IMG/VR virus record: IMGVR_UViG_3300046808_001241
Coordinates: 1-64,000 of that record
DNA: 64,000 nt
Source: a virus
Direction: 5' to 3' (one strand)
The notes beneath the pieces were generated by a model. The model saw only the letters and a program-made list of their open reading frames with translations. It had not been told where the DNA came from and ran no database searches. Positions 1 to 64,000 of the stretch are shown here, piece after piece. Made by a program: the position numbers and the translations under genes. Every line of letters begins with the position of its first letter. Within the stretch, counting starts at the first letter, position 1.

Positions 1-32
1 AGAACAACCTCCTCTAATAGAAAGAATTGTAT

Positions 33-188
33 ATGAAAGTAAATAGCCTAATCCTCCTAGCACTAATGCTTCCACTCGTTGGCTGTTCGACTGTTGATCA
101 AGCCAAGAAGGATTTCAAGAACTTTAAAGCCACTGTCCAATACAATGCAAAGGTCAAGCACTTTCCTGTAGTTGTTTTTAGGGATTGA
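33..188 (+). CDS. small lipoprotein
   Basis: A 51-residue protein beginning MKVNSLILLALMLPLVGC. A hydrophobic signal ends in a lipobox (LVGC, Cys18), so it should be a signal-peptidase-II lipoprotein with a mature part of about 34 residues. Its CSTV..A..DF pattern recurs in the protein at 3472-3618, so the two are paralogs. The TGA stop lies inside the -35 hexamer of the next promoter. Function unknown. Confidence 0.75.
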   Translation: MKVNSLILLALMLPLVGCSTVDQAKKDFKNFKATVQYNAKVKHFPVVVFRD

Positions 189-213
189 CCTGTCCAACCC
201 TCAACCCTATACT
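185..213 (+). promoter_or_regulatory. sigma70-like promoter, TTGACCTGTCC class
   Basis: -35 TTGACC, 17-bp spacer beginning TGTCC, -10 TATACT; 10 nt to the ATG at 224. Confidence 0.75.
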
Positions 214-223
214 CAATACTGTT

Positions 224-403
224 ATGAATAAAACAACTACATACACAATCCAAGAACTTCTTAACAAGTACCCAGCTAATAAAGAGCTGAAAACTCTTGA
301 TTGGTCTAAGGATAAAGACGATCTTGAATTTGATATCAGTTCAATAATTGGTGGAGATTGGATTGTCGATCGTCAGAACAACACTGTCACAAATCTTCAT
401 TGA
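224..403 (+). CDS. small hypothetical protein
   Basis: A 59-residue acidic soluble protein (MNKTTTYTIQELL...). The start was chosen because it follows the promoter by 10 nt; no ribosome binding site is visible. No family recognised. Confidence 0.7.
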   Translation: MNKTTTYTIQELLNKYPANKELKTLDWSKDKDDLEFDISSIIGGDWIVDRQNNTVTNLH

Positions 404-428
404 CCTGTCCAACAACAATCTCTAGAAT
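400..428 (+). promoter_or_regulatory. sigma70-like promoter, TTGACCTGTCC class
   Basis: -35 TTGACC, 17-bp spacer, -10 TAGAAT; 7 nt to the ATG at 436, which places the expected transcription start on the start codon. Confidence 0.8.
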
Positions 429-435
429 TAAAACC

Positions 436-618
436 ATGAAAGAACACGAACTTGTAAACTATTTGATTGAAGTCCTGGATTGGGCTTCGAATGAAGACAA
501 TATGGTCGTTGGTGTGGATACTTTTGAGAGTGCAGGACTTATGACTAACAACGAAGGTCTTGTAATCAAGATGAAGACTGGAGAAGTCTTTCAGCTGACG
601 GTCAAACAATCCCGTTGA
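436..618 (+). CDS. small hypothetical protein
   Basis: A 60-residue soluble protein (MKEHELVNYLIEVLDW...). Start set by the promoter 7 nt upstream. TGA stop overlaps the next -35 box. No family recognised. Confidence 0.7.
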   Translation: MKEHELVNYLIEVLDWASNEDNMVVGVDTFESAGLMTNNEGLVIKMKTGEVFQLTVKQSR

Positions 619-643
619 CCTGTCCAACCCAAACTCCGATAGT
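615..643 (+). promoter_or_regulatory. sigma70-like promoter, TTGACCTGTCC class
   Basis: -35 TTGACC, 17-bp spacer, weak -10 GATAGT; 9 nt to ATG 653 through the recurring ACTGTT trailer. Confidence 0.7.
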
Positions 644-652
644 AATACTGTT

Positions 653-913
653 ATGAACAACTACTACACTGACTACTCCAATATTGATCTCAACAGCGGA
701 TATCAAAAGGATTTGAACATCATTGATCCTCTTTCGTTTGCAGATCTTCTTTTAGAGATCAATTGCAACATTCCAAAGATCAACGAGCAGACCGTTCGTC
801 GTCAGTTCGAAGAAGATCTACAACGTACGATCGATTCTGCTCGAGAAGTCTTTGAAGCTAACTTGTCAAACATCGTCAAGCATGCAAACGACTATCGCAA
901 AGAATTAGTTTGA
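653..913 (+). CDS. small hypothetical protein
   Basis: 86 residues, with a C-terminal half predicted helical (FEEDLQRTIDSAREVFEANL). Single-gene unit between two TTGACC promoters; stop inside the following -35. Function unknown. Confidence 0.7.
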   Translation: MNNYYTDYSNIDLNSGYQKDLNIIDPLSFADLLLEINCNIPKINEQTVRRQFEEDLQRTIDSAREVFEANLSNIVKHANDYRKELV

Positions 914-938
914 CCTGTCCAATCTAAATCTCTACAAT
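910..938 (+). promoter_or_regulatory. sigma70-like promoter, TTGACCTGTCC class
   Basis: -35 TTGACC, 17-bp spacer, -10 TACAAT, 7 nt to ATG 946. The clearest member of the class; the predicted mRNA starts at or beside the start codon. Confidence 0.85.
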
Positions 939-945
939 CTTTCTC

Positions 946-1305
946 ATGATCAAATCGACACAAAAACACACAATTACCGTCAATGCAACAGATCTCAAAA
1001 AGAATCTGTGTGCTTCCTATCTGCAACTGCTTCAAGATGAACTGGATGCAAAGGAGATTGACTTCGAGTATTTCAAAATGGATCTCGATCGTTTCCAAGA
1101 CGAGCTGGATTCTGTTGTGAAGAGCGGGTTTGCACAATCGTTTCGCGACGGAAATACTATGATTTTATTGAACGGTGAAGACTTCGAATTCGTCGAGAAC
1201 TGGTTCGATAAGAACAAGAACCTCTCCGAAGAGCTTGTTGTGCGTATCCTCGATGATGAAGGTAATCAGATGGAAGTAGTTCAGCACGTTGATCTAAGCT
1301 ACTAA
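946..1305 (+). CDS. hypothetical acidic protein
   Basis: 119 residues, rich in Asp/Glu, with a helical central part (LLQDELDAKEIDFEYFKMDL). Leaderless start predicted. No family recognised. Confidence 0.7.
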   Translation: MIKSTQKHTITVNATDLKKNLCASYLQLLQDELDAKEIDFEYFKMDLDRFQDELDSVVKSGFAQSFRDGNTMILLNGEDFEFVENWFDKNKNLSEELVVRILDDEGNQMEVVQHVDLSY

Positions 1306-1325
1306 GAGGTTGGGTCGCTAAAAAA

Positions 1326-1372
1326 GGGGAGCTGGCAAGAATGCCTGGCGGCCAGCTCCCCCCACGCGTGGG
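1326..1372 (+). terminator. strong GC-rich hairpin after gene 946-1305
   Basis: GGGGAGCTGGC (1326-1336) pairs with GCCAGCTCCCC (1351-1361). The 3' arm runs into a 12-bp palindrome CCCACGCGTGGG (1361-1372), so two folds compete. There is no U-tract, so it may be an attenuator or mRNA-stabilising hairpin rather than a plain terminator. Confidence 0.45.
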
Positions 1373-1379
1373 ATTAATG

Positions 1380-1408
1380 TTGAGCAGTCCAGGCAAGTTG
1401 TTGAAGAT
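1380..1408 (+). promoter_or_regulatory. sigma70-like promoter, TTGAGCAGTCC variant
   Basis: -35 TTGAGC, 17-bp spacer starting AGTCC, -10 GAAGAT, 10 nt to ATG 1419. It decides the start of the RadA-like gene, because an upstream in-frame ATG at 1341 would sit in the hairpin loop. Confidence 0.65.
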
Positions 1409-1418
1409 TCTTTCTGTT

Positions 1419-2336
1419 ATGCAAGCTATTCAATCGAACAACACCACCAATAAAAACTTCACTCGTGTACGAGACGTTCAAGTTCCAGAGATCTTCTTTC
1501 GGAAGTTCAAGACTGGTATTGAAGATCTGGACGAAGCATTTGGTGGACAAGGATTTCTTCCTGGTTCTGTAATCACTCTTGCTGCTCCGGCTGGTGTTGG
1601 CAAGAGCTCGATTGCTTTGCAACTCCTTCAGTCATTGGAAGATATTGGTAAGAAGACTGCCTACATTTCTGGAGAAGAGACTTTGGAACAAGTTTCGTTT
1701 GCTGCTAAACGGTTGAGAGCTGAGTCTGTTCCTGTTGCCAATCTTGTTTATATTGAAGACATTGAAGAAGCTGTTGTTGAGTACGGCTTTAATTTTATTG
1801 TGTTGGATAGCTTTCCAACGATTGCAACTAAGCGGAAAGGAATGAGCTCCAGGGAGAAAGAAAGCTATGTTATTGGCAAGCTTGTTAATCTCGCAAAAGA
1901 ACGAGAGTGTTGCATGCTTATCATCCAACACTTTACGAAGAGTGGCAAATACAAAGGAGGTACGGAATTGATTCATGCTGCAGATGCTTTGTTCACTCTT
2001 GAGAAAAACCCTGACGATCACAATCTTAGAGATCTGATTTGTCACAAGAATCGTTTCGGTCAGTGCTCGTTCACTACCTTTCCTTTTGGGGCACAAGGAT
2101 ATACTTTCGAAGCCGTTGCTGCAGATAACAATCCAGAGCGCAAGTCTAGTGCAAAGAAAGAATCCAAAGCGGATCTCGTTCTTGACAGTCTTAGTGAACC
2201 AAAGAACGTTGCGCAAATTGTTCAAGAGACAGGCATTTCTGGACCATATCTTAACATGGTTCTTCGGCAGCTTGTTACAGAAGGCAAGATCAACAAAGAT
2301 GGTCGGGGAGCAGATGCACTGTACAAGAAGATCTGA
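1419..2336 (+). CDS. RadA/Sms-like RecA-fold ATPase with C-terminal winged helix
   Basis: A 305-residue P-loop ATPase of the RecA/RadA class. Visible motifs: Walker A APAGVGKSS (residues 56-64), Walker B FIVLDS (126-131) and the RadA signature KNRFG (210-214). RadA is a branch-migration motor in recombinational repair. The bacterial RadA N-terminal zinc finger and C-terminal Lon-like domain are both absent. Instead residues about 250-305 look like a winged-helix DNA-binding domain. It is far from the uvsX/uvsY block. I infer a role in recombination or replication restart; a KaiC-like or helicase-like ATPase is the alternative. Confidence 0.85.
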   Translation: MQAIQSNNTTNKNFTRVRDVQVPEIFFRKFKTGIEDLDEAFGGQGFLPGSVITLAAPAGVGKSSIALQLLQSLEDIGKKTAYISGEETLEQVSFAAKRLRAESVPVANLVYIEDIEEAVVEYGFNFIVLDSFPTIATKRKGMSSREKESYVIGKLVNLAKERECCMLIIQHFTKSGKYKGGTELIHAADALFTLEKNPDDHNLRDLICHKNRFGQCSFTTFPFGAQGYTFEAVAADNNPERKSSAKKESKADLVLDSLSEPKNVAQIVQETGISGPYLNMVLRQLVTEGKINKDGRGADALYKKI

Positions 2337-2357
2337 GTCGATATGCTCTTGAATCAT

Positions 2358-2391
2358 CAAAACGATTTTAAACGCATTCTAGAGCCAAGAA
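2358..2391 (+). repeat. 34-bp dispersed repeat, copy 1
   Basis: Matches 7281-7314 with two mismatches (core AAAACGATTTTAAACGCAT). Both copies follow a gene or terminator and precede a TTGACC promoter unit. The 3' part can pair with GGGCTCT near 2409. Function unknown. Confidence 0.7.
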
Positions 2392-2439
2392 TCAGTGGAT
2401 ATGTGCACGGGCTCTGAAGCATTCTTTGAAAGATAATTG

Positions 2440-2468
2440 TTGAGCTGTCCAGGATCTGTCTCGAGAAT
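2440..2468 (+). promoter_or_regulatory. sigma70-like promoter, TTGAGCTGTCC variant
   Basis: -35 TTGAGC, 17-bp spacer, -10 GAGAAT (or overlapping AATAAT); 10 nt to ATG 2479. Nearly identical to the promoters at 2946 and 3239. Confidence 0.65.
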
Positions 2469-2478
2469 AATAACTGTT

Positions 2479-2676
2479 ATGAACAACACCAATCACATCA
2501 TCAACGACTACTTGGAAGCACTAACCGAGCGAGCTGAAATGGCTGGAGACGATCGGTTAGCATATGCTATGGGCTTCCTGCTAGGATCCCTGAAGACTCT
2601 TGGCCTTCAAGGCTATGAGCTCGAAGTGCTTCAACGAGACACAGCTAACCTTCGCAACCTCATTGCTGGAAAGTAA
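2479..2676 (+). CDS. small helical hypothetical protein
   Basis: 65 residues, predicted mostly helical (INDYLEALTERAEMAGDDRL). First gene of a two-gene unit; the next start is 3 nt after the stop. Function unknown. Confidence 0.7.
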   Translation: MNNTNHIINDYLEALTERAEMAGDDRLAYAMGFLLGSLKTLGLQGYELEVLQRDTANLRNLIAGK

Positions 2677-2679
2677 TTT

Positions 2680-2949
2680 ATGACCACTCAACAAAACACT
2701 ATCAACCTTGTTCGATCGATCATGCGAGCAGGCGGCAAGACTCAAGTCTGGAACAACAAGTACGAAGACGGAGTCCGTACAGTGAAGTGCTACAGGGACA
2801 AAGACACATGCAAGGACTTACAACTCAAGGACATCATTGTTCAGACTCTTGGAGACTTGCACATTGATCATAAGATCAATTTCACATTGCCTTCAGGTGG
2901 TCCTTTCAATCCAGGCACGGGAGGATTTATTGTCAGGCTTCCTGCTTGA
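2680..2949 (+). CDS. hypothetical protein
   Basis: 89-residue soluble protein with charged N-terminal half and a Gly/Pro-rich C-terminus (PSGGPFNPGTGGF). Probably co-transcribed with 2479-2676. TGA stop lies inside the next -35. Confidence 0.7.
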   Translation: MTTQQNTINLVRSIMRAGGKTQVWNNKYEDGVRTVKCYRDKDTCKDLQLKDIIVQTLGDLHIDHKINFTLPSGGPFNPGTGGFIVRLPA

Positions 2950-2974
2950 CCTGTCCGAGATCTGTCCCGAGAAT
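2946..2974 (+). promoter_or_regulatory. sigma70-like promoter, TTGACCTGTCC class
   Basis: -35 TTGACC, 17-bp spacer, -10 GAGAAT/AATAAT; 10 nt to ATG 2985. About 45 bp here are identical to those at 3239, a recent local duplication. Confidence 0.7.
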
Positions 2975-2984
2975 AATAACTGTT

Positions 2985-3242
2985 ATGAACGACTCCAAAT
3001 CACTAATCCAAGAAGGCAAAGAACTCGAACAAGAGCTGAAGGCTCTGCACAAGAGGCTCAAGGCTGAGACTAAAGAGCTGAAGAAGAGGTACAGGGCACA
3101 CGTTAAGAGTGTCGACAAGTTCTGTGACAAGAACCAAGAGGATACAGATCTCTGTCTCAAAGTAGGAGCTCCTTTCGATCGTTGTGAGAGTGCTCTTTAT
3201 TACATCCCAGAAGTCTTCGAAGGCTGGAATAGTTTTAATTGA
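2985..3242 (+). CDS. small coiled-coil protein
   Basis: 85 residues. Residues about 5-45 are a charged coiled coil (EGKELEQELKALHKRLKAE), followed by a Cys-containing tail. Function unknown. Confidence 0.7.
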   Translation: MNDSKSLIQEGKELEQELKALHKRLKAETKELKKRYRAHVKSVDKFCDKNQEDTDLCLKVGAPFDRCESALYYIPEVFEGWNSFN

Positions 3243-3267
3243 CCTGTCCGAGATCTGTCCCGAGAAT
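3239..3267 (+). promoter_or_regulatory. sigma70-like promoter, TTGACCTGTCC class
   Basis: Copy of the 2946 promoter; 10 nt to ATG 3278. The stop codon of the upstream gene is embedded in TTGACC. Confidence 0.7.
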
Positions 3268-3277
3268 AATAACTGTT

Positions 3278-3475
3278 ATGAACAACACTACCAAATTAGT
3301 CAAAATCCTCGAAGACGCTGGCAAATCGACCCACTACATCATTGGGAATTTGCAAGCAGTTCTGCAACTTCTCGAACGGGAATCTCCTGCTAATGCTAAG
3401 ATCCTCCAAGACTCTGTGAAGTATGCAGAGCAACTAATTCAAATGAACAAAGAAGAAGAAGCTAAACTCAAATGA
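3278..3475 (+). CDS. small helical hypothetical protein
   Basis: 65 residues, mostly helical, charged C-terminus. Its stop overlaps the start of the lipoprotein gene (ATGA), so the two are probably translationally coupled. Confidence 0.7.
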   Translation: MNNTTKLVKILEDAGKSTHYIIGNLQAVLQLLERESPANAKILQDSVKYAEQLIQMNKEEEAKLK

Positions 3476-3618
3476 AAAAACTGATCCTATTAACACTCCT
3501 CATCAGCTCTGCAACGGGATGCTCTACAGTAAAGCAAGCCCAGGCAGACTTCAGACACTTCCAAAATACAATCAAGTATCACCACAGCCAACCAGTAGTC
3601 CGCAACATTTACTTCTAA
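3472..3618 (+). CDS. small lipoprotein, paralog of 33-188
   Basis: 48 residues beginning MKKLILLTLLISSATGC, with a lipobox Cys at position 17 followed by STVKQAQADF. This matches the paralog at 33-188 in layout. Predicted lipid-anchored periplasmic peptide; role unknown. Confidence 0.75.
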   Translation: MKKLILLTLLISSATGCSTVKQAQADFRHFQNTIKYHHSQPVVRNIYF

Positions 3619-3619
3619 A

Positions 3620-3766
3620 ATGAAACAATACATCAACACCATCCTGTCATTCCTGTTCCCATTCCAAGAACTTAACAGCAAGGTTTCCGTCCTATCAGAA
3701 CAAAGTTGGCTAGAGAAGATTATGACATCTCCTCAAGTTAAAGACTATCTGTGGACTGCTAAATGA
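3620..3766 (+). CDS. small hypothetical protein
   Basis: 48 residues (MKQYINTILSFLFPFQEL...). Starts 1 nt after the lipoprotein stop and ends 7 nt before tRNA-Met. No family recognised. Confidence 0.6.
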   Translation: MKQYINTILSFLFPFQELNSKVSVLSEQSWLEKIMTSPQVKDYLWTAK

Positions 3767-3773
3767 TTTTTAA

Positions 3774-3846
3774 GGGCTTGTAGCTCAAAGGTTAGAGCGT
3801 GTTTCTCATAAAAACTTGGTTGGGGGTTCGAATCCCTCCAGGCCCA
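3774..3846 (+). tRNA. tRNA with anticodon CAT (Met, or Ile2 if modified)
   Basis: Acceptor GGGCTTG pairs with CAGGCCC allowing wobble. D arm TAGCTCAAAGGTTAGAGC, anticodon loop CTCATAA, T arm GGGGGTTCGAATCCCTCC. The 3' CCA is not encoded. Confidence 0.9.
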
Positions 3847-3850
3847 TTAA

Positions 3851-3895
3851 CTTCATAACACGTCTGATGCGTACGGAACGCATCTTTTCATAACA
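3851..3895 (+). promoter_or_regulatory. paired TTCATAACA elements around a terminator
   Basis: TTCATAACA at 3852-3860 and TTTCATAACA at 3886-3895 flank the hairpin at 3866-3884. The same element recurs at 6191, 6232, 7221 and 8632. Confidence 0.55.
3866..3888 (+). terminator. intrinsic terminator after tRNA-Met
   Basis: GATGCGT/ACGCATC stem (3866-3872/3878-3884), 5-nt loop, short T tract. Confidence 0.7.
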
Positions 3896-3903
3896 AAAGA
3901 GAA

Positions 3904-3935
3904 GAGCTGCTGGATCTAGACTGGCAGCTCTTTTT
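3904..3935 (+). terminator. second intrinsic terminator
   Basis: GAGCTGC/GCAGCTC stem (3904-3910/3924-3930) followed by TTTTT. Back-up to the terminator just upstream. Confidence 0.8.
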
Positions 3936-3939
3936 CTTG

Positions 3940-3968
3940 TTGTCTTGTCCTCAGCTCTTCTCGAAGGT
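3940..3968 (+). promoter_or_regulatory. sigma70-like promoter, TTGTCTTGTCC variant
   Basis: -35 TTGTCT, 17-bp spacer, weak -10 GAAGGT; 9 nt to ATG 3978. Confidence 0.55.
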
Positions 3969-3977
3969 ATTTGCATT

Positions 3978-4217
3978 ATGAAAAAGATCTACAAATACAA
4001 AAACCTCGGATATGCTCTTGCAGTCTTCTTCTATGTGGATCTGTCTGTGGCAGCCTTTGCGTACGTTGGCAAAGATGTTGTCAGAGACTATCAACTCAAA
4101 CGGGATGCAGAGAACATTCTGAACACTCCAGATCTCACTACTGGATTGGAAGAGCTTGAGCATGCCGTGCAGATGGACCTTGCCGACCTGGAGAAGACCT
4201 TCCAAAAGAATTCTTGA
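3978..4217 (+). CDS. small single-span membrane protein
   Basis: 79 residues. A basic N-terminus (MKKIYKYKNLGYAL) leads to one transmembrane helix at about residues 10-30, then a charged helical tail. The tail faces one side of the inner membrane. Function unknown. Confidence 0.7.
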   Translation: MKKIYKYKNLGYALAVFFYVDLSVAAFAYVGKDVVRDYQLKRDAENILNTPDLTTGLEELEHAVQMDLADLEKTFQKNS

Positions 4218-4242
4218 TCTGTCCTAAAAGAATCCTGAATAT
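4214..4242 (+). promoter_or_regulatory. sigma70-like promoter, TTGATCTGTCC variant
   Basis: -35 TTGATC, 17-bp spacer, -10 GAATAT (or overlapping TATAAA); 10 nt to ATG 4253. Confidence 0.65.
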
Positions 4243-4252
4243 AAAGACTGTT

Positions 4253-4468
4253 ATGGAAATCAAAAATCAAAGCCAGCTCCGAGAATTCTTTTGGGATGTT
4301 ATGTATCCTCGTTATACGCCAAAGAGGTTTTCCTCTTCTAAAAAATTCTATAGACAGAACGACTATTGTGCAGAGGTTCGAATGAACTGGGTTGACTTTG
4401 TCGATGTAATGCAACGAGAGGGACGAATCTCTGACAATCTAGCTCACACTGCTACTCTTCGAGCTTGA
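4253..4468 (+). CDS. small basic hypothetical protein
   Basis: 71 residues, rich in Arg/Tyr/Phe (RYTPKRFSSSKKFYRQND). Start set by the promoter. No family recognised. Confidence 0.65.
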   Translation: MEIKNQSQLREFFWDVMYPRYTPKRFSSSKKFYRQNDYCAEVRMNWVDFVDVMQREGRISDNLAHTATLRA

Positions 4469-4493
4469 CCTGTCCACCAACACTCTCTAAGAT
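4465..4493 (+). promoter_or_regulatory. sigma70-like promoter, TTGACCTGTCC class
   Basis: -35 TTGACC, 17-bp spacer, -10 TAAGAT; 10 nt to ATG 4504. Confidence 0.75.
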
Positions 4494-4503
4494 TATTACC
4501 GTT

Positions 4504-4707
4504 ATGAATACAACAACCCAACAATTCAATCGATCGTTTGTAGACAAGCTGAAAGGAAAAGGCTCGAAGTGGCTTACAGAGAGCATCCAAGTCGAAGAGC
4601 GCATGCTTAAGTTCTGCCCAGAGAGCGAACTTCCCAAGTACGAGCTTTACATTCAGGTCATGAAAAAAGCTCTCAATGAGCTTGACCTGTCCACAGCTGC
4701 TGCCTAA
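4504..4707 (+). CDS. small hypothetical protein
   Basis: 67 residues. Its last codons (LDLSTAAA) are spelled by the downstream promoter, and its TAA stop is part of that promoter's -10 TAAGAT. Function unknown. Confidence 0.65.
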   Translation: MNTTTQQFNRSFVDKLKGKGSKWLTESIQVEERMLKFCPESELPKYELYIQVMKKALNELDLSTAAA

Positions 4708-4710
4708 GAT
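4682..4710 (+). promoter_or_regulatory. sigma70-like promoter inside the end of a gene
   Basis: -35 TTGACC, 17-bp spacer, -10 TAAGAT, 7 nt to ATG 4718. Entirely within the coding end of 4504-4707. Confidence 0.75.
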
Positions 4711-4717
4711 TATCAAC

Positions 4718-4879
4718 ATGGACAAAGAAGTAAATCAAGCAGACTATCTTTTGCACGACTTGATTATCCCTACTGTTAATGAACACTTCAATGAAGACGA
4801 TCACTACGGAGTGTCTCGAATTGAAGACGATCGCAAAGAAGAAGATAGTCAACAAATGAACTTTTGGGGGAAGTGGTAG
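4718..4879 (+). CDS. small acidic hypothetical protein
   Basis: 53 residues, very acidic (HFNEDDHYGVSRIEDDRKEE). Leaderless start predicted. Function unknown. Confidence 0.6.
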   Translation: MDKEVNQADYLLHDLIIPTVNEHFNEDDHYGVSRIEDDRKEEDSQQMNFWGKW

Positions 4880-4880
4880 A

Positions 4881-5078
4881 GTGAAAGTTACCAGGAAGTC
4901 TTTGCTGACTGGTAGGCTGAATACCTTGGAGCTTGATATCACTCCGCAAGAAATGGAATGGTTCGAGCAAGGGGAAGCAAAGATCCAAGAGCTCTGGCCC
5001 CATCTTACTCCCGAACAACACGACTTTATTAAGACAGGTATAACAGAACAAGAAATCAATGAAAGGATTAAACAATAA
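4881..5078 (+). CDS. small hypothetical protein, GTG start
   Basis: 65 residues with a GTG start 1 nt after the preceding stop (start choice moderate). Helical and acidic C-terminus. Function unknown. Confidence 0.55.
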   Translation: MKVTRKSLLTGRLNTLELDITPQEMEWFEQGEAKIQELWPHLTPEQHDFIKTGITEQEINERIKQ

Positions 5079-5079
5079 C

Positions 5080-5274
5080 ATGACTGCACGAGACCATCAA
5101 TTTGAAGTAGGGACTTGCCTGGAAGAGATCAAGCAGTTCCAAGACCGAGTCCTGGATGTCTATGATCCCAAGGACCAGAAGAAGATTGCTTTGCTGAAGG
5201 AACTGGTCTCCTTGCAAGCAGAACTGGAAGAATTGGATAAAGAGTTCGAGAACTATATCAAAGAGAATTGTTGA
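5080..5274 (+). CDS. small coiled-coil protein
   Basis: 64 residues, predicted coiled coil over the C-terminal half (LLKELVSLQAELEELDKEFE). An upstream in-frame ATG at 5059 would overlap the previous gene. TGA stop is inside the next -35. Confidence 0.65.
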   Translation: MTARDHQFEVGTCLEEIKQFQDRVLDVYDPKDQKKIALLKELVSLQAELEELDKEFENYIKENC

Positions 5275-5299
5275 CCTCTCCAAAGAGATTGACGAAGGT
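5271..5299 (+). promoter_or_regulatory. sigma70-like promoter, TTGACCTCTCC variant
   Basis: -35 TTGACC, 17-bp spacer, poor -10 GAAGGT; 6 nt to ATG 5306. Confidence 0.6.
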
Positions 5300-5305
5300 T
5301 ATTAC

Positions 5306-5620
5306 ATGAACAAAATATCTTTGATCCTTCTGGCAGCAGTGGCGATGACTCTCCAGGCTTGTTCCACCGGTGGATCTTATCAAGTAGGTTACTCCCGTGG
5401 TTATGTAAACAACTATTCTCCAACACGTACCTATTACAATCCTTATAACTCTTACAATCCTTACCAAACCTATTCCGTTGGCCCTCAATACTATAAGACA
5501 CGCGTTCCTTACTTCGGCCAACAAGTTCGGAACTATACTGGAACCCCAATCGCGATGCCCTCTTATAGTCCTTGTGGACAGCAGAGGTCTTCAATGATCA
5601 TCCCCAACAGCTGGAACTAA
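5306..5620 (+). CDS. Tyr/Asn-rich lipoprotein
   Basis: 104 residues starting MNKISLILLAAVAMTLQAC. The lipobox (LQAC, Cys19) predicts lipid attachment. The mature part is low-complexity, with repeated YNPY/YNPYN units and many Tyr. Similar Tyr/Pro-rich short lipoproteins coat envelopes, but no family is recognised. Leaderless start predicted. Confidence 0.75.
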   Translation: MNKISLILLAAVAMTLQACSTGGSYQVGYSRGYVNNYSPTRTYYNPYNSYNPYQTYSVGPQYYKTRVPYFGQQVRNYTGTPIAMPSYSPCGQQRSSMIIPNSWN

Positions 5621-5628
5621 ACAACATA

Positions 5629-5790
5629 ATGAAATACGAAATCCTCAAAAATACTATCGGCGGTCTCATAATCTCTGCAACACTCATCGGAATGGCAATC
5701 CCAAAAGAATCCGGAATGCTTGATGTGGTACTCTTTGCAGCAATGATGACGACCTTCCTCTACGTCGTGCTGCCGACTCAAAAGAGTTGA
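5629..5790 (+). CDS. small membrane protein
   Basis: 53 residues with two hydrophobic segments (about 9-24 and 31-48). Probably co-transcribed with the lipoprotein 8 nt upstream. TGA stop inside the next -35. Confidence 0.65.
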   Translation: MKYEILKNTIGGLIISATLIGMAIPKESGMLDVVLFAAMMTTFLYVVLPTQKS

Positions 5791-5815
5791 CCTGTCCAAG
5801 AAGAATATAGATTAT
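5787..5815 (+). promoter_or_regulatory. sigma70-like promoter, TTGACCTGTCC class
   Basis: -35 TTGACC, 17-bp spacer, -10 GATTAT; 10 nt to ATG 5826. Confidence 0.75.
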
Positions 5816-5825
5816 AAAGACTGTT

Positions 5826-5993
5826 ATGAACGATCTATTCCTTAAAGCAATCGCACAAGACATTACCTTCGCAGCCCACGTGATGGCAAAGATTATGGGA
5901 GGACTTTTCCTCAGCCCTGACGCAATTGCCATCTGTGTGGTCTTCGGTCTTGGGTTCTTGGCCTTCTGGCTCAAAGCTAAATTGAACGCTTAA
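5826..5993 (+). CDS. small membrane protein
   Basis: 55 residues, starting MNDLFLKAIAQDI. An amphipathic N-terminal half is followed by a transmembrane helix (AIAICVVFGLGFLAFWL). Start fixed by the promoter. Function unknown. Confidence 0.65.
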   Translation: MNDLFLKAIAQDITFAAHVMAKIMGGLFLSPDAIAICVVFGLGFLAFWLKAKLNA

Positions 5994-5994
5994 T

Positions 5995-6198
5995 ATGACA
6001 ATCCCTGAACTGATTGCACAAACCAAGAACCAAGTCTCCCTGCTGCGGGCTCTAGTCGATAGTCACGCAAATGATATAAAGGACTATCCTAAAGGCAATT
6101 ACGATCTTGCTTCTCTAAGTCAGCTCGAGCATTGTTACAATACTTTGTTGACTCTGAACGATTTACTAGCTAAACCTATAACGGAAGAACTTTCATAA
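5995..6198 (+). CDS. small helical hypothetical protein
   Basis: 67 residues, soluble and helical. Starts 1 nt after the previous stop and is followed directly by terminator elements. Confidence 0.65.
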   Translation: MTIPELIAQTKNQVSLLRALVDSHANDIKDYPKGNYDLASLSQLEHCYNTLLTLNDLLAKPITEELS

Positions 6199-6241
6199 CA
6201 GACCCTCCGTGGCCAGGGAACAAGGCCACCTTTTCATAACT
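6191..6241 (+). promoter_or_regulatory. two TTTCATAAC elements flanking a hairpin
   Basis: TTTCATAACA at 6191-6200 (overlapping the end of the upstream gene) and TTTCATAACT at 6232-6241 bracket the hairpin at 6209-6229. Confidence 0.55.
6209..6234 (+). terminator. intrinsic terminator
   Basis: GTGGCC/GGCCAC stem (6209-6214/6224-6229), 9-nt loop, then C and TTTT running into a CATAAC element. Confidence 0.65.
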
Positions 6242-6278
6242 AGGACAGAGCTTCTGCCGAATCAAGCTCAAAAAGAAA

Positions 6279-6308
6279 GACTCAGAGATCAGACTCTGGG
6301 TCTTTTTT
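6279..6308 (+). terminator. intrinsic terminator
   Basis: 9-bp stem GACTCAGAG/CTCTGGGTC (6279-6287/6294-6302) followed by six T. Confidence 0.85.
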
Positions 6309-6315
6309 CTTTTTG

Positions 6316-6344
6316 TTGACATGTCCAACAACATAGCTGACTCT
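6316..6344 (+). promoter_or_regulatory. sigma70-like promoter, TTGACATGTCC class
   Basis: Consensus -35 TTGACA, 17-bp spacer, weak -10 GACTCT; 7 nt to ATG 6352. Confidence 0.65.
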
Positions 6345-6351
6345 ATTAAAG

Positions 6352-7218
6352 ATGACACAAAGAAAAATTACCTCCGTGATGGTTACTGAAGGACGACTGG
6401 TTGCTTATGATGGCAGCGAAAAGGTCAAAGAGTTCGGGCAAAACTTCGTTGCAGCTGCTACAGCTTCCCCGGAGAAGGTTATTACCGTTAACAAGTACGG
6501 CCATGTAGAAGAGTGGAAGTTTGATCCAAAGTTCCCTTCTCTAGATAAAGTTCGCATGTGGGGCACTTCTGATAGTCCTGTGAGCATTAGCGCTAGTGGA
6601 AACAATTGCAACGTCACGAGGTCTAATGGCCAGACTGACATGTATATCAACGGACAGAAGTCTCGTACTGTTGGTACTGCTAATACTCCCAAGACCTCTA
6701 GCGAACCTTCTTCTAGTAAGGACTATCAACCAGAACAGCCTTATCAACAATCGGATACTTCATATGCTGACATTCCGGATGGGTTTATGGCAGGAATGGG
6801 TCACAGGTGTAAGGTATTGATCACTGAGCCAATTCCAGGACCTTGGGCAAAGATTGTTGTGTGGTTTACAGCGATCTCCTCTGCTGTGGCAGCTGGCGTT
6901 GTTTTGTATAATACTGGCGAAGCAGATCCAAGTCTTATTGTCTCGGCGCTTGGCCTCGTAGTAGTTAATGCTGGACTTAGCTACTGGCTTCGACATGCAA
7001 TTGCTAAGGTTCTAGTACGGTCTTGGTACGGAGCTCCTCTTGTCATTCTTGGAGCTCTGATCAGCCAAACGTATCCAGACATCGGAGGGATTATTATAGC
7101 GGCAGGAGCAATTGCGTGGTTGTGGCCCATTTGGCCAATTGCATTGATTGTGATTTGTGTAGTGTTTGTAGTGATGGCAGCAGTAGGCAAATCTGTTCCT
7201 ACAATGGATCGTCGGTAA
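6352..7218 (+). CDS. multi-pass membrane protein with N-terminal beta-rich domain
   Basis: 288 residues. Residues 1-110 are beta-rich and reminiscent of one or two propeller blades (NKYGHVEEWKF). A Ser/Pro/Gln-rich linker spans 110-145. Four or five transmembrane helices follow in 165-280. It is flanked by a terminator on each side, so it is a monocistronic unit. I do not recognise a family; a membrane sensor or superinfection-type protein is only a guess. Confidence 0.75.
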   Translation: MTQRKITSVMVTEGRLVAYDGSEKVKEFGQNFVAAATASPEKVITVNKYGHVEEWKFDPKFPSLDKVRMWGTSDSPVSISASGNNCNVTRSNGQTDMYINGQKSRTVGTANTPKTSSEPSSSKDYQPEQPYQQSDTSYADIPDGFMAGMGHRCKVLITEPIPGPWAKIVVWFTAISSAVAAGVVLYNTGEADPSLIVSALGLVVVNAGLSYWLRHAIAKVLVRSWYGAPLVILGALISQTYPDIGGIIIAAGAIAWLWPIWPIALIVICVVFVVMAAVGKSVPTMDRR

Positions 7219-7220
7219 TT

Positions 7221-7230
7221 TTTCATAACA
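7221..7230 (+). promoter_or_regulatory. TTTCATAACA terminator-associated element
   Basis: Exact copy of the element, 6 nt before the hairpin at 7237. Confidence 0.55.
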
Positions 7231-7236
7231 GAGAAG

Positions 7237-7275
7237 AAGGGCCTTGGATTCGTTTCTGAGGCCCTTTTGCTTTTT
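7237..7275 (+). terminator. intrinsic terminator
   Basis: AAGGGCCT/AGGCCCTT stem (7237-7244/7259-7266) and a T-rich tail. Confidence 0.8.
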
Positions 7276-7280
7276 ATAGA

Positions 7281-7314
7281 CAAAACGATTTTAAACGCAT
7301 CCTAGTGCCAAGAA
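7281..7314 (+). repeat. 34-bp dispersed repeat, copy 2
   Basis: Matches 2358-2391 with two mismatches. Here it sits between a terminator and the possible start at 7317. Confidence 0.7.
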
Positions 7315-7316
7315 CA

Positions 7317-7493
7317 ATGGGAATTACCCTGCAGAAGATTCTCGTTGAGGTCATCAAGGAAAGACTTGAATGTGTCTGCATGATATTTAGAGCACAACTA
7401 CACATCCTTTGCATGATCAAGAATCCTTCGAAGTGGAGATTCTATTTGAAGGGAATCTTGAGAGAGTTTGGGATTGACCTGTCCAAGAACTGA
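7317..7493 (+). CDS. possible small protein
   Basis: 58 residues (MGITLQKILVEVIKERL...), basic, with a hydrophobic centre. No clear promoter apart from the repeat immediately upstream. Its last codons (DLSKN) run into the next promoter, as for other genes here. Could be a chance ORF. Confidence 0.4.
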   Translation: MGITLQKILVEVIKERLECVCMIFRAQLHILCMIKNPSKWRFYLKGILREFGIDLSKN

Positions 7494-7502
7494 CAGGACT
7501 AT
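7474..7502 (+). promoter_or_regulatory. sigma70-like promoter, TTGACCTGTCC class
   Basis: -35 TTGACC, 17-bp spacer, -10 GACTAT; 10 nt to ATG 7513. Confidence 0.75.
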
Positions 7503-7512
7503 AGAGACTGTT

Positions 7513-7761
7513 ATGAACGCTACATCTACTACACCACAACACAAATCATTCACACGAGTCGTCCCCCACAAGTACTTCATGGACCTTGTCAAGGAGGCTC
7601 GTAGGGTCAAGTACATCATCAAGCAAGAGGGTCAGCACCTGTACGATGTGCGGGACGACGAGACTGGGGAGAAGGTCTTCTTTGGCATGAAGCACTCTTC
7701 AGGCAAGTGGATTGCTTCCTTCTCTACAGCATATTGGCAAGAGCCTGCACTGCCAGCTTGA
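7513..7761 (+). CDS. small hypothetical protein
   Basis: 82 residues, alternating charged and beta-prone segments. First gene of a two-gene unit with 7764-7937. Function unknown. Confidence 0.7.
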   Translation: MNATSTTPQHKSFTRVVPHKYFMDLVKEARRVKYIIKQEGQHLYDVRDDETGEKVFFGMKHSSGKWIASFSTAYWQEPALPA

Positions 7762-7763
7762 TC

Positions 7764-7937
7764 ATGAACACATTCAATCCCAAAGACTATATCGTGACGC
7801 TTGATGGCTTCCGAGGCTATGTCGTGAAGCGTCTGGACTATTGCCACAACATGTACGAGATCAGACTCGCATCGGGCTTGACAGTACGGGGCGGAGAAGA
7901 GCTGAAGCTGGATGAGCTGATGTATCAAGAAGCTTGA
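7764..7937 (+). CDS. small beta-rich hypothetical protein
   Basis: 57 residues, predicted small beta barrel (YIVTLDGFRGYVVKRLDY). Starts 2 nt after the previous stop; its own stop is inside the next -35. Confidence 0.65.
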   Translation: MNTFNPKDYIVTLDGFRGYVVKRLDYCHNMYEIRLASGLTVRGGEELKLDELMYQEA

Positions 7938-7962
7938 CCTGTCCTGAAGACTCCCTGACAAT
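7934..7962 (+). promoter_or_regulatory. sigma70-like promoter, TTGACCTGTCC class
   Basis: -35 TTGACC, 17-bp spacer, -10 GACAAT; 10 nt to ATG 7973. Confidence 0.75.
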
Positions 7963-7972
7963 CTTTAATGTT

Positions 7973-8230
7973 ATGACGATCGATTCAAAAAACACTGCAA
8001 CCTTTATCGGCAATGAGATCTCAGTCCGTCACTCGGTACGGCCAGACGTCCGGAGGGAGTTCCTAGCCTTCTCTATCGACAACGGATGGGACGATGTGAA
8101 GAAGGTCCATAAGAAGGTCCTGAAGTTCCAAGACCGCAAGTTCGTCTTCAGTGGCTGGAACTCAGACACTAACGAGTGCTACTTCTTCCGTCCCTTGAAT
8201 CAAGACCCAGACACTGCTACGATCCTTTAA
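7973..8230 (+). CDS. small hypothetical protein
   Basis: 85 residues, basic in the middle (KKVHKKVLKFQDRKF). Unrecognised. Confidence 0.65.
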   Translation: MTIDSKNTATFIGNEISVRHSVRPDVRREFLAFSIDNGWDDVKKVHKKVLKFQDRKFVFSGWNSDTNECYFFRPLNQDPDTATIL

Positions 8231-8240
8231 GAGGGTTTGA

Positions 8241-8248
8241 TTAAATAA
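8241..8248 (+). promoter_or_regulatory. T4-type late promoter element
   Basis: TTAAATAA, 6 nt before ATG 8255. Near match to the ATAAATAA class. Confidence 0.6.
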
Positions 8249-8254
8249 AATAGT

Positions 8255-8620
8255 ATGAAGAATAAAGATACTCAATTACTAGAAGAAGCTTACGAGAAAG
8301 TCATGGAACAATCCTTTCCTGTTGGCATGAAAGAGAAGATCGAAAGGTATGCAGAGCTTTCAGACCCTGATGCCGAATTAGATACAGAGGAAGAAATGGA
8401 ATTGAGCGATCTACAAAAGTGGGCTGAACAACATGGAGTAATTGACCATTTCGAGAAGCATGCAGAGAGCGCTCATTTTGGAAGAGGTATGTCAGGACAA
8501 GCTTCTGATCCTCTAGCATTCAGACAAAAAATGATGAATCCTCTGAGAGTTACTAAAGCCGGCAAAGCTTATTCCCAAGACATTCAAGGCAGAAAGAATT
8601 TGATGCGAAACATCAAATAA
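8255..8620 (+). CDS. putative capsid-targeted protein
   Basis: 121 residues. The N-terminus MKNKDTQLLEEAYEKVMEQ is almost the same as that of the otherwise unrelated protein at 14378 (13 of 19 identical). It offers h-x-E sites (LLE at 8-10, VME at 16-18), the consensus cut by T4-type prohead protease. The body is charged, helical and ends in a basic tail. It has a late promoter and its own terminator. I infer a late protein packaged into, or built into, the capsid. Confidence 0.6.
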   Translation: MKNKDTQLLEEAYEKVMEQSFPVGMKEKIERYAELSDPDAELDTEEEMELSDLQKWAEQHGVIDHFEKHAESAHFGRGMSGQASDPLAFRQKMMNPLRVTKAGKAYSQDIQGRKNLMRNIK

Positions 8621-8631
8621 CTTAAAGAAAA

Positions 8632-8641
8632 TTTCATAACA
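8632..8641 (+). promoter_or_regulatory. TTTCATAACA terminator-associated element
   Basis: Exact copy, 6 nt before the terminator stem at 8648. Confidence 0.55.
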
Positions 8642-8647
8642 GTATAG

Positions 8648-8677
8648 AGAGAGGTCTTCGGGCCTCTCTTTCTTTTT
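8648..8677 (+). terminator. intrinsic terminator with UUCG loop
   Basis: AGAGAGG/CCTCTCT arms closed by TC-TTCG-GG, then a T-rich tail. Confidence 0.85.
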
Positions 8678-8678
8678 G

Positions 8679-8707
8679 TTGACCTGTCTTGCAGACTCTC
8701 TGACTAT
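8679..8707 (+). promoter_or_regulatory. sigma70-like promoter, TTGACCTGTCT variant
   Basis: -35 TTGACC, 17-bp spacer, -10 GACTAT; 6 nt to ATG 8714. Confidence 0.75.
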
Positions 8708-8713
8708 AGACAT

Positions 8714-8941
8714 ATGAGCACACACAACTATAGGCAAGACATGGAGCGGATGGAAGCCAAGGAGAAGATCGAGCGGCTTGAATGGGAGCTAGCTTGTGAG
8801 AAGGAGTGGACTGAGAAGCTGCAGAAGATAGCACGGGAGCATTATAAAAGTGCAGAGACAGCTAGACAAGAGCGAGACGAGGCTCGCAAAGATGCAGAGT
8901 ACCACAAAGCCCGCTACGACGTACTGAGGGAGAGCTGGTAA
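8714..8941 (+). CDS. small coiled-coil protein
   Basis: 75 residues, almost entirely a charged coiled coil (EAKEKIERLEWELACEKEW). Leaderless start predicted. Role unknown. Confidence 0.7.
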   Translation: MSTHNYRQDMERMEAKEKIERLEWELACEKEWTEKLQKIAREHYKSAETARQERDEARKDAEYHKARYDVLRESW

Positions 8942-8971
8942 CATCTTATAACTAAACGACTTATCAATATT

Positions 8972-9166
8972 GTGGAATGTGTCTTCGCTGGGGGAGTGTT
9001 CGAGGGCCAGTGGGTGGGACTGGATGAAGTGGAAGTAGTGGAGAGCTTCCAGAAGCAATTGGTTCCCAATAATAGGTTTATAACTTCTCCCTTCTGTACG
9101 TTCTTTTATAGGGGCAACAAGTACACGTCTCAGGTGACAAAGAGGCCGACATGGGTCTTTGAATAG
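8972..9166 (+). CDS. small hypothetical protein, GTG start
   Basis: 64 residues. The C-terminal segment FFYRGNKYTSQVTKRP resembles FIYKGKQMQSKITTRP of 13109-13291, so the two are distant paralogs. GTG start inferred. Confidence 0.6.
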   Translation: MECVFAGGVFEGQWVGLDEVEVVESFQKQLVPNNRFITSPFCTFFYRGNKYTSQVTKRPTWVFE

Positions 9167-9195
9167 TTGACCTGTCCTATAGTCTCCCTGAAAGT
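9167..9195 (+). promoter_or_regulatory. sigma70-like promoter, TTGACCTGTCC class
   Basis: -35 TTGACC, 17-bp spacer, weak -10 GAAAGT; 7 nt to ATG 9203. Confidence 0.65.
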
Positions 9196-9202
9196 CTTTC
9201 TC

Positions 9203-9430
9203 ATGCACACAACCCAAACTCTCATCAATCAACTGATCAAGACTCTCGCCGAACAACTCCGGGCAGTTGATAATGCTACTCTGGGACTGAAGAGTACCTA
9301 CAAGAAGATCGCTCAGTGTTCCAAGACAGTGGCACAGCTTGAGAAGCTCGGAGTGGATCACAACACAGCATACGACAGGGCTGACTTGATCAATGGAGTA
9401 GCGGATCGCGAGACTCTTGGAATGGCTTAA
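9203..9430 (+). CDS. small helical hypothetical protein
   Basis: 75 residues, helical (LINQLIKTLAEQLRAVDNA). First gene of a pair with 9435-9698. Confidence 0.7.
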   Translation: MHTTQTLINQLIKTLAEQLRAVDNATLGLKSTYKKIAQCSKTVAQLEKLGVDHNTAYDRADLINGVADRETLGMA

Positions 9431-9434
9431 TACT

Positions 9435-9698
9435 ATGATACTCAATCTATTCCCTCACCTTAAAGGCTACAAAGTACTTCATGGATCTCCGGGGTGCGAG
9501 ACTCCAGAGACTATCAAATCGATTCGGACTGATAGGATTAAGAAGAGCTTCCTGACTCTAGAGTTCGACAGTGGAGTCTTCACCTACATTAACAAAGAAG
9601 ACTTTGATCGGTTCCTGGAAGAAGGAAAGGTATACTTCCAGCGAGCGGCAGGCAGGATGGGCTTCGAAGCTCCAGAGAGTTTGGTTGACCTGTCCTGA
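9435..9698 (+). CDS. small hypothetical protein
   Basis: 87 residues (MILNLFPHLKGYKVLHG...), mixed alpha/beta. Start set 4 nt after the previous stop. Its last residues (VDLS) are encoded by the next promoter. Confidence 0.65.
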   Translation: MILNLFPHLKGYKVLHGSPGCETPETIKSIRTDRIKKSFLTLEFDSGVFTYINKEDFDRFLEEGKVYFQRAAGRMGFEAPESLVDLS

Positions 9699-9713
9699 GA
9701 CTTTATAGAATAT
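9685..9713 (+). promoter_or_regulatory. sigma70-like promoter, TTGACCTGTCC class
   Basis: -35 TTGACC, 17-bp spacer, -10 GAATAT; 10 nt to ATG 9724. Confidence 0.75.
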
Positions 9714-9723
9714 CAATATCGTT

Positions 9724-10062
9724 ATGAGAATAAATACTCCATTCACAATCACTAGCCGTATTGCAGAAGCTCTTGGACTTCCTGACAGCCATATGGCGGA
9801 TGCTCTTCTGATCACTCGGTACAAAGCTGTTGCAGAGATTGTCTCCAGCTTCCTGAACTATACAGATAACAAGATCGCTTCTCAGCAAGGGTTCTTTGCT
9901 TCTATGATCATTCGGATCCTTCTCCCTAATGACAAGGCCGTGCACTTCTCTGATATGCAGACGGTTATCAATATCATCATGAATGGGGAGAAGGCTATAC
10001 AGGAAGAGATGAAGCAGGAGAGGGAAGACTGGAGAGCGGCGCGGGAACTTGCTACTGCTTAA
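9724..10062 (+). CDS. hypothetical helical protein
   Basis: 112 residues. The N-terminal 35 residues look helix-turn-helix-like (ITSRIAEALGLPDSHMADAL) and the C-terminus is a charged helix (EEMKQEREDWRAARELA). A small DNA-binding protein is possible but unproven. Confidence 0.7.
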   Translation: MRINTPFTITSRIAEALGLPDSHMADALLITRYKAVAEIVSSFLNYTDNKIASQQGFFASMIIRILLPNDKAVHFSDMQTVINIIMNGEKAIQEEMKQEREDWRAARELATA

Positions 10063-10068
10063 GACTTT

Positions 10069-10239
10069 ATGGAAGACACTACTCCTTCTTATGAACAGCT
10101 TTACATGGAACACCAGAGAGTCCTGGCTGAGTACTATAGAGACTCTGTAGACTTCCATAAGCAGATCATACAGCTTAAGGACGAGCTAGCAGAAGCAAAG
10201 CTAGCCCTACAAAACCAATCCTCAAAAGAAAGAAAGTGA
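10069..10239 (+). CDS. small coiled-coil protein
   Basis: 56 residues starting MEDTTPSYEQLYMEHQ. The C-terminal half is a coiled coil (QIIQLKDELAEAKLALQNQ). Co-transcribed with the gene 6 nt upstream. Confidence 0.65.
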   Translation: MEDTTPSYEQLYMEHQRVLAEYYRDSVDFHKQIIQLKDELAEAKLALQNQSSKERK

Positions 10240-10248
10240 TCTTATCTA

Positions 10249-10277
10249 TTGACTTGTCCAACGATTGGTCTTAATAT
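10249..10277 (+). promoter_or_regulatory. sigma70-like promoter, TTGACTTGTCC class
   Basis: -35 TTGACT, 17-bp spacer, -10 TAATAT; 6 nt to ATG 10284. Confidence 0.8.
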
Positions 10278-10283
10278 TATCTC

Positions 10284-10856
10284 ATGATTAAAACAGCTAA
10301 GAAGAAAAAAGCAGCGAAGGGCAAAGGGTTCAAGATTAAACCAATCCCGTTGAGTGAAGAGCAGATCACAATGTTTGTTAGTCATTATAAACAGTTTAAG
10401 TCTTTTCCTGGCTCAAAGATCCCTTGCACTATTACTGGAAAGCTAACTACTTGTGTAGGGCCTTGGATGCAGAAGAAGATCAAGGAGTTCGGTTCAGCGG
10501 AGTCCTTGTTGCGCAACTACCAATGCAGGGGAGCTCTTAAAGACCAAAGGATTAAAGCAAAGCCTCAGAAGGTTAAACGGAAGAGTAAAGTAAAGGATCT
10601 TATTGAAAAGGAAGAGGGTAAGTATAACATTCCTTCCATGGATAGTTTTGTAAAGCCCACACCATATGATCCCGCAAAAGAATCTGAGTCCGTCTGCTTG
10701 CGGCCCGATATCTTTCTGTCGAACGATCGGCATTGTGATGGATGTCACCACTTTAAGATCTGCCGCAGCCGTCTCAAGAATCTTCCAAAGCATGTTTCAT
10801 TTGATGGAAACAGCTTTGTGTACGATGAAGGTTACAAGACAAAGAAAAAGAAATGA
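10284..10856 (+). CDS. basic protein with C-terminal Cys/His cluster
   Basis: 190 residues. The N-terminus is very basic (MIKTAKKKKAAKGKGFKIK). The C-terminal motif C-D-G-C-H-H-F-K-I-C (about residues 152-161) looks like a metal site. The charge pattern suggests nucleic-acid binding. No family recognised. Leaderless start predicted. Confidence 0.7.
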   Translation: MIKTAKKKKAAKGKGFKIKPIPLSEEQITMFVSHYKQFKSFPGSKIPCTITGKLTTCVGPWMQKKIKEFGSAESLLRNYQCRGALKDQRIKAKPQKVKRKSKVKDLIEKEEGKYNIPSMDSFVKPTPYDPAKESESVCLRPDIFLSNDRHCDGCHHFKICRSRLKNLPKHVSFDGNSFVYDEGYKTKKKK

Positions 10857-10933
10857 TCTGGTACATCTATATAGCCTTCATGTCAATACTGATTACTGTC
10901 AACCTCTATGAGTGGTACAAAAAGGTAAAGTAG
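10853..10933 (+). CDS. 26-residue membrane microprotein
   Basis: MIWYIYIAFMSILITVNLYE plus a basic tail: one transmembrane helix. Overlaps the preceding stop by ATGA. Its own TAG directly abuts the next -35. Confidence 0.5.
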   Translation: MIWYIYIAFMSILITVNLYEWYKKVK

Positions 10934-10962
10934 TTGACGTGTCCGAAGCCTTTCCGGAATAT
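10934..10962 (+). promoter_or_regulatory. sigma70-like promoter, TTGACGTGTCC class
   Basis: -35 TTGACG, 17-bp spacer, -10 GAATAT; 7 nt to ATG 10970. Confidence 0.75.
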
Positions 10963-10969
10963 AGACAAC

Positions 10970-11482
10970 ATGACACAGAAGAAGATCTCAATGAATAGGC
11001 GGAAGCTTTCTTCGCCGTACTTCTCAATAAGAAAGGAGAAGGTCAAGTGGCCAACTATCCGCGGAGCATATATGACGGATAGCAATGTGCCTGTACTCAA
11101 AGACTTTGTAACGAAGAAGGGTCGTTCGATTATCTTTCTGGATGGGAAGTATGATACTACTCTGAATCGTTATAAGAATCTTCCATCCGAAGAGCGAGCG
11201 ATCGCTTGGGAGTTCATGTGCAGAGAGAATGGAGTCAAAGGAGGGATCTTCATGCTGTGCTGGCTTGGGAACTTCCACAATGGGTGCATCTTCCATGCCT
11301 CTCCTCAGTTCCCACAGATTCAATGCTGGTATGAACAGATGGGAGTAGAGAGGGCTAATGCGTTCTTCGAGAGGCAAGCATTCAAGATCTATAACGAAGT
11401 GGTAAAGATTGTACACAATGGTGGTTCGATTGTGGATAAAGAAGTGCAAGAGTTTATAACTAATGGCACCAACAAAGTTTAA
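10970..11482 (+). CDS. hypothetical protein
   Basis: 170 residues, basic N-terminus (MTQKKISMNRRKLSS) then a mixed alpha/beta domain with conspicuous aromatics and Cys (MLCWLGNFHNGCIFHASPQF). Unrecognised. First gene of a run to 12054 with 1-nt gaps or ATGA overlaps. Confidence 0.7.
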   Translation: MTQKKISMNRRKLSSPYFSIRKEKVKWPTIRGAYMTDSNVPVLKDFVTKKGRSIIFLDGKYDTTLNRYKNLPSEERAIAWEFMCRENGVKGGIFMLCWLGNFHNGCIFHASPQFPQIQCWYEQMGVERANAFFERQAFKIYNEVVKIVHNGGSIVDKEVQEFITNGTNKV

Positions 11483-11483
11483 T

Positions 11484-11681
11484 ATGACAAAAGAACGACA
11501 AAAACAATTAGAAGATTGCGAGCTTATGCTAGGAAGGATTGCCAACCTGGTGCAAGAGTTCTGTGAAGAGGATGAGACTACCTTGCAAGGAGTTGCAAAG
11601 CTTGTTGCAACCTATAGAGATTATCAAGCACAAGAAGCTTGGGACTTTGTATACTCCTTGCATCTGAAGAAGAAGATATGA
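11484..11681 (+). CDS. small helical hypothetical protein
   Basis: 65 residues (MTKERQKQLEDCEL...), helical. An in-frame ATG at 11463 would overlap the upstream gene. Confidence 0.65.
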   Translation: MTKERQKQLEDCELMLGRIANLVQEFCEEDETTLQGVAKLVATYRDYQAQEAWDFVYSLHLKKKI

Positions 11682-11875
11682 AGATCGTAAAAGTCCCTAT
11701 AGAACTATCCTTGATGAGCTACTTTGATGAAGCACACAGTTCTCTTGTAATGGCTGCTGAGGTTGCTCATTTCGAAAAGCATCCAGAAGCTCAGAACATT
11801 TCTGAACTAATCGATACATTGGAAGAAATTATTCTAAAGGTTTGTGACGAGACATCTTTAACACAAAAAACATGA
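11678..11875 (+). CDS. small hypothetical protein
   Basis: 65 residues, acidic and helical. ATGA overlap with 11484-11681 indicates coupling. Confidence 0.65.
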   Translation: MKIVKVPIELSLMSYFDEAHSSLVMAAEVAHFEKHPEAQNISELIDTLEEIILKVCDETSLTQKT

Positions 11876-12054
11876 CAATGCCACTACACATTCAAAGGTC
11901 CCTTGTGACAGCTCTCTATACTACTATAAGTGTTTATTATCCGTTGCGAAATAAGCAGCTTGCGGCGCGCGAGTACGTTAAGCAATCTATTGAGGCTCTG
12001 AGGTATATTCAAATGAATACTCCGGGCGAGGACTGGATAGCGGTAATGATGTAG
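11872..12054 (+). CDS. small hypothetical protein
   Basis: 60 residues, helical. ATGA overlap with the previous gene; last gene before the late unit at 12079. Unrecognised. Confidence 0.6.
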   Translation: MTMPLHIQRSLVTALYTTISVYYPLRNKQLAAREYVKQSIEALRYIQMNTPGEDWIAVMM

Positions 12055-12065
12055 GGGAGTTGTAG

Positions 12066-12074
12066 TTTAAATAA
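12066..12074 (+). promoter_or_regulatory. T4-type late promoter element
   Basis: TTTAAATAA, 4 nt before ATG 12079. Confidence 0.65.
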
Positions 12075-12078
12075 GTTT

Positions 12079-12684
12079 ATGAAATTTGATGAGGCAATAG
12101 ACACCTATCTAGCTACATCATTCTTTGTGGAGAGTCCGATGTATTATGATGGGTTGTTTAATGAGCAGATGAATGACATTGAACACAATAAACAAATTGC
12201 TCAGAACATCATATCTAGCAACAAACCTTTTGATAGATTTGAAAGTTGGGTTGTATATAGAGTCGTTGATGGCTTTGATGAAGACATACGGACGTTTTGT
12301 TTAATTAAAGATGGGTTAGTTGATGCTTTTATGGAGATAGCAACTAGTAAAGACAACTACTTCAGCAGAGGAGTGTGGCAGAGAAACACGGCTGATAATA
12401 AAGGTTTAATTAGAAACTTTATTCTTAATTTTTTACCAAAGCACTATACTTCATTAATCTCCGACAAAACAGCTAACAAACTGGGCATTAAATTTTATAA
12501 AAAACTTCTAGATGTTTGCATACAAAAAGGATTAAAAGTGACCGTTCTTAAAGGATCTCTTAAAAACGAAATTCCTTATCATGCAAATCAGTTTGAAAGC
12601 TATTGGCACAATGTCAATAGAGATGTTCCTACGCATCCTACATTCGTAACAACAAAGGATGATTTGTTTAAGATTTATTTTTGA
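12079..12684 (+). CDS. putative capsid-targeted GNAT-like protein
   Basis: 201 residues. The N-terminus MKFDEAIDTYLATSFFVESP ends in an F-V-E-S-P site that matches F-L-L-E-S-P of 61397 and I-L-N-E-S-P of 13782. The body shares with those two the pattern K.L...F.LNFLP..Y.S..SD....LG..F.KKLL..C..KG, which resembles an acetyltransferase (GNAT) fold. Late promoter present. I infer a late protein cleaved and packaged into the head. Catalysis not demonstrated. Confidence 0.6.
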   Translation: MKFDEAIDTYLATSFFVESPMYYDGLFNEQMNDIEHNKQIAQNIISSNKPFDRFESWVVYRVVDGFDEDIRTFCLIKDGLVDAFMEIATSKDNYFSRGVWQRNTADNKGLIRNFILNFLPKHYTSLISDKTANKLGIKFYKKLLDVCIQKGLKVTVLKGSLKNEIPYHANQFESYWHNVNRDVPTHPTFVTTKDDLFKIYF

Positions 12685-12688
12685 AACG

Positions 12689-12696
12689 ATAAATAA
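12689..12696 (+). promoter_or_regulatory. T4-type late promoter element
   Basis: ATAAATAA, 8 nt before ATG 12705. Confidence 0.7.
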
Positions 12697-12704
12697 CGGT
12701 TGTC

Positions 12705-13073
12705 ATGAAGGTCGTTAAGCTTTTATTGTTGTCTGTTGTTATAAGTGCTTGCACGAGCAATCCACCCACAAATGTTCCGGAATGGGTCGGTAAGATGAAG
12801 AATGCATGCTTGCCGGAAGCAATTGTAATGACACAAGGGTTGAAGGCTAGCGGTATACAAGCAAAGGTGTTGTCAATTCACACAAAAGATTGGGGACATG
12901 CTACATGTGTTTATATGTATCCTCCGGGCCGGAACAAATTGTGGGTATGGGATAGCCATTGGCAATCTGTTCCTCTGAGAGCTTTTTGGAATGATCCAAA
13001 CTCTGTTGCAAGAGCATGGATGAAATGGAGATATGACGAAACTCCGTTAACAAACGTTTACTTTCAAGAATAG
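12705..13073 (+). CDS. late lipoprotein, transglutaminase-like cysteine protease fold
   Basis: 122 residues. MKVVKLLLLSVVISAC gives a lipobox Cys at 16. The mature part has a Cys near position 34 (KNACLPEAIVMTQGLKASG), a His in WGHATCVYMY and an Asp in WVWDSHW. That is the Cys-His-Asp order of transglutaminase/BtrH-like peptidases. With a late promoter and lipid anchor, I infer an envelope-acting enzyme. The match is by pattern only. Confidence 0.55.
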   Translation: MKVVKLLLLSVVISACTSNPPTNVPEWVGKMKNACLPEAIVMTQGLKASGIQAKVLSIHTKDWGHATCVYMYPPGRNKLWVWDSHWQSVPLRAFWNDPNSVARAWMKWRYDETPLTNVYFQE

Positions 13074-13102
13074 TTGACATGTCCGATAAGGCAACTGACT
13101 AT
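13074..13102 (+). promoter_or_regulatory. sigma70-like promoter, TTGACATGTCC class
   Basis: -35 TTGACA, 17-bp spacer, -10 GACTAT; 6 nt to ATG 13109. Confidence 0.8.
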
Positions 13103-13108
13103 TATTGA

Positions 13109-13291
13109 ATGAAGACAGACGAATATTTTGTAGAGACTGTTCCGTGCGTCCATGTAGGTGATGAGGAATGGATTCCTACAGATAAAGTTGAATTTGTAGA
13201 TATCTGTGAGGATTTCTGCGGTTATGATCTAATGACGTTTATTTATAAAGGCAAACAAATGCAATCTAAAATTACCACTAGGCCAGTATAA
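13109..13291 (+). CDS. small hypothetical protein, paralog of 8972-9166
   Basis: 60 residues, acidic. C-terminal FIYKGKQMQSKITTRP matches the 8972 protein. Its stop overlaps the next start by 1 nt. Confidence 0.65.
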   Translation: MKTDEYFVETVPCVHVGDEEWIPTDKVEFVDICEDFCGYDLMTFIYKGKQMQSKITTRPV

Positions 13292-13503
13292 TGGACACGT
13301 ACGTCAAGCTTATTCCAAATGCTGAGGTAAAAGGCTTTATAAAACAAGCGCAAACCGCTGGAAGAGACATTGAAGTAAGTGCTGCAGATACGTTTTTTAT
13401 ACGAGACAAAAAGACTAATGCGATGATTCTCAAAGGTATGAGAATTAGACAAGACTTATGGGGATTGACATTCACTAAAACATATTATCCAGAACCAACA
13501 TAA
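13291..13503 (+). CDS. small hypothetical protein
   Basis: 70 residues, beta-rich. Part of the three-gene unit 13109-13766. Unrecognised. Confidence 0.65.
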   Translation: MDTYVKLIPNAEVKGFIKQAQTAGRDIEVSAADTFFIRDKKTNAMILKGMRIRQDLWGLTFTKTYYPEPT

Positions 13504-13508
13504 TTTAT

Positions 13509-13766
13509 ATGGACGACATTCACATTATTGAACAGAAGGACCGAGTTGTTATTCAATCTTATTTTAAACTCAGACACAATCATAACAACTATACGTTTGT
13601 TGATTATATTTACGAAGATAGTGGAGAGCCGCTCGAGTGTGGGGAGTTCAACTCAATCTTCAATATTAGCGGCAAGCTGGTGGATAACGAAGAACTTAAG
13701 GATACAATTGGTCAGTTTTGTAATCTGGTACGGACTTGTAGAAAGGTTGTGGTAGTTGATAAATAA
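13509..13766 (+). CDS. small hypothetical protein
   Basis: 85 residues, acidic, beta-prone. Its TAA stop is part of the late element at 13759-13766. Confidence 0.65.
   Translation: MDDIHIIEQKDRVVIQSYFKLRHNHNNYTFVDYIYEDSGEPLECGEFNSIFNISGKLVDNEELKDTIGQFCNLVRTCRKVVVVDK
13759..13766 (+). promoter_or_regulatory. T4-type late promoter element
   Basis: ATAAATAA, 15 nt before ATG 13782; overlaps the end of the preceding gene. Confidence 0.6.
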
Positions 13767-13781
13767 CTTCTCTGAGAAGAA

Positions 13782-14369
13782 ATGACTTTAAAATTTGAAA
13801 AGTTTCTAAATTACTATAACAGACACGAAAGAATTCTAAATGAATCTCCGGTTAGATTAGGAAGACAATACAGCGAAGAGTTAGACAACAACTGGTTTAA
13901 TGTTGAAACGGCTAAGGAAACTTTAGAAGATTCCTCGTTTGAGAAAGTTCTTTCGAAAGAAGTATTTGACGTTAATTTAAACTTATTTAGAGATGTTTAC
14001 GAAGAAGATAAGTTTCAAGATTATTGGATGACTGATCAGCCGTTTATAAGTTGTTATTTTCTTTTTCAAAAGTCTGGAAAAGGTTTACAATCACTGAGAG
14101 TTTGGAACCATAAAGCATTTAAAGGAACTGCAAAAGATTTGTTTTTTTCTTATTATTTGCAAAATTTTGATTTTATTATAAGTGATAACAAACATTCTGA
14201 TCAAGGAGAATCATACTGGAAGAAGATTGTTAAAATTGCTCGAACTAACGGAAACGCAGTTACAGTTATTGCCAGAGACGGAATCGAAAGCGATCTAAAA
14301 AATTTAGATGGTCTTTGGGGAAGTTCTGAAGAGTTCTCAAAATTTAGAATTAAAGTTTTTAAAAGATAA
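13782..14369 (+). CDS. putative capsid-targeted GNAT-like protein
   Basis: 195 residues. The N-terminal segment KFEKFLNYYNRHERILNESP ends in an L-N-E site before Ser-Pro, like its relatives at 12079 and 61397. The C-terminal half keeps the shared pattern (LFFSYYLQNFDFIISDNKHS, then SYWKKIVKIARTNGNAVTV). Late promoter upstream. Same inference as 12079. Confidence 0.6.
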   Translation: MTLKFEKFLNYYNRHERILNESPVRLGRQYSEELDNNWFNVETAKETLEDSSFEKVLSKEVFDVNLNLFRDVYEEDKFQDYWMTDQPFISCYFLFQKSGKGLQSLRVWNHKAFKGTAKDLFFSYYLQNFDFIISDNKHSDQGESYWKKIVKIARTNGNAVTVIARDGIESDLKNLDGLWGSSEEFSKFRIKVFKR

Positions 14370-14373
14370 ATAA
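14366..14373 (+). promoter_or_regulatory. T4-type late promoter element
   Basis: ATAAATAA, 4 nt before ATG 14378. Confidence 0.75.
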
Positions 14374-14377
14374 CTTC

Positions 14378-14668
14378 ATGAAATCCAAAGACCAACAACT
14401 CCTAGAAGAAGCTTATACTAAAATCAACGAACAAGAAGAGCAAGGCTTTAGTTACTACTCCGGTCCCTCGGAAGATGTAATGTTCTTAGAAGATTTGGAT
14501 GTAGACAACTTTAAAAGAAAAGTTCAAGAGGGACAGCACTTTAAAACAGCTTATGTTGCTCATAAAGCTGATGCTGTGAACTACGGATATCCGGACGAAG
14601 GAGCTCATGAGTTTTATGTTTTTTACGACAAACAAGACTTTGCTCATCCTGCGTTGATTCCTGTCTAA
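14378..14668 (+). CDS. putative capsid-targeted protein
   Basis: 96 residues. The N-terminus MKSKDQQLLEEAYTKINEQ nearly repeats that of 8255-8620, ending in I-N-E-Q. The remainder is unrelated (Tyr/Asp/His-rich). A shared leader on different bodies is what a targeting peptide would look like. Confidence 0.6.
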   Translation: MKSKDQQLLEEAYTKINEQEEQGFSYYSGPSEDVMFLEDLDVDNFKRKVQEGQHFKTAYVAHKADAVNYGYPDEGAHEFYVFYDKQDFAHPALIPV

Positions 14669-14674
14669 CGAATA

Positions 14675-14691
14675 TTTTCCCGTCGGGAGAA
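14675..14691 (+). other. short hairpin after late gene
   Basis: TTTTCCC-GTC-GGGAGAA stem without a T tract. Could be a processing or stability element. Confidence 0.35.
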
Positions 14692-14702
14692 TAAGTAATT
14701 AA

Positions 14703-15005
14703 ATGAAGAAACAAATTACTCTTAAGCAGGCACATGACTTGCTTCAAATATCACCAGTTATCGGTTTAGAAGGTAGATATATTGTTCCTTCATTGTTTGA
14801 GTTAGAAGGAGAAGAGGGATCTGAATTCTGTGTATTGTACTGGACGGAGATTTATAAAGAAGATCCTGTCGATTTTACAGTCGTGTTTGAAGAGGGAGAT
14901 AACAAAAAATGCGAACTTGATGGTTGTGAGCTTGTGCTCGTAAACAACGAAGGAGAAGAAGAAGTTCTTCAATTATTAGTTCCTCATTATCCTGAATTTG
15001 ATTAA
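14703..15005 (+). CDS. hypothetical acidic protein
   Basis: 100 residues, beta-rich and acidic (ELEGEEGSEFCVLYWTEIY). No strong promoter seen. Unrecognised. Confidence 0.65.
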   Translation: MKKQITLKQAHDLLQISPVIGLEGRYIVPSLFELEGEEGSEFCVLYWTEIYKEDPVDFTVVFEEGDNKKCELDGCELVLVNNEGEEEVLQLLVPHYPEFD

Positions 15006-15009
15006 ATAA
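15002..15009 (+). promoter_or_regulatory. T4-type late promoter element
   Basis: TTAAATAA, 4 nt before ATG 15014. Overlaps the previous stop codon. Confidence 0.6.
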
Positions 15010-15013
15010 TTTT

Positions 15014-15106
15014 ATGACAGGATTTCTAATCCTACACGGCGCAGTGACATTGGTTTGTTTTATTATTGCAATTATAGGAATTAGAGAAGATATAAAAAGA
15101 CGTTGA
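15014..15106 (+). CDS. 30-residue membrane microprotein
   Basis: MTGFLILHGAVTLVCFIIAI followed by a short basic tail: one transmembrane helix. Preceded by a late element. Its TGA sits inside the next -35 (TTGACC). Confidence 0.5.
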   Translation: MTGFLILHGAVTLVCFIIAIIGIREDIKRR

Positions 15107-15131
15107 CCTACCCAAACAACGATAGGATTAT
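15103..15131 (+). promoter_or_regulatory. sigma70-like promoter, TTGACCTACCC variant
   Basis: -35 TTGACC, 17-bp spacer, -10 GATTAT; 6 nt to ATG 15138. Confidence 0.75.
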
Positions 15132-15137
15132 GTCTTA

Positions 15138-15455
15138 ATGACCGCTGCTAAAACCTACGCTGTTAATTCTAATTCAACTTCTATTAACGGAACTCAATAT
15201 TTGGGTTATGTAACCATCACTTACGACGAGCTCGTAAAAACGCTTGGCCAACCAAAGGAAGGCAGTGCTGATGGAAAAACTACATGCGAATGGCATGTAG
15301 AATTCGAAGATGGGTCAGTAGCTACAGTGTATGACTGGAAGGTTGGATATACGCCTAAAAATTTGCATGATTGGCATGTCGGAGGAAGGTCAGGGATTGC
15401 TCTCGATTATCTAGAAGAAGTTTTAGAAAAACAAATCACTCGTTCAAAATACTAA
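15138..15455 (+). CDS. hypothetical protein
   Basis: 105 residues, beta-rich with several Trp (CEWHVEFEDGSVATVYDWKV). Looks like a folded small domain. First gene of the unit 15138-15942. Confidence 0.7.
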   Translation: MTAAKTYAVNSNSTSINGTQYLGYVTITYDELVKTLGQPKEGSADGKTTCEWHVEFEDGSVATVYDWKVGYTPKNLHDWHVGGRSGIALDYLEEVLEKQITRSKY

Positions 15456-15461
15456 TTTATT

Positions 15462-15752
15462 ATGACTCAACACACTACTATTAATGATTTAGTTTCAGCG
15501 ACAAAACGGAAAATCAGCGACATAAACAGCATTGTTGATGTATTGCTTTCTGGATATCGTACAGCTTCAGAATTGCTAGATGATCAAATTGATCACAGAA
15601 AGACATACGTCGACCAGTTACAAGAATTAAACAAAGAGCTCTCAGCAATTACTGATGGTCACCCAGCGCTTAAAACAGAAAAACTTGCTCAAGACGTTTT
15701 TGCTAGTTTGGTTAATATAGCATGCGGTGACAGCTTTTCAGCTAAAATATAA
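15462..15752 (+). CDS. hypothetical helical protein
   Basis: 96 residues, mostly helical (KISDINSIVDVLLSGYRTA). Unrecognised. Confidence 0.65.
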   Translation: MTQHTTINDLVSATKRKISDINSIVDVLLSGYRTASELLDDQIDHRKTYVDQLQELNKELSAITDGHPALKTEKLAQDVFASLVNIACGDSFSAKI

Positions 15753-15762
15753 AACACTGATA

Positions 15763-15942
15763 ATGAAGGGATATTGGGATCATAAAACAAAGCCTTCTAC
15801 GTTTGTTGTTGTAAAAGATGGACAGGAAATTTATAGAGGACCGTTTGAAGGTGGATATAAATTAATTTCTCTTAACAGGTGTTATAAAACAGAGGTAGCA
15901 AAATATTTCAAGGAGCCTGAATGTCTCACTCCTAAAAAATAA
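15763..15942 (+). CDS. small hypothetical protein
   Basis: 59 residues (MKGYWDHKTKPSTFVVVKDG...), small beta-rich and basic. Last gene before the promoter at 15944. Confidence 0.65.
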   Translation: MKGYWDHKTKPSTFVVVKDGQEIYRGPFEGGYKLISLNRCYKTEVAKYFKEPECLTPKK

Positions 15943-15943
15943 G

Positions 15944-15972
15944 TTGTCTTGTCCGTTTACAGAATGGACTAT
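15944..15972 (+). promoter_or_regulatory. sigma70-like promoter, TTGTCTTGTCC variant
   Basis: -35 TTGTCT, 17-bp spacer, -10 GACTAT; 6 nt to ATG 15979. Drives a polycistronic run to about 18951. Confidence 0.7.
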
Positions 15973-15978
15973 AGTTCT

Positions 15979-16341
15979 ATGATTAAATCAAATGTAACTG
16001 TATATCGAGCTCCGTGGATTACTCTTTTGCGTTTCGATGATCGAGAAAATTGGTTTATAGCAAGAGAGCCTGGGTTCTCTTATCAAAGTAAGCTGAAAGG
16101 AGAAGAAGCAGCAGAGGAGGCTTTTCATCTTACAAATGCTCCAGAAGATTGTTTGGAAGACGATCATAAAGAAATTCTTGCAGAACAACAATTTAAAGGA
16201 CCTTCTTTGTCCGTGGGAGATATAGTAAGAGTTGAACCTATTGTAAAAGGGTCTAAAATGCCAGAATACTATCTGTGTAAGTCTTTTGGTTGGGAGAAGT
16301 ACGGAGGAGATGTAATTCAATTGTTAAAACACTTACTATGA
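15979..16341 (+). CDS. hypothetical protein
   Basis: 120 residues. First gene of a dense operon with ATGA or short overlaps throughout. Alpha/beta, unrecognised. Confidence 0.7.
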   Translation: MIKSNVTVYRAPWITLLRFDDRENWFIAREPGFSYQSKLKGEEAAEEAFHLTNAPEDCLEDDHKEILAEQQFKGPSLSVGDIVRVEPIVKGSKMPEYYLCKSFGWEKYGGDVIQLLKHLL

Positions 16342-16604
16342 AAACAAAATATAAATTTGTAGAAACTACTGGATGTACAGCGTTTGATTTTAGTGCTAAT
16401 GATGAGTCTCTTTCAGAGCTTACTGACGAAGAACGAAACAAAATATTAGATTATCTTCTTTTAAAGATAAAAGAAGGAGTACAAGAACAAGCAATACTTT
16501 TAGAAAACGTTGTTCAATTGTTTCAATATGATGACTACGAACATGATCCAAACGTATGTGAACAATGTGGAGATACAGTAAGCACGACAACTTGGAATAT
16601 ATGA
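16338..16604 (+). CDS. hypothetical protein with C-terminal CxxC
   Basis: 88 residues, acidic helical body and a single C-E-Q-C motif near the end (NVCEQCGDTVS), half of a possible zinc site. ATGA overlap upstream. Confidence 0.65.
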   Translation: MKTKYKFVETTGCTAFDFSANDESLSELTDEERNKILDYLLLKIKEGVQEQAILLENVVQLFQYDDYEHDPNVCEQCGDTVSTTTWNI

Positions 16605-16906
16605 AAACACCAACACTTGCGGAAAAAGTTATACAGTATGAAAAATTTCTTCATAAAATTAATTCTTTGGTAACAGCTTGTAATCACGAAGGAGTAAGAG
16701 AACTCGTGCAGAATGCAGATAGTTGGTCGTATTCCCATCGAGTCGGAAATGGAGAAATGTCGGATAGAAAACAACAACAACTAATTGATGTTGCGTTTAG
16801 AAAATTACTTGATACCCCAAAGGCAGATAAAGAAACCGAAGAAAGACAAAAGGCTTGGCAGGAAGTGTCAAAAGAAAAAGAAAAAGCTTTCATGAAAAAT
16901 ATATGA
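16601..16906 (+). CDS. hypothetical helical protein
   Basis: 101 residues, charged helices with a basic C-terminus (WQEVSKEKEKAFMKNI). ATGA overlaps on both sides. Confidence 0.65.
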   Translation: MKTPTLAEKVIQYEKFLHKINSLVTACNHEGVRELVQNADSWSYSHRVGNGEMSDRKQQQLIDVAFRKLLDTPKADKETEERQKAWQEVSKEKEKAFMKNI

Positions 16907-17100
16907 TTAACAAAGTGCATCAAATCAAAGCAACTCCTATAGTTTCTCCCATTATAGACGAACCAATTAACCAATCCAGAGTTGGTATTGTTAACACATA
17001 CACAAAAGGCGTTGAAGAAAATGGAGTTCTGGTGTGGTATTTGTATCTCGTTAACTATGACGAACAAGTATTCAAATATAGGTTAGACTTTTATGAATAA
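16903..17100 (+). CDS. small duplicated protein, copy A
   Basis: 65 residues, highly similar to 18985-19185 (shared GVLVWYLYLVNYDEQVF). Predicted compact beta-rich protein. Recent tandem-type duplication within the operon. Function unknown. Confidence 0.7.
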   Translation: MINKVHQIKATPIVSPIIDEPINQSRVGIVNTYTKGVEENGVLVWYLYLVNYDEQVFKYRLDFYE

Positions 17101-17290
17101 TAACGAAGACAAAAACCTCGATCTACTAACATACATGTTATTTGCTGTTTTTATAACAATTATATTAGCTGCTTCTTGGGAGTCATATTTAAATTATCTA
17201 AACAGAAAACTTATTATTGAAGCAGTTAAAACCGACAGCCCTAATATGTCCGTCGAGCAAATCCAAGGACTAATCAATTCTAAAAGATGA
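17093..17290 (+). CDS. small single-span membrane protein
   Basis: 65 residues with one transmembrane helix (YMLFAVFITIILAASW, about 14-29) and a helical tail. Overlaps both neighbours. Confidence 0.65.
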   Translation: MNNNEDKNLDLLTYMLFAVFITIILAASWESYLNYLNRKLIIEAVKTDSPNMSVEQIQGLINSKR

Positions 17291-17565
17291 GAGAGCTAAT
17301 TGACGAAGTTACAAAGCTAACCGAACAATGGTATAAATTAATTGGATCAGAACACCACAAGGACAGGGATTGTCATTGGTATATTGAAACCAAATGGAGT
17401 TATGGCAGCTATCCAACATATACTATTTTGCATCATGGTTACGTTCTTGATAAAATTGAAGAAAATTGGTCAACATATGATGTAGCTCTAAAAAGATTAA
17501 AAGAAATCTTAGAAGAAAAAATAAAAGAAGAAAAAGAATGGCAAGAAAAACACGATGAGTGGTAA
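17287..17565 (+). CDS. hypothetical protein
   Basis: 92 residues. N-terminal helix, a beta-rich Trp/Tyr/His-containing centre, and a highly charged C-terminal helix (EEKIKEEKEWQEKHDEW). Unrecognised. Confidence 0.65.
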   Translation: MRELIDEVTKLTEQWYKLIGSEHHKDRDCHWYIETKWSYGSYPTYTILHHGYVLDKIEENWSTYDVALKRLKEILEEKIKEEKEWQEKHDEW

Positions 17566-17896
17566 AAACAAATTTAAATTCTTTTGTACGGCTGCTAATG
17601 GATTTATACAAGATTATAAATATAATGGATACGTCGAAGAACTATTTGACGATGCTATACTAATTCCTTGCCAATTTACTGGATTGCAAGATAAGAATGG
17701 AAAAGACGTATACGAAAATGATCTTATAGGAATCGATAAAAATGGATTTGGAGAAATTCGTACTGGCAAAATAGGGTTTAAATTTGGAGCATTTTGTGTT
17801 GAATATCTAGAACCAACCGGTACAATGAATTTTAACTTTATGCATCAACTTGGACCATTTGATGTTATTGGATGCGCTTTAGAAAAAAATGAGTAA
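17555..17896 (+). CDS. YopX-family protein
   Basis: 113 residues. The signature QFTGLQDKNGKDVYENDLI is typical of the phage YopX family, a beta-rich fold of unknown role. One of three YopX proteins within 3.5 kb (also 20054 and 20523). Confidence 0.8.
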   Translation: MSGKNKFKFFCTAANGFIQDYKYNGYVEELFDDAILIPCQFTGLQDKNGKDVYENDLIGIDKNGFGEIRTGKIGFKFGAFCVEYLEPTGTMNFNFMHQLGPFDVIGCALEKNE

Positions 17897-18158
17897 CGAA
17901 ACATTCACAGAACACAAATACGCAATATATCATAAGCCTACTCAAACCTGGGTACAGTTTGGAAATGATGATTTAGAATTAACAGTAACTATTATAGAAC
18001 TAGTTGATTTCAAAGATTGCTTTATTAACGGAAATAAAGATTTTATGGAAACGTTTTTAAAGAGAAGTGTCTTTAATAAAACTCCAAATTATGGTAGCGA
18101 CAATTTTTTAGAATTTGAATTCGTAATAATCAAAGCCACATATACAACAGAATTATGA
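17889..18158 (+). CDS. hypothetical protein
   Basis: 89 residues, beta-rich (HKPTQTWVQFGNDDLELTV). In operon; unrecognised. Confidence 0.65.
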   Translation: MSNETFTEHKYAIYHKPTQTWVQFGNDDLELTVTIIELVDFKDCFINGNKDFMETFLKRSVFNKTPNYGSDNFLEFEFVIIKATYTTEL

Positions 18159-18619
18159 ATACGGAAATAGAAACACTAAAACAAGAATTCGAGGAAATTC
18201 AAACCACCTTTCTTCATAAAGAAGAAACAAAACCAGAAGAAGCATTCTATACAAAAAATGTAGAAGAATGGCTAGAATTTATAAAAGAACCCAAAGTTGA
18301 TCTTATAGGTGAATATGTTTTTGATTATGAAATTATCAAAAATGCCGAAGCATTTGCATTGGGTCCAGTATTTTGTTATAACGGAAAAACGGAAGCTTGT
18401 TCTTCCGTGGAATATGGTTCTTTGAATGATCTGAAAAACTCTTTAAAAGCAAAAAAATACTTAGTTTATTACATTCTTTGTAGAGTTGTTTCTGAACCTG
18501 TTGGTCCAATTGAATCAGAAGATTTTATTATTACCTATAAAGATAAATTTGTAAGAAAAGACAGAATTGGGAAAAATCCGAAAACAAGGTACACATTTAA
18601 AGGACATATATTAGAATGA
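18155..18619 (+). CDS. hypothetical protein
   Basis: 154 residues; acidic N-terminal helix then alpha/beta body. ATGA overlaps on both sides. Unrecognised. Confidence 0.65.
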   Translation: MNTEIETLKQEFEEIQTTFLHKEETKPEEAFYTKNVEEWLEFIKEPKVDLIGEYVFDYEIIKNAEAFALGPVFCYNGKTEACSSVEYGSLNDLKNSLKAKKYLVYYILCRVVSEPVGPIESEDFIITYKDKFVRKDRIGKNPKTRYTFKGHILE

Positions 18620-18951
18620 ATGATTACATACCAGACAAATGGATAGTAGTTAAGATTGAAGGGGGAGAATTTCCTTTGACCTATAAAGTATTTGCTTGCT
18701 GGTATGGTGGTTATTTGGGTTCTAATTCTTGGAAGATGAACAGCGGAATAAGAATTGCATCAGAAGGAAGAGATTCTTATTTGTTTGAAGGCTATTCTGG
18801 TTCTATATATAAGTGTTTTGAAGGAAACTACGGAACTCATATGTATGGTCATGGGGTGTTAGAGGATATTATACAGAGATCCAAAGAAGCTGGAATGAAT
18901 GTAGAAATAATGCCAGAAGATACAAATTGGCTTGACTTGTCCTACGAATAG
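18616..18951 (+). CDS. hypothetical protein
   Basis: 111 residues rich in Gly/Tyr/Trp (FACWYGGYLGSNSWKMNSG). Its last residues (LDLSYE) are encoded by the next promoter. Confidence 0.65.
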   Translation: MNDYIPDKWIVVKIEGGEFPLTYKVFACWYGGYLGSNSWKMNSGIRIASEGRDSYLFEGYSGSIYKCFEGNYGTHMYGHGVLEDIIQRSKEAGMNVEIMPEDTNWLDLSYE

Positions 18952-18960
18952 TTCTATATT
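18932..18960 (+). promoter_or_regulatory. sigma70-like promoter, TTGACTTGTCC class
   Basis: -35 TTGACT, 17-bp spacer, -10 TATATT. The ATG at 18985 is 24 nt away, so this member would give a short leader rather than a leaderless mRNA. Confidence 0.75.
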
Positions 18961-18984
18961 GATTATGCGAAAGAAAACGTAGTT

Positions 18985-19185
18985 ATGATTAATAAAATAC
19001 ATCAAGTTAAAGCATCCGCTCCTATAGTTTCTCCTATTATGGATGAACCAGTTAACCAACCCAGTGTTAGTATTGTTAACACATATACCAAAAGCTTCGA
19101 AGAAGACGGTGTTCTGGTGTGGTATTTGTATCTTGTTAACTATGACGAACAGGTTTTTAGATACAGACTAGATTTTAGTTTATGA
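18985..19185 (+). CDS. small duplicated protein, copy B
   Basis: 66 residues, close copy of 16903-17100. A five-codon ATG...TAG frame (18965-18982) sits just upstream and could act as a leader peptide, but it may precede the transcription start. Confidence 0.7.
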   Translation: MINKIHQVKASAPIVSPIMDEPVNQPSVSIVNTYTKSFEEDGVLVWYLYLVNYDEQVFRYRLDFSL

Positions 19186-19418
19186 AAAATAAAAAGACTA
19201 CACAATTACCGAATAAAGTCTATTATCCAGAAATTGACGACACATATTCTATTATTTCTTATTATGAAAAGCCAGACGATGGAAATGTAAAAAAAATTAA
19301 AATTCCAAATTGGTTAGCAGAAATGATATCATATGAAGTAGTGAACGAATCCGAAAAAGCCGTAGAAGAATTTAAGCAAGAAGTTTTTGAGATGTTCAAG
19401 CCATTACAAATGATTTAA
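19182..19418 (+). CDS. hypothetical protein
   Basis: 78 residues, acidic. ATGA overlap with the duplicated gene. Unrecognised. Confidence 0.6.
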   Translation: MKNKKTTQLPNKVYYPEIDDTYSIISYYEKPDDGNVKKIKIPNWLAEMISYEVVNESEKAVEEFKQEVFEMFKPLQMI

Positions 19419-19420
19419 AT

Positions 19421-19621
19421 ATGAAAGAAAAACGATACTTTATCGAAATTGTAATTAAAGACTCTGATACTTTGGAACCAGTTCGTTCTATTTCTACAAG
19501 TTCAGATTATCCAGAGAGTGTTTTAACTTACCCACATGTAAAGTTATTGAAAGAGGTTCATGCATGTGTAGATATTCTTTGTTCAATTCATTTTGGGAAT
19601 GATAAGCAATTCAAACTTTAA
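19421..19621 (+). CDS. hypothetical protein
   Basis: 66 residues, N-terminal beta hairpin (YFIEIVIKDSDTLEPVRS). Unrecognised. Confidence 0.6.
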   Translation: MKEKRYFIEIVIKDSDTLEPVRSISTSSDYPESVLTYPHVKLLKEVHACVDILCSIHFGNDKQFKL

Positions 19622-19891
19622 ATGAATAAACCGAAGATTAGTTTAGGCGGAAAGAACAACCATGGACGCATGAGTGGCGCACGTTCGAGTCGTGCATCTT
19701 CGACCATTTTCAAAAAATTGCAAAAGTTGGATAGAGAAATTTCTTTTCTTAAAGCTCGTTGTAATTTGTCAAATTATTATATTTTAGGAAAAGCATTTAT
19801 AAAAAAGACAGAAGAAAGAATAGAAAAACTTGACTTGAAGAGAAAACAAGTTAGACTTGAAAGAAAGAAATATAAAAATGAAAACAAATAA
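19622..19891 (+). CDS. basic coiled-coil protein
   Basis: 89 residues. Gly/Ser/Arg-rich N-terminus (GGKNNHGRMSGARSSRASS), then a Lys-rich helix. Possibly nucleic-acid binding. Starts directly after the preceding stop. Confidence 0.65.
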   Translation: MNKPKISLGGKNNHGRMSGARSSRASSTIFKKLQKLDREISFLKARCNLSNYYILGKAFIKKTEERIEKLDLKRKQVRLERKKYKNENK

Positions 19892-20057
19892 ACTAGTACT
19901 TGTAGCAGATGCAGTAGAGCGCATTTCAGACATCACTGGAACTGATGATATTGAAGCAGTCGTTAATGCCTTGATTGGCGTTGCTTGGGATGAGGAAGAG
20001 GCTTCGGAAATTAAACAATATCATTCAAACGATGAAGATTGGGATTGGGAATTATGA
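19878..20057 (+). CDS. small acidic hypothetical protein
   Basis: 59 residues ending in an acidic Trp-rich tail (SNDEDWDWEL). Overlaps both neighbours. Confidence 0.6.
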   Translation: MKTNKLVLVADAVERISDITGTDDIEAVVNALIGVAWDEEEASEIKQYHSNDEDWDWEL

Positions 20058-20536
20058 ATAACAGACCACTTAAATTTCGTGTTTGGGATAAACTAGCAAA
20101 ACAATTCACATATCCAGATAAAGGATATCAAGGACATTATGTTCTTTATTTGAATGGACAATTTCAAAACCTTCAGAATGGTTCTGGTGGTGATGAATAT
20201 GTTGTTCAGCAATTTACTGGACTAAAAGATTCCGAACGTAACGACATTTATGAAGGTGATTATGTTGAGTATTATAAAGATGAAAAAAACTACTTAGGCA
20301 CTGTTAGTTTTTTTGATGGAGCCTTTACGGTTATAGGAGAACATTATCACAATAATAATGAATTAACAATCTTCAAATATCAATTATATGATCTTTACAA
20401 ATACATTTATGAATATAAAGTAAAAGTAGTTGGCAACACATTTCAATCACCATGCAATCCAGATCATAATGGAGAATGTTTAGTTTGTGATTCTTGGTTG
20501 AGTGATTGTCCTTTTAATAAAAATGAACAAAAATAA
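20054..20536 (+). CDS. YopX-family protein
   Basis: 160 residues. The start MNNRPLKFRVWDKLAKQFTY and the motif QQFTGLKDSERNDIYEGDYV are diagnostic of YopX. The C-terminus carries a Cys cluster (NGECLVCDSWLSDCPF), an extra not shared with its paralogs. Confidence 0.85.
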   Translation: MNNRPLKFRVWDKLAKQFTYPDKGYQGHYVLYLNGQFQNLQNGSGGDEYVVQQFTGLKDSERNDIYEGDYVEYYKDEKNYLGTVSFFDGAFTVIGEHYHNNNELTIFKYQLYDLYKYIYEYKVKVVGNTFQSPCNPDHNGECLVCDSWLSDCPFNKNEQK

Positions 20537-20843
20537 ATTCAGAATTTGGAGCAGAAGTGGAAAGAGTTTTCAAGACCTCGATCTATCACAAAGTCATCAG
20601 CAATTCATTGGAATCTTGGATAAAAATTTGCGAGAGATATACGAAAGAGATGTCGTAAAATTCTTTACCCTCAATGGTGAAGAACTTGGAGAAGTTTTAT
20701 ATAGTACAGACTCTTGTGCATATTATATCAATGATTACCCAATTATGAATTTAGATCTTGCTTCTTTAGAAATTGTTGGTAATATGGTTGAAGATTATAT
20801 GTGGGATGAAAGTGGAGAAAGACTGGTGAAAACAAATTTATGA
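20523..20843 (+). CDS. YopX-family protein
   Basis: 106 residues with NKFRIWSRSGKSF and QQFIGILDKNLREIYERDVV. A shorter YopX paralog overlapping the one upstream. Confidence 0.8.
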   Translation: MNKNKFRIWSRSGKSFQDLDLSQSHQQFIGILDKNLREIYERDVVKFFTLNGEELGEVLYSTDSCAYYINDYPIMNLDLASLEIVGNMVEDYMWDESGERLVKTNL

Positions 20844-21118
20844 AATATAAAGACATCGCTACAATTAACGGTCTCTTGGATGGAATTTCTGTTCTTGAGA
20901 ATAATAAAGATGAACAACCAGCTCTGCAGACAGACGTTCTTTACAATGACAAAGAACCGTTTGATTTTGATTTGAAAGGACTGTATTATGATGAAGGATC
21001 TACGGTTTCGAATTATCGAGTAGAAGATTTTGGGGAACCTGTTACGCTCTTGAGTACAATAACTATGAAAGAAGCTTTGGTAGGAACAGACGATGCTCTT
21101 CAATGCTCTGGAAGCTAA
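20840..21118 (+). CDS. hypothetical protein overlapping tRNA-Cys
   Basis: 92 residues, acidic. The last five codons and the TAA stop lie inside the tRNA-Cys gene (21105-21176). Unrecognised. Confidence 0.6.
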   Translation: MKYKDIATINGLLDGISVLENNKDEQPALQTDVLYNDKEPFDFDLKGLYYDEGSTVSNYRVEDFGEPVTLLSTITMKEALVGTDDALQCSGS

Positions 21119-21176
21119 CCGGTTAGGCAAGGGTCTGCAAAACCCTTTATAGTCAGTTCGATTCTGACCCAGAGCT
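21105..21176 (+). tRNA. tRNA-Cys (GCA)
   Basis: Acceptor GCTCTGG/CCAGAGC, anticodon loop CTGCAAA between AGGGT and ACCCT, T arm GTCAGTTCGATTCTGAC, discriminator T as expected for Cys. No encoded CCA. Confidence 0.9.
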
Positions 21177-21200
21177 CACATAATAATAAGTAATTATGTT

Positions 21201-21383
21201 ATGAAAAAGTTGCTCTATAAAGAAGAAGAGTTATTGAATTCTATTGACCATTGGTGTAACGAATTGAACAAAGCTCTGTATAACTCCGAACAATATATTA
21301 ATGCTCTAACTGAGCTAAATTATTACAAATTCTTATTGCAGAAAGTAGTAAGAAAAAGAGCTAAAAAAAGAGCCAAACAGTAA
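21201..21383 (+). CDS. small basic helical protein
   Basis: 60 residues, helical with a strongly basic C-terminus (VVRKRAKKRAKQ). Function unknown. Confidence 0.6.
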   Translation: MKKLLYKEEELLNSIDHWCNELNKALYNSEQYINALTELNYYKFLLQKVVRKRAKKRAKQ

Positions 21384-21416
21384 GTTTAAAAAAGTATTAA
21401 AAGTGTTGTTGAAAGT

Positions 21417-21446
21417 TTGAATAAAAATATGAGAATGTTTATTCAA
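21417..21446 (+). promoter_or_regulatory. inverted repeat before gene 21451
   Basis: TTGAATAAA and TTTATTCAA form perfect 9-bp arms around 12 nt, ending 4 nt before ATG 21451. The left arm can serve as a -35 (TTGAAT) with TATTCA as -10 at 17 bp. Candidate operator or hairpin. Confidence 0.5.
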
Positions 21447-21450
21447 ATTT

Positions 21451-21783
21451 ATGAAAAACGAAAAACGTCTCATTGCAAAACTAAAAAAAGAAGCTCATGA
21501 TATTTTTTGTGAAGCAATTGACTTAAGAGAACAATCATACAGTTTGGAAGAAGAAGCAAAACTTCTGCTGGATGAAGTAAAGCAAATAGAGGAGCATATT
21601 AAAGGAAGAGATTCTACTGCTTCTTGCGTTATAGCAAAAGATATTTTAAAAGCTTCGAGTGAAAAACTTGGAGGGTTTGCGTTGAAGACTTTATATGATG
21701 TCTTGGACGGCAAACGACTAGAGCAAGAACAGAAAGAACGCTTTTCTTTGTTAGCTCGAGAATATTTGCATGTAATTGTATGA
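21451..21783 (+). CDS. coiled-coil protein
   Basis: 110 residues, helical throughout with heptad-like spacing (SLEEEAKLLLDEVKQIEEHI). Stop overlaps the next start. Confidence 0.65.
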   Translation: MKNEKRLIAKLKKEAHDIFCEAIDLREQSYSLEEEAKLLLDEVKQIEEHIKGRDSTASCVIAKDILKASSEKLGGFALKTLYDVLDGKRLEQEQKERFSLLAREYLHVIV

Positions 21784-22418
21784 TTTCTAAACAAACAAGT
21801 TTGGAAGCGCTGTACGAGCATAGTCAAACTCAATATACAGACTACCTTCTTAAAGAATGTGTTGATGGGTTTGATTGGAGTAATTTCTGGAAGTTTTATG
21901 TATTTTGCGAACAGAACTATTCTTGCTTATACGAAGCATTTGAACTTAAAAACAAAACAAAAACTACGGACGAGTACAAGGTAATTGCTACAAATGGCAT
22001 GGAGTTTGAAGTTTATGTAAATTATATGAACTCCCATCAGTTAGATGATAGAATTCTTAACGCTCTTTATTCAGACCCTAATAACAAAACAACTATTCAC
22101 AAACTTCAGAAATGTATATCTGACACTAAAGCTCCGGTGTTAAACGTAAACTTCATAGATTCGAATAAAAATACTCACGTCACAGGAAAATTAGGAAACT
22201 ATTCATTTTCTGTAATTAGCGGAATCAAGAAAGCGATTATCAATAGTATACATGCAAGAAATGATGCTGTTCCAGATGTGATGTTTTTTATAGCAAACAA
22301 AAACGAACAAAAGAAAATACAATTTTTCGTTAACGGATTTCATAATATGTTTGGCTTGAATAACGCATATATAGATTCAACATACCCTCATCATAGTTCG
22401 GTGTTTTTATTTCGTTAG
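21780..22418 (+). CDS. hypothetical protein
   Basis: 212 residues, alpha/beta, several Cys and Tyr. ATGA-coupled to 21451-21783. Unrecognised. Confidence 0.65.
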   Translation: MISKQTSLEALYEHSQTQYTDYLLKECVDGFDWSNFWKFYVFCEQNYSCLYEAFELKNKTKTTDEYKVIATNGMEFEVYVNYMNSHQLDDRILNALYSDPNNKTTIHKLQKCISDTKAPVLNVNFIDSNKNTHVTGKLGNYSFSVISGIKKAIINSIHARNDAVPDVMFFIANKNEQKKIQFFVNGFHNMFGLNNAYIDSTYPHHSSVFLFR

Positions 22419-22420
22419 TG

Positions 22421-22449
22421 TTGACTAGTCCAAAATTTTGATAGAAATT
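22421..22449 (+). promoter_or_regulatory. sigma70-like promoter, TTGACTAGTCC variant
   Basis: -35 TTGACT, 17-bp spacer, -10 GAAATT; 8 nt to ATG 22458. Confidence 0.65.
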
Positions 22450-22457
22450 AATTGCAA

Positions 22458-22796
22458 ATGAAAATAACAAATATGTTACTGTTAGCTTCTGTGTCATTGA
22501 CACTAATTGGGTGCACGACTTATCCAAAGACTTATACATACAGTCCGACCGTTACCATTAACGGAGACAACAATTCGTCAACTCCTTTGGTTCTTCCGAA
22601 TCCGTTTGCTAAAACTCCTCGAGCTAAAACAGAACACAATATAAATACTACCCAACGAATTTATAGTTATCAAGAACAACCAAGTCCTCTGACTGCCCGT
22701 ATTCCTGAGCCACCTGTTTCAGCAAATTATTATCCAACTTATAATCGTGAAGAAACGTACGTATTTGTTGGTCCAGAATACCTCCAAGCTAACTGA
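22458..22796 (+). CDS. lipoprotein, Pro/Thr/Tyr-rich
   Basis: 112 residues. MKITNMLLLASVSLTLIGC gives a lipobox Cys at position 19. The mature part is low-complexity, rich in Pro, Thr and Tyr, reminiscent of 5306-5620. Confidence 0.75.
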   Translation: MKITNMLLLASVSLTLIGCTTYPKTYTYSPTVTINGDNNSSTPLVLPNPFAKTPRAKTEHNINTTQRIYSYQEQPSPLTARIPEPPVSANYYPTYNREETYVFVGPEYLQAN

Positions 22797-22800
22797 GTTT

Positions 22801-22932
22801 ATGCTTTACTTTGTAATACTTGTATGGAATATGTTCGTAATAGGAGGATGTGCATATCTGGTTTTTTGGAAGGCAGCCTCCGCTTGGTGGTTCGTTCTTG
22901 CTATGATGTTGATTTTTAGAATTGGAAAATAA
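22801..22932 (+). CDS. small two-span membrane protein
   Basis: 43 residues, almost wholly hydrophobic (MLYFVILVWNMFVIGGCAYL...WWFVLAMMLIF). Holin-like size, but there is no lysis context here. Confidence 0.55.
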   Translation: MLYFVILVWNMFVIGGCAYLVFWKAASAWWFVLAMMLIFRIGK

Positions 22933-22937
22933 AGAAA

Positions 22938-23222
22938 GTGAGAAGAATTTATACACATCCTCAAGTTCCAAAAAAATTCATTCTTAGTATCCAGTACGGA
23001 GGGCTAGTGAGTAGTCTAATAATTTTTTGGTTAGGCATAACGTTTCCCTCCCAAATTAAAGATTTGTTAAGACAAACAACAACTAAATTTTTCAACGCAC
23101 CCTTGAAACACAACAACAAATTGAATTATGGACCATATTCTGATGCTCTTGCAAGAAATTTTATTAAAAATTTAAAAATAAACGTTGATGAGTCCAAATT
23201 AACAAATGAATATAATAAATAA
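22938..23222 (+). CDS. small membrane protein, GTG start
   Basis: 94 residues, basic N-terminus, one transmembrane helix at about 18-36, soluble C-terminal domain. GTG start inferred. Confidence 0.6.
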   Translation: MRRIYTHPQVPKKFILSIQYGGLVSSLIIFWLGITFPSQIKDLLRQTTTKFFNAPLKHNNKLNYGPYSDALARNFIKNLKINVDESKLTNEYNK

Positions 23223-23223
23223 T

Positions 23224-23721
23224 ATGAACGAAGAAAAAACATATCACATTGATGTAACGCCAGAAGAGGATGCCCTATTTAACTCGGACGTAAAATCGAA
23301 AAACAAAACCCATAAACAACCACTTTCTTTTACAAAAGTAGTTTGTGTAGTTGCAGCGGTTCATGCAGTAATTGGAGCAGGTGTCTTGTCTATGACAAAT
23401 TCAGCTCACGCAAAACCAAAGGACGACATTGACTTGACGCAACCAGTAGCCGAAATTCCAAAGCAATATCAAGAACCAACTCCAACTCCATCTCCAACTC
23501 CTTCTCCTACTCCAATCAAAATTACTCAAAAAATAACTTCCGTAACAACTCTTCAATCAAAGACAAACGACAAGTATATAAAAGAATATGTAGTAAAACA
23601 AGGAGACACTCTATACAGTATTTCAAAAAAATATAAACTGAATACAGAACGTCTTATTAAAATAAATAACATTAAAGACACCAACAAATTAGTTGTCGGA
23701 CAAAAACTCAAATTTTTGTAA
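23224..23721 (+). CDS. membrane-anchored LysM protein
   Basis: 165 residues. Cytoplasmic acidic N-terminus, transmembrane helix about 37-60 ending in an AHA site, a PTPTPSPTP linker (about 88-100), then a LysM domain (EYVVKQGDTLYSISKKYKL, about 118-165). LysM binds peptidoglycan in the periplasm. It may also interact with the neighbour at 23725, which shares the same N-terminal layout. Confidence 0.85.
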   Translation: MNEEKTYHIDVTPEEDALFNSDVKSKNKTHKQPLSFTKVVCVVAAVHAVIGAGVLSMTNSAHAKPKDDIDLTQPVAEIPKQYQEPTPTPSPTPSPTPIKITQKITSVTTLQSKTNDKYIKEYVVKQGDTLYSISKKYKLNTERLIKINNIKDTNKLVVGQKLKFL

Positions 23722-23724
23722 TTC

Positions 23725-24336
23725 ATGAAAAAACCAATAACATTTAAACAAGCTGGTATGATCGTAATCGTTCTGCATGTAGCTGGATTTATTGGTTTTA
23801 CTCAATATGCAAGTTATAGAGCAGCCATAGCTAAACAATTGAGAGAGTCTAAAAAGACGGAACTGTTGTCAGAAATTCGTTCACAACAAGATTGGAATAA
23901 CGTCAACATAAAGCCTAGAATTGTTGCAGTAGCGACTCCCAAAAAACCCTCTTCTCCTAGTAATAAGGAAAACCAAAAAGGGGACATGCTACGAACCGTA
24001 CAAAATTTTGCAGTACAAACAACTGACAAAATCAAACAAGAGCTGAAGGAGGTTAACGTCTCTTCAACAAACCAGCAGCAACCAGCTAGAACAAAACCGG
24101 TCACCTCTACTGTTTGGAAGGTAGAAGTAAAACAACCGTCTCCGACACCATCAATAGTTGCTTCGAAGCAACAAGCCCAAAAAAGAAAAATAGATATAGC
24201 CTCGATTAAACAAAATGTAAATAAACTTAAATCTGAAATACAAACCATCAAAACGGTCAGTTTCAGCAACGGACTTGTTACGCAAACTACGGAAGAAATT
24301 CAACAAAGGATGTCTTCTCACATAGTGCTGAGATAA
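23725..24336 (+). CDS. membrane-anchored periplasmic coiled-coil protein
   Basis: 203 residues. A short N-terminus and transmembrane helix (AGMIVIVLHVAGFIGF, about 10-25) resemble the LysM gene upstream. A long Pro/Lys/Gln linker and C-terminal coiled coil (IDIASIKQNVNKLKSEIQTI) follow. Function unknown. Confidence 0.65.
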   Translation: MKKPITFKQAGMIVIVLHVAGFIGFTQYASYRAAIAKQLRESKKTELLSEIRSQQDWNNVNIKPRIVAVATPKKPSSPSNKENQKGDMLRTVQNFAVQTTDKIKQELKEVNVSSTNQQQPARTKPVTSTVWKVEVKQPSPTPSIVASKQQAQKRKIDIASIKQNVNKLKSEIQTIKTVSFSNGLVTQTTEEIQQRMSSHIVLR

Positions 24337-24337
24337 T

Positions 24338-24343
24338 TATACT
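24338..24343 (+). promoter_or_regulatory. possible promoter of the RNA cluster
   Basis: -10 TATACT directly before the structured region; the -35 (TTCTCA at 24315) is poor. Confidence 0.35.
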
Positions 24344-24344
24344 T

Positions 24345-24590
24345 GGGCTAAGCATGAAAACGAGCCGCGACCCGCTGATAAAGGGTGCTTAGTCCTAAGA
24401 CGTCGCGGGTAAACGTCTCATTTGCCAGACCCGATTAGGCAGGGAGTGATAAGTAACCTTCGTCCAGCGTGTTAAAAACACGGTAGCCAATGAAGAGCTT
24501 TCTGGTATAATTACATTTGATCTCTGCCAAAGGCAGGAATCCTACAGAGGCTTGACCGCTGAGCCAGCAATGCGAATTAGCGGTAACGAT
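24345..24590 (+). ncRNA. candidate structured RNA upstream of tmRNA
   Basis: About 245 nt with no ORF and dense complementarity. GGGCTAAGCA (24345-24354) pairs with TGCTTAGTCC (24385-24394) while CCGCGAC (24365-24371) pairs with GTCGCGG (24402-24408), so the helices interleave as a pseudoknot. Further hairpins: CGTGTT/AACACG near 24468-24482, CTGCC/GGCAG near 24523-24536, ACCGCT/AGCGGT near 24555-24583. No RNase P, 6S or known riboswitch signature recognised. It may be an independent RNA or a long processed leader of tmRNA. Confidence 0.5.
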
Positions 24591-24602
24591 CTTTGAAATT
24601 TT

Positions 24603-25036
24603 GGGGGTGTACTGGTTTCGACACATAGTTGAACCTAAGAGTGCATGCAGAGGTTAATCGATGGCCTCTTTAAAAATCGATTAAAAACCTAAACGCAGAA
24701 GACAACACTTCTGACCTCTTAGCTGAGGCCGAATACATCTTCAACAATGCTGACGAGTTCCTCGCCGGCGTTGAAGAGTACGAACTCGCAGCCTAAGAGC
24801 CTAATAGAGGATCCTCTAAATCTATTTTGAAACGTAGAGGAAAAGATAACAGTGTAAGCTTGTAAAAAATTACCACTGAGAAATATATGATCTTCGCATA
24901 TATAGGCAGACACAAAAAGTTAGGCCGATGAGCCACGACAGCCTTTTGTCAATCAAATGTCAAATCCATCCAAGCATGTGAAGAGCTTTTAGCATAAATT
25001 ATTTGGACAGGGGTTCGAATCCCCTCACCTCCACCA
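24603..25036 (+). ncRNA. ssrA: tmRNA
   Basis: 434 nt. 5' GGGGGTGTACTGGTTTCGAC and 3' GGACAGGGGTTCGAATCCCC-T-CACCTCC-ACCA form the tRNA-Ala-like domain, with the G3.U70 pair needed for alanine charging. The resume codon is probably GCA at 24695; the tag frame runs 33 codons to TAA at 24794, beginning AEDNTSDLLAEAEY and ending EEYELAA. tmRNA rescues stalled ribosomes and marks the product for proteolysis. The tag is about three times the usual length. Confidence 0.93.
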
Positions 25037-25053
25037 TAAATATATTAACTAAC

Positions 25054-25141
25054 GGACAGGTGGCAGAGTGGTCGATTGCGCTGGTCTTGAAAACCAGAGG
25101 ACCGAAAGGTTCCGTGGGTTCGAATCCTACCCTGTCCGCCA
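25054..25141 (+). tRNA. tRNA-Ser (TGA)
   Basis: Long variable arm, anticodon loop CTTGAAA, acceptor GGACAGG/CCTGTCC, CCA encoded. Confidence 0.95.
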
Positions 25142-25161
25142 CTTTCTCATTGCGAACGAAA

Positions 25162-25233
25162 GGGGGTGTGGTGCTAATGGTAACACATGGCCTTTGCAAG
25201 GCTGGGTTAAGAGTTCGATTCTCTTCACCTCCA
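25162..25233 (+). tRNA. tRNA-Ala (TGC)
   Basis: Acceptor GGGGGTG/CACCTCC with G3.U70, anticodon loop TTTGCAA, T arm AAGAGTTCGATTCTCTT. No encoded CCA. Its acceptor stem is identical to that of the tmRNA. Confidence 0.88.
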
Positions 25234-25238
25234 CGTTC

Positions 25239-25337
25239 TTACTTTTTCTTTTTATTAGCTCCTTTTTGAGATGATTTAGAACCAGCTTGCTTTGGTTTTT
25301 TCTTTTCTTTACGTTGGGAGTTGTTTCCTTTTGCCAT
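25239..25337 (-). CDS. 32-residue Lys-rich peptide
   Basis: MAKGNNSQRKEKKKPKQAGS followed by a Lys-rich end, on the minus strand between tRNA-Ala and 25406. Intrinsically disordered and very basic. Short, so only moderately supported. Confidence 0.45.
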   Translation of the reverse strand: MAKGNNSQRKEKKKPKQAGSKSSQKGANKKKK

Positions 25338-25370
25338 AGTAAAATTACTTATTATTTTTTGTTAATTTTC

Positions 25371-25399
25371 TTGAATGTCCAAACATTTCGTGTATTATA
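25371..25399 (+). promoter_or_regulatory. sigma70-like promoter
   Basis: -35 TTGAAT followed by GTCC, 17-bp spacer, -10 ATTATA (or TATTAT one base earlier); 6 nt to ATG 25406. Confidence 0.7.
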
Positions 25400-25405
25400 T
25401 AAAGC

Positions 25406-25672
25406 ATGCAACCGACTATTAAAGATCTACGACGGCAAGGGTACAAGGTACGAGTAATGCACACTCGGGAATATTGGATTAAAGCTAGGGTAACCGGGCA
25501 CTCAAAAGAACTGCATGCAAGAGGAGGTTCTACTAAAATTGAACTAACCACACCCGATAAACAACACACAGTTGCAGGAGAAGCAGTTTGTTCGCTTGAA
25601 GATAACTTTAATAGGAAATTAGGCAATTCAATTGCTCTTGGACGAGCTCTTACAGCGTTAGAACACAAATAA
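25406..25672 (+). CDS. hypothetical basic protein
   Basis: 88 residues, basic, His/Arg-rich N-terminal half (MQPTIKDLRRQGYKVRVMH). Sits in the tRNA cluster. Unrecognised. Confidence 0.65.
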   Translation: MQPTIKDLRRQGYKVRVMHTREYWIKARVTGHSKELHARGGSTKIELTTPDKQHTVAGEAVCSLEDNFNRKLGNSIALGRALTALEHK

Positions 25673-25680
25673 TTTAAAAA

Positions 25681-25767
25681 GCTCGAGTGGCGAAATGGCG
25701 AAACGCAAAGGACTTAAAATCCTTTACATTAGAAACACTGTGGGTTCGAGTCCCACCTCGAGTACCA
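25681..25767 (+). tRNA. tRNA-Leu (TAA)
   Basis: Anticodon loop CTTAAAA, long variable arm, T arm GTGGGTTCGAGTCCCAC, CCA encoded. Confidence 0.95.
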
Positions 25768-25778
25768 AATTTTAAAAT

Positions 25779-25863
25779 GGGTAGTTCGTATAGCGGCAAT
25801 TACTGAAGACTGTAAATCTTCTGCCTTCGGGCTTCGCAGGTTCGAGTCCTGCACTACCCACCA
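25779..25863 (+). tRNA. tRNA-Tyr (GTA)
   Basis: Acceptor GGGTAGT/ACTACCC, anticodon loop CTGTAAA, long variable arm, CCA encoded. Confidence 0.95.
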
Positions 25864-25873
25864 CTTTCAAAAT

Positions 25874-26041
25874 ATGACACAAAACACAACACAAGAAAAA
25901 GTATTCCAACTCTGTCAGGAATTGGAAGAGATGAAGCAACGCAAAAAGTCGTTCGTTAGGGCTTATAACGAAGAAATCAAGCGTTTGCAAGCAGAGATTA
26001 AAGACCTTATCAATCCCGAAGAAGCAGTTGAACTTCCTTAA
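25874..26041 (+). CDS. small coiled-coil protein
   Basis: 55 residues (MTQNTTQEKVFQLCQELEEM...), one long charged coiled coil. Lies between tRNA-Tyr and the SemiSWEET-like gene. Confidence 0.6.
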   Translation: MTQNTTQEKVFQLCQELEEMKQRKKSFVRAYNEEIKRLQAEIKDLINPEEAVELP

Positions 26042-26093
26042 TATTCAAAAGAACCGGCTTAGTTAGTTCGATCCCAATTAAGCATATTATTAC

Positions 26094-26360
26094 ATGAAGG
26101 ATCTCATAAGAGAGTCAGCAGGAATATTAATGGCTTTGTGCTTTATGTTCTGTTATGTACCTCAAATAGTCAAAATAGCAAAAACAAAATCTTCAAAAGA
26201 CGTTTCTCTGTCTTTAATCTTTATGTGCATGGGAGGATACACATTTGGTTTGCTTTATATGTTTTTGACGAATTTTGCTTTGTGGATATTTTTAAACTAC
26301 ACTTTTGGGCTTGTCATGTCATCGGTTCTGATATATACTTGCTTTAAATATAAAAAATAG
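26094..26360 (+). CDS. SemiSWEET-like (PQ-loop) membrane transporter
   Basis: 88 residues with three transmembrane helices, the length of bacterial SemiSWEETs. The PQ-loop motif CYVPQIVKIAKTKSSKDVSL spans the end of helix 1 and the loop. SemiSWEETs are dimeric sugar uniporters of the inner membrane. Its stop lies 1 nt before tRNA-Ile. Substrate cannot be read from sequence. Confidence 0.85.
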   Translation: MKDLIRESAGILMALCFMFCYVPQIVKIAKTKSSKDVSLSLIFMCMGGYTFGLLYMFLTNFALWIFLNYTFGLVMSSVLIYTCFKYKK

Positions 26361-26435
26361 ACTTGTAGCTCAGCTAGTCAGAGCACATCATTGATAATGA
26401 TGGGGTCGTTGGTGCAAATCCAACCAGGTCTACCA
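26359..26435 (+). tRNA. tRNA-Ile (GAT)
   Basis: Acceptor AGACTTG/CAGGTCT, anticodon loop TTGATAA, CCA encoded. Its first two bases overlap the SemiSWEET stop codon. Confidence 0.92.
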
Positions 26436-26438
26436 AAC

Positions 26439-26516
26439 GCTCCTATGGTGTAATTGGTTAACACATCTCCCTTTCACGGAGAAGACTTGCGGGTTCGAGC
26501 CCCGCTGGGAGTGCCA
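26439..26516 (+). tRNA. tRNA-Glu (TTC)
   Basis: Anticodon loop CTTTCAC between TCTCC and GGAGA, T arm GCGGGTTCGAGCCCCGC, CCA encoded. Confidence 0.93.
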
Positions 26517-26528
26517 TAAATACTACAA

Positions 26529-26675
26529 ATGAAGGTAGAAAAAATAACACGAATTTACTTGCCTTTCAAAGACCATTTCAAAAAACAAAAAGACGATAAA
26601 AAACAACAACGGAAGAAAAAAACCGTTGAGCAGTCCAAAGAGAAAAAAGATAGTCATTTTATTGGATGGGCATAA
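26529..26675 (+). CDS. 48-residue Lys-rich peptide
   Basis: MKVEKITRIYLPFKDHFKKQ and onward, disordered and very basic. Its end contains the promoter-like TTGAGCAGTCC at 26626. Confidence 0.5.
   Translation: MKVEKITRIYLPFKDHFKKQKDDKKQQRKKKTVEQSKEKKDSHFIGWA
26626..26654 (+). promoter_or_regulatory. promoter for downstream tRNAs
   Basis: -35 TTGAGC + AGTCC, 17-bp spacer, -10 GATAGT, 34 nt upstream of the CAT tRNA. Same variant as the 1380 promoter. Confidence 0.55.
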
Positions 26676-26688
26676 TTAATTTTATAAT

Positions 26689-26758
26689 GCGGGTTACAAT
26701 TCTGGGAATTGGGATGTCTCATAAGCATCTTCAGGAGGGTTCGATTCCCTCACCCGCT
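26689..26758 (+). tRNA. tRNA with anticodon CAT, unusual D region
   Basis: GCGGGT/ACCCGC acceptor (six pairs), anticodon loop CTCATAA with stem GATGT/GCATC, T arm GAGGGTTCGATTCCCTC. The D arm (ACAATTCTGGGAATTGG) is atypical. One of the two CAT tRNAs may serve as Ile2. No encoded CCA. Confidence 0.75.
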
Positions 26759-26762
26759 ATTA

Positions 26763-26837
26763 GCCGGCATAGCTCAGTGGTAGAGCAACGGTTTTGTAAA
26801 CCGTCGGTCCTCGGTTCGAATCCGAGTGTCGGCTCCA
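26763..26837 (+). tRNA. tRNA-Thr (TGT)
   Basis: Acceptor GCCGGCA/TGTCGGC, anticodon loop TTTGTAA, CCA encoded. Confidence 0.95.
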
Positions 26838-26842
26838 TTTTT

Positions 26843-26918
26843 TTGGCGAGTAGCTCAGTGGTAGAGCGGTCGGCTGTTAACCGATTGGTCGTAGGTTCGA
26901 ATCCTACCTCGCCAGCCA
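26843..26918 (+). tRNA. tRNA-Asn (GTT)
   Basis: Acceptor TGGCGAG/CTCGCCA, anticodon loop CTGTTAA, CCA encoded. Confidence 0.95.
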
Positions 26919-26925
26919 TTTTAAG

Positions 26926-26954
26926 TGGACTTGTCCACTATTTGATAGTATCTT
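26926..26954 (+). promoter_or_regulatory. promoter for tRNA-Arg
   Basis: -35 TGGACT + TGTCC, 17-bp spacer, -10 TATCTT, 16 nt before tRNA-Arg. Presence before an RNA gene supports the promoter reading of the motif. Confidence 0.65.
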
Positions 26955-26970
26955 TATTTCACAATAAAAC

Positions 26971-27047
26971 GTACCTGTAGCTCAGTTGGATAGAGCAATA
27001 GCCTTCTAAGCTATTGGTCGCTGGTTCGAGCCCAGCCAGGTACGCCA
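26971..27047 (+). tRNA. tRNA-Arg (TCT)
   Basis: Anticodon loop CTTCTAA, acceptor GTACCTG/CAGGTAC, CCA encoded. Last tRNA of the cluster. Confidence 0.95.
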
Positions 27048-27058
27048 CTTTTACACAC

Positions 27059-28159
27059 ATGACATTACCTACTTTATACGCAAGAACCAATACAGGAGCT
27101 GTTCAACAATGGTCCGTAGAGACATCTGCAAACTCATTCAGAACAATATTTGGTCAAGTTGGTGGAAAGCTTCAAACTACAAATTGGACAGAATGTTACG
27201 AAACTAATTCTGGACGTTCTAATCAAAGAACCCCAGAACAACAAGCCGAGTTTGAGGCTAAAGCTCTTTGGAAGAAAAAGAAAGACTCTGGATATTTTGA
27301 ATCAGTTGATGAAATCGACAAACCGACCTTTGTGGAGCCAATGCTTGCAAAGAATTATGACGATTTTAGAGACAAAATTTCCTTTCCTGTTTTTGCTCAG
27401 CCAAAGCTAGATGGCATTCGTTGCATTGTCACTCAGCACGGAATGTTTACGAGAAACGGAAAGCATATAGAATCTTGTCCTCATATTTTAAAACAACTGC
27501 AAAGGTTTTTTGAAGAGCAACCAAATATAATTTTTGATGGAGAGCTCTACAATCACGATCTTAAACACGATTTTAATAAAATTGCTTCTTTAGTTAAGAA
27601 AATAAAGCCAACTATTGCGGATATCAACGAGTCAAAAAGTCTTGTTGAGTATTGGATATATGATATCGTTGACTCAACTAAAGCTTTTAAACAAAGATTA
27701 GAGTGGATTGAAGAACATATTTTTAACAAAGATTGCGATGCGATTAAATTCGTTCCTACCGCATATCTCCTAACCCAACAAGAACTAGACGCTCATTATG
27801 AAACTTGTACTGAACACGGTTATGAAGGACAGATGGTCCGTTTAAACACAAAGTACGAAAATAAGCGTTCTAAAAATCTCCTTAAGCGTAAAGACTTTCA
27901 AGACAAAGAATATACAATCCTAGACATTATTGAGGGAGAGGGAAACAAATCCGGAATGGCTGGAGCAATGGTGTTTGAAAACGAGACAGGCGTTCGGTTT
28001 AACAGCAACATTAAAGGATCTAGAGATTTTTTAAAAGAAATTTGGAAAGATAAAAACCAGTTGATTGGAGAACAAGCTACTGTAAAATATTTTAATCTGA
28101 CACCAGAGAATAAAGTGCCGCGTTTTCCCTATGTAATTGCTATCAGAAATTATGATTAA
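27059..28159 (+). CDS. ATP-dependent DNA ligase
   Basis: 366 residues. The adenylation motif KLDGIR (Lys116 expected to carry AMP) is followed by FDGELY, a YWIYDIV strand and EGQMVR, then an OB-fold C-terminus with KRKDF. The N-terminal about 85 residues (TLYARTNTGAVQQWSVETS) look like a WGR-type domain, an addition seen in some phage ligases and in PARPs. Seals nicks in replication and recombination. Start chosen at 27059 because the upstream in-frame start lies within tRNA-Arg. Confidence 0.92.
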   Translation: MTLPTLYARTNTGAVQQWSVETSANSFRTIFGQVGGKLQTTNWTECYETNSGRSNQRTPEQQAEFEAKALWKKKKDSGYFESVDEIDKPTFVEPMLAKNYDDFRDKISFPVFAQPKLDGIRCIVTQHGMFTRNGKHIESCPHILKQLQRFFEEQPNIIFDGELYNHDLKHDFNKIASLVKKIKPTIADINESKSLVEYWIYDIVDSTKAFKQRLEWIEEHIFNKDCDAIKFVPTAYLLTQQELDAHYETCTEHGYEGQMVRLNTKYENKRSKNLLKRKDFQDKEYTILDIIEGEGNKSGMAGAMVFENETGVRFNSNIKGSRDFLKEIWKDKNQLIGEQATVKYFNLTPENKVPRFPYVIAIRNYD

Positions 28160-28442
28160 AACGTCCATATCTATTAGAAATCCGTTCGCAAAAGACGAAA
28201 ATTGTTTGATAAGTTGGTGCAAAACAATTGCTTTAACTGAAAATAAAACGTTTGAAATAGAGCTTTGTTCAGCCTCTATGTATAATTTAATTTCAATTAG
28301 CTTGGACTTAGGCTGGAGAGGACAAGATCATGCTGGACCGGAATTACATGTTGAGCTGTTTGGATTTGAGGCTAGAATTAAAATATATGACAACAGACAC
28401 TGGAACTACACCAATGGAACATGGGAACGATATGATGTTTAA
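28152..28442 (+). CDS. hypothetical protein
   Basis: 96 residues (MIKTSISIRNPFAKDENCLI...), beta-rich. Overlaps the ligase stop. Unrecognised. Confidence 0.65.
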   Translation: MIKTSISIRNPFAKDENCLISWCKTIALTENKTFEIELCSASMYNLISISLDLGWRGQDHAGPELHVELFGFEARIKIYDNRHWNYTNGTWERYDV

Positions 28443-28593
28443 GGTAGAACGTTCGACCGGACCAGGTTGGTACGAGGTAATGCTTTCACCGTTTAAAACT
28501 CTGTTAGACGCAACTACTTACATCGAAAAGTATAAACAATATTATCCTGTAGAGGACAGAGTGTATAAAATTACAGAATTAAATGTAACCTAA
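28435..28593 (+). CDS. small hypothetical protein
   Basis: 52 residues (MFKVERSTGPGWYEVMLSPF...). Overlaps the upstream gene by 8 nt; converges with the Ig-like gene. Confidence 0.55.
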   Translation: MFKVERSTGPGWYEVMLSPFKTLLDATTYIEKYKQYYPVEDRVYKITELNVT

Positions 28594-28968
28594 GTGGTGC
28601 ATTCTGCGATGGCGTTCACGTCCAGACTCTGTGCCACGATCATACACATCAAACGGTTTAACTGTATCTTCTGCGACGCTTGAGAGCTCAATGTTTCCTG
28701 AGGACACAACTGCTTGAGAAACTCCTGCTGATAAAGCAGAAACCGAAACAGAATATGCTCCCAACGTTGTTGATAAAGCATCGAACGTATAAACGGAATT
28801 AGTAGCATCTGAAATAGCAATGCTGTCTTTTTTCCATTGATACTCATATGTCGCAGTAGAAAAATCAGCAGAAGCTACTACCGAAAATGTTGTATCTTGT
28901 CCAAAAGGAACATTAGAGAGAATAGTACCAGCGTTTGGAGTTAAAGATGTGATGATAATGGATGCCAT
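28579..28968 (-). CDS. Ig-like domain late protein
   Basis: 129 residues with an immunoglobulin-like beta sandwich: YEYQWKKDSIAISDATNSVY then LGAYSVSVSALSAG gives the W...Y.C/V-like core. Late promoter at 28974. Such domains decorate phage heads and tails (for example T4 Hoc). The C-terminus is basic (GRERHRRMHHLGYI). I infer a virion surface protein. Confidence 0.75.
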   Translation of the reverse strand: MASIIITSLTPNAGTILSNVPFGQDTTFSVVASADFSTATYEYQWKKDSIAISDATNSVYTFDALSTTLGAYSVSVSALSAGVSQAVVSSGNIELSSVAEDTVKPFDVYDRGTESGRERHRRMHHLGYI

Positions 28969-28973
28969 ATCTT

Positions 28974-28981
28974 TTATTTAT
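28974..28981 (-). promoter_or_regulatory. T4-type late promoter element
   Basis: ATAAATAA on the minus strand, 5 nt before the ATG ending at 28968. Confidence 0.7.
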
Positions 28982-29137
28982 CTATTTTGGAAGAAAAATT
29001 TGTCGTTCTTCGTTCAAACAAATTAAAAACAAATTGTTTTCAGGTTCAAAAATTCTTTGCGCTGTACTCTAGAAGCTGACTATTCAATCGTTCTTGTTAG
29101 TCTTCTTTGCGTTTAGAATATTTTTAAGCGTTTGTCC

Positions 29138-29145
29138 TTAAATAT
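29138..29145 (+). promoter_or_regulatory. late-type promoter element of the lysis cassette
   Basis: TTAAATAT, 4 nt before ATG 29150; imperfect match. The 28982-29137 stretch holds no gene that I can support. Confidence 0.5.
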
Positions 29146-29149
29146 TATT

Positions 29150-29758
29150 ATGAACCGAACAATATTAATTGCGTGCATTGCAATATTGTTGCTTCCGTCC
29201 TGCACTGTATATACAGAGAAGCAATCAGAAGTTTTGTCACAATCAGCCTATTTAGCAGATGATTCGTTTGAGGCCGGTCGTTTTGATGTAACCGACTCTG
29301 CCTTAGATAATGTAATCCGGATCGTCAAACCTCCAAAACAAAGACTGCAAATTAAAGCAATCGAAACACCAACCTCTTTAACTTCTTCTTCTGAAGGTTC
29401 AACGCAAAAAAATACAAACACTGCTGCTAATCAAAAAATTGTAATAGTTCCTGAAAAATTCAAAAACCAACAAATAGTGGTCGTGAATTCTGAAGAGTTT
29501 CAACAGTTAATAAAAGACAAAAAAATACTCGAGCAATTACAGGGTGATCATAAAATTCTTAATAAATTAAAAGTAGATATTGAACAGGAGCTTGCAAAGC
29601 AAATAGCTTACAACAATAAAATGGTCGAGGACTTAAACAAACTACAAAAAGAATTGTTATCAAAAAAACTTCTTATCTTAAAATTGTACATAATTATAGC
29701 AATAATGGTATTGGTAATGGGGGGAGGAGTCTATCTTAGATTGAAAGGAATTTTATGA
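29150..29758 (+). CDS. predicted u-spanin
   Basis: 202 residues. N-terminal signal MNRTILIACIAILLLPSC gives a lipobox-type Cys18 for outer-membrane lipidation. A Ser/Thr/Gln linker and a coiled coil (about 115-175) follow, then a C-terminal transmembrane helix (YIIIAIMVLVMGGGVYL, about 181-197). This is the architecture of T1 gp11-type u-spanins, which join the inner and outer membranes and fuse them at lysis. It is longer than T1 gp11. First gene of the lysis cassette. Confidence 0.75.
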   Translation: MNRTILIACIAILLLPSCTVYTEKQSEVLSQSAYLADDSFEAGRFDVTDSALDNVIRIVKPPKQRLQIKAIETPTSLTSSSEGSTQKNTNTAANQKIVIVPEKFKNQQIVVVNSEEFQQLIKDKKILEQLQGDHKILNKLKVDIEQELAKQIAYNNKMVEDLNKLQKELLSKKLLILKLYIIIAIMVLVMGGGVYLRLKGIL

Positions 29759-29874
29759 AAAACATATTGCAACTTGTCTTAGAAAATATTAAAATGTTTT
29801 ATAAAAAACATCCTATCTTGGCTGTTTTTATATCCGGAATATTATTTGGTTTGTTTTTATCGTTTATTTTTTAG
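29755..29874 (+). CDS. 39-residue membrane protein
   Basis: MKNILQLVLENIKMFYKKHP followed by one strong transmembrane helix (AVFISGILFGLFLSFIF). ATGA overlap with the spanin gene. Possible pinholin or antiholin, by position only. Confidence 0.6.
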   Translation: MKNILQLVLENIKMFYKKHPILAVFISGILFGLFLSFIF

Positions 29875-29875
29875 T

Positions 29876-30349
29876 ATGTGGAGAGGAATAACAGATTTAA
29901 TAAAAGCTGCAGCATCAATGTTGCATAGCGGATCTGTGCCTCCAAACACCCCTGTAAGATATAAAGAAGATTTAAGTAAAGTAAATTTTTTAGCTTCTAA
30001 AAAATTTTATGTAGTATTCTGGTCGGTTGTCATACTAGCAATATTTTATGTTGCTAGTATTGTGGTATTGTTTTTAACAGCAAATGCTCCTTCCTTAACA
30101 GTTCCGTTTGTTTCAATTTTTACAGAAACTATTAAAATACTAGCTATTATAATTGCTAGTTATCTTGGTGTACAAACAGTATTGGATTACAAAATGCAGT
30201 CTAACACAAATATTGATTTGCAAGGTTCAAATTCTTTTACTAGTGAAGTTGTTGATGAAAACGTAGTTCAAAAATTTGCAGAGAAACATAAAACAGATCT
30301 TTCATACGCACCTTTAGAGTGGATTCAAGAAAGGAGCTTTGAAGTATGA
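29876..30349 (+). CDS. holin candidate
   Basis: 157 residues. A basic N-terminal third, two transmembrane helices (FYVVFWSVVILAIFYVASIV at about 44-63; a second about 82-108), and a soluble acidic C-terminus. It directly precedes the endolysin with ATGA overlap, the usual place for a holin. Confidence 0.6.
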   Translation: MWRGITDLIKAAASMLHSGSVPPNTPVRYKEDLSKVNFLASKKFYVVFWSVVILAIFYVASIVVLFLTANAPSLTVPFVSIFTETIKILAIIIASYLGVQTVLDYKMQSNTNIDLQGSNSFTSEVVDENVVQKFAEKHKTDLSYAPLEWIQERSFEV

Positions 30350-30822
30350 ATCTTTGGCCAAAGCAAAATTATTCATCCATGGTAGAATACTACGGTCTAG
30401 TAGGAGAGAATCAAACAACTCTCATTCTTCCATATACTTTAAAGTTGGCTTGGGATTCGTCCTCCGTAGTTAAAAGAATGACATGTCATTTAAAAGTTGC
30501 TGAATCGTTACACAGCATATTTGAAAATGTTTTAAAAACTTACGGTGAAAAAGAATTGCGAAAACTGAACTTAGATGTGTTTGGAGGCTGTTTAAACGTA
30601 AGAAAAATGAGAGGGAGTAAAAATACGTGGTCTATACATTCTTGGGGAGCGGCTGTAGATTTGGATCCGAATAACAATCAGCTAAAATGGAATAATAACA
30701 AAGCAACGTTTGCAAAAAGGGAATACGAACCTTTTTGGAAAATAATCGAATCAGAGGGCTGGGTTAGTTTAGGAAAACAAAGAAATTATGACTGGATGCA
30801 CTTTCAAGCAGCAACACTCTAA
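30346..30822 (+). CDS. endolysin, M15-family peptidase
   Basis: 158 residues. The motif SIHSWGAAVD (His98, Asp105) and the terminal WMHFQ (His152) are the zinc ligands of M15/VanY-type L-alanyl-D-glutamate or D-Ala-D-Ala peptidases. Cleaves peptidoglycan stem peptides. No signal peptide, so it needs a holin. Confidence 0.88.
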   Translation: MNLWPKQNYSSMVEYYGLVGENQTTLILPYTLKLAWDSSSVVKRMTCHLKVAESLHSIFENVLKTYGEKELRKLNLDVFGGCLNVRKMRGSKNTWSIHSWGAAVDLDPNNNQLKWNNNKATFAKREYEPFWKIIESEGWVSLGKQRNYDWMHFQAATL

Positions 30823-31729
30823 TCTTAAAAGTAAAAGACGGACAGAAGTTGGAGAAACGGAACGTCTTTTATTAAACATTACAAACAGACAAGCAAACTT
30901 AAAAGAACTGTCGTCGTATTTATCAGAATTAGAGAGCCAACTGGCTTTAATTTTTGCAGCATCTCCTGATATTATTGTGTTGTTGGACAAAACAGCCAAA
31001 ATTTTGAAAATCAGCGAGGCTGCTTATTCTGCTTTAGAATATAGAAAAGAAGAATTGGTAGGTAAGTGTCTTTGGGATTTTATTTCTTTGGACGATTTAG
31101 ATAAGACAAAAGAAACGTTTTTAAGTTTGCAACAAGGAACAGAAACGATTGAGACAAAAGCTTTGATAAATCGTTGGATTTCAAAAAGTGGCAAATTAGT
31201 AAAATTAGTTTGGAGATTTTCTTTGTTCAATTCAGAAAAAAACTATACTGTCGGAATTGCTTCTGATGTGTCTGTTTTTGGAGAAAACGAAAAGTACGAT
31301 CTCAAAACGCTTCAAAAAGCAGTAGACTTATCTGCAGATGGAGTAATTGTAACAGACTCTTTTAGTAAACACAATACAATAGTGTATGTGAACGAAGCGT
31401 TTTGCAATATGACTGGTTATACACAAGCGGAACTTGTTGGAAAAAATGCAAAATTTTTGCAAAGCGAAGAATGCAAGCATTCTAGAGCAATTAATACATT
31501 AAGAGAATGCATAAAAACAGGAAAAGGGTGCGACATACTTTTACAAAACATCAAAAAAAACGGAGAGATATTTTATAATAAATTGATGGTGTCTGCTGTT
31601 AAAGAAGGAGATGAGGTAATAAATCATATCTGGATATCTAAAGACGTGACAGATGAGATTGGGATCAAATATGAATGGTCTCCAAATACAGAAAGGGGGT
31701 TTTGGATTTTAAATGAGCAGAAACTCTGA
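30788..31729 (+). CDS. tandem PAS protein with LOV-like second domain
   Basis: 313 residues. Charged N-terminal coiled coil (about 20-55), PAS-1 (about 55-163), PAS-2 (about 178-290). PAS-2 has the LOV-like run NEAFCNMTGYTQAELVGKNA followed by KFLQ. In photoactive LOV domains the residue after GxN is the flavin-reactive Cys; here it is Ala221. No kinase, cyclase or DNA-binding output domain follows. The gene overlaps the endolysin end by 35 nt and is followed by a coiled-coil membrane protein, so it is embedded in the lysis cassette. Confidence 0.85.
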   Translation: MTGCTFKQQHSNLKSKRRTEVGETERLLLNITNRQANLKELSSYLSELESQLALIFAASPDIIVLLDKTAKILKISEAAYSALEYRKEELVGKCLWDFISLDDLDKTKETFLSLQQGTETIETKALINRWISKSGKLVKLVWRFSLFNSEKNYTVGIASDVSVFGENEKYDLKTLQKAVDLSADGVIVTDSFSKHNTIVYVNEAFCNMTGYTQAELVGKNAKFLQSEECKHSRAINTLRECIKTGKGCDILLQNIKKNGEIFYNKLMVSAVKEGDEVINHIWISKDVTDEIGIKYEWSPNTERGFWILNEQKL

Positions 31730-32114
31730 TGCCCTACAAAAAAACAATTACGAAGGAAATGGTTGGTCAAAATACCAAATCATGGTATTGCAGCAACTTG
31801 AGGATCATAATGCTGTTTTACAAAATTTAAATAAAGAACTAATCGAACTTAAGCAAAACATGGCTGTGTCTGAAACCGAGTTAAAAATGTGGAGAGCTCA
31901 GACCATGTTGTCCATTGAAAAGCTTACTGAAGAAGTTGACGAAATACTTTATGACGAAAGCGGACTAAGCTACAAAATTAGAGCTCTTGAGAGGAATAAC
32001 GAAGTCGACGAAAAAGTTAGTTTAAAAACAAAAGCCATTTGGGCTATGTTGGGAGCTATATTGACTTTTTTAGCAAGTTTTGGAGCTAAGGTAGTAGAAA
32101 TTTTTTTAAAATAG
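31713..32114 (+). CDS. coiled-coil protein with C-terminal membrane helix
   Basis: 133 residues. A long coiled coil (about 25-100) and one C-terminal transmembrane helix (KAIWAMLGAILTFLASFGAK). The layout recalls XhlA-type lysis accessories. It may tether a partner, plausibly the PAS protein, to the membrane. Confidence 0.6.
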   Translation: MSRNSDALQKNNYEGNGWSKYQIMVLQQLEDHNAVLQNLNKELIELKQNMAVSETELKMWRAQTMLSIEKLTEEVDEILYDESGLSYKIRALERNNEVDEKVSLKTKAIWAMLGAILTFLASFGAKVVEIFLK

Positions 32115-32130
32115 CTTGGTAACTTTAGTG

Positions 32131-32159
32131 TTGCCTTGTCCGTTTAACTCTTGTATGGT
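32131..32159 (+). promoter_or_regulatory. sigma70-like promoter, TTGCCTTGTCC variant
   Basis: -35 TTGCCT, 17-bp spacer, -10 TATGGT; 22 nt to ATG 32182, so a short leader without a ribosome binding site. Confidence 0.6.
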
Positions 32160-32181
32160 AGTTCTTGTAACAATCAAACAT

Positions 32182-33063
32182 ATGACTGACACACTACAAG
32201 TACTAACCTTAGACGAAGCAATCAGCCGAGTTCCTGCTATTGGAGCTACAGGCCCATCGGAGCGCGTTTCTGACAGCTATCAATTCGTTTCCACTCGCGA
32301 CATTCTTGAGCGCGTTCAACAAGACGGCTGGCTTATTACAGGCGTAAATGCTCAAAGCCGAATGCCTTATGCTCAGCATCGTGTAACTCTTGTTCATGAA
32401 AATAGCCTCGAGAAGGCACGCCAAGCTGTCGGAAATTTGACAAATCAACCAGATGAAGGAATTCCTCGAATTGAGATGTTCAATTCACATAATTTGACCA
32501 AACGTCTTATGTTTGCAATTGGATATTTTAAATTTGTTTGCTCTAACGGACTTATTGTGGCTAGCGGTCCTGCTGAGACCATTCGTACTAAACATCGCTT
32601 TTCAGGAGATCGCCTCAACGAAATCATGGAACAAGTCTCCTCAATTTCAGAACGCTTTCCGGTTATCAATCAAACCATCAACGACTTCCGTTCTCGTCAA
32701 ATGACAGAAGAGGAACAAGTTGCTTATGCACAGTTTGCAATTAAAGGTCGCTTTAACTATCGTCCTGAAATGCCGAAGCGTTTCCGTGATATGGGTCGCA
32801 CCGTAGAAAAGCTTCTTGCTCATCGCCGAGAAGAGGACAACGGCAACACGACATGGCAAGTATTTAATCGAGTACAAGAAAATCTTATGATGGGCATGGA
32901 AGGGTTTTCCCGGCCAATTCGTGGATACTCTGATTCTGTTCGTGTTAACCAGCTTCTTTGGAAAGGCGCTGAGACAACCTTGAAATTTGATTCACAAGCA
33001 CTGAATACAGCTCTGATGAATTTGATTGTCAAGGATGGCAAAAAAGGCAAAGTCTCTGTCTAA
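32182..33063 (+). CDS. DUF932 (phage/plasmid-like TIGR03299-type) protein
   Basis: 293 residues. The central stretch MFAIGYFKFVCSNGLIVASG, followed by I.TKH.F, is characteristic of the DUF932 family common in phages and plasmids. Function unknown. Codon use is more GC-rich than its AT-rich neighbours. It has its own promoter and terminator, suggesting high and separate expression. Confidence 0.8.
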   Translation: MTDTLQVLTLDEAISRVPAIGATGPSERVSDSYQFVSTRDILERVQQDGWLITGVNAQSRMPYAQHRVTLVHENSLEKARQAVGNLTNQPDEGIPRIEMFNSHNLTKRLMFAIGYFKFVCSNGLIVASGPAETIRTKHRFSGDRLNEIMEQVSSISERFPVINQTINDFRSRQMTEEEQVAYAQFAIKGRFNYRPEMPKRFRDMGRTVEKLLAHRREEDNGNTTWQVFNRVQENLMMGMEGFSRPIRGYSDSVRVNQLLWKGAETTLKFDSQALNTALMNLIVKDGKKGKVSV

Positions 33064-33072
33064 TTAATACAT

Positions 33073-33110
33073 GGGGAGAAGAGTAAAATCCTTCTCCCCT
33101 TCCATTTTTT
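33073..33110 (+). terminator. intrinsic terminator
   Basis: GGGGAGAAG/CTTCTCCCC stem (33073-33081/33091-33099), then TTCCATTTTTT. Confidence 0.85.
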
Positions 33111-33368
33111 GTGATATCTTTTATAACAAAACCAAACGGAACAATTCAAGTGAAGCAAAAAGGAACCATCTACTACAAATTTAAGGGAATGTCGATGCAT
33201 CCTGAACCAGCAACTGTCGTCGAGCAAGATGGAGACGTTCTTGTAGTTGACCGAGAAATTGACAAACAATTAGTTGAATTTATTAAGTCTAATTCATCCT
33301 GGCTTCTTAAAGGAAATGAAACTCCAAATAGTCTATTGTATGGGACGTGTTTCAGGTTCGACTCATGA
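33111..33368 (+). CDS. hypothetical protein, GTG start
   Basis: 85 residues, beta-rich (GTIQVKQKGTIYYKFKGMSM). GTG start directly after the terminator. The ATG at about 33186 is an alternative. Confidence 0.55.
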   Translation: MISFITKPNGTIQVKQKGTIYYKFKGMSMHPEPATVVEQDGDVLVVDREIDKQLVEFIKSNSSWLLKGNETPNSLLYGTCFRFDS

Positions 33369-33796
33369 AGGTGTTCTTTACAAAAAAATTAAACAAAAAA
33401 CAGCTCAGAGAATTAATCTGTGAAACAGCTGGAAAAGTTGGAGTAAACAAAGTTGTATTCAACAATAAAGCAAAATATGTAAGAGGAACATATAATGCAT
33501 TCACAGGCATTTTATATTTGAGTTTAAAACAAACTAAAAAAGATTTACTGAATGCATTTTTTCACGAATTAGGACATCACTTTGCAGTAAAGAACAATCG
33601 CTGGAAGGTTTATCATTTTAATTTAGTGCCGTCTATGACGGTCGAACGGATGTTTAGAATTGAAAACAAAATTGACAGAAAAGCCAAAAAGCTTTGGAAT
33701 AAATACGTTGACTTGACCCAGTGGGGTAAGTATAATTTCGCTTATCCAAAAGCAAGAAAAAAACAAATTATGAATCATATTATTAATACGCTATAA
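33365..33796 (+). CDS. zinc metallopeptidase-like protein (HExxH)
   Basis: 143 residues. The motif FFHELGHHF supplies an HExxH zinc site, with a downstream Glu in VERMFRIENKID. Resembles SprT/ImmA/ArdC-type small zincins. Substrate unknown. ATGA overlap upstream. Confidence 0.75.
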   Translation: MKVFFTKKLNKKQLRELICETAGKVGVNKVVFNNKAKYVRGTYNAFTGILYLSLKQTKKDLLNAFFHELGHHFAVKNNRWKVYHFNLVPSMTVERMFRIENKIDRKAKKLWNKYVDLTQWGKYNFAYPKARKKQIMNHIINTL

Positions 33797-33797
33797 A

Positions 33798-34010
33798 ATG
33801 AGTGACGCTACATTGCACATCTACATGGAGGGAGACAAATTTTGTTTTGACTCTGAAATTTATACACAAGACGGACCCAAAAAAACTCTCGATTACGAAG
33901 ACGGGGACATGATTAAATGGAGTTGGGAAGGCAAAAAAATGACAGGCACGTTAAGGCAAAAGAATATAGATCTTGGACTTTTCTCCATCGAAAACGTAGT
34001 GGCATATTAA
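33798..34010 (+). CDS. small hypothetical protein
   Basis: 70 residues, beta-rich and acidic. Stop overlaps the nuclease start. Unrecognised. Confidence 0.6.
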   Translation: MSDATLHIYMEGDKFCFDSEIYTQDGPKKTLDYEDGDMIKWSWEGKKMTGTLRQKNIDLGLFSIENVVAY

Positions 34011-34804
34011 TGAACGTTTTTAAAGAGCTGTCTATATTCAACCGGATAACGTTTGTAGAAAAAACACATACTTATTTGTTGGATGGATTACCAACAAATA
34101 GCCCGTCGGTTACAAGACTATTAAAAAGATACAAGAAAGAATTCGAAAAAGACAAGATTGCTGCACGAGTAGCCAAAAAACAAAAAACTACAGTTGCTCA
34201 TATTTTGGCTGAGTGGGAAATGAATAATTTGTATTCCACTACGCTCGGTTCAATGTTGCACAAATACATTGAAAATTTTTACTGTAACAAAAGAATCGAA
34301 TTTGATGGCAATTTTGCTGGTCTAGGTTTTGATGAGAAAAAGAAAATATCTGAAACTCTTCCAAAATTGATTGAATACTTTCAGAATTTTTACAATGATA
34401 ACAAACATTTAGTCTGCGTAAAAAATGAAATGGTTCTAGGGGATATAGAAGATACCAAGGTATGTGGTATGATGGACATGCTTTGCTACAACACTCAGAC
34501 AGAGTGTTTGGAAATATTGGATTTCAAAACCAATAAAAAGATGGAAAAAACAAGTCCGTGGGGCAATCTTTTTTGTCCTTTTGATGATATGACTGAAGGA
34601 GAAATAAACGAATATACAATTCAGTTAAATTGTTACAAACATTTTTTAGAAAAGTACACATCTTGCAAGATTAACAAACTAAAGCTGGTTTGGTTTAACA
34701 TTAACAATCCAAACTATGAAGTAATTGAGCTTGGAGATCTGCAGCCAAAAATTAAACTGATGTTAGATCAATTCAAATCATCTTCTTTATTTGCAGGAGT
34801 GTAA
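34010..34804 (+). CDS. PD-(D/E)XK nuclease
   Basis: 264 residues. Visible motifs: LGSMLHKYIENF (GxxxHxxIE type), CGMMDML, the catalytic LEILDFKTNK (D-x-K) and the trailing YTIQLNCYKHFLEK helix. This set matches RecB/Cas4-like phage exonucleases. It would process DNA ends. Confidence 0.85.
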   Translation: MNVFKELSIFNRITFVEKTHTYLLDGLPTNSPSVTRLLKRYKKEFEKDKIAARVAKKQKTTVAHILAEWEMNNLYSTTLGSMLHKYIENFYCNKRIEFDGNFAGLGFDEKKKISETLPKLIEYFQNFYNDNKHLVCVKNEMVLGDIEDTKVCGMMDMLCYNTQTECLEILDFKTNKKMEKTSPWGNLFCPFDDMTEGEINEYTIQLNCYKHFLEKYTSCKINKLKLVWFNINNPNYEVIELGDLQPKIKLMLDQFKSSSLFAGV

Positions 34805-35135
34805 ACAAAGACAGTACATAAACTGGAGCTACAATAATTATTTCCCCACAAATAAAACCAGCCACCAAAGCTAGCCAAAAGTTTAAGCAAAACGGACAGC
34901 TAACTAACTTTAATAAAAATTTTAAAAATTTGTTTGTGTTTTTTAATGATTTTTTATACAAAAAGTCTGGAAGAAAATCGTTTTTATTTTCTGATATATG
35001 CGATGTATATTGCAGTCTTAGATTTTCCCAAATACCAAATAGCTGACTATAGTGAACAAACCAATCTGTACAAAACCAAATAATAGAAATCGCTGAAATC
35101 CAAAATGTAGAGTAAAAAATTTGTTCGATTAGCAT
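34773..35135 (-). CDS. membrane protein with CPFC motif (DUF1360-like)
   Basis: 120 residues. Two or three transmembrane helices and SCPFCLNFWLALVAGF in the C-terminal half. The CPFCxxFW signature is that of DUF1360. Function unknown. The -10 TATACT is 5 nt before its ATG. Overlaps the nuclease end by 32 nt. Confidence 0.7.
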   Translation of the reverse strand: MLIEQIFYSTFWISAISIIWFCTDWFVHYSQLFGIWENLRLQYTSHISENKNDFLPDFLYKKSLKNTNKFLKFLLKLVSCPFCLNFWLALVAGFICGEIIIVAPVYVLSLFTLLQIKKMI

Positions 35136-35141
35136 AAATAA
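35134..35141 (+). promoter_or_regulatory. T4-type late promoter element
   Basis: ATAAATAA, 12 nt before ATG 35154. Confidence 0.65.
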
Positions 35142-35153
35142 GTATAACTAATT

Positions 35154-35549
35154 ATGAAATTTGATGATTTGTACAATAAGGTTTTTATTTGTGAGCAAGA
35201 CAATACAGAGGTTGCTGATCCTGCAGATTTTAACGACGTAGAACCAGCTCCACTTCCTGAACCAACTCCTGCTTTAGAGGCTCCTTCAGAGGAAACGCCA
35301 GCTCCTGTTGCAGCTGAGTCTGCTTCTTCTTTGACTGACTATATTACGCAAATCGAAGATTTTGCTAATAAGCTCAACGGCACAGACGGGTCATCCCTTC
35401 AATCATTAGTATCCAAACTTGATAGAGTTGAAACTCCTTTTGAAGGAATTTACGGACGTACGAGTTCTGAAATCGTTGATGCTGCAAAGACTCTTCGTTC
35501 GGTTTCTGAAAAGCTTAAGAATTTTATTATTCACGCTGCTAAAAAGTAA
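35154..35549 (+). CDS. putative capsid core or targeted protein
   Basis: 131 residues. MKFDDLYNKVFICEQ ends in I-C-E-Q (cleavage-type site, Glu14). A disordered Pro/Ala/Glu segment (about 30-65) and a helical C-terminus follow. Late promoter. Could be a prohead core protein or an internal protein. Confidence 0.55.
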   Translation: MKFDDLYNKVFICEQDNTEVADPADFNDVEPAPLPEPTPALEAPSEETPAPVAAESASSLTDYITQIEDFANKLNGTDGSSLQSLVSKLDRVETPFEGIYGRTSSEIVDAAKTLRSVSEKLKNFIIHAAKK

Positions 35550-35559
35550 TTTGAATTTT

Positions 35560-35577
35560 TCTTTTTAGTAGTATAAT
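35560..35577 (+). promoter_or_regulatory. -10 of the primase gene
   Basis: TATAAT about 6 nt before GTG 35584, with TTGAAT about 15 bp upstream; predicted leaderless GTG mRNA. Confidence 0.5.
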
Positions 35578-35583
35578 AAACTC

Positions 35584-36591
35584 GTGGAGCTAAACCAAGA
35601 GTTTTTAATCGAGACGTTTTATTCGTACTGTAGAAGACCGATACATAAAAAGTATCAAAACGTTTTTAATGCGGAATGTCCTGTATGCAAGGAGGGCAAA
35701 TCAGCCGGACGTACGAGAAGATTGTTTTACTTTCCACACAAGCAATATTTTTATTGTCACAATTGCGTAAAATCTTGGAGACCATTTGAGTGGGTTAAAG
35801 ACATAACCGGTTGGACGTTTCCTGAAATTGTTAGAAAGAACAACGAGAAAGAAGGACTAGTACAAACTAAAAAGCTTGTATATCCTATAGTGCAAGCTCA
35901 AAAGGTCATAGAAATACCAGATCTGCCTGAGAACTCGATCGATCTCACAGATAAAACTCAAATTGAGTATTACAATGACAACAAATTTGTTAAACTGGCT
36001 TTAAATTATTGTCAAAAAAGACGATTATGGACTGCTACTAATAGTTGCAAACGATTTTATTTGTCGCTAGAAGACAGAGTGCATAAAAATAGGTTGGTCA
36101 TACCATTTATTTCAGATAATGGTAAAACGAATTGTTACCAAACACGAGCATTGACAGAAAATCAGTTTCCAAAGTATTTGACAAAGTTTGGGGAAAAGGA
36201 AATGTTTGGAATCAATAATATCAATGAAGAAATTCCTTATGTGTTTATCTTCGAAGGTCCGATTGATTCAATGTTTGTAAAGAATGGGGTTGCAATGGCT
36301 TCTTTGGCTCCTACGGAGCATCAACTACAGCAACTAACCAACTTAATCGGATACGAACAAATTTGGGTGTTCGATAACGATAAAAATAATAAACAAACAT
36401 CAAGAAAGATCGAGAAATATATTAAAGAAGGCAAAAAAATATTTGTATGGCCTAAAGAATTTCAAAAATTTAAAGACTTTAATGAAATTTGCTGCAGCTT
36501 AGAACTCGATGAAATTCCTTGGAATTTTGTAGTAAAAAATTCAGCAGCAGGACAAGAAGCTCAGCTTAAACAAAAGTTATTGAGAGTTTAG
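35584..36591 (+). CDS. 61: DNA primase, T4 gp61-like
   Basis: 335 residues, GTG start. The N-terminal zinc-binding domain has Cys32, Cys35, Cys58 and Cys61 (ECPVCKEGK; FYCHNCVKSW). A TOPRIM core has VFIFEGPIDSMFV and the acidic IWVFDND. Makes RNA primers with the gp41-like helicase encoded at 59601. Ends 4 nt past the convergent gene's stop. Confidence 0.88.
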   Translation: MELNQEFLIETFYSYCRRPIHKKYQNVFNAECPVCKEGKSAGRTRRLFYFPHKQYFYCHNCVKSWRPFEWVKDITGWTFPEIVRKNNEKEGLVQTKKLVYPIVQAQKVIEIPDLPENSIDLTDKTQIEYYNDNKFVKLALNYCQKRRLWTATNSCKRFYLSLEDRVHKNRLVIPFISDNGKTNCYQTRALTENQFPKYLTKFGEKEMFGINNINEEIPYVFIFEGPIDSMFVKNGVAMASLAPTEHQLQQLTNLIGYEQIWVFDNDKNNKQTSRKIEKYIKEGKKIFVWPKEFQKFKDFNEICCSLELDEIPWNFVVKNSAAGQEAQLKQKLLRV

Positions 36592-37952
36592 CGACCCATT
36601 GTGGGAACGCCTAAGCTGAGTCCTTTTGCAATTTGAGTTGCGCCGCTCAAACCTCCGCTTATTTTGTCCATCCAATCCACAGAACCTTCTTTTTGAATAT
36701 AATTTGCAAGATTCATTAGTTGATTATATAGATTAGCAACTTGAGGAATTTCGTTTTGATAATTTTTAAGACTGGCTAGATCATAAACGAATTGGCCTTC
36801 CTGTTTTTCGAAAGGTTTTAAATTTGTTTGTTTGTCGTCTGGGGTTTTAGATTTATTTTCTTCAGAAGATTGAGTTGAGCTCGATTGGGCTGAATCAGAG
36901 GTCACCACTCCAGGACCACTCGTAGCTGTAGTCCTGCTACCCGTAGAAGTATATGTAGTACGAGAAGTCGGTTTGATTTCATTCAGCATTTGTTTATTGA
37001 ACAATTCAAAGCTTTGATTAAAAGACGCGTTTTGTGGAGTAAGATTCTGAGGAGAGGTCTCTTCCGTTTTTTTATGAATCATCCAATCCATAGGTTTTGT
37101 AGGAACTAAGGCTCCACTTCCTAAAAATTCTGCATATGCTCTCCGTTCGTCTTTAAAGTTTGGTTTTTGCGTTTTTGAATCGATTCCTAAATTGTTTGTC
37201 GCTTGTTGTATAAACAATTCATGAGCAGCGTTGGAAATTTTAAGAAGATCTTCTACTGCTACATCGTTGTACAGAGCTTTAATTTTTTGATCGGGTAATG
37301 GTTTTTTCCCACTCAAATAAACCTGAGGATTGAAAAATATATCCTTAACAAAATTGTCAGCTGGCGGAATCTTATCCACAGGAATTTTTGGTTTAAGCGC
37401 TTGTTTTCTAATTGCAAGTAAGTACAAAACAACAGAATAAATGCTTAAGTTTGGATTAATAATATCAAGACGAGCTTTTCCTAAATCTTGGCGGGTGGAA
37501 GAATAATGTTCTTTTTTTACATCTTTGGCCCATACAGTTTTTGTTGGAAACTCCATAGGAATATCGCTAACGTTTGGATCTTTTAATTGTTTTATAAAGT
37601 TTTCTGTAATTGCTTTTGCATCTACTGGATTTCCCGAACCGCCTTTTTTGTATACCTGATACAACTGAGCGAACAAATCCAAAAGAGGATACACAGCAAT
37701 CAAATTTTGATAACGTTTGGGATCTTTTATAGACCGAGGAAAAGATGTTACTACTGTTTGGGCTATGTTGTTCAAATCTCCAATACTTGTAGGAAAAGGA
37801 AATAACTCTTTGTTTGCGTATTTTGTTTCATACGCAGCTTTTAGAGTAGAGTACACTTCAGGCGTTAAAAACCCAGCCATGCCTTTTTTGGTATCTTCGT
37901 CAGCGTCCTGCTCAAGCAAAAAGCTTTCAACCAATTCCTCAAACTTAATCAT
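36588..37952 (-). CDS. large putative capsid-targeted protein
   Basis: 454 residues. MIKFEELVESFLLEQD ends in an L-L-E-Q site (Glu14) like the other leader-bearing proteins. The body is largely helical; residues about 325-385 form a Ser/Thr-rich disordered linker. Late promoter at 37957. The largest member of the putative cargo set; function unrecognised. Confidence 0.6.
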   Translation of the reverse strand: MIKFEELVESFLLEQDADEDTKKGMAGFLTPEVYSTLKAAYETKYANKELFPFPTSIGDLNNIAQTVVTSFPRSIKDPKRYQNLIAVYPLLDLFAQLYQVYKKGGSGNPVDAKAITENFIKQLKDPNVSDIPMEFPTKTVWAKDVKKEHYSSTRQDLGKARLDIINPNLSIYSVVLYLLAIRKQALKPKIPVDKIPPADNFVKDIFFNPQVYLSGKKPLPDQKIKALYNDVAVEDLLKISNAAHELFIQQATNNLGIDSKTQKPNFKDERRAYAEFLGSGALVPTKPMDWMIHKKTEETSPQNLTPQNASFNQSFELFNKQMLNEIKPTSRTTYTSTGSRTTATSGPGVVTSDSAQSSSTQSSEENKSKTPDDKQTNLKPFEKQEGQFVYDLASLKNYQNEIPQVANLYNQLMNLANYIQKEGSVDWMDKISGGLSGATQIAKGLSLGVPTMGR

Positions 37953-37956
37953 TCAA

Positions 37957-37964
37957 TTATTTAT
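37957..37964 (-). promoter_or_regulatory. T4-type late promoter element
   Basis: ATAAATAA on the minus strand, 4 nt before the ATG ending at 37952. Divergent from the late element at 37994. Confidence 0.75.
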
Positions 37965-37993
37965 CATTAAATAGAGAAAAAGTCTTTGATTAG

Positions 37994-38002
37994 TATAAAT
38001 AA
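37994..38002 (+). promoter_or_regulatory. T4-type late promoter element
   Basis: TATAAATAA, exact T4 late consensus TATAAATA, 4 nt before ATG 38007. Confidence 0.8.
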
Positions 38003-38006
38003 CACT

Positions 38007-38282
38007 ATGAAGAAATCTTTTGATCAATTGTTTAGTGAAATTGTTGGAGAAACACTCATGGCCCCAACACAACCCAACCAGCCACAACAAAATCAACCGG
38101 TTCCTACTGCTAACCAACAAGTTGGAGAGCTTCCTGATGAAATTGCTAAATTGTTCGTTGCTGCAAAGACTCCTCAAGAAGTAAATGCAGCATATGCTAA
38201 GCTTCAACAAATGAAACAGCAGCAACCTCAAGCCAATCAGCAAAACCAGCAGCAACAGAATGCAGTCAACAAACCAGCGTAA
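38007..38282 (+). CDS. Gln/Pro-rich putative capsid core protein
   Basis: 91 residues. MKKSFDQLFSEIVGETLMAP carries a V-G-E-T site (Glu15). The rest is Gln/Pro-rich and disordered except for one helix (about 43-70). Late promoter. Resembles a prohead core or internal protein by layout. Confidence 0.55.
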   Translation: MKKSFDQLFSEIVGETLMAPTQPNQPQQNQPVPTANQQVGELPDEIAKLFVAAKTPQEVNAAYAKLQQMKQQQPQANQQNQQQQNAVNKPA

Positions 38283-38880
38283 ACCTCAAAAAAGTAGGTG
38301 TATGTACTGTGGATCGGCTGACCACGGCAAAGGCTGTAGGTTTGGTCCACACGGGGTTCATTTTCATCCAGACGATTCCACAAAGTGTGGCTTTTGCGGT
38401 TCGACGAGTTACGGAAGAGGTTGTAGGTTGAATCCAACGTCTGATTTACATGTGCACGGTTCAAGCTTTAATTCTATGTACAAAGAGTCCGTGCAAAGCT
38501 TTTTAGATAATGAAATTCTTTTAAAAGAACTCAAAAAAGACTTCAGACAATTTCAATGTTATAAGCTTGGTATTATTGACAAAGACGGCAATAAAGTTAA
38601 AAATCCAATTACCGAACAAGAAAAACTTTCATTTACTCCGTTTGTAAAAACCGTTTTAAAGCTCAAAAAATATTTAGGTTCAAAACTTGATTTATTAGAA
38701 GCTCAAAACGACTTATCCCTTTCTTCATTGCAGCTAAACGAAAACATTGAACACTACAAAAAAGTTTTGGACTACCAAGACAAAGTAAAAACAATAGTTA
38801 ATGAACTGTATAAAACCTTAGATGAGGCAACGGAAGAAGGTCTTTGTTTAGAGGATATACAAAAATTATTAAAGGCTTGA
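38260..38880 (+). CDS. protein with two zinc-knuckle-like repeats
   Basis: 206 residues. Two tandem modules: C14xxC17, C26, H34/H36 and C43xxC46, C55, H64/H66, each with the CGS..(H/Y)G.GCR core. A long helical domain follows (about 75-206). Probably binds metal and perhaps nucleic acid. Overlaps the late gene upstream by 23 nt. Confidence 0.75.
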   Translation: MQSTNQRKPQKSRCMYCGSADHGKGCRFGPHGVHFHPDDSTKCGFCGSTSYGRGCRLNPTSDLHVHGSSFNSMYKESVQSFLDNEILLKELKKDFRQFQCYKLGIIDKDGNKVKNPITEQEKLSFTPFVKTVLKLKKYLGSKLDLLEAQNDLSLSSLQLNENIEHYKKVLDYQDKVKTIVNELYKTLDEATEEGLCLEDIQKLLKA

Positions 38881-38904
38881 CATGACACTGAAGTGTGGTA
38901 AACT
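38877..38904 (+). promoter_or_regulatory. sigma70-like promoter
   Basis: -35 TTGACA, 16-bp spacer, -10 TAAACT; 6 nt to ATG 38911. Confidence 0.75.
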
Positions 38905-38910
38905 TCTTTC

Positions 38911-39186
38911 ATGTCTAATATAAATGTAGCACTAACTGAAAAGGAACTTCAAACAGCAATTTCCGGATTGCTTTTTTCGTGTTCTGTAAATGTTGTATCA
39001 AATACAAACCTTGAGTATCAAACTGAACTTCTTCAACTTGCTAAAAAGTTGAAAGATCTAAAACCTGACATCAAACTTACTGAAATCCAATTCGTAAAAG
39101 AAGATGACTACGAGGATGAAACATCTCCGTTGATTTTGGAAGCATTTAAAAGTAATATTGAAATTACATCATTTGATTGCGTATGA
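38911..39186 (+). CDS. hypothetical protein
   Basis: 91 residues, helical N-terminus and acidic C-terminus. First gene of the queD-queE unit; ATGA overlap with queD. Unrecognised. Confidence 0.65.
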   Translation: MSNINVALTEKELQTAISGLLFSCSVNVVSNTNLEYQTELLQLAKKLKDLKPDIKLTEIQFVKEDDYEDETSPLILEAFKSNIEITSFDCV

Positions 39187-39617
39187 GTTATGTTTCTACA
39201 AAAATTATTGAATTAGGTTCTTGTGCTTTTCGTCAATGGCGAGCTGAGGATACCCACTGCAAGTACGTACATGGGTACCAGCTAAAAGCTAAATTTTGGT
39301 TTGAAGGAGAGCTGGACGAACGAAATTGGGTTGTTAATTTTGGAGGATTGAAAGAACTTAAATACCAACTCCAACAGCAATTTGACCATACTCTGTGTAT
39401 AGCTGTTGATGATCCTTTGGTGTCATTATTTCAACAGTTGCATGAAGCTGGAGGTTGTGATCTTCGAATCATGGGAGATGTTGGTATAGAAAAAACAGCA
39501 GAATGGTGTTTTAAGAAAGCAAACAATTACGTTAAAAACCAGACTGACGGACGTTGCAAAGTGACCAAAGTAGAAGTTTGGGAACACGATTTGAATAGTG
39601 CAATTTATACAGAATAA
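39183..39617 (+). CDS. queD: QueD-like 6-carboxy-tetrahydropterin synthase homolog
   Basis: 144 residues of the PTPS/QueD fold: THCKYVHGYQLKAKFWFEGE aligns with the C...HGH core, then WVVNFGGLKELK and FDHTLCIAVDDP. The usual AAHxL is replaced by AFRQW and HGH by HGY, so two of three classic zinc ligands appear changed. QueD makes the pterin precursor of 7-deazaguanine. Next to queE, as in phages with modified guanine. Confidence 0.8.
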   Translation: MSYVSTKIIELGSCAFRQWRAEDTHCKYVHGYQLKAKFWFEGELDERNWVVNFGGLKELKYQLQQQFDHTLCIAVDDPLVSLFQQLHEAGGCDLRIMGDVGIEKTAEWCFKKANNYVKNQTDGRCKVTKVEVWEHDLNSAIYTE

Positions 39618-39621
39618 CATT

Positions 39622-40380
39622 ATGATTGATATTAATACAGAAACATTGTTCTTATCTGATGATAAGATTTTTTATACAGTAGAAGGAGAAGGGGAATATG
39701 TTGGACAGCCTTCTGTCTTTATGCGTATGTCTATGTGTAACCTTACCTGTAAAGGATTTGCTTCAGCTGATAGTCCAAATGGATGTGATTCATTTATTTC
39801 TTGGTCGATTAAAAATAAAATGACCTTTAAAGAAATTTTCGAAATGATGGAAGAAAAAAATTATGTAGAGCATCTTCGAAATAGAGCTATTTTTAAATTA
39901 ACAGGAGGGGAACCTTTCATTCAGCAGAAACAGCTTCTTAAGTTTATGGAGGCTTTTAATGAGCGTTATAATTTTAATCCTCGAATTGATTTTGAGACAA
40001 ACGCCACTTTGATTCCTGACGAGCGCTGGGTGACTGATTTTTGTGCTACCTTCACTACCTCTCCAAAGTTAACAACAAACGGAGATCCAGAAGAAAGGAC
40101 ATACAAGCCAGATGTTTTGAGATGGCACGTGGACCACAAATCTGGTTTTAAATTTGTTATTAATTCTGACAGAGATATTGAAGAAATTTGGAGAAAGTAT
40201 ATTGATGATCACGAAGGAATTAACGTGCCTCTCCAACGAGTCTGGTTTATGCCTTGTTGTGGATCTAGACAAGAACATATTGAGCGAGCTCAAGCTGTTG
40301 TAGAATATGCAAAAGCAATGCATGTAAATTTTAGTCCGAGATTACACTTGCTGGTGTTTGATATGGCACTTAAAGTTTGA
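39622..40380 (+). CDS. queE: QueE-like 7-carboxy-7-deazaguanine synthase (radical SAM)
   Basis: 252 residues. FYTVEGEGEYVGQPSVFMRM and KLTGGEPFIQQKQLLKF are QueE signatures (substrate loop and GGEP). The cluster is C-NLT-C then Cys after 11 residues instead of CxxxCxxC, a spacing variant known among QueE-type enzymes. Converts the QueD product on the route to preQ0. queC, folE and a DNA transglycosylase are not in the window. Confidence 0.85.
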   Translation: MIDINTETLFLSDDKIFYTVEGEGEYVGQPSVFMRMSMCNLTCKGFASADSPNGCDSFISWSIKNKMTFKEIFEMMEEKNYVEHLRNRAIFKLTGGEPFIQQKQLLKFMEAFNERYNFNPRIDFETNATLIPDERWVTDFCATFTTSPKLTTNGDPEERTYKPDVLRWHVDHKSGFKFVINSDRDIEEIWRKYIDDHEGINVPLQRVWFMPCCGSRQEHIERAQAVVEYAKAMHVNFSPRLHLLVFDMALKV

Positions 40381-40410
40381 TTTATTTTGAAACAACTTTA
40401 ATTAAACTTC

Positions 40411-41082
40411 ATGCGTATTGCACTAATAGGAGCTCACAGTGTAGGAAAATCTACTTTAGTTGAACAATTTCTTAAAGAGTGGCCAATGTATAAAAGGCCG
40501 GAAAAGACTTATAGAGATATCATTAAGGAAAAAAACCTTAATATCAATATGCAAGGAGACAAAGAGTCTCAAAGAGCAATTCTTAATGCGTTAGTTGATG
40601 AAGTCCAGCTTGCAAGTACTTCGGATGACAAACATATTATTTTTGATAGATGTCCGGTAGATAATATGGCTTACACTCTTTGGCACTATGCAAAAGATAC
40701 AGAAGGATTTACTTCAGAGTTTGTAATGACATGTAAAGATATTGCTGCTCTTTCATTAAAACATATTGATCTTATTTTTTACGTTCCAGCTCGAAAGGAA
40801 ATTCCTCTTACTCCAAGAGAAGGACGAGAAACAGACGAAGTTTTTAGGGAAGAGATCGACAATATTTTTGATTCGCTAGTCAATTCTTATGAAAAGAACA
40901 CAGGAGCATTTTTCCCTTCAGAAGACTGTCCTGCTGTTATTCGTCTGGAGGGTCCTCCAGACATGCGTATCCCTCAAATTAAGCTGTATATTAAAGAAAA
41001 CGGTAATTACTTTGGAGAAGAAGACGGCTCTTTAATTGATGCTTCTAAGGTAGTGTTGGACGGAGAACAACAGCCGTTTTAA
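40411..41082 (+). CDS. P-loop NTPase/kinase (AAA_28-like)
   Basis: 223 residues. Walker A GAHSVGKST (about 7-15), HIIFDRCPVDN as Walker B/DR region, and a lid-like RETDEVFREE. Resembles NadR/AAA_28-type nucleoside or nucleotide kinases. Substrate unknown. Confidence 0.75.
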   Translation: MRIALIGAHSVGKSTLVEQFLKEWPMYKRPEKTYRDIIKEKNLNINMQGDKESQRAILNALVDEVQLASTSDDKHIIFDRCPVDNMAYTLWHYAKDTEGFTSEFVMTCKDIAALSLKHIDLIFYVPARKEIPLTPREGRETDEVFREEIDNIFDSLVNSYEKNTGAFFPSEDCPAVIRLEGPPDMRIPQIKLYIKENGNYFGEEDGSLIDASKVVLDGEQQPF

Positions 41083-41086
41083 ACGT

Positions 41087-41501
41087 GTGAATAAGAAGCG
41101 AAATAGATTTTAGTGAAGCTCCGTTTTGCGCTATTGGAAAATCTACTATTTGTGACGGACAAGGATTATTTGCTCTAAAACGATTTGAAATAGGAGATAT
41201 AATAGCTGATTATAACATTAGCTCTAACAAGTGGATTGAATGTGATTTTAAACGTATACCAAAAGAATATAAAGAATCTTGTTGGTGGGTAGGCAAAACA
41301 ACTGAAGTTTGTTTACTAGCTTTACCAGAAAGTCTTTTTATGAGGGCAAATCACAGTAGTGACCCAAATACAGATTGGTATCCTGAACAAAAAGTATTGA
41401 GGGCAAACTCCGTTATTCTTCCTGGGGAAGAAATTACATACGAATATACAAAAGAAGTAGCTCCTTCTTATATAAAAGAATGCCCTCCTAGTTGGATTTA
41501 A
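41087..41501 (+). pseudogene. SET-domain protein, start requires a +1 shift or a missing base
   Basis: The frame ending at TAA 41499-41501 encodes SEAPFCAIGKSTICDGQGLF...IGDIIADY...FMRANHSSDPNTDW...GEEITYEY, the GxGLFA, NHSxxPN and GEEITxxY motifs of SET lysine methyltransferases. It has no ATG near its beginning. A GTG at 41087 opens MNKKRNRF then meets TAG. Slipping +1 on TTTT (41108-41111) joins it in frame to SEAPF. This is either a programmed +1 frameshift, a sequencing insertion, or a real lesion. Both readings keep an otherwise intact 130-residue domain. Confidence 0.7.
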
Positions 41502-41907
41502 GCTTTATCTTACTTGAAAATTCGTTAAACTTTCTTTGAGGCTTCTGTTGTTTTAAACTATTTTCAGCAGCACTCTCTAAGTCTGGAGAAGTCAAATCAA
41601 ACTTACCGCAATAAGGTATTGGAAGCTGGTTCATCATTCCATCAAAATAATTGTCTATAAAGTTGCTTATTTTTTGAGTGATGGCCTTCTTTGATATGCA
41701 CATCACTTTCGGAAAAGCGCTCTGTGTACTTTTATAAGTGGCTTCTATACTTTTGAAGCAAAATCCTAACAAAATGCGTCTTCCGTCTGCACTATTAAGT
41801 CTGATGTTGTTTTTGTTAGCAAAATCAGTCGCAGCTCTTAATCCTTTTTCGAAAGAAGGATATGCATCAATAACACAAATTCGGGACTTAGGAAAGGTTT
41901 TTGTCAT
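41488..41907 (-). CDS. hypothetical protein
   Basis: 139 residues, alpha/beta N-terminus (SRICVIDAYPSFEKGLRAAT) and basic C-terminus. ATGA overlap with the GIY-YIG gene upstream; overlaps the SET frame by 14 nt. Unrecognised. Confidence 0.6.
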   Translation of the reverse strand: MTKTFPKSRICVIDAYPSFEKGLRAATDFANKNNIRLNSADGRRILLGFCFKSIEATYKSTQSAFPKVMCISKKAITQKISNFIDNYFDGMMNQLPIPYCGKFDLTSPDLESAAENSLKQQKPQRKFNEFSSKIKLKSN

Positions 41908-42317
41908 TTTAGGAAATTTTTAGGTGGCTTACCGATACGAACATTTATTATGCCATTGTAGAATTGTTCATTCAAGAGCACGTCATATTCCAGCTGTTTC
42001 TTTATTTCTTTATACCCCAATTCCCATTTTGATCCACCCCATTCTAAAATTTCAAAAGTAAAGTTTTCCTTGCCATGCTTTGCAATGTCTTCATTCAACT
42101 CTTTTGATGAGCCGGTATAGGTCTTCCAATCGCTTTCTTTATGGTCTATGCGGTTTCTTGTCTTTCCTTTTAATGGTTTTCGTTTGACTCGAGAAACACA
42201 TTGCTTTTTTCCAATATACTGGCGACCGTTAACATTATTGGTAATCATGTAAATGAAACCAAAAGGATTTTCGGTTGTATAAAGACTTTCCTTGATTGTC
42301 CAGTGACCGAGATCCAT
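41904..42317 (-). CDS. GIY-YIG nuclease-like protein
   Basis: 137 residues. GFIYMITNNVNGRQYIGKKQ is the GIY-YIG core, followed by a DWKTYTGSSKELNEDIAKHG stretch and a catalytic-type Glu. Could be a homing or repair nuclease. Part of a minus-strand unit with 42319 and 41488. Confidence 0.85.
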   Translation of the reverse strand: MDLGHWTIKESLYTTENPFGFIYMITNNVNGRQYIGKKQCVSRVKRKPLKGKTRNRIDHKESDWKTYTGSSKELNEDIAKHGKENFTFEILEWGGSKWELGYKEIKKQLEYDVLLNEQFYNGIINVRIGKPPKNFLK

Positions 42318-42318
42318 T

Positions 42319-42546
42319 TTAAGACTTTTTCTTTTTTCTAGTTTTTTTCTTTTTGGGCTTGCGCATTCCAGACCGAGTCATAACTCCCTTGTAACTTCCG
42401 TACAAGTTACGTGCATCTCCAGGAGCATAATTGTCTCCACTGAATGCTGTAGCTGTTGCTCCAACATTTGGTCCAAAGGCAGATCCTTCTCCTCCAGACA
42501 TTACGTCTTCAACAAGGACTTCTTCTACAATTTTTTGAAATTCCAT
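42319..42546 (-). CDS. small putative capsid-targeted basic protein
   Basis: 75 residues. MEFQKIVEEVLVEDVM gives an L-V-E-D site (Glu13). A Gly/Ala-rich middle and a Lys/Arg-rich tail (RKPKKKKTRKKKKS) follow, suited to DNA packing in the head. Late promoter at 42552. Confidence 0.6.
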   Translation of the reverse strand: MEFQKIVEEVLVEDVMSGGEGSAFGPNVGATATAFSGDNYAPGDARNLYGSYKGVMTRSGMRKPKKKKTRKKKKS

Positions 42547-42551
42547 AATAG

Positions 42552-42558
42552 TATTTAA
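42552..42558 (-). promoter_or_regulatory. T4-type late promoter element
   Basis: TTAAATA on the minus strand, 5 nt before the ATG ending at 42546. Confidence 0.65.
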
Positions 42559-42567
42559 GAAAATTTG

Positions 42568-42573
42568 TTGACA
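42568..42573 (+). promoter_or_regulatory. -35 of the 42.6 kb RNA
   Basis: TTGACA at 42568-42573; the -10 at 17 bp (ACATTG) is poor, so the promoter is tentative. Confidence 0.35.
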
Positions 42574-42594
42574 TTAATACTAAGTAAACGACAT

Positions 42595-42780
42595 TGATGC
42601 ATCGTCTGTTAGCCCTAGCCAAAGCGTTATAGCAGGTCTCAGTAGTGAGATAAACAACAAGGATCAGCGATTAATAAATTAAAAACACATCTCGAAGTGC
42701 GCTATTGCGTGACCGTTGTTTAGCATTTTTTGCTAGGACCACTCAAGCCAGCCCTTATAGGACAACCGAGGGGGCATATT
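42595..42780 (+). ncRNA. candidate structured RNA
   Basis: No credible ORF. CCTAGC (about 42614) pairs with GCTAGG (about 42731), enclosing AAACAAC/GTTGTTT (about 42653/42715) and the hairpin TCTCA-GTAG-TGAGA (about 42638-42651). The 3' part (CAGCCCTTATAGGACAACCG) is GC-richer than its surroundings. No known RNA family recognised. Confidence 0.45.
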
Positions 42781-42848
42781 AATCATGGGATTTTTTGAAG
42801 CTTGTTACAACCCGACTGAGACTCGTTTTATACGGAGTATTAAAGAAA

Positions 42849-42879
42849 GGGAGGTTTTCCCAATAATGGGGGACCTCCC
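42849..42879 (+). other. hairpin before uvsY
   Basis: GGGAGGT/ACCTCCC arms (42849-42855/42873-42879) with an inner CCC/GGG. No T tract. Could end the RNA upstream or control uvsY. Confidence 0.45.
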
Positions 42880-42966
42880 CTCCTTCGATCTGAATTGCCG
42901 GAATATTAAAGATACTTTAAAAGGGGCGGGAGTAGATTTTTTAATTTTTTGTTTTATTGTTAATTT

Positions 42967-43380
42967 GTGAGTGAAAAAACTACATCTGATCTTTTTTTAG
43001 AATATCATCAAAAGATTGAAGAATTTCTTAAAATTGATGAATTGAATCTCAAGGATGCTCAAATGTCTTTGCCTTCTGTAAGACATTATTGGGTTGGTCG
43101 TTTGATGTTCCATAAACAGCAAATAGGTAAGTTTAAAAAAGCTAGAGAAAAGGCCACTAAAGCTCTTAGACAAAAGTTAGAACACGAGTCTCCAGTCGGT
43201 CTTACATCAAAAACAATAACTGAATCGATTACCCAAAATGATATTGTTCTTAAGATTGATGATGAAATTGCAAACCATGAAATTTTAGTAGAGTACCTTA
43301 CAAAAGTAGAAAATAATTTTAGAGATGCTCAGCATGGTTTATCAAACTTGACTAAGATTATAACTTTAGAAACAACATAA
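42967..43380 (+). CDS. uvsY: UvsY-like recombination mediator
   Basis: 137 residues, the exact length of T4 UvsY, GTG start. It has the same all-helical order: an N-terminal helix, VRHYWVGRLMFHKQQIGKFK (basic), then ITQNDIVLKIDDEIANHEIL as in the T4 VLSADKDVLKVDTSL region. UvsY loads UvsX on gp32-coated ssDNA. Immediately precedes uvsW, as in T4. Assigned by pattern, length and synteny. Confidence 0.75.
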   Translation: MSEKTTSDLFLEYHQKIEEFLKIDELNLKDAQMSLPSVRHYWVGRLMFHKQQIGKFKKAREKATKALRQKLEHESPVGLTSKTITESITQNDIVLKIDDEIANHEILVEYLTKVENNFRDAQHGLSNLTKIITLETT

Positions 43381-44819
43381 TGGAAGTTTTGTTTGATTTT
43401 GATACAGTTTCCAGAAAGCCAAAAATTATTTCTGAGTTTTTAGATCAAATCCGTGAACATTTTTCCGTAGAAGATAAAGCGCTAGTCTTTATGAGAAAGC
43501 GATATGGACGCAATATGCCGGTTCGCAAATACGCAATCGCTAATAAAGGAAATTTTGATTTGCCGTTTTATCAAGAAATTTGTAAAGAAATAACTGAAAC
43601 ATTTCCCAGTCTTATACTTAAAAAAACAAACAAATTCGATCAGCTTGTACGAGACAAACAAATTGCAAAAGAGTTGGTCAAACTAAAATTAGAACCAAGA
43701 GACTACCAGAAAGAATCTGCAAAACTAGCCTTACAAAAAGGAAACGGAATTATTGTTCTTCCTACATCAGCTGGGAAGACATTTACAATGGCGTTAATAT
43801 CAGCAACGGCTATTAAAGAAAAGAGCTATAATATTTTTATAATTGTTCCAAATATTCAACTTGTTCAGCAAACATATCAAGATTTTTTGGATTACGGAAT
43901 TGATGAGAATTTAGTTTCCAAATGGACGGGGAATAACGAATATAGAGGCACAAAGATTGTCATTTCAAACAGTCAAATACTACTATCTGAAAAACAAGAT
44001 ACGACTGTGCTCAAAGACTTTCAATGTGTAATTGTAGATGAGTGCCATAAAATTGCTACGGCTACTGAGATTACAAAGCTAGTTAAAAAGTTGAACTCTG
44101 ATCATATTTTTGGTTTGACTGGTTCATTGCCTGAAAACAAATTTGATATTTGGTCTTTAAATAGAATTTTTGGTTCTGTAATTTATCATAAAAAATCTAT
44201 AGAATTGAGACAGGATCAATACATATCAAGAGTCAGAGTCGTAGGATTAGAAATTCAATACTCAAACGTACCAAACTTTACGAGACCTTCTATGTCTGAA
44301 CCAACTGCTGGATACGAAGAGGAAACGACTTGGTTACACACTAATAAGTTTAGAAATGAATTAATAGGAAATTTAATCGATAAACTAGACACTAATACAC
44401 TTGTCCTTGTCGATAGAATTGTTCATGGAGAAATTTTGTTAGAGCATTTAAAACAAAAAACGTCAAAACAAATTTACTTTATTCAAGGTTCTGTAGATGT
44501 AGAAGAACGAGAAAAGCTCAGACAGTTAATGGAAGAAACGCATGGAATCGTTTGTGTTGCTATTTCTAAAATTTTTTCTACTGGCATTTCAATAAAAAAC
44601 CTACACAACGTTGTTTTCGCGGCTATCGGAAAAGCGAGGATTAAGATCATTCAATCAATTGGAAGAAGTTTGAGATTGCATCAAACAAAAGAAATAGCAA
44701 CAATCTTTGATGTAGCTGATGTTAATTTAACATACGGTTATAAACATTTTGAAGAAAGAAAACGTTTATATGAATCCGAAAAAATTCCTATCGTATGCAA
44801 ACAGTTTGTTGAAAAGTAA
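43380..44819 (+). CDS. uvsW: UvsW-like SF2 helicase
   Basis: 479 residues. N-terminal domain, Walker A LPTSAGKTF (about 125-133), DECH box VDECHKI (about 218), LTGSLPEN motif III and QSIGRSLR motif VI (about 424). T4 UvsW (503 residues) drives branch migration and fork regression and unwinds R-loops. The start overlaps the uvsY stop by 1 nt. Confidence 0.9.
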   Translation: MEVLFDFDTVSRKPKIISEFLDQIREHFSVEDKALVFMRKRYGRNMPVRKYAIANKGNFDLPFYQEICKEITETFPSLILKKTNKFDQLVRDKQIAKELVKLKLEPRDYQKESAKLALQKGNGIIVLPTSAGKTFTMALISATAIKEKSYNIFIIVPNIQLVQQTYQDFLDYGIDENLVSKWTGNNEYRGTKIVISNSQILLSEKQDTTVLKDFQCVIVDECHKIATATEITKLVKKLNSDHIFGLTGSLPENKFDIWSLNRIFGSVIYHKKSIELRQDQYISRVRVVGLEIQYSNVPNFTRPSMSEPTAGYEEETTWLHTNKFRNELIGNLIDKLDTNTLVLVDRIVHGEILLEHLKQKTSKQIYFIQGSVDVEEREKLRQLMEETHGIVCVAISKIFSTGISIKNLHNVVFAAIGKARIKIIQSIGRSLRLHQTKEIATIFDVADVNLTYGYKHFEERKRLYESEKIPIVCKQFVEK

Positions 44820-44848
44820 TTTATATAACGTATACTGCAAAAAGTTTT

Positions 44849-45382
44849 ATGAGTCAAGTTCTAAAAAAACCCAAAAAGAAAAAAGTTGAAGCAATTTCAA
44901 CAGCAAAAGAAAATCAACCAAAGCGAGTTAGGAGAACTAAAGAGGAACTCAAGGATGTATATATAGATCCAATTGCAATGGAAGCTTTAATTGAAGAATA
45001 TTACGCTTCGGACATCATCTCAAATCGCTTAGCTGAAATGGTTCAAATGATCGCCGTACGATTGGGGTTAGCTCGTAACTTTTACTCTTACAGCTTCAAG
45101 ACCGAAATGCAGGGAGATGCGATTGTAAAAATGATGACGGCTTTGAGAAGAAAGCGTTTTAAATGTGGATCTGGTTATAATCCCTTTTCCTACTTTACAA
45201 AAGTGGCTTATCACGCTTTTCAAAATTGTATTAAAAAATCCAAAAAAGATTTTGAAACGTTGAAGCGCTATCAGGAGGAAATTTACGAAGATCACGTTTG
45301 TACGGGTCAAATACCTTCACGTAAAAACACACGTTATGGTGGCTCTGATGACTACACACAAAATGGACACTTCGAAGATTAA
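44849..45382 (+). CDS. 55: late-transcription sigma factor, T4 gp55-like
   Basis: 177 residues. Basic N-terminus, then YSYSFKTEMQGDAIVKMMTA and NPFSYFTKVAYHAFQNCIKK, which parallel the T4 gp55 stretches around SWKQEMIADGIEA and HAYITQACFNAFVQRIKKE. gp55 directs RNA polymerase to TATAAATA late promoters; the ATAAATAA elements in this window are its expected targets. A -10 TATACT lies about 12 nt before the ATG. Confidence 0.85.
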   Translation: MSQVLKKPKKKKVEAISTAKENQPKRVRRTKEELKDVYIDPIAMEALIEEYYASDIISNRLAEMVQMIAVRLGLARNFYSYSFKTEMQGDAIVKMMTALRRKRFKCGSGYNPFSYFTKVAYHAFQNCIKKSKKDFETLKRYQEEIYEDHVCTGQIPSRKNTRYGGSDDYTQNGHFED

Positions 45383-46427
45383 TCCAAAAAATAACAAAGT
45401 TCTTTTCTTTTCCGATTTGCATTTGGGAGTTCATCAAAATTCCCAAACTTGGCACAAAATTGCTTTGGATCTAGCCGAGTGGATTAACCAAGTCATGAAA
45501 GACAATAAGTTGAATACTATCTTTTTTGCAGGGGATGTGTTTCATGATCGTCATGAAATTGGAGTAAATACATTACACGTTGCTAAAAAGTTCTTTAATA
45601 TTCTAAAAGATTATAATATTCACATCGTGCCTGGCAACCACGATGCCTTTCTTTCATCGACCGTTGAAATTAATTCTGTAGAAATTCTGGAATCGGAAAA
45701 TATTTGCGTTTATACAAATCCGACTACACTAACGGTTGGAGAAAAATTAGTCACCTTTTGTCCGTGGAAAACTATAGTTAAAGATCTACAAAAAGTAGAC
45801 ATGTTGGTTGGCCATTTTGAAATAGCCAACTTTAAAATGAACGCAACAAAAATTTGCGATCACGGAGACAGTTCTACTGATTTGCTTGAAAAAGCTGAAG
45901 CAGTGGTTACAGGTCATTTTCATTACAGAGAACAAAGAAACTACGATGACAAGTTTGTTTTGTATTTGGGGTCGCCTTATGAAATGGATTTTGGAGATAG
46001 AAACCAACAAAAAGGAGTTTCTATTATTGACTTCGATGACAAGTTTAATGTCGAGTTTATTGAAAACGATTTAACACCAAAACATTTCCGATTAAAAATT
46101 TCTGAGCTAATACAAAAACAATATACAGATCTCCCCAATATTGTTAAAAATAATATTATAAGCGTATATGTTGATACTAAAATTGATACATTGACCTTAG
46201 ATTTATTAAACACCAAACTTACCCAATATAGTCCTCTTCAGTTTAGAACAGAATTTAACGTTTTAGATAGTGCACAAGTGGATACTAAAGATGTTAAAAA
46301 ATTATCAATTGATATAGAAACCGCTTTTCAGGAGTTTGTTGAGCACGTTGAAACTAGAGCTACTAAAAAAGAAGTGCTTGATAAATGCATAGAACTTTAT
46401 AAGTTATGTCAAACTTCCCATGAGTAA
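45363..46427 (+). CDS. 47: gp47-like Mre11-type recombination nuclease subunit
   Basis: 354 residues. Metallophosphoesterase motifs FSDLHLG, FAGDVFHDRHE, PGNHDAF, VGHFEIANF and TGHFHYRE in order. Forms the end-resection complex with the gp46-like ATPase at 52082. The start overlaps gp55; the ATG at 45348 is an alternative. Confidence 0.9.
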   Translation: MDTSKINPKNNKVLFFSDLHLGVHQNSQTWHKIALDLAEWINQVMKDNKLNTIFFAGDVFHDRHEIGVNTLHVAKKFFNILKDYNIHIVPGNHDAFLSSTVEINSVEILESENICVYTNPTTLTVGEKLVTFCPWKTIVKDLQKVDMLVGHFEIANFKMNATKICDHGDSSTDLLEKAEAVVTGHFHYREQRNYDDKFVLYLGSPYEMDFGDRNQQKGVSIIDFDDKFNVEFIENDLTPKHFRLKISELIQKQYTDLPNIVKNNIISVYVDTKIDTLTLDLLNTKLTQYSPLQFRTEFNVLDSAQVDTKDVKKLSIDIETAFQEFVEHVETRATKKEVLDKCIELYKLCQTSHE

Positions 46428-47271
46428 AAAAGAAAAAATAGGTGTTGGAATTATTACTTGTAATAGATTAAACTATCTAAAAGGATTAGTTGATACGCTA
46501 GTTTCTTGCGAGAATTTTATTGATTGTTTAGTTGTCGTAAATGATGGAACGGATCAGCCAGACTGGAAGTTACCTTATGGTGAGTGGGTCAATAACGAGC
46601 AAAACTTAGGTGTAGCTAAATCAAAAAATAAAGCTCTAAAGCATTTACTTGACGCTCAGTGCGATTTTTTCTTTTTAATTGAGGATGACATGCTCATTAA
46701 AGATCCAACCGTATTTGAGCAATATATTAATGCATTTAAGGTAAGTGGAATTCAGCATTTTAATTACGGACCTGGATCGCCTTTTAATCGCAAGCAAGCT
46801 ATAGTTAATTATGATTTGCACAACAGACATCTTCTTGACGAAAAGTCAGAGCCAAATCCTAAACTTATTGTTGATTATAAAATATGTAAGATCGCTCTAT
46901 ATGAGCATACGGTTGCAATGTTTTCGTTTTTCACTAGAGAGTTGTTAGAAAAAGGACTGGGCTTCATGCCAGAAGAATATGACAGGTGTTGGGAGCATGT
47001 AGATAGCACTTACCAAATCATCAAAGCTGGCTATCATCCGCCATTTTGGTGGTTTGCAGATATTGCAAACAGTCACGAACTTGTTGCGGAAGCTCCAGGA
47101 GCAATTGAGAATTCTTCGATTGCTAAAAACAAGGATGAATGGATGCAGCGTGTAATGGAAGGAAGGGAAATTTATAAACGTAAGCACGGACACTATCCAA
47201 ATCAACCGCCTCAACACACCAAAGAGGAGGTCATTGAAATTTTAAAACAAATTAAAACAAATGGTAAATGA
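46420..47271 (+). CDS. glycosyltransferase, GT2-like
   Basis: 283 residues. GVGIITCNRLNYLKGLVDTL, VVVNDGTD and the metal-binding FFLIEDDMLI (ED-D) define a GT-A fold. First of six sugar-transferase-like genes inserted between 47 and 46. Confidence 0.85.
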   Translation: MSKKEKIGVGIITCNRLNYLKGLVDTLVSCENFIDCLVVVNDGTDQPDWKLPYGEWVNNEQNLGVAKSKNKALKHLLDAQCDFFFLIEDDMLIKDPTVFEQYINAFKVSGIQHFNYGPGSPFNRKQAIVNYDLHNRHLLDEKSEPNPKLIVDYKICKIALYEHTVAMFSFFTRELLEKGLGFMPEEYDRCWEHVDSTYQIIKAGYHPPFWWFADIANSHELVAEAPGAIENSSIAKNKDEWMQRVMEGREIYKRKHGHYPNQPPQHTKEEVIEILKQIKTNGK

Positions 47272-48040
47272 AATTATAACTTTTGGACAAGGATATAAAC
47301 TAAGTCCTGGAATTAAAGTGTTTGTGCAAAGCGCTAAAAAAATTTGCAATAACGTGACTATTATTTGTTCTGGGCTGTCAAAAGATCTGACTGATTATCT
47401 CGAAAATAATAAAGTCAATTTAATTGATGCTAAAGAATTAGCTTTAAAGCACAATGTACAAACCAACATTTCGCCTTATACATTAAAAGTAATTTATTTT
47501 TATTTATATGTTAAAAATTACTCTTCCGCTTCCAATGTATATCTTTGTGATTTTACTGACATATATTTTCAAAAAAGTCCTTTTGATTTAATACAAAATA
47601 TAAGACCTTATGTCACTAGTGAGAATCACTTTATTTGCAATTGCGAAACTAATACAACATGGATAAAACTTTGTTATAACAATGACATTTATAACTTGCT
47701 TAAAAAATATCAAATTATAAACGGAGGCAGTATACTAGGAAACAGAGAAACTGTAGTAAATCTTCTTAAGGAAATGTGTGCTGATATGACTCAAATAATT
47801 TCAAGAATTGGAAATTATCAAAACATTGATCAAGCGTCTTTAAATAAAACCATTTATTTTGATCAGCATCGTTACAATGTGTTAAACGATTTTGAAATTA
47901 TAAATATGGCTCATTTTGGAAACGCCAAGGTGGATTTGAATAAAGAATTTATTACAATTAATGGCAATGTTCCGCATATCATTCATCAATATGACGTCAT
48001 TAAAACATTAGAAAATAATCTGTATGTCAATCATCAATAA
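47261..48040 (+). CDS. putative glycosyltransferase (GT-A, GT8-like)
   Basis: 259 residues. NVYLCDFTDIYFQKSPFDLI resembles the acidic nucleotide-sugar loop of GT8/DUF616-type enzymes, and IINGGSILGNRETVVNLL the acceptor side. Overlaps both neighbours. Confidence 0.65.
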   Translation: MVNEIITFGQGYKLSPGIKVFVQSAKKICNNVTIICSGLSKDLTDYLENNKVNLIDAKELALKHNVQTNISPYTLKVIYFYLYVKNYSSASNVYLCDFTDIYFQKSPFDLIQNIRPYVTSENHFICNCETNTTWIKLCYNNDIYNLLKKYQIINGGSILGNRETVVNLLKEMCADMTQIISRIGNYQNIDQASLNKTIYFDQHRYNVLNDFEIINMAHFGNAKVDLNKEFITINGNVPHIIHQYDVIKTLENNLYVNHQ

Positions 48041-48770
48041 TAAATTCGACGTCATTATACTTTCTTTAGCTTTAGATGATGAAAGTTTTAATACCACTAA
48101 AACATGCATAGAATCTTACATTGTCACTGCTAATGAACTGATTAATAAAATTTTTGTAGTAGAAACAAATATCGAGTTTAATCGAGATTATAAACAACCA
48201 AAAGTAGAAATCATAAAGCCCGGCAAACGATTTAACTATAACGAATTTTATAATATTGCTTTGAGTAAATGTGAAGCAGAATTTGTTATAGGACCGAACA
48301 ATGATCTTGTAATTCAACCAAATTGCATTCAAACATTGCTGAGAGAATTTCAAGCAAACAGCTGTATAAGTTCGATATCGCCAATCGATAGAGAATGGCA
48401 CAGACATACAAAGATGTATTTGCCGTTAGACAACAAACTCTATCATGGTTATGAAGTGTCGTTACATATGTTTGGATGCATTTTTGCATGCCGGCGTTCT
48501 GTTTTTAGTGAAATAGGCTTCTTAGATGAAAAGTTTTATTTCTTTTATCAAGACAATGATTATGCGATGTCTTTAGAAAGATGTGGTATTTTGCACGGAG
48601 CTCATACGGGAGCGTTAGTTAAACACCAATCTGGAAATTCTAATAAAAATGCAGAAGATAGACTCAAATATACTCCTAAAAATATGAACGAGCAGGGAGA
48701 TCTTTTAGCAAGTAAATGGTCATCAGAACCTTTTGTATCAGGAGGTTTTAAAAAATTTAAAGATTATTAA
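48024..48770 (+). CDS. glycosyltransferase, GT2-like
   Basis: 248 residues. FVIGPNNDLVIQPNCIQTLL replaces the usual D-x-D with N-N-D. FLDEKFYFFYQDNDYAMSLE is the typical GT2 catalytic region. Confidence 0.8.
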   Translation: MSIINNKFDVIILSLALDDESFNTTKTCIESYIVTANELINKIFVVETNIEFNRDYKQPKVEIIKPGKRFNYNEFYNIALSKCEAEFVIGPNNDLVIQPNCIQTLLREFQANSCISSISPIDREWHRHTKMYLPLDNKLYHGYEVSLHMFGCIFACRRSVFSEIGFLDEKFYFFYQDNDYAMSLERCGILHGAHTGALVKHQSGNSNKNAEDRLKYTPKNMNEQGDLLASKWSSEPFVSGGFKKFKDY

Positions 48771-49711
48771 TGAAAAACGTAGCATTCCACTCGAATCAAC
48801 TAGGTATACGAGGAACAGAGGTTGCTTTGTATGATTACGCTTTGTATAATGAAATAATTTTGGGAAACAAATCTTTTATTTTATCAGACAAACATAAAGA
48901 TTTACAAGCACTTAAAAAGTTTCAAGACAAGTTTAGTGTGTTCTTATACGATTCATTTGAAGACACTTTTAAATTTACTAAAGACAGAGATATAACACAT
49001 GTTTACTTTATTAAAGGCGGGGACAATGACCGTAAAGTAATCCCCAACACTAAAAATGCTATCCACGCAGTCTTTCAAGAAAAGGACTTACATGGAGATT
49101 CATACGCATACGTTTCTAAGTGGCTTGCTGAAAAGATGGACTCTCCAGAGAAGTATGTTCCGCACATCGTCACATTACCTCCTCCACTCAAAAATTATAG
49201 AAATAAGCTCGGCTTAACAGACGAACAACTTATTATAGGCCGATATGGAGGCTTAAATGAATTTGATCTGCCATTTGCTAAACAAGCCGTAATAAATGCT
49301 GCTAAAAGCCGACCTGATATCGTATTTTTATTCATGAATACAGCTGCGTTTTGCAATCAAGCAAACATTATTTTTATTGAAGGCACGTGCAATTTGCAAA
49401 ATAAATCGGATTATATTAATACTTGCGATTACATGCTTCACGCAAGACATAGAGGAGAAAGTTTTGGACTAGCTATATCCGAATTTTTGTTTCACGACAA
49501 ACCGGTTATAAGTTGGAAAAATGGTTTAGATAGAAATCATATAGAAATATTGGGAGACAAAGGTATTTGGTACGATAGTGAATATCAGCTAAATAATTTG
49601 CTTTTAAATTTAAACAAAAACGACAAACCTCGAGGTTATTACAAATCTATCGTAGATCAATTTTGTCCGGAAGTTGTAATGAAGAGATTTGATCAAGTCT
49701 TTCTTCGATGA
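48770..49711 (+). CDS. glycosyltransferase, GT4-like
   Basis: 313 residues, GT-B type. LGIRGTEVALYDYA at the N-terminus and YMLHARHRGESFGLAISEFL (E-x7-E-like) at the C-terminus. Start shares 1 nt with the previous stop. Confidence 0.8.
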   Translation: MKNVAFHSNQLGIRGTEVALYDYALYNEIILGNKSFILSDKHKDLQALKKFQDKFSVFLYDSFEDTFKFTKDRDITHVYFIKGGDNDRKVIPNTKNAIHAVFQEKDLHGDSYAYVSKWLAEKMDSPEKYVPHIVTLPPPLKNYRNKLGLTDEQLIIGRYGGLNEFDLPFAKQAVINAAKSRPDIVFLFMNTAAFCNQANIIFIEGTCNLQNKSDYINTCDYMLHARHRGESFGLAISEFLFHDKPVISWKNGLDRNHIEILGDKGIWYDSEYQLNNLLLNLNKNDKPRGYYKSIVDQFCPEVVMKRFDQVFLR

Positions 49712-50622
49712 AAACCATATCAATTATTGCTCCATATCGAAAGGGAGACGTATGGTCCGTTCCTTTAAGTTATTACTATGAGTTTAAACGTTTGGGGTAC
49801 AATGTTAAAATTTTTAATAACTTAAACGAGGACCAGCCTGGCATTACGCAAATGGATCCAAGAGCTTGGAACGAAGAAGGGCTACAACAATTATTAAAGG
49901 AAGCAAACGATGGAATTTTTGTACCAAATTTAATATTTCATTTTGATTTTGGCTTATATAAATCTCCTTTCCTTAACAAAAAACATTTTCCAAAAGCTTT
50001 GTGGATTTATGAATCTGGGGACGATCCGCAATGTTTTTCGTATAACTTTGAAAAAGTAAAATCGGGCAATTTTGATTTAATTATGTCTCCTGACATTAGA
50101 GCAGTAAATGAGTACAACAAGAGAGGGTTTAAAGCCGTATGGTCTCCGCACTTTGCTGACCCGCTTTTTTTAGGAGAAGAAATCGAACCAGCATATGACG
50201 CGATTACATCTAGACATTTTAGCGAACCTTTTTTTAAAGAATTAAAAGGCAGATTAGGGGAACGTTTTTTTGCCAGAGATCAATTTATAAACGAAAAAGA
50301 CCATTTACAGTTTTTAAAACAAGGCAAGATTATTGTACAGAACAGCAAGTACAAAGAAATAACCAGGAGAATATTTGAGGGTATGCTAGCCAACAGGCTC
50401 GTAATAACCGATCGTCCGGATCCAGCCACAAAAATCGATCTTATTTTTAAAGAAAATGTTGATATAGTTTATTTTGATAATATTGACGATTGTGTAAAAA
50501 AAATTAAATATTTTTCCTCAAATCAAAAAGAACTGGAGCGGATATCTAAAACTGGATACAACAAAGTTCTTAAAAACCACACTATACAAAAAAGAATCCA
50601 ACACTTAATAAAAATATTATGA
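49708..50622 (+). CDS. glycosyltransferase, CgeB/GT1-like
   Basis: 304 residues. The C-terminal EITRRIFEGMLANRLVITDR then VYFDNIDDCVKKIKYF is typical of CgeB-like GT-B proteins. ATGA overlaps on both sides. Confidence 0.75.
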   Translation: MKTISIIAPYRKGDVWSVPLSYYYEFKRLGYNVKIFNNLNEDQPGITQMDPRAWNEEGLQQLLKEANDGIFVPNLIFHFDFGLYKSPFLNKKHFPKALWIYESGDDPQCFSYNFEKVKSGNFDLIMSPDIRAVNEYNKRGFKAVWSPHFADPLFLGEEIEPAYDAITSRHFSEPFFKELKGRLGERFFARDQFINEKDHLQFLKQGKIIVQNSKYKEITRRIFEGMLANRLVITDRPDPATKIDLIFKENVDIVYFDNIDDCVKKIKYFSSNQKELERISKTGYNKVLKNHTIQKRIQHLIKIL

Positions 50623-51470
50623 AAATTTTATATCTAACCAAGGGAGATCACGTAGACTACCAAAACGATTGCTTGTTAATTGGTTTAAAAGAGCTGTTTG
50701 GTACGAGCGTTGTAGACTTTAACAAACAAGAACATAACTACACAACATATAGTGAACAAAGTGCTAGAAAATTATATGGAAAAGGAATGTCTGTTACGAA
50801 AGTTTTGCCAGATTTAGAAGTAGATAGAACTGACATTACAAGCAAGATTAAAAATCGTTATTTTGATTATATTGTTTACGGCTCAATATGGCGTTGCAAC
50901 GACTATCTTGATAAGATCTTACAATATTATCCTAAAAATCAAGTAATAGCTGTAGACGGAGAAGACGAAACAAATATACACAAGTGTTTCGATCTCGGAA
51001 TCTTGTACTTTAAAAGAGAATTACGTTTGAAGCACGAACGTCTGTTTCCTATTTCTTTTGCTATGCCTACAAACAAAGGGGTCTTTAATAAAGATAAAAT
51101 TAAACAGTTTTCGTTTATTACTCCCTTGAATAGACAAACATACATTTACGATAACGAACAAGATTATTATAAAGATTATCAAGAAGCAATGTTTGGTATT
51201 ACGCTTAAAAAAGCAGGATGGGATTGCATGAGACACTATGAGATTTTATCGAATGGTTGTATTCCGTTTTTTATAGACGTAGAAAAATGTCCGGAACTTA
51301 CAATGACTCACTTTCCTAAAACCTTATGCAAAGAAGTAAATCAAAACTTCAAAAGCTTGACGGCAGACCAAATTTATGATAAGTTTATTAATCAGTTTGA
51401 GGAACACTTTAAACAAAACAACACTACTAAGGCTCTAGCAAATTATTTTATTAACTCGATTAAATTATGA
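50619..51470 (+). CDS. putative glycosyltransferase
   Basis: 283 residues. WDCMRHYEILSNGCIPFFID resembles the acceptor/nucleotide site of exostosin- or CgeB-like GT-B enzymes. ATGA overlaps on both sides. Confidence 0.6.
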   Translation: MKILYLTKGDHVDYQNDCLLIGLKELFGTSVVDFNKQEHNYTTYSEQSARKLYGKGMSVTKVLPDLEVDRTDITSKIKNRYFDYIVYGSIWRCNDYLDKILQYYPKNQVIAVDGEDETNIHKCFDLGILYFKRELRLKHERLFPISFAMPTNKGVFNKDKIKQFSFITPLNRQTYIYDNEQDYYKDYQEAMFGITLKKAGWDCMRHYEILSNGCIPFFIDVEKCPELTMTHFPKTLCKEVNQNFKSLTADQIYDKFINQFEEHFKQNNTTKALANYFINSIKL

Positions 51471-52042
51471 AAAGATTCGATATTATTAACCATTTAATTA
51501 AAAAATACAATTACAAAACATATCTTGAAATCGGAACTCAATTTGGAGATTGTTTTAGCAACATTGATATCGAACGCAAAGTTTGCGTAGACCCAGAAAA
51601 GAGATATGACGAACTTACTCATGAAATGACATCAGACGAATTCTTTAATCAAAATTCAGAGACGTTCGACATTGTTTTTGTTGATGGCTTGCATTTAGAA
51701 GAGCAATCCACTAAGGACATTCATAATTCATTAAAATGTTTAAACGACGGAGGAGCAATAGTAATTCACGATTGTTTGCCCCATTGCGAAGAATTTATTA
51801 AAGTATGCTGGAATGGTACGGTTTTCCGTTCAATTATCGATCTTCGTTATAATAATCCTGAGCTAAGTTTACATGTAGTTGATACAGATTGTGGATGCGG
51901 AGTTATAACTAAACAACCTCCTCTTCAAGCAGTGTACAATAAAGTACCCATCGATTTAGCAAAAACGTATTACTATTACGACACGAATAAACAAGAATTA
52001 ATGAACGTAATTTCTATCGATCAGTTCGTTTCCATGCATTGA
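51467..52042 (+). CDS. class I SAM-dependent methyltransferase
   Basis: 191 residues. YLEIGTQFGDCF (motif I), FDIVFVDGLHLEE (motif IV region) and GGAIVIHDCLP are typical of Methyltransf_24 enzymes. Last gene of the glycan island; probably methylates a sugar. Confidence 0.8.
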   Translation: MKRFDIINHLIKKYNYKTYLEIGTQFGDCFSNIDIERKVCVDPEKRYDELTHEMTSDEFFNQNSETFDIVFVDGLHLEEQSTKDIHNSLKCLNDGGAIVIHDCLPHCEEFIKVCWNGTVFRSIIDLRYNNPELSLHVVDTDCGCGVITKQPPLQAVYNKVPIDLAKTYYYYDTNKQELMNVISIDQFVSMH

Positions 52043-52045
52043 AGG

Positions 52046-52078
52046 TTGAAAAACTTTTCTAATGGCTTATACTTGCTT
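52046..52078 (+). promoter_or_regulatory. sigma70-like promoter of the gp46 gene
   Basis: TTGAAA, 16-bp spacer, TATACT; about 8 nt to ATG 52082. Confidence 0.55.
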
Positions 52079-52081
52079 TAG

Positions 52082-53878
52082 ATGCGGTTTATAACATTTA
52101 AAACTCTTGAAGGGAAAAATTTTCTTTCCTTTGGAGATTCCACAGTACAGATAGAGTTAAGGCCTGGTGTTAATGCAATAATTGGCACAAACTATGACAA
52201 AGAAGACTCGAAAAACGGAGCAGGCAAATCAAGCGTAACTGAACTATTATACTATTCCTTGTATGGAACTACTCTTCGAGAAATTTCAAAGGATCATATA
52301 CAAAACAGTCTGACCAAAAAACGATGCGAGGTGTCTCTAGAGTTTGAAATTACTTCAAACAATACGGTTGATGTATATAAAATTATCAGAAAATTAAACC
52401 CAACTAAATGCACTTTAATTAAAAACGGACAAGATGTAACGAGATCTACGTTAGCTAAAACCAATGCTTTGATTCAAGAGCTGATTCACACACCAGCTAC
52501 TGTATTTCAAAATTCTGTAATAATGTCAGCAAACAACGCTTTACCATTCATGGCGTTACCAAAGACAGATAAAAGAAAGTTTATTGAGAGCGTTTTAGGT
52601 TTAGAAGTTTTTACACAAATGGTGTTAAAAGCTAGAGATGATTACAGTATTGCTAAAAAGGACTATGAAGTTGCGTATACTAAATTTGAGCAAATACAAA
52701 ACGAACTTAGCTTTAATCAAACACAATTTGATAACTACGAAAATTTAAAAATTGAAAGATTGAATAAGCTTAACGAAAAGAAAAAAACACTAACGTCGGA
52801 TATACAAAGCATCGAAACAAAAATCGTTAAGTCCAAAACGCTAACAAACGAAAAGGACAAAACTCAGCTAGAACATACCGAACAACAACTACAAAGTTTT
52901 ACCGACAAAAAAAGCAAACTACAAACAAAAATTAACACGATTCAAGCTGAGATTAATTCTGTCAATAAACAAATTAAGCAATTACAGACAAACAAAGATA
53001 ACTGTCCGACATGTTCTAGAGAATACTCCGAGGAGCATGTAGGTCATGTTTCTGAATTAATTGCAAAACACCAAGCGGATATTAAAAAATTTTTAGAAGC
53101 AGAGAATAAAATTAAAAATTCTGTACAAGATATAGATAAAGAGATCATTAGTCTTCAAGCTGTTAAAAAGATTTGCACGGAAAATATAGCAAATATAAAT
53201 CAAATTATTAACGATAATAAAACATACGAGCTTAGCATTAAACACTTGAAGTCAAATCTAAAAGATGTTGAAGAAGAAATAGAAGTTGTACATAAAGAAC
53301 AAAATAACGATCTCAAAGGAAAAATACTAACCCTTAAAACATCTGCAGAACACCTGCAACAAAAAGTAGACAAGTTGAATAACGAATTAAACGTGTTAGA
53401 AACGGTTAAATTTGTTATTTCCGAAGAAGGAATTAAATCTTTTATTGTCAAGAAAGTTCTTAAAGTTCTTAACTCAAGACTAGCATTTTATTTGAAAAAA
53501 CTTGAAGCAAATTGTTTGTGCAGATTCAACGAATTTTTTGATGAGGAAATAATTGACGAAAATACTAATCAAAAATCATACTTTAATTTTTCTGGAGGAG
53601 AACGTAAACGTATTGACTTGGCTTGTTTATTTGCGTTTGCTGATATTCGTAGATTACAAGGAGATGTTAATTTTAGTACAGTTTTTTATGACGAACTTCT
53701 TGATTCCTCGCTTGATGATAAAGGAGTGATGCTTACTCTTAGATTACTCAGAGAGCGCTTTAATGAAAATAATGAGACCTGTTATATTATTACACACAGA
53801 GGACCAGAAGTGCTGTGTAAAGCAGAGCATGTAATTCATGTCGTTAAACGCAACGGCGTTTCTACGATTCAATCATAG
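52082..53878 (+). CDS. 46: gp46-like Rad50-type SMC ATPase
   Basis: 598 residues. Walker A NGAGKSS (about 45), two long coiled coils around a zinc hook NCPTCSREY (about 307), ABC signature FSGGERKRIDLA (about 503) and Walker B VFYDELLDSSLDD. Works with gp47 in double-strand-end resection. Here it has its own promoter and is 5.6 kb away from 47. Confidence 0.92.
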   Translation: MRFITFKTLEGKNFLSFGDSTVQIELRPGVNAIIGTNYDKEDSKNGAGKSSVTELLYYSLYGTTLREISKDHIQNSLTKKRCEVSLEFEITSNNTVDVYKIIRKLNPTKCTLIKNGQDVTRSTLAKTNALIQELIHTPATVFQNSVIMSANNALPFMALPKTDKRKFIESVLGLEVFTQMVLKARDDYSIAKKDYEVAYTKFEQIQNELSFNQTQFDNYENLKIERLNKLNEKKKTLTSDIQSIETKIVKSKTLTNEKDKTQLEHTEQQLQSFTDKKSKLQTKINTIQAEINSVNKQIKQLQTNKDNCPTCSREYSEEHVGHVSELIAKHQADIKKFLEAENKIKNSVQDIDKEIISLQAVKKICTENIANINQIINDNKTYELSIKHLKSNLKDVEEEIEVVHKEQNNDLKGKILTLKTSAEHLQQKVDKLNNELNVLETVKFVISEEGIKSFIVKKVLKVLNSRLAFYLKKLEANCLCRFNEFFDEEIIDENTNQKSYFNFSGGERKRIDLACLFAFADIRRLQGDVNFSTVFYDELLDSSLDDKGVMLTLRLLRERFNENNETCYIITHRGPEVLCKAEHVIHVVKRNGVSTIQS

Positions 53879-53896
53879 ACAAATATCAATCTATCC

Positions 53897-53905
53897 TTTA
53901 AATAA
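53897..53905 (+). promoter_or_regulatory. T4-type late promoter element
   Basis: TTTAAATAA, 8 nt before ATG 53914. Confidence 0.65.
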
Positions 53906-53913
53906 ACTTTTAT

Positions 53914-55140
53914 ATGACTGTTACTCCTGTACAAATAGGGCTTCAAACACTGCCAGGTGCTCCTTTAGGAATTCCTTTTGGAGCTCCAATGCAAACATAC
54001 TTACATAAGTCAGAGACAGTAAGCTTGCCTCCTCCAGAGGTTCCAGGTTCTGGACTAAAAAGGGCAATAAATTATTTAGCTGATTATGGAGGTTGTGGTT
54101 ATTATCGTTGCATGGCTCCTAATCTTTTGCTAAATCTTTATCAAAAATCTGTTGTAATTGAATCGACTGCAATGATCTTAGACCCTAAGTTTTATCAAAC
54201 AGTTGAGGCAGTTAAGTTGCAAAGACAAGCAACTCCTCAGCAATTGCAATTCGTGAAAGTTCTTAAACAAATTTCACAACAAAAGCCTCTCAAACTAATT
54301 TATGAAGTAGACGACGTGGTTTTTGCTGAAGACATTCCGTTGTACAACCGAAACAGAGATGCATTCACAGCTCCTGAGATTCAAAATTCCATTAAAGAAA
54401 TTTTATCAATGATGGATGAAATTACAGTTACATGCGATTACTTTAAGGATTACATTATAGAAAAAAGTGGTAATAAAAAAGTCTCTGTAATTCCAAACTA
54501 CTTGATGAAGTGGTGGTTTGATAGGTATTATAATCTAGCAGATTTAGTTAAAAAATACGATAAGAACAAAAAGAAGCCAGTGGTAGCTATCTTTGCATCA
54601 GGAACTCACGTTGATGTAGCAAATAGGGTAAATCAGCAAGATGACTTTGCAACCGTGGTGCAGCACATAATTAAAACGCGCACCGAATTTCAGTGGCACT
54701 TTTACGGCTCATATCCGTTAGGATTAAAACCGTTTATAGACAAAGGAGAAATTAAGTTTTTTCCGTGGGTGCAACTTCCGGATTTTCCTCAAGCCATGGC
54801 CAACTCCGGAGCACAAGTAACTTTTGCTGCTCTTCAAGACAATAACTTCAACCGTTGCAAGTCAAACATTAAGCTTATTGAAGCAGGAGCTTTAGGCATT
54901 CCCTGCGTATGTCCTGATATGGTGACATACAAGGACGCGTTTCTAAAATATAAAACCGGAAATGAATTTATTGATTGTTTAAAGAGCACTCTAAAAAACC
55001 AATCAACATATGTAGAGCAATGCAAAAAAGCTAGAGCTCATGCCGAAAAATTTTGGCTGGACGATGAGAAAAACCTCATGAAACATCATGAAGCTTATTT
55101 CACTCCGTTCGGCTCAAAAGATAGAAAATTTTTAGTTTGA
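53914..55140 (+). CDS. late glycosyltransferase, GT-B
   Basis: 408 residues. A disordered Pro-rich N-terminus, then ADYGGCGYYRCMAPNLLL, LIYEVDDVVFAEDIPLYNRN, VAIFASGTHVDVANRVNQQD and SNIKLIEAGALGIPCVCPDM mark a GT-B enzyme of the phage glycosyltransferase type. The late promoter suggests it acts on virion or late glycans, unlike the island at 46-51 kb. Confidence 0.8.
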   Translation: MTVTPVQIGLQTLPGAPLGIPFGAPMQTYLHKSETVSLPPPEVPGSGLKRAINYLADYGGCGYYRCMAPNLLLNLYQKSVVIESTAMILDPKFYQTVEAVKLQRQATPQQLQFVKVLKQISQQKPLKLIYEVDDVVFAEDIPLYNRNRDAFTAPEIQNSIKEILSMMDEITVTCDYFKDYIIEKSGNKKVSVIPNYLMKWWFDRYYNLADLVKKYDKNKKKPVVAIFASGTHVDVANRVNQQDDFATVVQHIIKTRTEFQWHFYGSYPLGLKPFIDKGEIKFFPWVQLPDFPQAMANSGAQVTFAALQDNNFNRCKSNIKLIEAGALGIPCVCPDMVTYKDAFLKYKTGNEFIDCLKSTLKNQSTYVEQCKKARAHAEKFWLDDEKNLMKHHEAYFTPFGSKDRKFLV

Positions 55141-55165
55141 TCTTTATACCTTTTGTTGTACATTA
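55141..55165 (+). promoter_or_regulatory. sigma70-like promoter of the polymerase gene
   Basis: TTGATC overlapping the previous stop, 16-bp spacer, TACATT; 7 nt to ATG 55172. Confidence 0.6.
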
Positions 55166-55171
55166 TTTTCA

Positions 55172-57727
55172 ATGTACCGTTCTGCTAGCTATAATCCGTT
55201 CAACGAATCTGTTTTTCTTCGCACATGGTCCGAAGAAGGAGTTCGTATAGAAACCGAAATTCCGTTTCGTCCTTATTTGTTCTTAGAAAAGGAAGGAGCT
55301 GATGATGCCACTTCTATCTTTAAAACGTCCTTGGTTAAAAAGCAGTTTAAAAACTCAATGGAGAGAAAGAGGTTTGTAGACTCAACTGCAAACAAACGAA
55401 TTTTTCATAATTTAGCTCCAGAGCAGCAATTTTTGATCGAAATGTATAAAGATCAAAACAGCAAGCCAGAGTTTTCTGCACATCCCTTGAAAGTATTTTT
55501 GCTCGACATCGAAGTCGATACTACAGTAGATTCAGCTTTTCCGACTCCAGAAAAGGCAGCCGTTCCAATTAATCTAATTACCGTTTATGATACTTTAACT
55601 AAATCGACTCACACATGGGGGTTGAAACAGAGATATACTCCAACTTTACCTGATTGTATATATCATTATTGCAAAGATGAAGAAGAGTTAATTTTACAAT
55701 TTGTAGAATTTTGGAAAGCTGATTATCCAGATATTGCTAGTGGCTGGAATTCTAGTGGATTTGACTTTCCTTACATTATTAATCGTTTTATGAGAATTTT
55801 TGGAGACGATTTTGTTCGTCGGCTTTCTCCAACTGGAAACGTTAGAGGCCGAAAAGTTTTCACCGACATGGGAAAAGAGGTTACTATATGGTCGATTCAA
55901 GGCGTATCTTTGTTAGATTACATGGACTTATATAAAACATTTTCTCCAGGAGAAAAAGAATCCTTTAGCTTGAATTATATTGCTGAGCTGGAACTCGGTG
56001 AAGGAAAAATCGCATATAATGCTGTTAGTCTCGGAGAGCTTGCTGCAAGTGACTGGAAAACATTTGTTGACTATAACATTCAAGACGTTCATTTGCTTGT
56101 TAGGCTAGAAGAGAAGTTAAAATTTTTGGAAATTGCGCGAATGCTTGCATACAAAGGGTGTACCAATTTTGAAGCTGCTCTTGGAAAGGTAGCCATTGTA
56201 ACTGGAGCAGTAGCTATCCAAGCCTCTAAGCAGGGATATGTAATCCCAACTTTTCCAAATAACATGGAGAGAGAGTCATATGAGGGTGGCTTTGTCAGAG
56301 ACCCAGAAAAAGGCATACAAAAAGCAGTAGTTAGCTTCGACGTAAATTCGCTGTATCCTAATACAATTATTACTTTAAACATTTCCCCAGAAACTAAAAT
56401 TGGAAAAGTAATATCAGGTGATTATGAGAATTTCACAGGAGAGATGTCAATCCGTTTGATTAACGGAAAAACGCATAGGTTGACTGCTGATAAATTTAAA
56501 ATGTTTTTGGCCAAAGAACAGATTTCTTTATCAAAAGCAGGAGTTTTATATTCTCAAAAAACCAAAGGAGTGATTCCAAACTTGATTGATGAAATTTACA
56601 GCGATCGTGTCAAAACCAAGCAAGAGCTGACAAAGCTTAAAAAATCTAAAAGCAAAGACGATAGAGCGCACCAATTAAAAATTACGTATTGTGATACTCT
56701 TCAATATACATTAAAGATTTTATTGAACTCAATATACGGCACTTTTGCGAACAAACACTCATCATTGATGGATATTGATCATGCAACATCAATTACTGTT
56801 ACTGGTCAAAACGTTTCGAAAGCTGGAGGTCACATTATTGATAATTTTGTTAAAGTAAAATATGGTGTTGAACATTCGATAACCAAATACGGCGACACGG
56901 ATTCTTTGTATGTTTCCATCCAGCCAATACTAGATAAATTACAAATTCCTTTGTTAGTAGAAGGTGAAATAAATCCAAAAGTTCATGAAATTGTAGACAA
57001 ACTAGATAAGCACGTAAATACTGAAATCTTGGAGTGGGCAAGAAAAGAGCTATTTTCCATAGATCCAAGATACGTCTTTAAAAGAGAAGTTATTGCAGAC
57101 GTAGGAATCTTTCTTCAAAAGAAAAGATACATCTTGCATGTTCTTGATGAAGAAGGCGTTGCTGTAGATAAATTTAAATATACTGGCATTGAACTAGCAC
57201 GTTCGACGACTCCAAAAAAGGTCAAAAAGTTTATTGAGGATATTATTAAAACAGCCTTGCTAACACAAAATTTTAAACAAACCAACGATGTCTATAGAGT
57301 GAGTTATGCTTCTTTTCAAAAGTTAGATCCAAACGATATTGCAGCCAGAACTTCAATCAACAATCTCGAGAAATATTCTGAAGGATCCTCGTTATATAAA
57401 TTTCAAAACAAAACTCCGTCTCATGTTAAAGGAGCAATTGCCTATAACATTTTGATTAAAGAGCTTAAAATAGACGACAAATATGAATCCATACAAGCAG
57501 GTCAGAAAGTCAAAAAACTGTACTGTGCAAAAAATAAATACGGACTGGACGCGATAACTTATGTTTCAACTCTTCCAGAAGAGTTTGCGATTAGGATTGA
57601 CTGGGATAAAATGTTTTCTAAGCTAGTAACGCAACCAACTGAAAGACTATACAATGCGATCGGTTGGGTTTTGCCGGAAATTGGAAAAGAAGTTCAAACA
57701 GATCTTTTTGAAATGTTTGCAAGTTAG
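55172..57727 (+). CDS. 43: family B DNA polymerase, T4 gp43-like
   Basis: 851 residues (T4 gp43 is 898). The exonuclease is intact: LLDIEVDT (ExoI, about 110), GWNSSGFDFPYI (ExoII), YNIQDVHLL (ExoIII, about 300). Polymerase motifs: SFDVNSLYPN (A, about 388), KILLNSIYG (B, about 514), YGDTDSLY (C, about 572). Replicative, proofreading polymerase. Predicted leaderless start. Confidence 0.97.
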   Translation: MYRSASYNPFNESVFLRTWSEEGVRIETEIPFRPYLFLEKEGADDATSIFKTSLVKKQFKNSMERKRFVDSTANKRIFHNLAPEQQFLIEMYKDQNSKPEFSAHPLKVFLLDIEVDTTVDSAFPTPEKAAVPINLITVYDTLTKSTHTWGLKQRYTPTLPDCIYHYCKDEEELILQFVEFWKADYPDIASGWNSSGFDFPYIINRFMRIFGDDFVRRLSPTGNVRGRKVFTDMGKEVTIWSIQGVSLLDYMDLYKTFSPGEKESFSLNYIAELELGEGKIAYNAVSLGELAASDWKTFVDYNIQDVHLLVRLEEKLKFLEIARMLAYKGCTNFEAALGKVAIVTGAVAIQASKQGYVIPTFPNNMERESYEGGFVRDPEKGIQKAVVSFDVNSLYPNTIITLNISPETKIGKVISGDYENFTGEMSIRLINGKTHRLTADKFKMFLAKEQISLSKAGVLYSQKTKGVIPNLIDEIYSDRVKTKQELTKLKKSKSKDDRAHQLKITYCDTLQYTLKILLNSIYGTFANKHSSLMDIDHATSITVTGQNVSKAGGHIIDNFVKVKYGVEHSITKYGDTDSLYVSIQPILDKLQIPLLVEGEINPKVHEIVDKLDKHVNTEILEWARKELFSIDPRYVFKREVIADVGIFLQKKRYILHVLDEEGVAVDKFKYTGIELARSTTPKKVKKFIEDIIKTALLTQNFKQTNDVYRVSYASFQKLDPNDIAARTSINNLEKYSEGSSLYKFQNKTPSHVKGAIAYNILIKELKIDDKYESIQAGQKVKKLYCAKNKYGLDAITYVSTLPEEFAIRIDWDKMFSKLVTQPTERLYNAIGWVLPEIGKEVQTDLFEMFAS

Positions 57728-57739
57728 TTAATTACAAAT

Positions 57740-58018
57740 ATGTATGCAGCAGAACAATTGTTTCAGGCATTGACGTACGAAGAGTTGTATTACACACTTA
57801 AAAGTATAGTTGAAAACGATTGTTATATAGATGAGTTTTTAGACAGTGAAATACTCGAAGATTTTTTATACATGCTGGATACATATGACATTACATATAT
57901 TGCATCGGATGACAGAGTGTTGCTAACAAGCAAAGGTGAGAAAGTTTTGCAATATATATCAACGATCGTTGAACTAGAAGATTTTTCCAATAAAGTAAAA
58001 AGAAAGAAAAAATTATGA
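57740..58018 (+). CDS. hypothetical protein
   Basis: 92 residues, winged-helix-like order with a basic C-terminus (KVKRKKKL). It sits where T4 has regA but shows no visible RegA similarity. Confidence 0.65.
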   Translation: MYAAEQLFQALTYEELYYTLKSIVENDCYIDEFLDSEILEDFLYMLDTYDITYIASDDRVLLTSKGEKVLQYISTIVELEDFSNKVKRKKKL

Positions 58019-58374
58019 GTAACACAAATAAGCAACTAACAGTATTCTTGGATAATATCGGAAGAACTATTATCGGCAAAATTGCCAAAGAAAATAATGA
58101 TATTCTTTCAATTGAAAATCCAGCACTTGTTCACGTACAAGCGAATCCGCAAACGAGCCAACTACAGCTCCAAATTTTGCCTCTATTTTTTAGGGAGTTT
58201 CAAGCGGACAAAACTCAACCAACCGTTTGGAATTATAAAAAATCAAACATCACAACTTCGGAAGAAATTCCATTTGCAATTCAATTTACTGCTCAATATG
58301 AACAGATGTTTAAAGCAGCTGAGTCAGCTGCTCCTAAACAAACCGAAGTTATCAAACTTTTTGATGACGAATAA
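58015..58374 (+). CDS. putative Sm-like protein
   Basis: 119 residues. IGRTIIGKIAKENNDILSIE then NPALVHV...LQLQILPLFFREF has the strand order of an Sm/LSm fold. ATGA overlap upstream, terminator downstream. Possible RNA-binding role; assignment is by pattern only. Confidence 0.5.
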   Translation: MSNTNKQLTVFLDNIGRTIIGKIAKENNDILSIENPALVHVQANPQTSQLQLQILPLFFREFQADKTQPTVWNYKKSNITTSEEIPFAIQFTAQYEQMFKAAESAAPKQTEVIKLFDDE

Positions 58375-58400
58375 TCTTTAGTCTAAGAGTCAACTGCAAA

Positions 58401-58426
58401 AAGGCCTCTTCGGAGGCCTTTTTTTT
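58401..58426 (+). terminator. intrinsic terminator with UUCG loop
   Basis: AAGGCCTC-TTCG-GAGGCCTT, eight perfect pairs, followed by a T run. Confidence 0.95.
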
Positions 58427-58464
58427 GGTTGAAAAAAATTAATTTTAAAGGATATTAATCTTAT

Positions 58465-59604
58465 ATGGCTAAATCCAAAAAAACAAACGAAGAATCAAAT
58501 AGCAGTGGCTCCATCGAAGATGCTTTTGCAGTACTTGATAACTTGAATTCGAGTTCATCATTTCTAGATTCAAACAGTCTTTCGACGGTAACAGAGTGGA
58601 TTGATACCGGCTCATATGCTCTGAATGCTATTGTTTCTGGTTCTCTTTATGGAGGTGTTCCAATGGGCAGATTAACAGCTTTTATTGGAGCTGAATCATG
58701 TGGTAAGACATTGATGGCTAATAAAATTATGGCTAACGCTCAGAAGAAAGGAATGTACGTTGCTTATTTTGATACAGAAGGAGCGCTCGATCAAGCTACA
58801 GCAACACGACTTGGATGTGACCCTTCAAAAGTTAAGCACGTGCCTTCAGAAATTACAGAGCAATGTCGTAACGAAATTGTTCAATTTTTAAACACAATTA
58901 TAGAAAATAATTTGCAAGGAAAAGTCTTGATTGTGATTGACTCCCTCGGAAATTTAATTACAGCTCAAGAGAAAAAGAAAATCGAAGAAGGCTCCGATAC
59001 GGTTGATATGGGAAACAGAGCTCGACAACTTAAAAGTTTGATGAGAGCCGTTACTCATGCGGCAGCTAAGGCAAACTGTCCAGTGATTTTTACTAATCAT
59101 GTGTATGAAGATCCTTCACAACTCCATCCTTCCGCAATTAAAAAACAAGCAGGTGGTTCTGGTCCTCTTTACATGTCATCTGTGATTGTTCAGATGGCAA
59201 AGAAAACGGAACGTGCTGAAGATTCAAAAAATAAAGATGCGAATTCGGAAACTACACTAATTTCAAAAGGAATTAATGGGGTTACTTTGAGAGCTTTGAC
59301 TACTAAAAACCGCTTCGTTACTCCTTTCCTTGAAATTGAAATGTATTTGAACTTCCGAACCGGGTTGAATAAATTTTCAGGTCTTCTTGAGATGGCTGAG
59401 GGGTATGGGGTGATTGAACGGAGAGGTCATCAATTTGCATTTCAAGGAGAACTTCTTGGTTACTACAAGGACTGGAAAGAGGATGAAGAAGTGTGGAACA
59501 AAATTCTTCCTGAGCTTGAAAAGAAACTCCAGACTGAACTTTGCTTTAAGAACGAATGCCAAGTTGAACAAGAACAAGGTTTGGATGACGATTCTGCAGA
59601 ATGA
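58465..59604 (+). CDS. uvsX: UvsX-like RecA recombinase
   Basis: 379 residues (T4 UvsX 391). Walker A GAESCGKT (about 74), Walker B VLIVIDSLG, TNHVYEDPS near the DNA-binding loop, and an acidic C-terminal tail (QEQGLDDDSAE). Performs strand invasion with UvsY and gp32. Starts a new transcription unit after a strong terminator. Confidence 0.94.
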   Translation: MAKSKKTNEESNSSGSIEDAFAVLDNLNSSSSFLDSNSLSTVTEWIDTGSYALNAIVSGSLYGGVPMGRLTAFIGAESCGKTLMANKIMANAQKKGMYVAYFDTEGALDQATATRLGCDPSKVKHVPSEITEQCRNEIVQFLNTIIENNLQGKVLIVIDSLGNLITAQEKKKIEEGSDTVDMGNRARQLKSLMRAVTHAAAKANCPVIFTNHVYEDPSQLHPSAIKKQAGGSGPLYMSSVIVQMAKKTERAEDSKNKDANSETTLISKGINGVTLRALTTKNRFVTPFLEIEMYLNFRTGLNKFSGLLEMAEGYGVIERRGHQFAFQGELLGYYKDWKEDEEVWNKILPELEKKLQTELCFKNECQVEQEQGLDDDSAE

Positions 59605-60962
59605 GTAAAGCTCAAGCCTCGAATAAACTAGATTTAGATTTCTTTGAAACAATTCTTTTATATAATGCATTAGGAGATTCGGAATATCTAAGCTCTATTA
59701 TATCATATATAGAGCCTTCCTTTTTCAATGATAAAAACATTGGTAGAGTTGTAGGAAGCATTAGTCAGTTTTTTAATGAACGAGGCTCTGTACCATCTCT
59801 TACAGAGATTAAGGCTCGTCTTACTTCTGAAGAAGATAAAAAGGCTTTATCTGATGTTAAAGCAAAATTGACAGCATTGCAAGGACCTTTTAACAAAGAG
59901 GAATTAATATCTAATACTGAAAAGTTTCTTAAAGAACGGTTCATATACAAAACAATATTGAACGTTGCTGATAAGTTTTCGGATCAAACATTTTCAATCG
60001 AAGAAACGCTAGTAGACTTTGAGAAAGCTTACAATATCACTCTTAAGGAAAATCTCGGCCATTGGTATTTTGAAGACATCGACAAACACATCAAAGATCT
60101 AGTTGCAATATACAACCCAGTTCCAACCGGCTGGAAATTCTTTGATGATAAAACAGAAGGAGGCTTGTATCCTAAAACCCTTACGGTTTTTGCAGGTCAA
60201 GTAAATGTAGGCAAATCGATTGTACTGGGAAATATTGCAACAAACATGCTATTGGCGGACAAAAACGTTTTGCTTATTTCTTTAGAAATGTCAGAGTTTA
60301 TGTACGCAAAGCGTATTAGTACTCAGCTTACTCAAATTCCTCATAACGATCTGAAAACATTTACAGAAGAGTTAAAGGAGCAAGTCAAACACATTCAAAG
60401 GAATATTAATGGCAAATTGATCGTAAAAGAATATCCTCCAAAAACAGTTACGGTTAGACAAATAGACGGATATATAACTAAACTGCAACACAAAGGATTT
60501 AAGCCAGATATTGTTGTAGTGGATTACATCAACCTCATTCAACCTATTTCAAAAAACTTAAACTCATATGAATATGTAAAAGAAATTGCAGAACAGCTAA
60601 GAGCACTGGCATTCAAATACAAAATCCCATTTGTTTCAGCAACACAATTGAACCGTGGAGCATTCAACACTGCTTCGCCAGGTATGGAAGGAATTTCTGA
60701 AAGCATAGGTCTTGCTGCAACTTGTGATGTAATTTGCTCTTTATGGCAAGAGGATGAAGATAGAGAGCTTGGAGTCATTAATATGGGGATGCAAAAGAAT
60801 CGTTTTGGTCCAAATTTTGGCAACGCTGCTTTTAGATGTAACTACAACACGCTAACCTTAAAAGAGACTTCTACTGATTATTTTGCACAAGATGGAGACT
60901 CTACAGAAGACAATGTGCAGAACGCTAACGGCACTCTAAATAAGTTGATCAATGAAGAATGA
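59601..60962 (+). CDS. 41: replicative DNA helicase, T4 gp41/DnaB-like
   Basis: 453 residues. N-terminal DnaB-like domain, Walker A AGQVNVGKS (about 200), Walker B VVVDYINLI, and the ATQLNR motif. ATGA overlap with uvsX, the same order as in T4. Hexameric 5'-3' helicase partner of the primase. Confidence 0.94.
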   Translation: MSKAQASNKLDLDFFETILLYNALGDSEYLSSIISYIEPSFFNDKNIGRVVGSISQFFNERGSVPSLTEIKARLTSEEDKKALSDVKAKLTALQGPFNKEELISNTEKFLKERFIYKTILNVADKFSDQTFSIEETLVDFEKAYNITLKENLGHWYFEDIDKHIKDLVAIYNPVPTGWKFFDDKTEGGLYPKTLTVFAGQVNVGKSIVLGNIATNMLLADKNVLLISLEMSEFMYAKRISTQLTQIPHNDLKTFTEELKEQVKHIQRNINGKLIVKEYPPKTVTVRQIDGYITKLQHKGFKPDIVVVDYINLIQPISKNLNSYEYVKEIAEQLRALAFKYKIPFVSATQLNRGAFNTASPGMEGISESIGLAATCDVICSLWQEDEDRELGVINMGMQKNRFGPNFGNAAFRCNYNTLTLKETSTDYFAQDGDSTEDNVQNANGTLNKLINEE

Positions 60963-61413
60963 CTCAGAAATTCAATTTCTAAATGAAGAAAATAAAGTAT
61001 ATGCCAGCCTATACAAGAAAACTTCTTGGGAAACAATTCGTTGTCTTCTTTATTACACAGAAGAGTCTTTAGTAGAAACTGAATTTTTTGAAAATTTTAT
61101 TAAAGAAACAGAAATTCCAGAAATACATATTTTATTCTTTGACTCTATAGAAAATTTTGACACAGAAAAATTCTTGCAAGATTTTAAAATAATTGATTTA
61201 AACATCAAAGATCTTTTTATTATTTTTAACAAAAGTTCACAACAAAAAAACGTTAAGTATCAACTTGTTGGATATTTTAAAAATTGCTTAGTTACCGAGA
61301 CAAATAATCCATTTATTAATAATACATTAAACACAAATATAAAATACGACGTTGTAAAGCTAATTACAAACCCTGGGTTAATTAACCTATTCAAAAATGA
61401 AAAACTTCAATGA
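60952..61413 (+). CDS. hypothetical protein
   Basis: 153 residues, Phe/Ile/Asn-rich, alpha/beta. Overlaps both neighbours. Unrecognised. Confidence 0.65.
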   Translation: MKNDSEIQFLNEENKVYASLYKKTSWETIRCLLYYTEESLVETEFFENFIKETEIPEIHILFFDSIENFDTEKFLQDFKIIDLNIKDLFIIFNKSSQQKNVKYQLVGYFKNCLVTETNNPFINNTLNTNIKYDVVKLITNPGLINLFKNEKLQ

Positions 61414-61999
61414 TTTGATTAAAAGTCTAACAGACCAATTTTTGTTGGAGTCTCCCTTTTATGTTGGCAAAAAGCCACTATATATTAATTTAGATGATCC
61501 TGAGTTTAATAAAAATAAATTTGATGAAGTCGTACAAAATAATCCAAATAAGCTAGACACATTTAATGGTTACGATGTATTCCGTTCTTTAGATAAACAA
61601 ACAAGACACGACACTTTTTACTTTGTTAACAAAAATACAATCGAAGGACTAGTTGGAGTAGAAGATAAAGACGGAATTGCTTACAGCAAAGCTGTAGCAA
61701 AGAGAAACATTTCAGAAAATAAAACTCTTATACAGGATATATTTTTAAATTACTTTCCAACCATTTACTATTCTGTTGTTTCAGATGAATATATGAATGA
61801 CTTAGGAAAAACTTTTTGGAAAAAATTATTAGAACTATCTTTGACTAAAGGGTACTCTAATAGAGTATTAATTTCCAATACAGGAGAAGAAAAAGATTAC
61901 TTTCCAGAAAAGTTCGAGTCTTATTGGAACCACGAGTCAGATCCGGTAATTAGAAGACCTTCTCCTACAAGGATGTTATTTAAAATTTATTACAGATGA
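61397..61999 (+). CDS. putative capsid-targeted GNAT-like protein
   Basis: 200 residues. MKNFNDLIKSLTDQFLLESP ends in an L-L-E-S-P site (Glu18), matching F-V-E-S-P of 12079. The body is colinear with 12079 (DIFLNYFPTIYYSVVSD, FWKKLLELSLTKGYSNRV, FESYWNH). Unlike its relatives it has no visible late element and overlaps an early-type gene. Confidence 0.6.
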   Translation: MKNFNDLIKSLTDQFLLESPFYVGKKPLYINLDDPEFNKNKFDEVVQNNPNKLDTFNGYDVFRSLDKQTRHDTFYFVNKNTIEGLVGVEDKDGIAYSKAVAKRNISENKTLIQDIFLNYFPTIYYSVVSDEYMNDLGKTFWKKLLELSLTKGYSNRVLISNTGEEKDYFPEKFESYWNHESDPVIRRPSPTRMLFKIYYR

Positions 62000-62877
62000 A
62001 CAATCAAAACGTACACGTGTTTACTCATTCGGACTTAGATGGTGTTGTTAGCTATCTTGTTCTGTGTTGGGTTTACAATAAAAAATTGAGTGTTACTCCA
62101 ACAACACCAATGAAACTAGACCAAGATTACAACAAATTTGTTCAATCCAACAAACAATATGACAAACTTTATTTTCTGGATTTAGACGTTTCAAAAATTG
62201 GAGAAAACATTGATAACAAAAATACAGTTGTTTTAGATCACCATAAAACAAACCTTTATCCTTTTAAAAACGCAATTACTCGAATTTACAACGAAACTTC
62301 TTGCGCAAAGCTAATTTATGATACGTTTTTTAAAACGTCAGAAAAAAAGCTTTCAGCTGCTCAGAAAACACTATTAGCTCTTGCAGACGATTGGGACTCA
62401 GCTACGAAAGCAACTCCATTATCTGAGGGGTTAAACATTGTATACCATTCAATGTCCGACAAGTTCAATTCGTTCGTTGAAGATTATTATAACGGATTCG
62501 AACAATTTGATAAGTTCAAACAAAATACAATTACTTTATACAAAAAGCACAGAAAAGAATATTTAGATACATTGACTCCGTTTTTTGGTAAAGTAGAATT
62601 TGAAGGCCAAAAAGACATTAAAGTTGGAGCAGTGTTTTGTGATAAATTTGTTCAAGAGTGTTGTGATTGGATGTTTGCTATTCACAACGTAGACGTAGCA
62701 ATTGCTGTTTTGATTGATCAAAAGCGAATAGCTGTAAGAAGAAACATTAATTGTGACAAAGTAGATGTTTCTAAATTTGTTCAACGGATTGCTTCTGGTG
62801 GCGGACACGAAGCTGCAGCTGGTGGTAATTTAACAGACGAATTTGTAGAATTTACTAAAATGTTGAAACCATTGTAA
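61996..62877 (+). CDS. DHH/DHHA1 phosphoesterase
   Basis: 293 residues. HSDLDGVVSYLVL (motif I), LDLDVSK, the namesake VLDHHKTN and the DHHA1 signature SGGGHEAAAGG. Family members include RecJ and nano-RNases/cyclic-dinucleotide phosphodiesterases. At this length, with DHHA1, an oligonucleotide or cyclic-dinucleotide hydrolase is plausible. ATGA overlap upstream. Confidence 0.85.
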   Translation: MNNQNVHVFTHSDLDGVVSYLVLCWVYNKKLSVTPTTPMKLDQDYNKFVQSNKQYDKLYFLDLDVSKIGENIDNKNTVVLDHHKTNLYPFKNAITRIYNETSCAKLIYDTFFKTSEKKLSAAQKTLLALADDWDSATKATPLSEGLNIVYHSMSDKFNSFVEDYYNGFEQFDKFKQNTITLYKKHRKEYLDTLTPFFGKVEFEGQKDIKVGAVFCDKFVQECCDWMFAIHNVDVAIAVLIDQKRIAVRRNINCDKVDVSKFVQRIASGGGHEAAAGGNLTDEFVEFTKMLKPL

Positions 62878-62897
62878 TACGGGCTAAGTAGCTCATA

Positions 62898-63311
62898 ATG
62901 TTACAGCACATATTTGCAGAACTAGAAAGATCTAATTCAGCTCCTTCTGATCACATTAACTCAAGAGAATTTATAGAGGGAGTTTTAAAAGCTGGTTCGT
63001 TGATATCAATGCTCGAAAACAAAAAAATTAATACAACTATGCTTTTTTCATTGCTCTTAGAAAAGAGAGACTATCAAGAGTTTTTTACACATATTACGTC
63101 TTCAGATAATTTTAAAGAATCTATACTTTCGCTGTTGTATCTTCACCCATCACTTGTAAAGTCTAAAGTTACAAAATCTGTTATTAGAAAGCTGAATGCA
63201 AAACGATCTCACAAGTCTAGAAAAGTGCCTTTACAACAAGCATTTAATTGTTTCGAGGAGTCAGAAGAACAAACCTTTCAAGATAAAAAAGGACTTCGGG
63301 GACGTTGTTGA
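62898..63311 (+). CDS. hypothetical protein, possibly the 5' part of a split gene
   Basis: 137 residues, helical. Its end (EESEEQTFQDKKGLRGRC) overlaps the next frame by 116 nt. Removing one A from the A6 run near 63288 would join it to DFGDVVETEK of that frame, giving one protein of about 325 residues. Unrecognised. Confidence 0.6.
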   Translation: MLQHIFAELERSNSAPSDHINSREFIEGVLKAGSLISMLENKKINTTMLFSLLLEKRDYQEFFTHITSSDNFKESILSLLYLHPSLVKSKVTKSVIRKLNAKRSHKSRKVPLQQAFNCFEESEEQTFQDKKGLRGRC

Positions 63312-63876
63312 AACAGAAAAACACAAGTTTTTAAAACGTATTTCAACTCTTTTTACTAAGCATCCGGAAATTGATCCCGATAGCTTTTTTCGTGCTCCCT
63401 ATGTTTTATATCCAGATGTGGAATATTTTGGTTTGGATTACTTTTCTACCATGCGTGCCGTTAAATCTTACACCATGTATCGTAAGCATATGTTTCTTCG
63501 AGATCCAGACGAGCAATTAAAACAAGTACAAGATTCATTAAACTTTATAGCAAAGTTCTGTATTCAGGAAAAAATCCAATTTTATCAATATCCGTACCAC
63601 AGAACAGCTGATCTTTTTACATGGATGAAGCATTACAAGGAAAATAAGATCAATATATATTCTATGTTTGAATTTTCTAATATATGTTCGTCTGTTAAAG
63701 AACTAGCAGAAGATGTACAAAGGTTTTTTGTATCTGATTTTGTTGACCAATTTCAAAAATTATATTTAAATTACATGAATTCTATGCAAGTAAAGCCTTA
63801 TGTCAGAAAAGCCTTTCCGCTGCTTTCAAATTTTGTTGAAAAGCAGTTGAACCAATTCAAAAAGCCAGTAAACTAA
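63196..63876 (+). CDS. hypothetical protein upstream of gp32 candidate
   Basis: 226 residues if started at ATG 63196, but the first 40 residues may be non-coding (see 62898). From about DFGDVVETEKHKFLKRI it is helical and rich in Phe/Tyr (FFRAPYVLYPDVEYFGLDYF). It sits where T4 has 59, the helicase loader, but sequence support for that is weak. Confidence 0.6.
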   Translation: MQNDLTSLEKCLYNKHLIVSRSQKNKPFKIKKDFGDVVETEKHKFLKRISTLFTKHPEIDPDSFFRAPYVLYPDVEYFGLDYFSTMRAVKSYTMYRKHMFLRDPDEQLKQVQDSLNFIAKFCIQEKIQFYQYPYHRTADLFTWMKHYKENKINIYSMFEFSNICSSVKELAEDVQRFFVSDFVDQFQKLYLNYMNSMQVKPYVRKAFPLLSNFVEKQLNQFKKPVN

Positions 63877-63882
63877 AAAAGT

Positions 63883-64000
63883 ATGAGTAATATTAATATC
63901 AAATCCATGTTCGATCAAATTAAACAGTCGCTTTCTTCTTCTGACAAGAAAGAAGGAGGCAATGGTCTGTATAAAGAAATTCTTAAATTTTCTGCTGGCA
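63883..64000 (+). CDS. 32: probable gp32-like ssDNA-binding protein, truncated by window end
   Basis: First 39 codons: MSNINIKSMFDQIKQSLSSS, then GGNGLYKEILKFSAG. A short basic/Ser-rich leader followed by a KFSAG-type strand is how distant T4-like gp32 proteins begin. Position next to the helicase/recombination block fits. Only the N-terminus is visible. Confidence 0.5.
   Translation, partial: MSNINIKSMFDQIKQSLSSSDKKEGGNGLYKEILKFSAG

Follow-up and report, generated by a model that had tools for sequence, protein, structure and literature searches.

Nine proteins encoded in the DNA analysed here (the window: 64,000 nucleotides, positions 1 to 64,000 of IMG/VR record IMGVR_UViG_3300046808_001241) begin with short leaders whose sequence features lead us to read them, with a probability of roughly 0.86, as T4-type capsid-targeting sequences in a lengthened, clade-specific form, with docking, cutting and partial co-injection of cargo. 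T4-type capsid targeting is already known; the expanded, clade-specific version is what is new here. The source genome (217 kb) is that of a large T4-like lake phage and encodes about 20 leader carriers in all, mostly unrelated proteins apart from the leader, some of them enzymes. All nine N-termini in the window, predicted originally to bear leaders of 13-21 residues, translate as described, and with about 11 further leader proteins beyond the window the set is larger than those nine. Pfam and PHROGs searches with the nine returned almost nothing. Their leaders and predicted junctions are as follows.

8255..8308, plus strand: type B leader MKNKDTQLLEEAYEKVME, predicted cut before Q (VME-Q); body 8309-8617
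12079..12132, plus strand: leader MKFDEAIDTYLATSFFVE, predicted cut before SPMYYDG (FVE-S)
13782..13844, plus strand: leader MTLKFEKFLNYYNRHERILNE, predicted cut before SPVR (LNE-S); GNAT-like body to 14366
14378..14431, plus strand: type B leader MKSKDQQLLEEAYTKINE, predicted cut before Q (INE-Q); body to 14665
35154..35195, plus strand: type A leader MKFDDLYNKVFICE, predicted cut before Q (ICE-Q); Pro/Ala-rich body to 35546
37911..37952, minus strand: type A leader MIKFEELVESFLLE of the 454-residue protein at 36588-37952, predicted cut before Q (LLE-Q)
38007..38051, plus strand: type A leader MKKSFDQLFSEIVGE, predicted cut before T (VGE-T); Gln-rich body to 38279
42508..42546, minus strand: type A leader MEFQKIVEEVLVE of the 42319-42546 product, predicted cut before D (LVE-D)
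61397..61450, plus strand: leader MKNFNDLIKSLTDQFLLE, predicted cut before SPFY (LLE-S); GNAT-like body to 61996

The three-apart residue pair is F-x-x-[LIYFM] in type A leaders (which the pattern itself prescribes and families preserve) and L-x-x-A in type B, a leader type with no relatives in named phages. The 8255 and 14378 leaders agree at 14 of 19 residues, a figure given as 13 in the original prediction.

The leader pattern, F-x-x-[LIYFM]-h-x-x-h-h-(h)-x-E, was derived from the source genome, where 9 proteins have a match that begins in residues 1-20, against 0.35 in shuffles (largest 3, 200 shuffles); it was written after these sequences had been seen, and the independent test is therefore the contigs of relatives, which were not used for it. 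There, 13 matches were observed against 0.27 in shuffles for the first eleven related contigs, with 5 against 0.20 in relative G015 and 4 against 0.08 in relative G016. All 1,070 proteins of the metagenomic relatives gave 22 N-terminal matches against 0.58 in shuffles (largest 3), which are not 22 independent events, many being homologous to one another. These shuffle comparisons rule out a chance origin of the leader family. The extended pattern matched none of 335 ORFs in T4 and showed no excess in cyanophage S-PM2 (1 against 0.43). The plain motif h-x-E[SAGQDT] was counted 36 times in residues 13-20 and 18-27 times in adjacent bins, a mild N-terminal excess that is therefore insufficient alone to carry the case. 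Looser patterns, A2 and G, were rejected as poor detectors, and a secretory signal peptide reading was rejected by inspection, given several acidic residues in the leaders.

Late promoters had been claimed for eight of the nine genes, and late-promoter-like sites, recognised by sequence only, do stand at 8 of the 9: the 30 nt upstream contain [AT]TAAATA in 8/9 leader genes, compared with 4/90 of the other genes in the window (Fisher p = 2.5e-8). The exact string TATAAATA is not enriched within the window (6 against 5.4); that form of the enrichment was rejected, and NATAAATA serves as the working consensus.

37994..38001, plus strand: late-promoter-like site TATAAATA, 13 nt before the 38007 start
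37958..37965, minus strand: late-promoter-like site GATAAATA, 13 nt before the 37952 start and divergent to the site at 37994..38001
14365..14372, plus strand: late-promoter-like site GATAAATA, 13 nt before the 14378 start

This co-occurrence of leaders and promoter sites, together with an exact 12-nt match within the leader DNA of 8255 and 14378, would fit a by-product of recombination, in which promoter-plus-5′-end cassettes are copied and the peptide has no function. We consider this extremely improbable, because most leaders agree as an amino-acid pattern only, because the pattern is retained in homologs of diverged phages, and because F and E-S-P stay fixed among four GNAT paralogs while spacer and leader length vary. 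The DNA likeness of 8255 and 14378 falls mainly in the codons of the leader and is weak upstream of the start, on which ground duplication of the 5′ end was rejected. As to retention, the 14378 homolog in G007 (40% identical) has the leader MLKDQKLIAEAYKKISVNE-Q, the 12079 relative in G015 retains both leader and junction (MLFDKIVNNFLQTSYFVE-SPMYYDG), and the 35154 homologs in G016 and G001 retain the leader. Homologs of the 36588-37952 protein surfaced only in G016 and G001, the one in G016 having the leader MIDFESIVESLLNE at an overall identity of 25%.

In T4, targeting depends on a pair of residues spaced three apart (positions 4 and 7 of IPIII), and cutting on a later L/I-x-E, the motif expected of the T4 prohead protease (PMC9026906); the leaders here agree with both. 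Among 64 cut sites, all placed by hand, P3 is Leu in 47 (the others include F, C, V and I), and P2, the residue preceding the Glu, varies freely across 12 families (identity 0.16). Free P2 beside mostly-Leu P3 is, as read from these predicted sites, the L-x-E signature of gp21; the type B leaders of the proteins at 78811 and 102111 of the genome are without a clear h-x-E. Lack of a prohead protease had been named as grounds against head packaging, an objection that fails because a PF03420 protease, looked for as originally suggested, is encoded beyond the window (genome 108877-109314, minus strand, E 3.7e-26). T4 gp21 residues H85 and S140 are conserved in it, and 13 of 14 relatives have the protease. 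A gp22-like scaffold and gp23 adjoin its gene, the scaffold match (PF25623, E 4.8e-4) being below the curated cut-off. Protease, scaffold and leader features together support the head-packaging interpretation, and we infer virion presence, cleavage and injection.

The product of 42319-42546 (minus strand) is a leader followed by a copy of the mature capsid-protein N-arm and then a Lys tail.

42391..42507, minus strand: copy of the major capsid protein mature N-arm, residues 14-52 of the product
42322..42360, minus strand: Lys-rich tail, from sequence

The arm copy is 58% identical to capsid residues 54-88, and profile comparison matched it to the capsid protein (probability 96.6, E 6e-10). The BLAST alignment begins with L11 on capsid L54, so that E13 of the product is in register with capsid E56, the predicted cut Glu. 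This leader is kept at 11 related loci, with L11 and E13 invariant and residue 12 variable, and the Lys-rich body noted originally is borne out by sequence; no relative was found in named phages. The register bears on another explanation, that the common N-termini are peptides for a partner or destination other than the head, such as a host protein, the replication compartment or the tail. Phages do have N-terminal location tags that serve other purposes, but the shared Glu register, the L-x-E signature, the occurrence of the motif in products of genes lying among the head genes and the association with late promoters all argue against such a destination, which we regard as very unlikely.

Three of the nine leader proteins (12079, 13782 and 61397) belong to one GNAT-fold family, with a further member at genome 103825 that has no relatives in named phages.

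12133..12681, plus strand: GNAT-fold body, from structure model and PDB matches

The 61397 and 12079 proteins are 30% identical. The top PDB matches of the model of the 12133..12681 body (pLDDT 78.6) are acetyltransferases (best E 4e-4, TM 0.35-0.47), and the predicted fold thus agrees with the GNAT-like bodies first proposed; the leader is predicted to be poorly ordered and the adjoining body is modelled with confidence. Where the acetyl-CoA binding loop Q/R-x-x-G-x-G/A would be expected, the alignment has a single invariant Lys. The family is patchy in distribution and duplicated.

Beyond the window, the leader MKTF[RK]QFFxE is retained on diverged bodies. In the 95048 protein it reads MKTFRQFFLE, close to MKTYQEFIAE of T4 IPII/IPIII and the sole leader here resembling it. 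A CTP_transf_like domain occurs on one leader protein there. At 184240 and 184974 the encoded proteins carry an h-x-E leader and match the ART-related Tpt1 weakly by PDB profile (E 0.045), with no Pfam match; a G015 relative of this ART-like family gave a single-sequence model with a pLDDT of only 38. The protein at 102111 has no relatives in named phages. By-eye readings of 91546 as a PD-(D/E)xK nuclease and of 93798 as a KxDG ligase found no confirmation in Pfam and are leads only.

Leaders might also dock to the core on carriers that are gp67/gp68-like scaffold or core partners, serving head assembly with no delivery to the host. With a relaxed pattern, leader-like motifs are also found internally and C-terminally in acidic or basic core-like proteins, as here:

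36978..37010, minus strand: internal leader-like motif FELFNKQMLNE, residues 315-325 of the 36588-37952 protein (relaxed pattern)

These motifs favour an assembly-only role, as does the lack of a recognisable enzyme domain in 35154, 38007 and 36588 (Pfam, PHROGs), and a product built from the capsid arm fits it too. The GNAT fold and the CTP_transf_like domain are not assembly domains, however, the L-x-E signature speaks for cutting, and the GNAT family is patchy and duplicated as an accessory effector would be, so that we think assembly alone unlikely. Certain carriers may belong to the core instead of being injected effectors, and for the 42319-42546 product and the acidic proteins with internal motif copies a role in head assembly or DNA packing is more likely.

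If the leaders are capsid-targeting sequences, the amphipathic helix F-x-x-L-F/Y-x-x-h-h would dock the precursor on the gp22-like scaffold core late in infection, and the gp21-type protease would cut after the Glu of h-x-E, freeing the body in the maturing head. Part of the cargo would probably enter the next cell with the DNA: the GNAT-fold proteins and, from beyond the window, the cytidylyltransferase-like protein and the Tpt1-like family of weak similarity. A broader version, which we offer tentatively, takes the leader as one form of a general core-docking motif (N-terminal, internal or C-terminal) in an open loading system for about 20 cargos, including the 42319-42546 arm copy with its basic tail; released within the head, this product might bind the capsid lattice and either tether the DNA or neutralise it.

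T4 IPI, IPII and IPIII likewise have a short N-terminal leader on unrelated bodies, a hydrophobic pair three apart and an h-x-E cut, together with a gp21-family protease, a gp22-like scaffold and late expression (judged here from promoter sequence only). Unlike theirs, most leaders here have an additional helical turn, F-x-x-L-F-x-x-h-h-x-E; leader-like motifs are also internal and C-terminal, P1′ is in many cases Q, S or D, and this one genome has about 20 carriers against a handful in T4. The packaged ADP-ribosyltransferase Alt of T4 offers the idea of a head-packaged enzyme to set beside 184240 and 184974, which are putative ADP-ribosyltransferases that showed no significant sequence similarity to it. 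The bodies of 93798-95051 and 95048-95656 are homologous to the cyanophage virion cytidylyltransferase group (T4-GC 190/71; DUF6267, phrog_455/395/3041), a protein of which was detected in S-SM1 virions (PMC3037559). S-PM2 p141 and p142 lack the leader, which here is an added N-terminal extension, and packaging of this group is therefore not everywhere leader-dependent. Heads of the jumbo phages phiKZ and SPN3US carry many cleaved ejection proteins with prohead-protease propeptides (PMC9026906), whereas the leaders here are short T4-type helices and the protease is near enough to gp21 for PF03420.

Packaged, injected proteins act ahead of any phage gene expression, and those of T4 disarm restriction enzymes (PMC12373910). 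With a readable tag, sequence alone would be enough to catalogue such first-strike proteins, even in families that the libraries do not name, for a group of uncultured lake phages, and the leaders would give natural tags with which heads could be loaded with proteins. That such tags need not sit N-terminally is a testable claim. The 42319-42546 product, predicted to be a short head protein derived from part of the capsid protein, is of an unfamiliar kind.

The source phage, whose record is 217,182 bases long (the window covers 1-64,000), is a member of an uncultured T4-like clade. Its major capsid protein is of the gp23 type (PF07068, E 1.9e-88) and reaches about 34% identity at best among the matches listed to named phages, mainly cyanophages; at least 330 relatives are found in IMG/VR, the best 80 at 76-96% identity. 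Gene calling relied on a simple model of codons and ribosome sites, which can misplace starts, as it did at 12079.

All nine N-termini of the original prediction are as described. The 8255 and 14378 proteins carry a second leader flavour, type B (K-x-x-Q-x-L-L-E-E-A-Y-x-x-I/V), with the spacing of type A, F-x-x-[LIYFM]-h-x-x-h-h-(h)-x-E (compare LEEAYEKVME at 8255 with FEALFAKIIE at genome 117450). This genome has 9 matches to the strict type A pattern against 0.35 expected, a comparison that is not independent because the pattern was derived from this same genome. An independent test on relatives gave 13 against 0.27, and further relatives 5 against 0.20 and 4 against 0.08; the pooled count is 22 against 0.58, with fewer events than matches because many are mutually homologous. 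Neither T4 nor S-PM2 shows the type A pattern. The leader family is present and conserved, and extends beyond the window.

Leader-bearing proteins outside the window (genome coordinates).
91546, leader-bearing protein
93798, leader-bearing DUF6267 protein (E 2.9e-97)
95048, leader-bearing CTP_transf_like protein (E 5.4e-7)
95668, leader-bearing protein
118013, leader-bearing protein
122708, leader-bearing protein
141809, leader-bearing protein
184240, leader-bearing protein
184974, leader-bearing protein
206856, leader-bearing protein

Four leader genes stand in a row at 91546-96522 (+) (uncharacterised, DUF6267, cytidylyltransferase-like, uncharacterised), conserved as a group in related contig G005 and partly in G001, G002 and G006. 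The 95048 protein and its relatives in G002, G005 and G006 share the leader MKTF[RK]QFFxE on differing bodies; that of T4 IPII and IPIII is MKTYQEFIAE. Cyanophage virions contained a cytidylyltransferase of the 95048 group (PMC3037559), although the S-PM2 proteins of this group lack the leader. Three paralogs at 184240-185756 (+) and 166904-167671 (+) have a YHITRNEHLQTILNKGL-like motif and weakly resemble Tpt1 (E 0.045); two of the three bear h-x-E leaders.

The prohead protease on which the original prediction depended is encoded at genome 108877-109314 (-), adjoined by a scaffold-like protein and gp23, and occurs in 13 of 14 relatives reached via the capsid gene. It conserves H85 and S140 of T4 gp21, which we take to be the catalytic positions. 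Cut sites were compared in 64 leaders or cut regions from 12 families, every cut hand-placed after a Glu. Of these hand-set sites, 47 have Leu at P3, and within-family identity is 0.16 at P2, 0.68 at P3, 0.49 at P4 and 0.47 at P1'. The leader ends bear an L-x-E signature; L/I-x-E is the motif after which T4 gp21 cuts (PMC9026906). Members of the 42319 family all have L11 and E13, but differ at residue 12, where V, K, S, N, I or Q is found.

42319-42546, minus strand, short protein consisting of a leader, a capsid N-arm copy and a Lys tail

This protein carries a capsid-arm copy: its residues 11-46 are 58% identical to capsid residues 54-88, and profile comparison gave a probability of 96.6 (E 6e-10). 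BLAST aligns E13 with capsid E56, and an FG pair lies at positions 11-12 after the Glu in both; the MAFFT alignment is gapped near the Glu, which leaves BLAST and reading as the basis for the precise register. Capsid cleavage is predicted at E56. Small protein and capsid protein share GDNR in related contig G015 and GDAR here. Leader, arm and basic tail are kept together in 11 related loci on viral contigs; no relatives were found among named phages.

The proteins at 12079, 13782, 61397 and genome 103825-104376 (-) form one family. These four paralogs keep F8 and E21-S22-P23 around a spacer of varying length, at 19-37% identity to the 13782 protein. The GNAT-like bodies anticipated earlier are supported by a structure model (pLDDT 78.6; residues 2-26 below 50) whose best matches among solved structures are acetyltransferases.

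A relaxed pattern also picks out leader-like motifs in the interior of 102111, 141809, 36588 and their relatives, together with a C-terminal one conserved between genome 117450-118001 (-) (region L004/L005) and four relatives (FEALFAKIIES, FEKLYNKIFEA, FEALFHSILNE, FFKVFQTIIAE, FFDLFKKVISE), which suggests a docking motif not bound to the N-terminus. By analogy with the T4 capsid-targeting sequence (PMC9026906), we infer that the leader would dock and then be cut, and that the cargo would be packaged and injected. Some cargos may have roles comparable to those of the internal proteins of T4, inhibitors of type IV restriction enzymes (PMC12373910).

Late promoters had been proposed for eight of the nine, and [AT]TAAATA indeed lies at most 30 nt upstream of 8/9 leader genes versus 4/90 other window genes, associating the leader genes with putative late promoters. 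Across all called genomes NATAAATA begins 12-14 nt before the start of 111 genes, against about 1.8 expected (estimated from more distant upstream positions), whereas in T4 and S-PM2 such distances cluster at 20-43 nt and 27-46 nt, respectively.

Late-promoter-like sites, each 12-14 nt before a start.
37958-37965, minus strand, NATAAATA
37994-38001, plus strand, NATAAATA
14365-14372, plus strand, NATAAATA

As only 52 of 260 other genes have a Shine-Dalgarno-like site and the gene caller used such sites when placing starts, finding none at the 32 near-start-promoter genes of this genome suggests, rather than establishes, leaderless late messages in this clade.

The window also encodes a tmRNA (24603-25036 (+), RF00023, 125.7 bits) that adjoins a tRNA array and has an unusually long predicted tag of 33 residues. 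Consecutive genes at 46420-51470 (+) have, by eye, glycosyltransferase-like starts, e.g. MSKKEKIGVGIITCNRLNYLKGLVDTL.

Follow-up and report, generated by a model that had tools for sequence, protein, structure and literature searches.

A tandem-PAS gene in the lysis operon of a deep T4-like phage clade

Phage lysis is usually taken to be timed by the accumulation of holin, by the energisation of the membrane and, for T4, by superinfection. A gene for a protein with two PAS domains, standing in series with lysis genes, raises the question of whether a phage might also set this moment through a sensor of its own, or whether such a gene is present for reasons unrelated to lysis. The gene lies in the window, by which we mean the whole stretch of DNA analysed here, which spans the opening 64 kb of an IMG/VR virus record of 217,182 bp. 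This stretch also carries a phage-encoded tmRNA (24603-25036; predicted 33-residue tag AEDNTSDLLAEAEYIFNNADEFLAGVEEYELAA), which adjoins a tRNA cluster. The DNA polymerase of the window phage shares 31-32% identity with its T4-like counterparts, cyanophages being among the best matches, and the phage is therefore placed in a deep T4-like lineage. Shine-Dalgarno (SD) sites are nearly absent from the window (11% of genes vs. 8% background), as they are from the Cellulophaga phages phi19:1 (2%) and phi18:3 (0%; background 6-8%); the corresponding value for L100, a phage contig discussed below, is 90%. Translation initiation in the Bacteroidota is known to be SD-poor, so a Bacteroidota host fits the window phage, and the host of its clade is probably a member of this phylum.

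The lysis block and its membrane proteins

Six ORFs run in series on the + strand from 29150 to 32114, each junction being an overlap or a 1-nt gap. The features of the block are as follows.

29150..29758, + strand: u-spanin candidate, 202 aa; N-terminal lipobox (LLLPSC), coiled middle and C-terminal TM at 174-192 (hydropathy)
29755..29874, + strand: single-TM protein, 39 aa, from direct reading; TM at 21-39
29876..30349, + strand: holin candidate, 157 aa; two hydrophobic segments, adjoins the endolysin
30346..30822, + strand: M15-family endolysin, 158 aa; phrog_17001 endolysin (1.4e-69), PF13539 (Peptidase_M15_4; 3.1e-8)
30788..31729, + strand: tandem-PAS protein, 313 aa; from Pfam, PDB sequence matches, a model and the family alignment
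31334..31657, + strand: LOV-type PAS-2 domain within the tandem-PAS protein; from PDB sequence matches and Foldseek
31713..32114, + strand: XhlA-like protein of 133 aa, here cc133; GNGWSKYQ N-motif, coiled coil and C-terminal TM; from PHROG matches and relatives

The confirmed coordinates agree with the initial annotation, which had described the six genes as overlapping or contiguous: the junctions measure -4 nt (spanin/39-aa protein), +1 nt (39-aa protein/holin candidate), -4 nt (holin candidate/M15 endolysin), -35 nt (endolysin/PAS) and -17 nt (PAS/cc133). Its M15 endolysin is likewise borne out by the PHROG and Pfam matches listed above, and its spanin by a u-spanin topology, with lipobox LPSC and C-terminal TM. 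As a family search gave no match for the latter, the name u-spanin rests on this topology, a lipobox and a C-terminal TM in one protein; homologs at 36-45% identity occur in L007, L012, L083, L086, L087 and L097. No confident family match was obtained for the candidate holin, which over 20 relatives keep in front of their endolysin gene, and Pfam and PHROG searches found no family for the 39-aa protein. The T4 late promoter TATAAATA was rejected as a map of the operon, its occurrences being not above chance, and scans for sigma-70 promoters and terminators likewise gave results near chance level.

The last gene of the block encodes a coiled coil with a C-terminal TM (109-127), the GNGWSKYQ motif and the coiled coil being N-terminal. 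A Pfam search of cc133 was without match, and its matches to XhlA-type PHROGs are weak (phrog_1193, 8.6e-5; phrog_937, 2.8e-4). In Bacillus, vesicle production, the holin-endolysin effect measured for PBSX, needed each of xhlA, xhlB and xlyA, in agreement with earlier lysis work (PMC5589764). Like XhlA of this XhlA-XhlB-XlyA system, cc133 is a small coiled-coil protein with a C-terminal TM, encoded beside holin and endolysin genes; it differs in its GNGWSKYQ motif and in having a PAS partner, and the better of the two profile matches remains a weak one.

The tandem-PAS protein and its relatives

The window PAS protein consists of a helix (23-58), PAS-1 (~59-163), a LOV-type PAS-2 (~181-289) and a C-tail (290-305). 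Both PAS domains are recognised by Pfam (PF13426, 4.6e-26), which, in keeping with the initial annotation, returned no output domain; hydropathy gave no convincing TM or signal sequence. In the PDB, the sequences closest to that of PAS-2 belong to LOV photoreceptors (1.4e-18), foremost the short LOV protein 7a6p, and a Foldseek search with an AlphaFold model of modest confidence (pLDDT 67 overall, ~85 in PAS-2) found 7a6p among many PAS structures (33% identity, rmsd 3.4). That PAS-2 is LOV-like with Ala221 in place of the photoactive Cys, as had been proposed, is upheld by these matches and by the motif GKNAKFLQ, in which Ala221 occupies the position of the LOV adduct Cys and Lys222 that of the Arg. 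The active-site Gln of the last strand is Ser284. Flavin-contact residues are retained at Asn220, at the Gln of FLQ and at the Asn of both LLQN and FYN. With Cys, Arg and Gln all replaced, a canonical photoreceptor is ruled out for the window PAS-2, which could nonetheless be a flavoprotein of the redox type, though all three are missing together.

There is precedent for the loss of the Gln and for that of the Cys. Some ~350 natural LOVs lacking the Gln have been described and are likely photoreceptors, and signalling without this residue has been shown (PMC9098866). Natural Cys-less LOV-like proteins also exist, with Ala among the replacements, and one of them, BAT-LOV, responds to chemical or photoreduction of its flavin (PMC4682037). 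The window domain has the same Ala for Cys and Ser for Gln as occur in such proteins (PMC4682037; PMC9098866), but the simultaneous loss of Cys, Arg and Gln sets it apart, and its flavin binding is only putative. Short bacterial LOV proteins, such as PpSB2-LOV of Pseudomonas putida (7a6p), offer a second comparison, since they too have a LOV-type PAS core without an output domain. In contrast to these, the window protein is phage-encoded, carries a helix and PAS-1 in front of its LOV-type domain and belongs to a lysis operon; moreover, it has lost the adduct Cys, and no member of the clade keeps the active-site Gln.

Relatives of the PAS gene were found in five other phages of the deep T4-like clade, at 46-52% identity. 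From the 177 relatives recovered in an endolysin scan, 80 loci were retained, two of which (L003 and L028) have the PAS gene; L083, L086 and L087 were added by scans with cc133 and with the PAS alignment. The gene order endolysin-PAS-cc133 is the same in the window and all five relatives. The endolysin of L083, L086 and L087, however, is of the Phage_lysozyme type (PF00959, 8.3e-6 for L083) and non-homologous to M15, so that a comparison of L083:4441-5064 with window 30346-30822 exposes a swap of lysozyme and M15 endolysins between otherwise syntenic lysis loci of one clade. Because the lysozyme type stands at the same place in the same order, the position of the PAS gene has outlasted the exchange of its neighbor. 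Across the clade, endolysin/PAS junctions range from -35 to +29 nt and PAS/cc133 junctions from -17 to +43 nt, the latter being no more than +2 nt in the five full-length cases. On this evidence the PAS gene truly belongs to the lysis operon of this clade and is conserved there.

The architecture of the PAS protein is less constant than its place. Helix, PAS-1, PAS-2 and C-tail are all present in the window, L003, L083, L086 and L087; L028 has just the helix and PAS-1. In L097, the place of the PAS gene is taken by a 62-aa gene (L097:1895-2083) with likeness to the helix only (HMM E=1.5e-4 among 10,441 ORFs), which overlaps both the endolysin and cc133 by 4 nt. The adduct Cys is kept in L003 (GKNCRFLQ) and L083 (GNNCRMLQ), and the motif is gone from L086 and L087. 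PAS-2 of L003 carries a published set of nine LOV residues in full (GKNCRFLQ, LLENKRKDG, FYN; PMC9098866), only the active-site Gln missing, and that of L083 retains the Asn, Cys, Arg and Gln of the LOV motif. The active-site Gln is Ser in L003 and Val in L083. Since the trees give no strong support to a pairing of L003 with L083, the simplest view is that the ancestor of the full-length members had the Cys and that it has been lost at least twice; with two relatives holding it, Ala221 of the window is most simply a secondary loss. A rooted ancestry of the PAS architecture was abandoned, tree support being too weak. The loss of the motif in L086 and L087 and the absence of PAS-2 from L028 mean that PAS-2 is not constrained for photochemistry.

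The strongest conservation lies outside the PAS domains. Among the five full-length proteins, mean pairwise identity is 70.6% in the helix (23-58) and 76.2% in the C-tail (290-305), as against 55% in PAS-1 and 47% in PAS-2; in cc133, the N-motif is 73% identical vs. 37% for the remainder. Such parts are those that an interface would be expected to use. Given this conservation, the tight junctions and the helix-only gene of L097, the helix and the cc133 N-motif may well form an interface.

Phage PAS and LOV proteins beyond the clade

No member of the family was found in the 84,980 bacterial and archaeal genomes scanned, and a second scan of bacterial genomes, with the L003 LOV domain as query, returned ordinary bacterial LOV/PAS proteins only (≤42%), with no hint of a donor or host. 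Nor was a member found in 50,697 phage records, which gave only weak partial PAS matches and LOV domains in ‘Listeria phage’ records (3-9 kb, unannotated) that are probably bacterial DNA contamination. Viral contigs were further scanned for the LOV motif E....GxNCRFLQ, and one other clear phage case emerged. In L107:3158-4027 and L108:6053-6922, on contigs of 155 and 212 kb that are identical across 5.8 kb and belong to a large phage unrelated to the window phage, a complete canonical LOV domain (GKNCRFLQ, FWN, GIQ) is joined in one protein to a coiled coil with a C-terminal TM, making this protein a candidate membrane-anchored phage photoreceptor. An unrelated 48-kb phage (L102:5521-6587) has, among structural genes, a tandem-PAS gene with a LOV-like PAS-2 that overlaps by 4 nt a gene for an 86-aa coiled-coil/TM protein with a GW motif; a homology of the latter to cc133 was rejected, the motif being suggestive only (hhalign probability 9%, E 0.0036). 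L100:5923-6726, on a 245-kb contig, encodes a LOV-like PAS (GRNANFLR, with Ala at the Cys position), a second PAS and a coiled coil, and lies among late/structural genes. The L107/L108 fusion and the L102 gene pair make a coiled-coil membrane anchor seem the recurring partner of phage LOV/PAS proteins. Other candidates were discarded as chance matches (L104/L105, local matches; L118) or as bacterial-type LOV proteins, mostly histidine kinases (L109-L117, L119).

Homologs lying consistently outside lysis loci had been named in the initial annotation as evidence against a role in lysis. Within the clade, five of five lie between the endolysin and cc133; in the DNA read around the distant L100, L102 and L107/L108 genes there is no recognised lysis gene beside the PAS/LOV gene. 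Lysis linkage of phage LOV/PAS proteins is thus evident only in the present clade.

A fold search against viral models added uncharacterised PAS-fold-like proteins (phrog_10199/31932) of cultured Cellulophaga phages, all identified on fold evidence and encoded in the vicinity of endolysin and holin-like genes.

L146:39102-39620: PAS-fold-like gene of phi18:3, two genes before a GH108 endolysin
L149:3911-4546: PAS-fold-like gene of phiSM, overlapping an M15 endolysin
L147:5703-6425: PAS-fold-like gene of phi19:1, after a three-TM, weakly holin-like gene
L148:3935-4537: PAS-fold-like gene of Ingeline_1

Sequence tests of these proteins as PAS were negative, and their assignment comes from structure comparison alone. 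Should they truly be PAS proteins, a sensor acting on lysis in the present clade would be one case of a recurrent pattern, in which Bacteroidota phages carry PAS sensors among their lysis genes.

A possible sensor for lysis timing

The explanation that we favor, with a little less than an even chance of being right, is that the PAS protein is a soluble sensor of flavin (light/redox) or of another ligand, docked on a membrane coiled-coil partner and setting the timing of lysis. The sensor would have no enzymatic output of its own, and its N-terminal helix, perhaps together with the C-tail, would dock on the N-terminal coiled coil of cc133, which in turn, being membrane-anchored and XhlA-like, would work with holin and endolysin. 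PAS-2 would bind flavin in at least some members, most likely in L003; the light or redox state, or another ligand, at PAS-2 would then change the complex, and host conditions would thereby advance or delay lysis. Since the adduct Cys is lost, the window protein would be left with a response to redox or another ligand, or with a role as scaffold only. We infer docking, flavin binding and an effect on lysis from the comparisons above, and the putative link of PAS to cc133 is strengthened by their tight coupling, by the conservation that helical parts of both share and by the LOV-coiled coil-TM fusion found elsewhere. A narrower version, in which a phage LOV photoreceptor or redox sensor times lysis via the membrane coiled coil, with photochemistry intact in proteins of the L003/L083 type and redox-only function in the window phage, we consider unlikely. 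Against the favored explanation, synteny in phages is not function, and related phages manage without the domain, among them L097, with no PAS domain, and ~20 endolysin relatives with no PAS gene beside the endolysin. The lack of constraint on the photochemistry of PAS-2, the weak XhlA likeness of cc133, the lack of recognised lysis genes beside the distant PAS/LOV genes and the modest confidence of the model also count against it.

In the proposed role, the protein would resemble the T4 antiholins RI and RIII of lysis inhibition, regulators that set holin timing from a signal. RI, however, is a secreted periplasmic protein, whereas the PAS protein has no convincing signal sequence or TM and a different fold, and it lacks the signal-anchor route to the periplasm expected of an RI-type antiholin.

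The same facts can be read in other ways. PAS and cc133 might form a signalling module at the membrane that is directed at the host, for instance by titrating host PAS kinases or altering host redox or light responses, and merely co-transcribed with the lysis genes. This would accord with the PAS and coiled-coil/TM pair of L102 and the fusion of L107/L108, both away from recognised lysis genes, and with the ordinary lysis loci of PAS-less phages, the closest such endolysin relatives having normal spanin-holin-endolysin blocks. Yet within the clade the gene always lies inside the lysis block, despite deep divergence and endolysin replacement, and co-expression with lysis genes would come late, when host reprogramming would be of little use; we regard a host-directed module as somewhat unlikely, though a serious contender.

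Quite improbable, in our estimation, is a purely structural adaptor, in which PAS-1 and PAS-2 would serve as dimerisation or scaffold domains of a cc133 complex, with no sensing and the LOV motif a relic. The degenerate LOV residues of the window (C to A, R to K, Q to S), L086 and L087 would suit such a protein, as would the dispensability of PAS-2 in L028 and of both PAS domains in L097 and the fact that helix and C-tail are its best-conserved parts. Nevertheless, the LOV residues retained by L003 and L083, which are not well-supported sisters, would not be expected of an unconstrained relic. We give practically no credence to a spurious or decaying ORF, which the 35-nt overlap with the endolysin and the lack of a convincing ribosome-binding site might suggest: poor ribosome-binding sites are common to genes of the window phage in general, and an open frame conserved at ~50% identity in five other phages refutes a chance ORF.

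Both PAS/LOV proteins and lysis operons are familiar, but in the open-licence literature searched we found no account of phage LOV/PAS proteins in lysis loci; there is a modest chance that their combination represents something categorically new. Because the position of the PAS gene is conserved, environmental control of phage lysis becomes testable, and as the relatives run in a natural progression from the helix alone, through helix and PAS-1, to the addition of LOV with or without the Cys, few constructs would suffice. If wired into the lysis operon, a cytoplasmic PAS/LOV sensor would let the environment or host metabolism act directly on a phage, and these proteins would be among the first candidates for phage-encoded photoreceptors with an obvious testable context.
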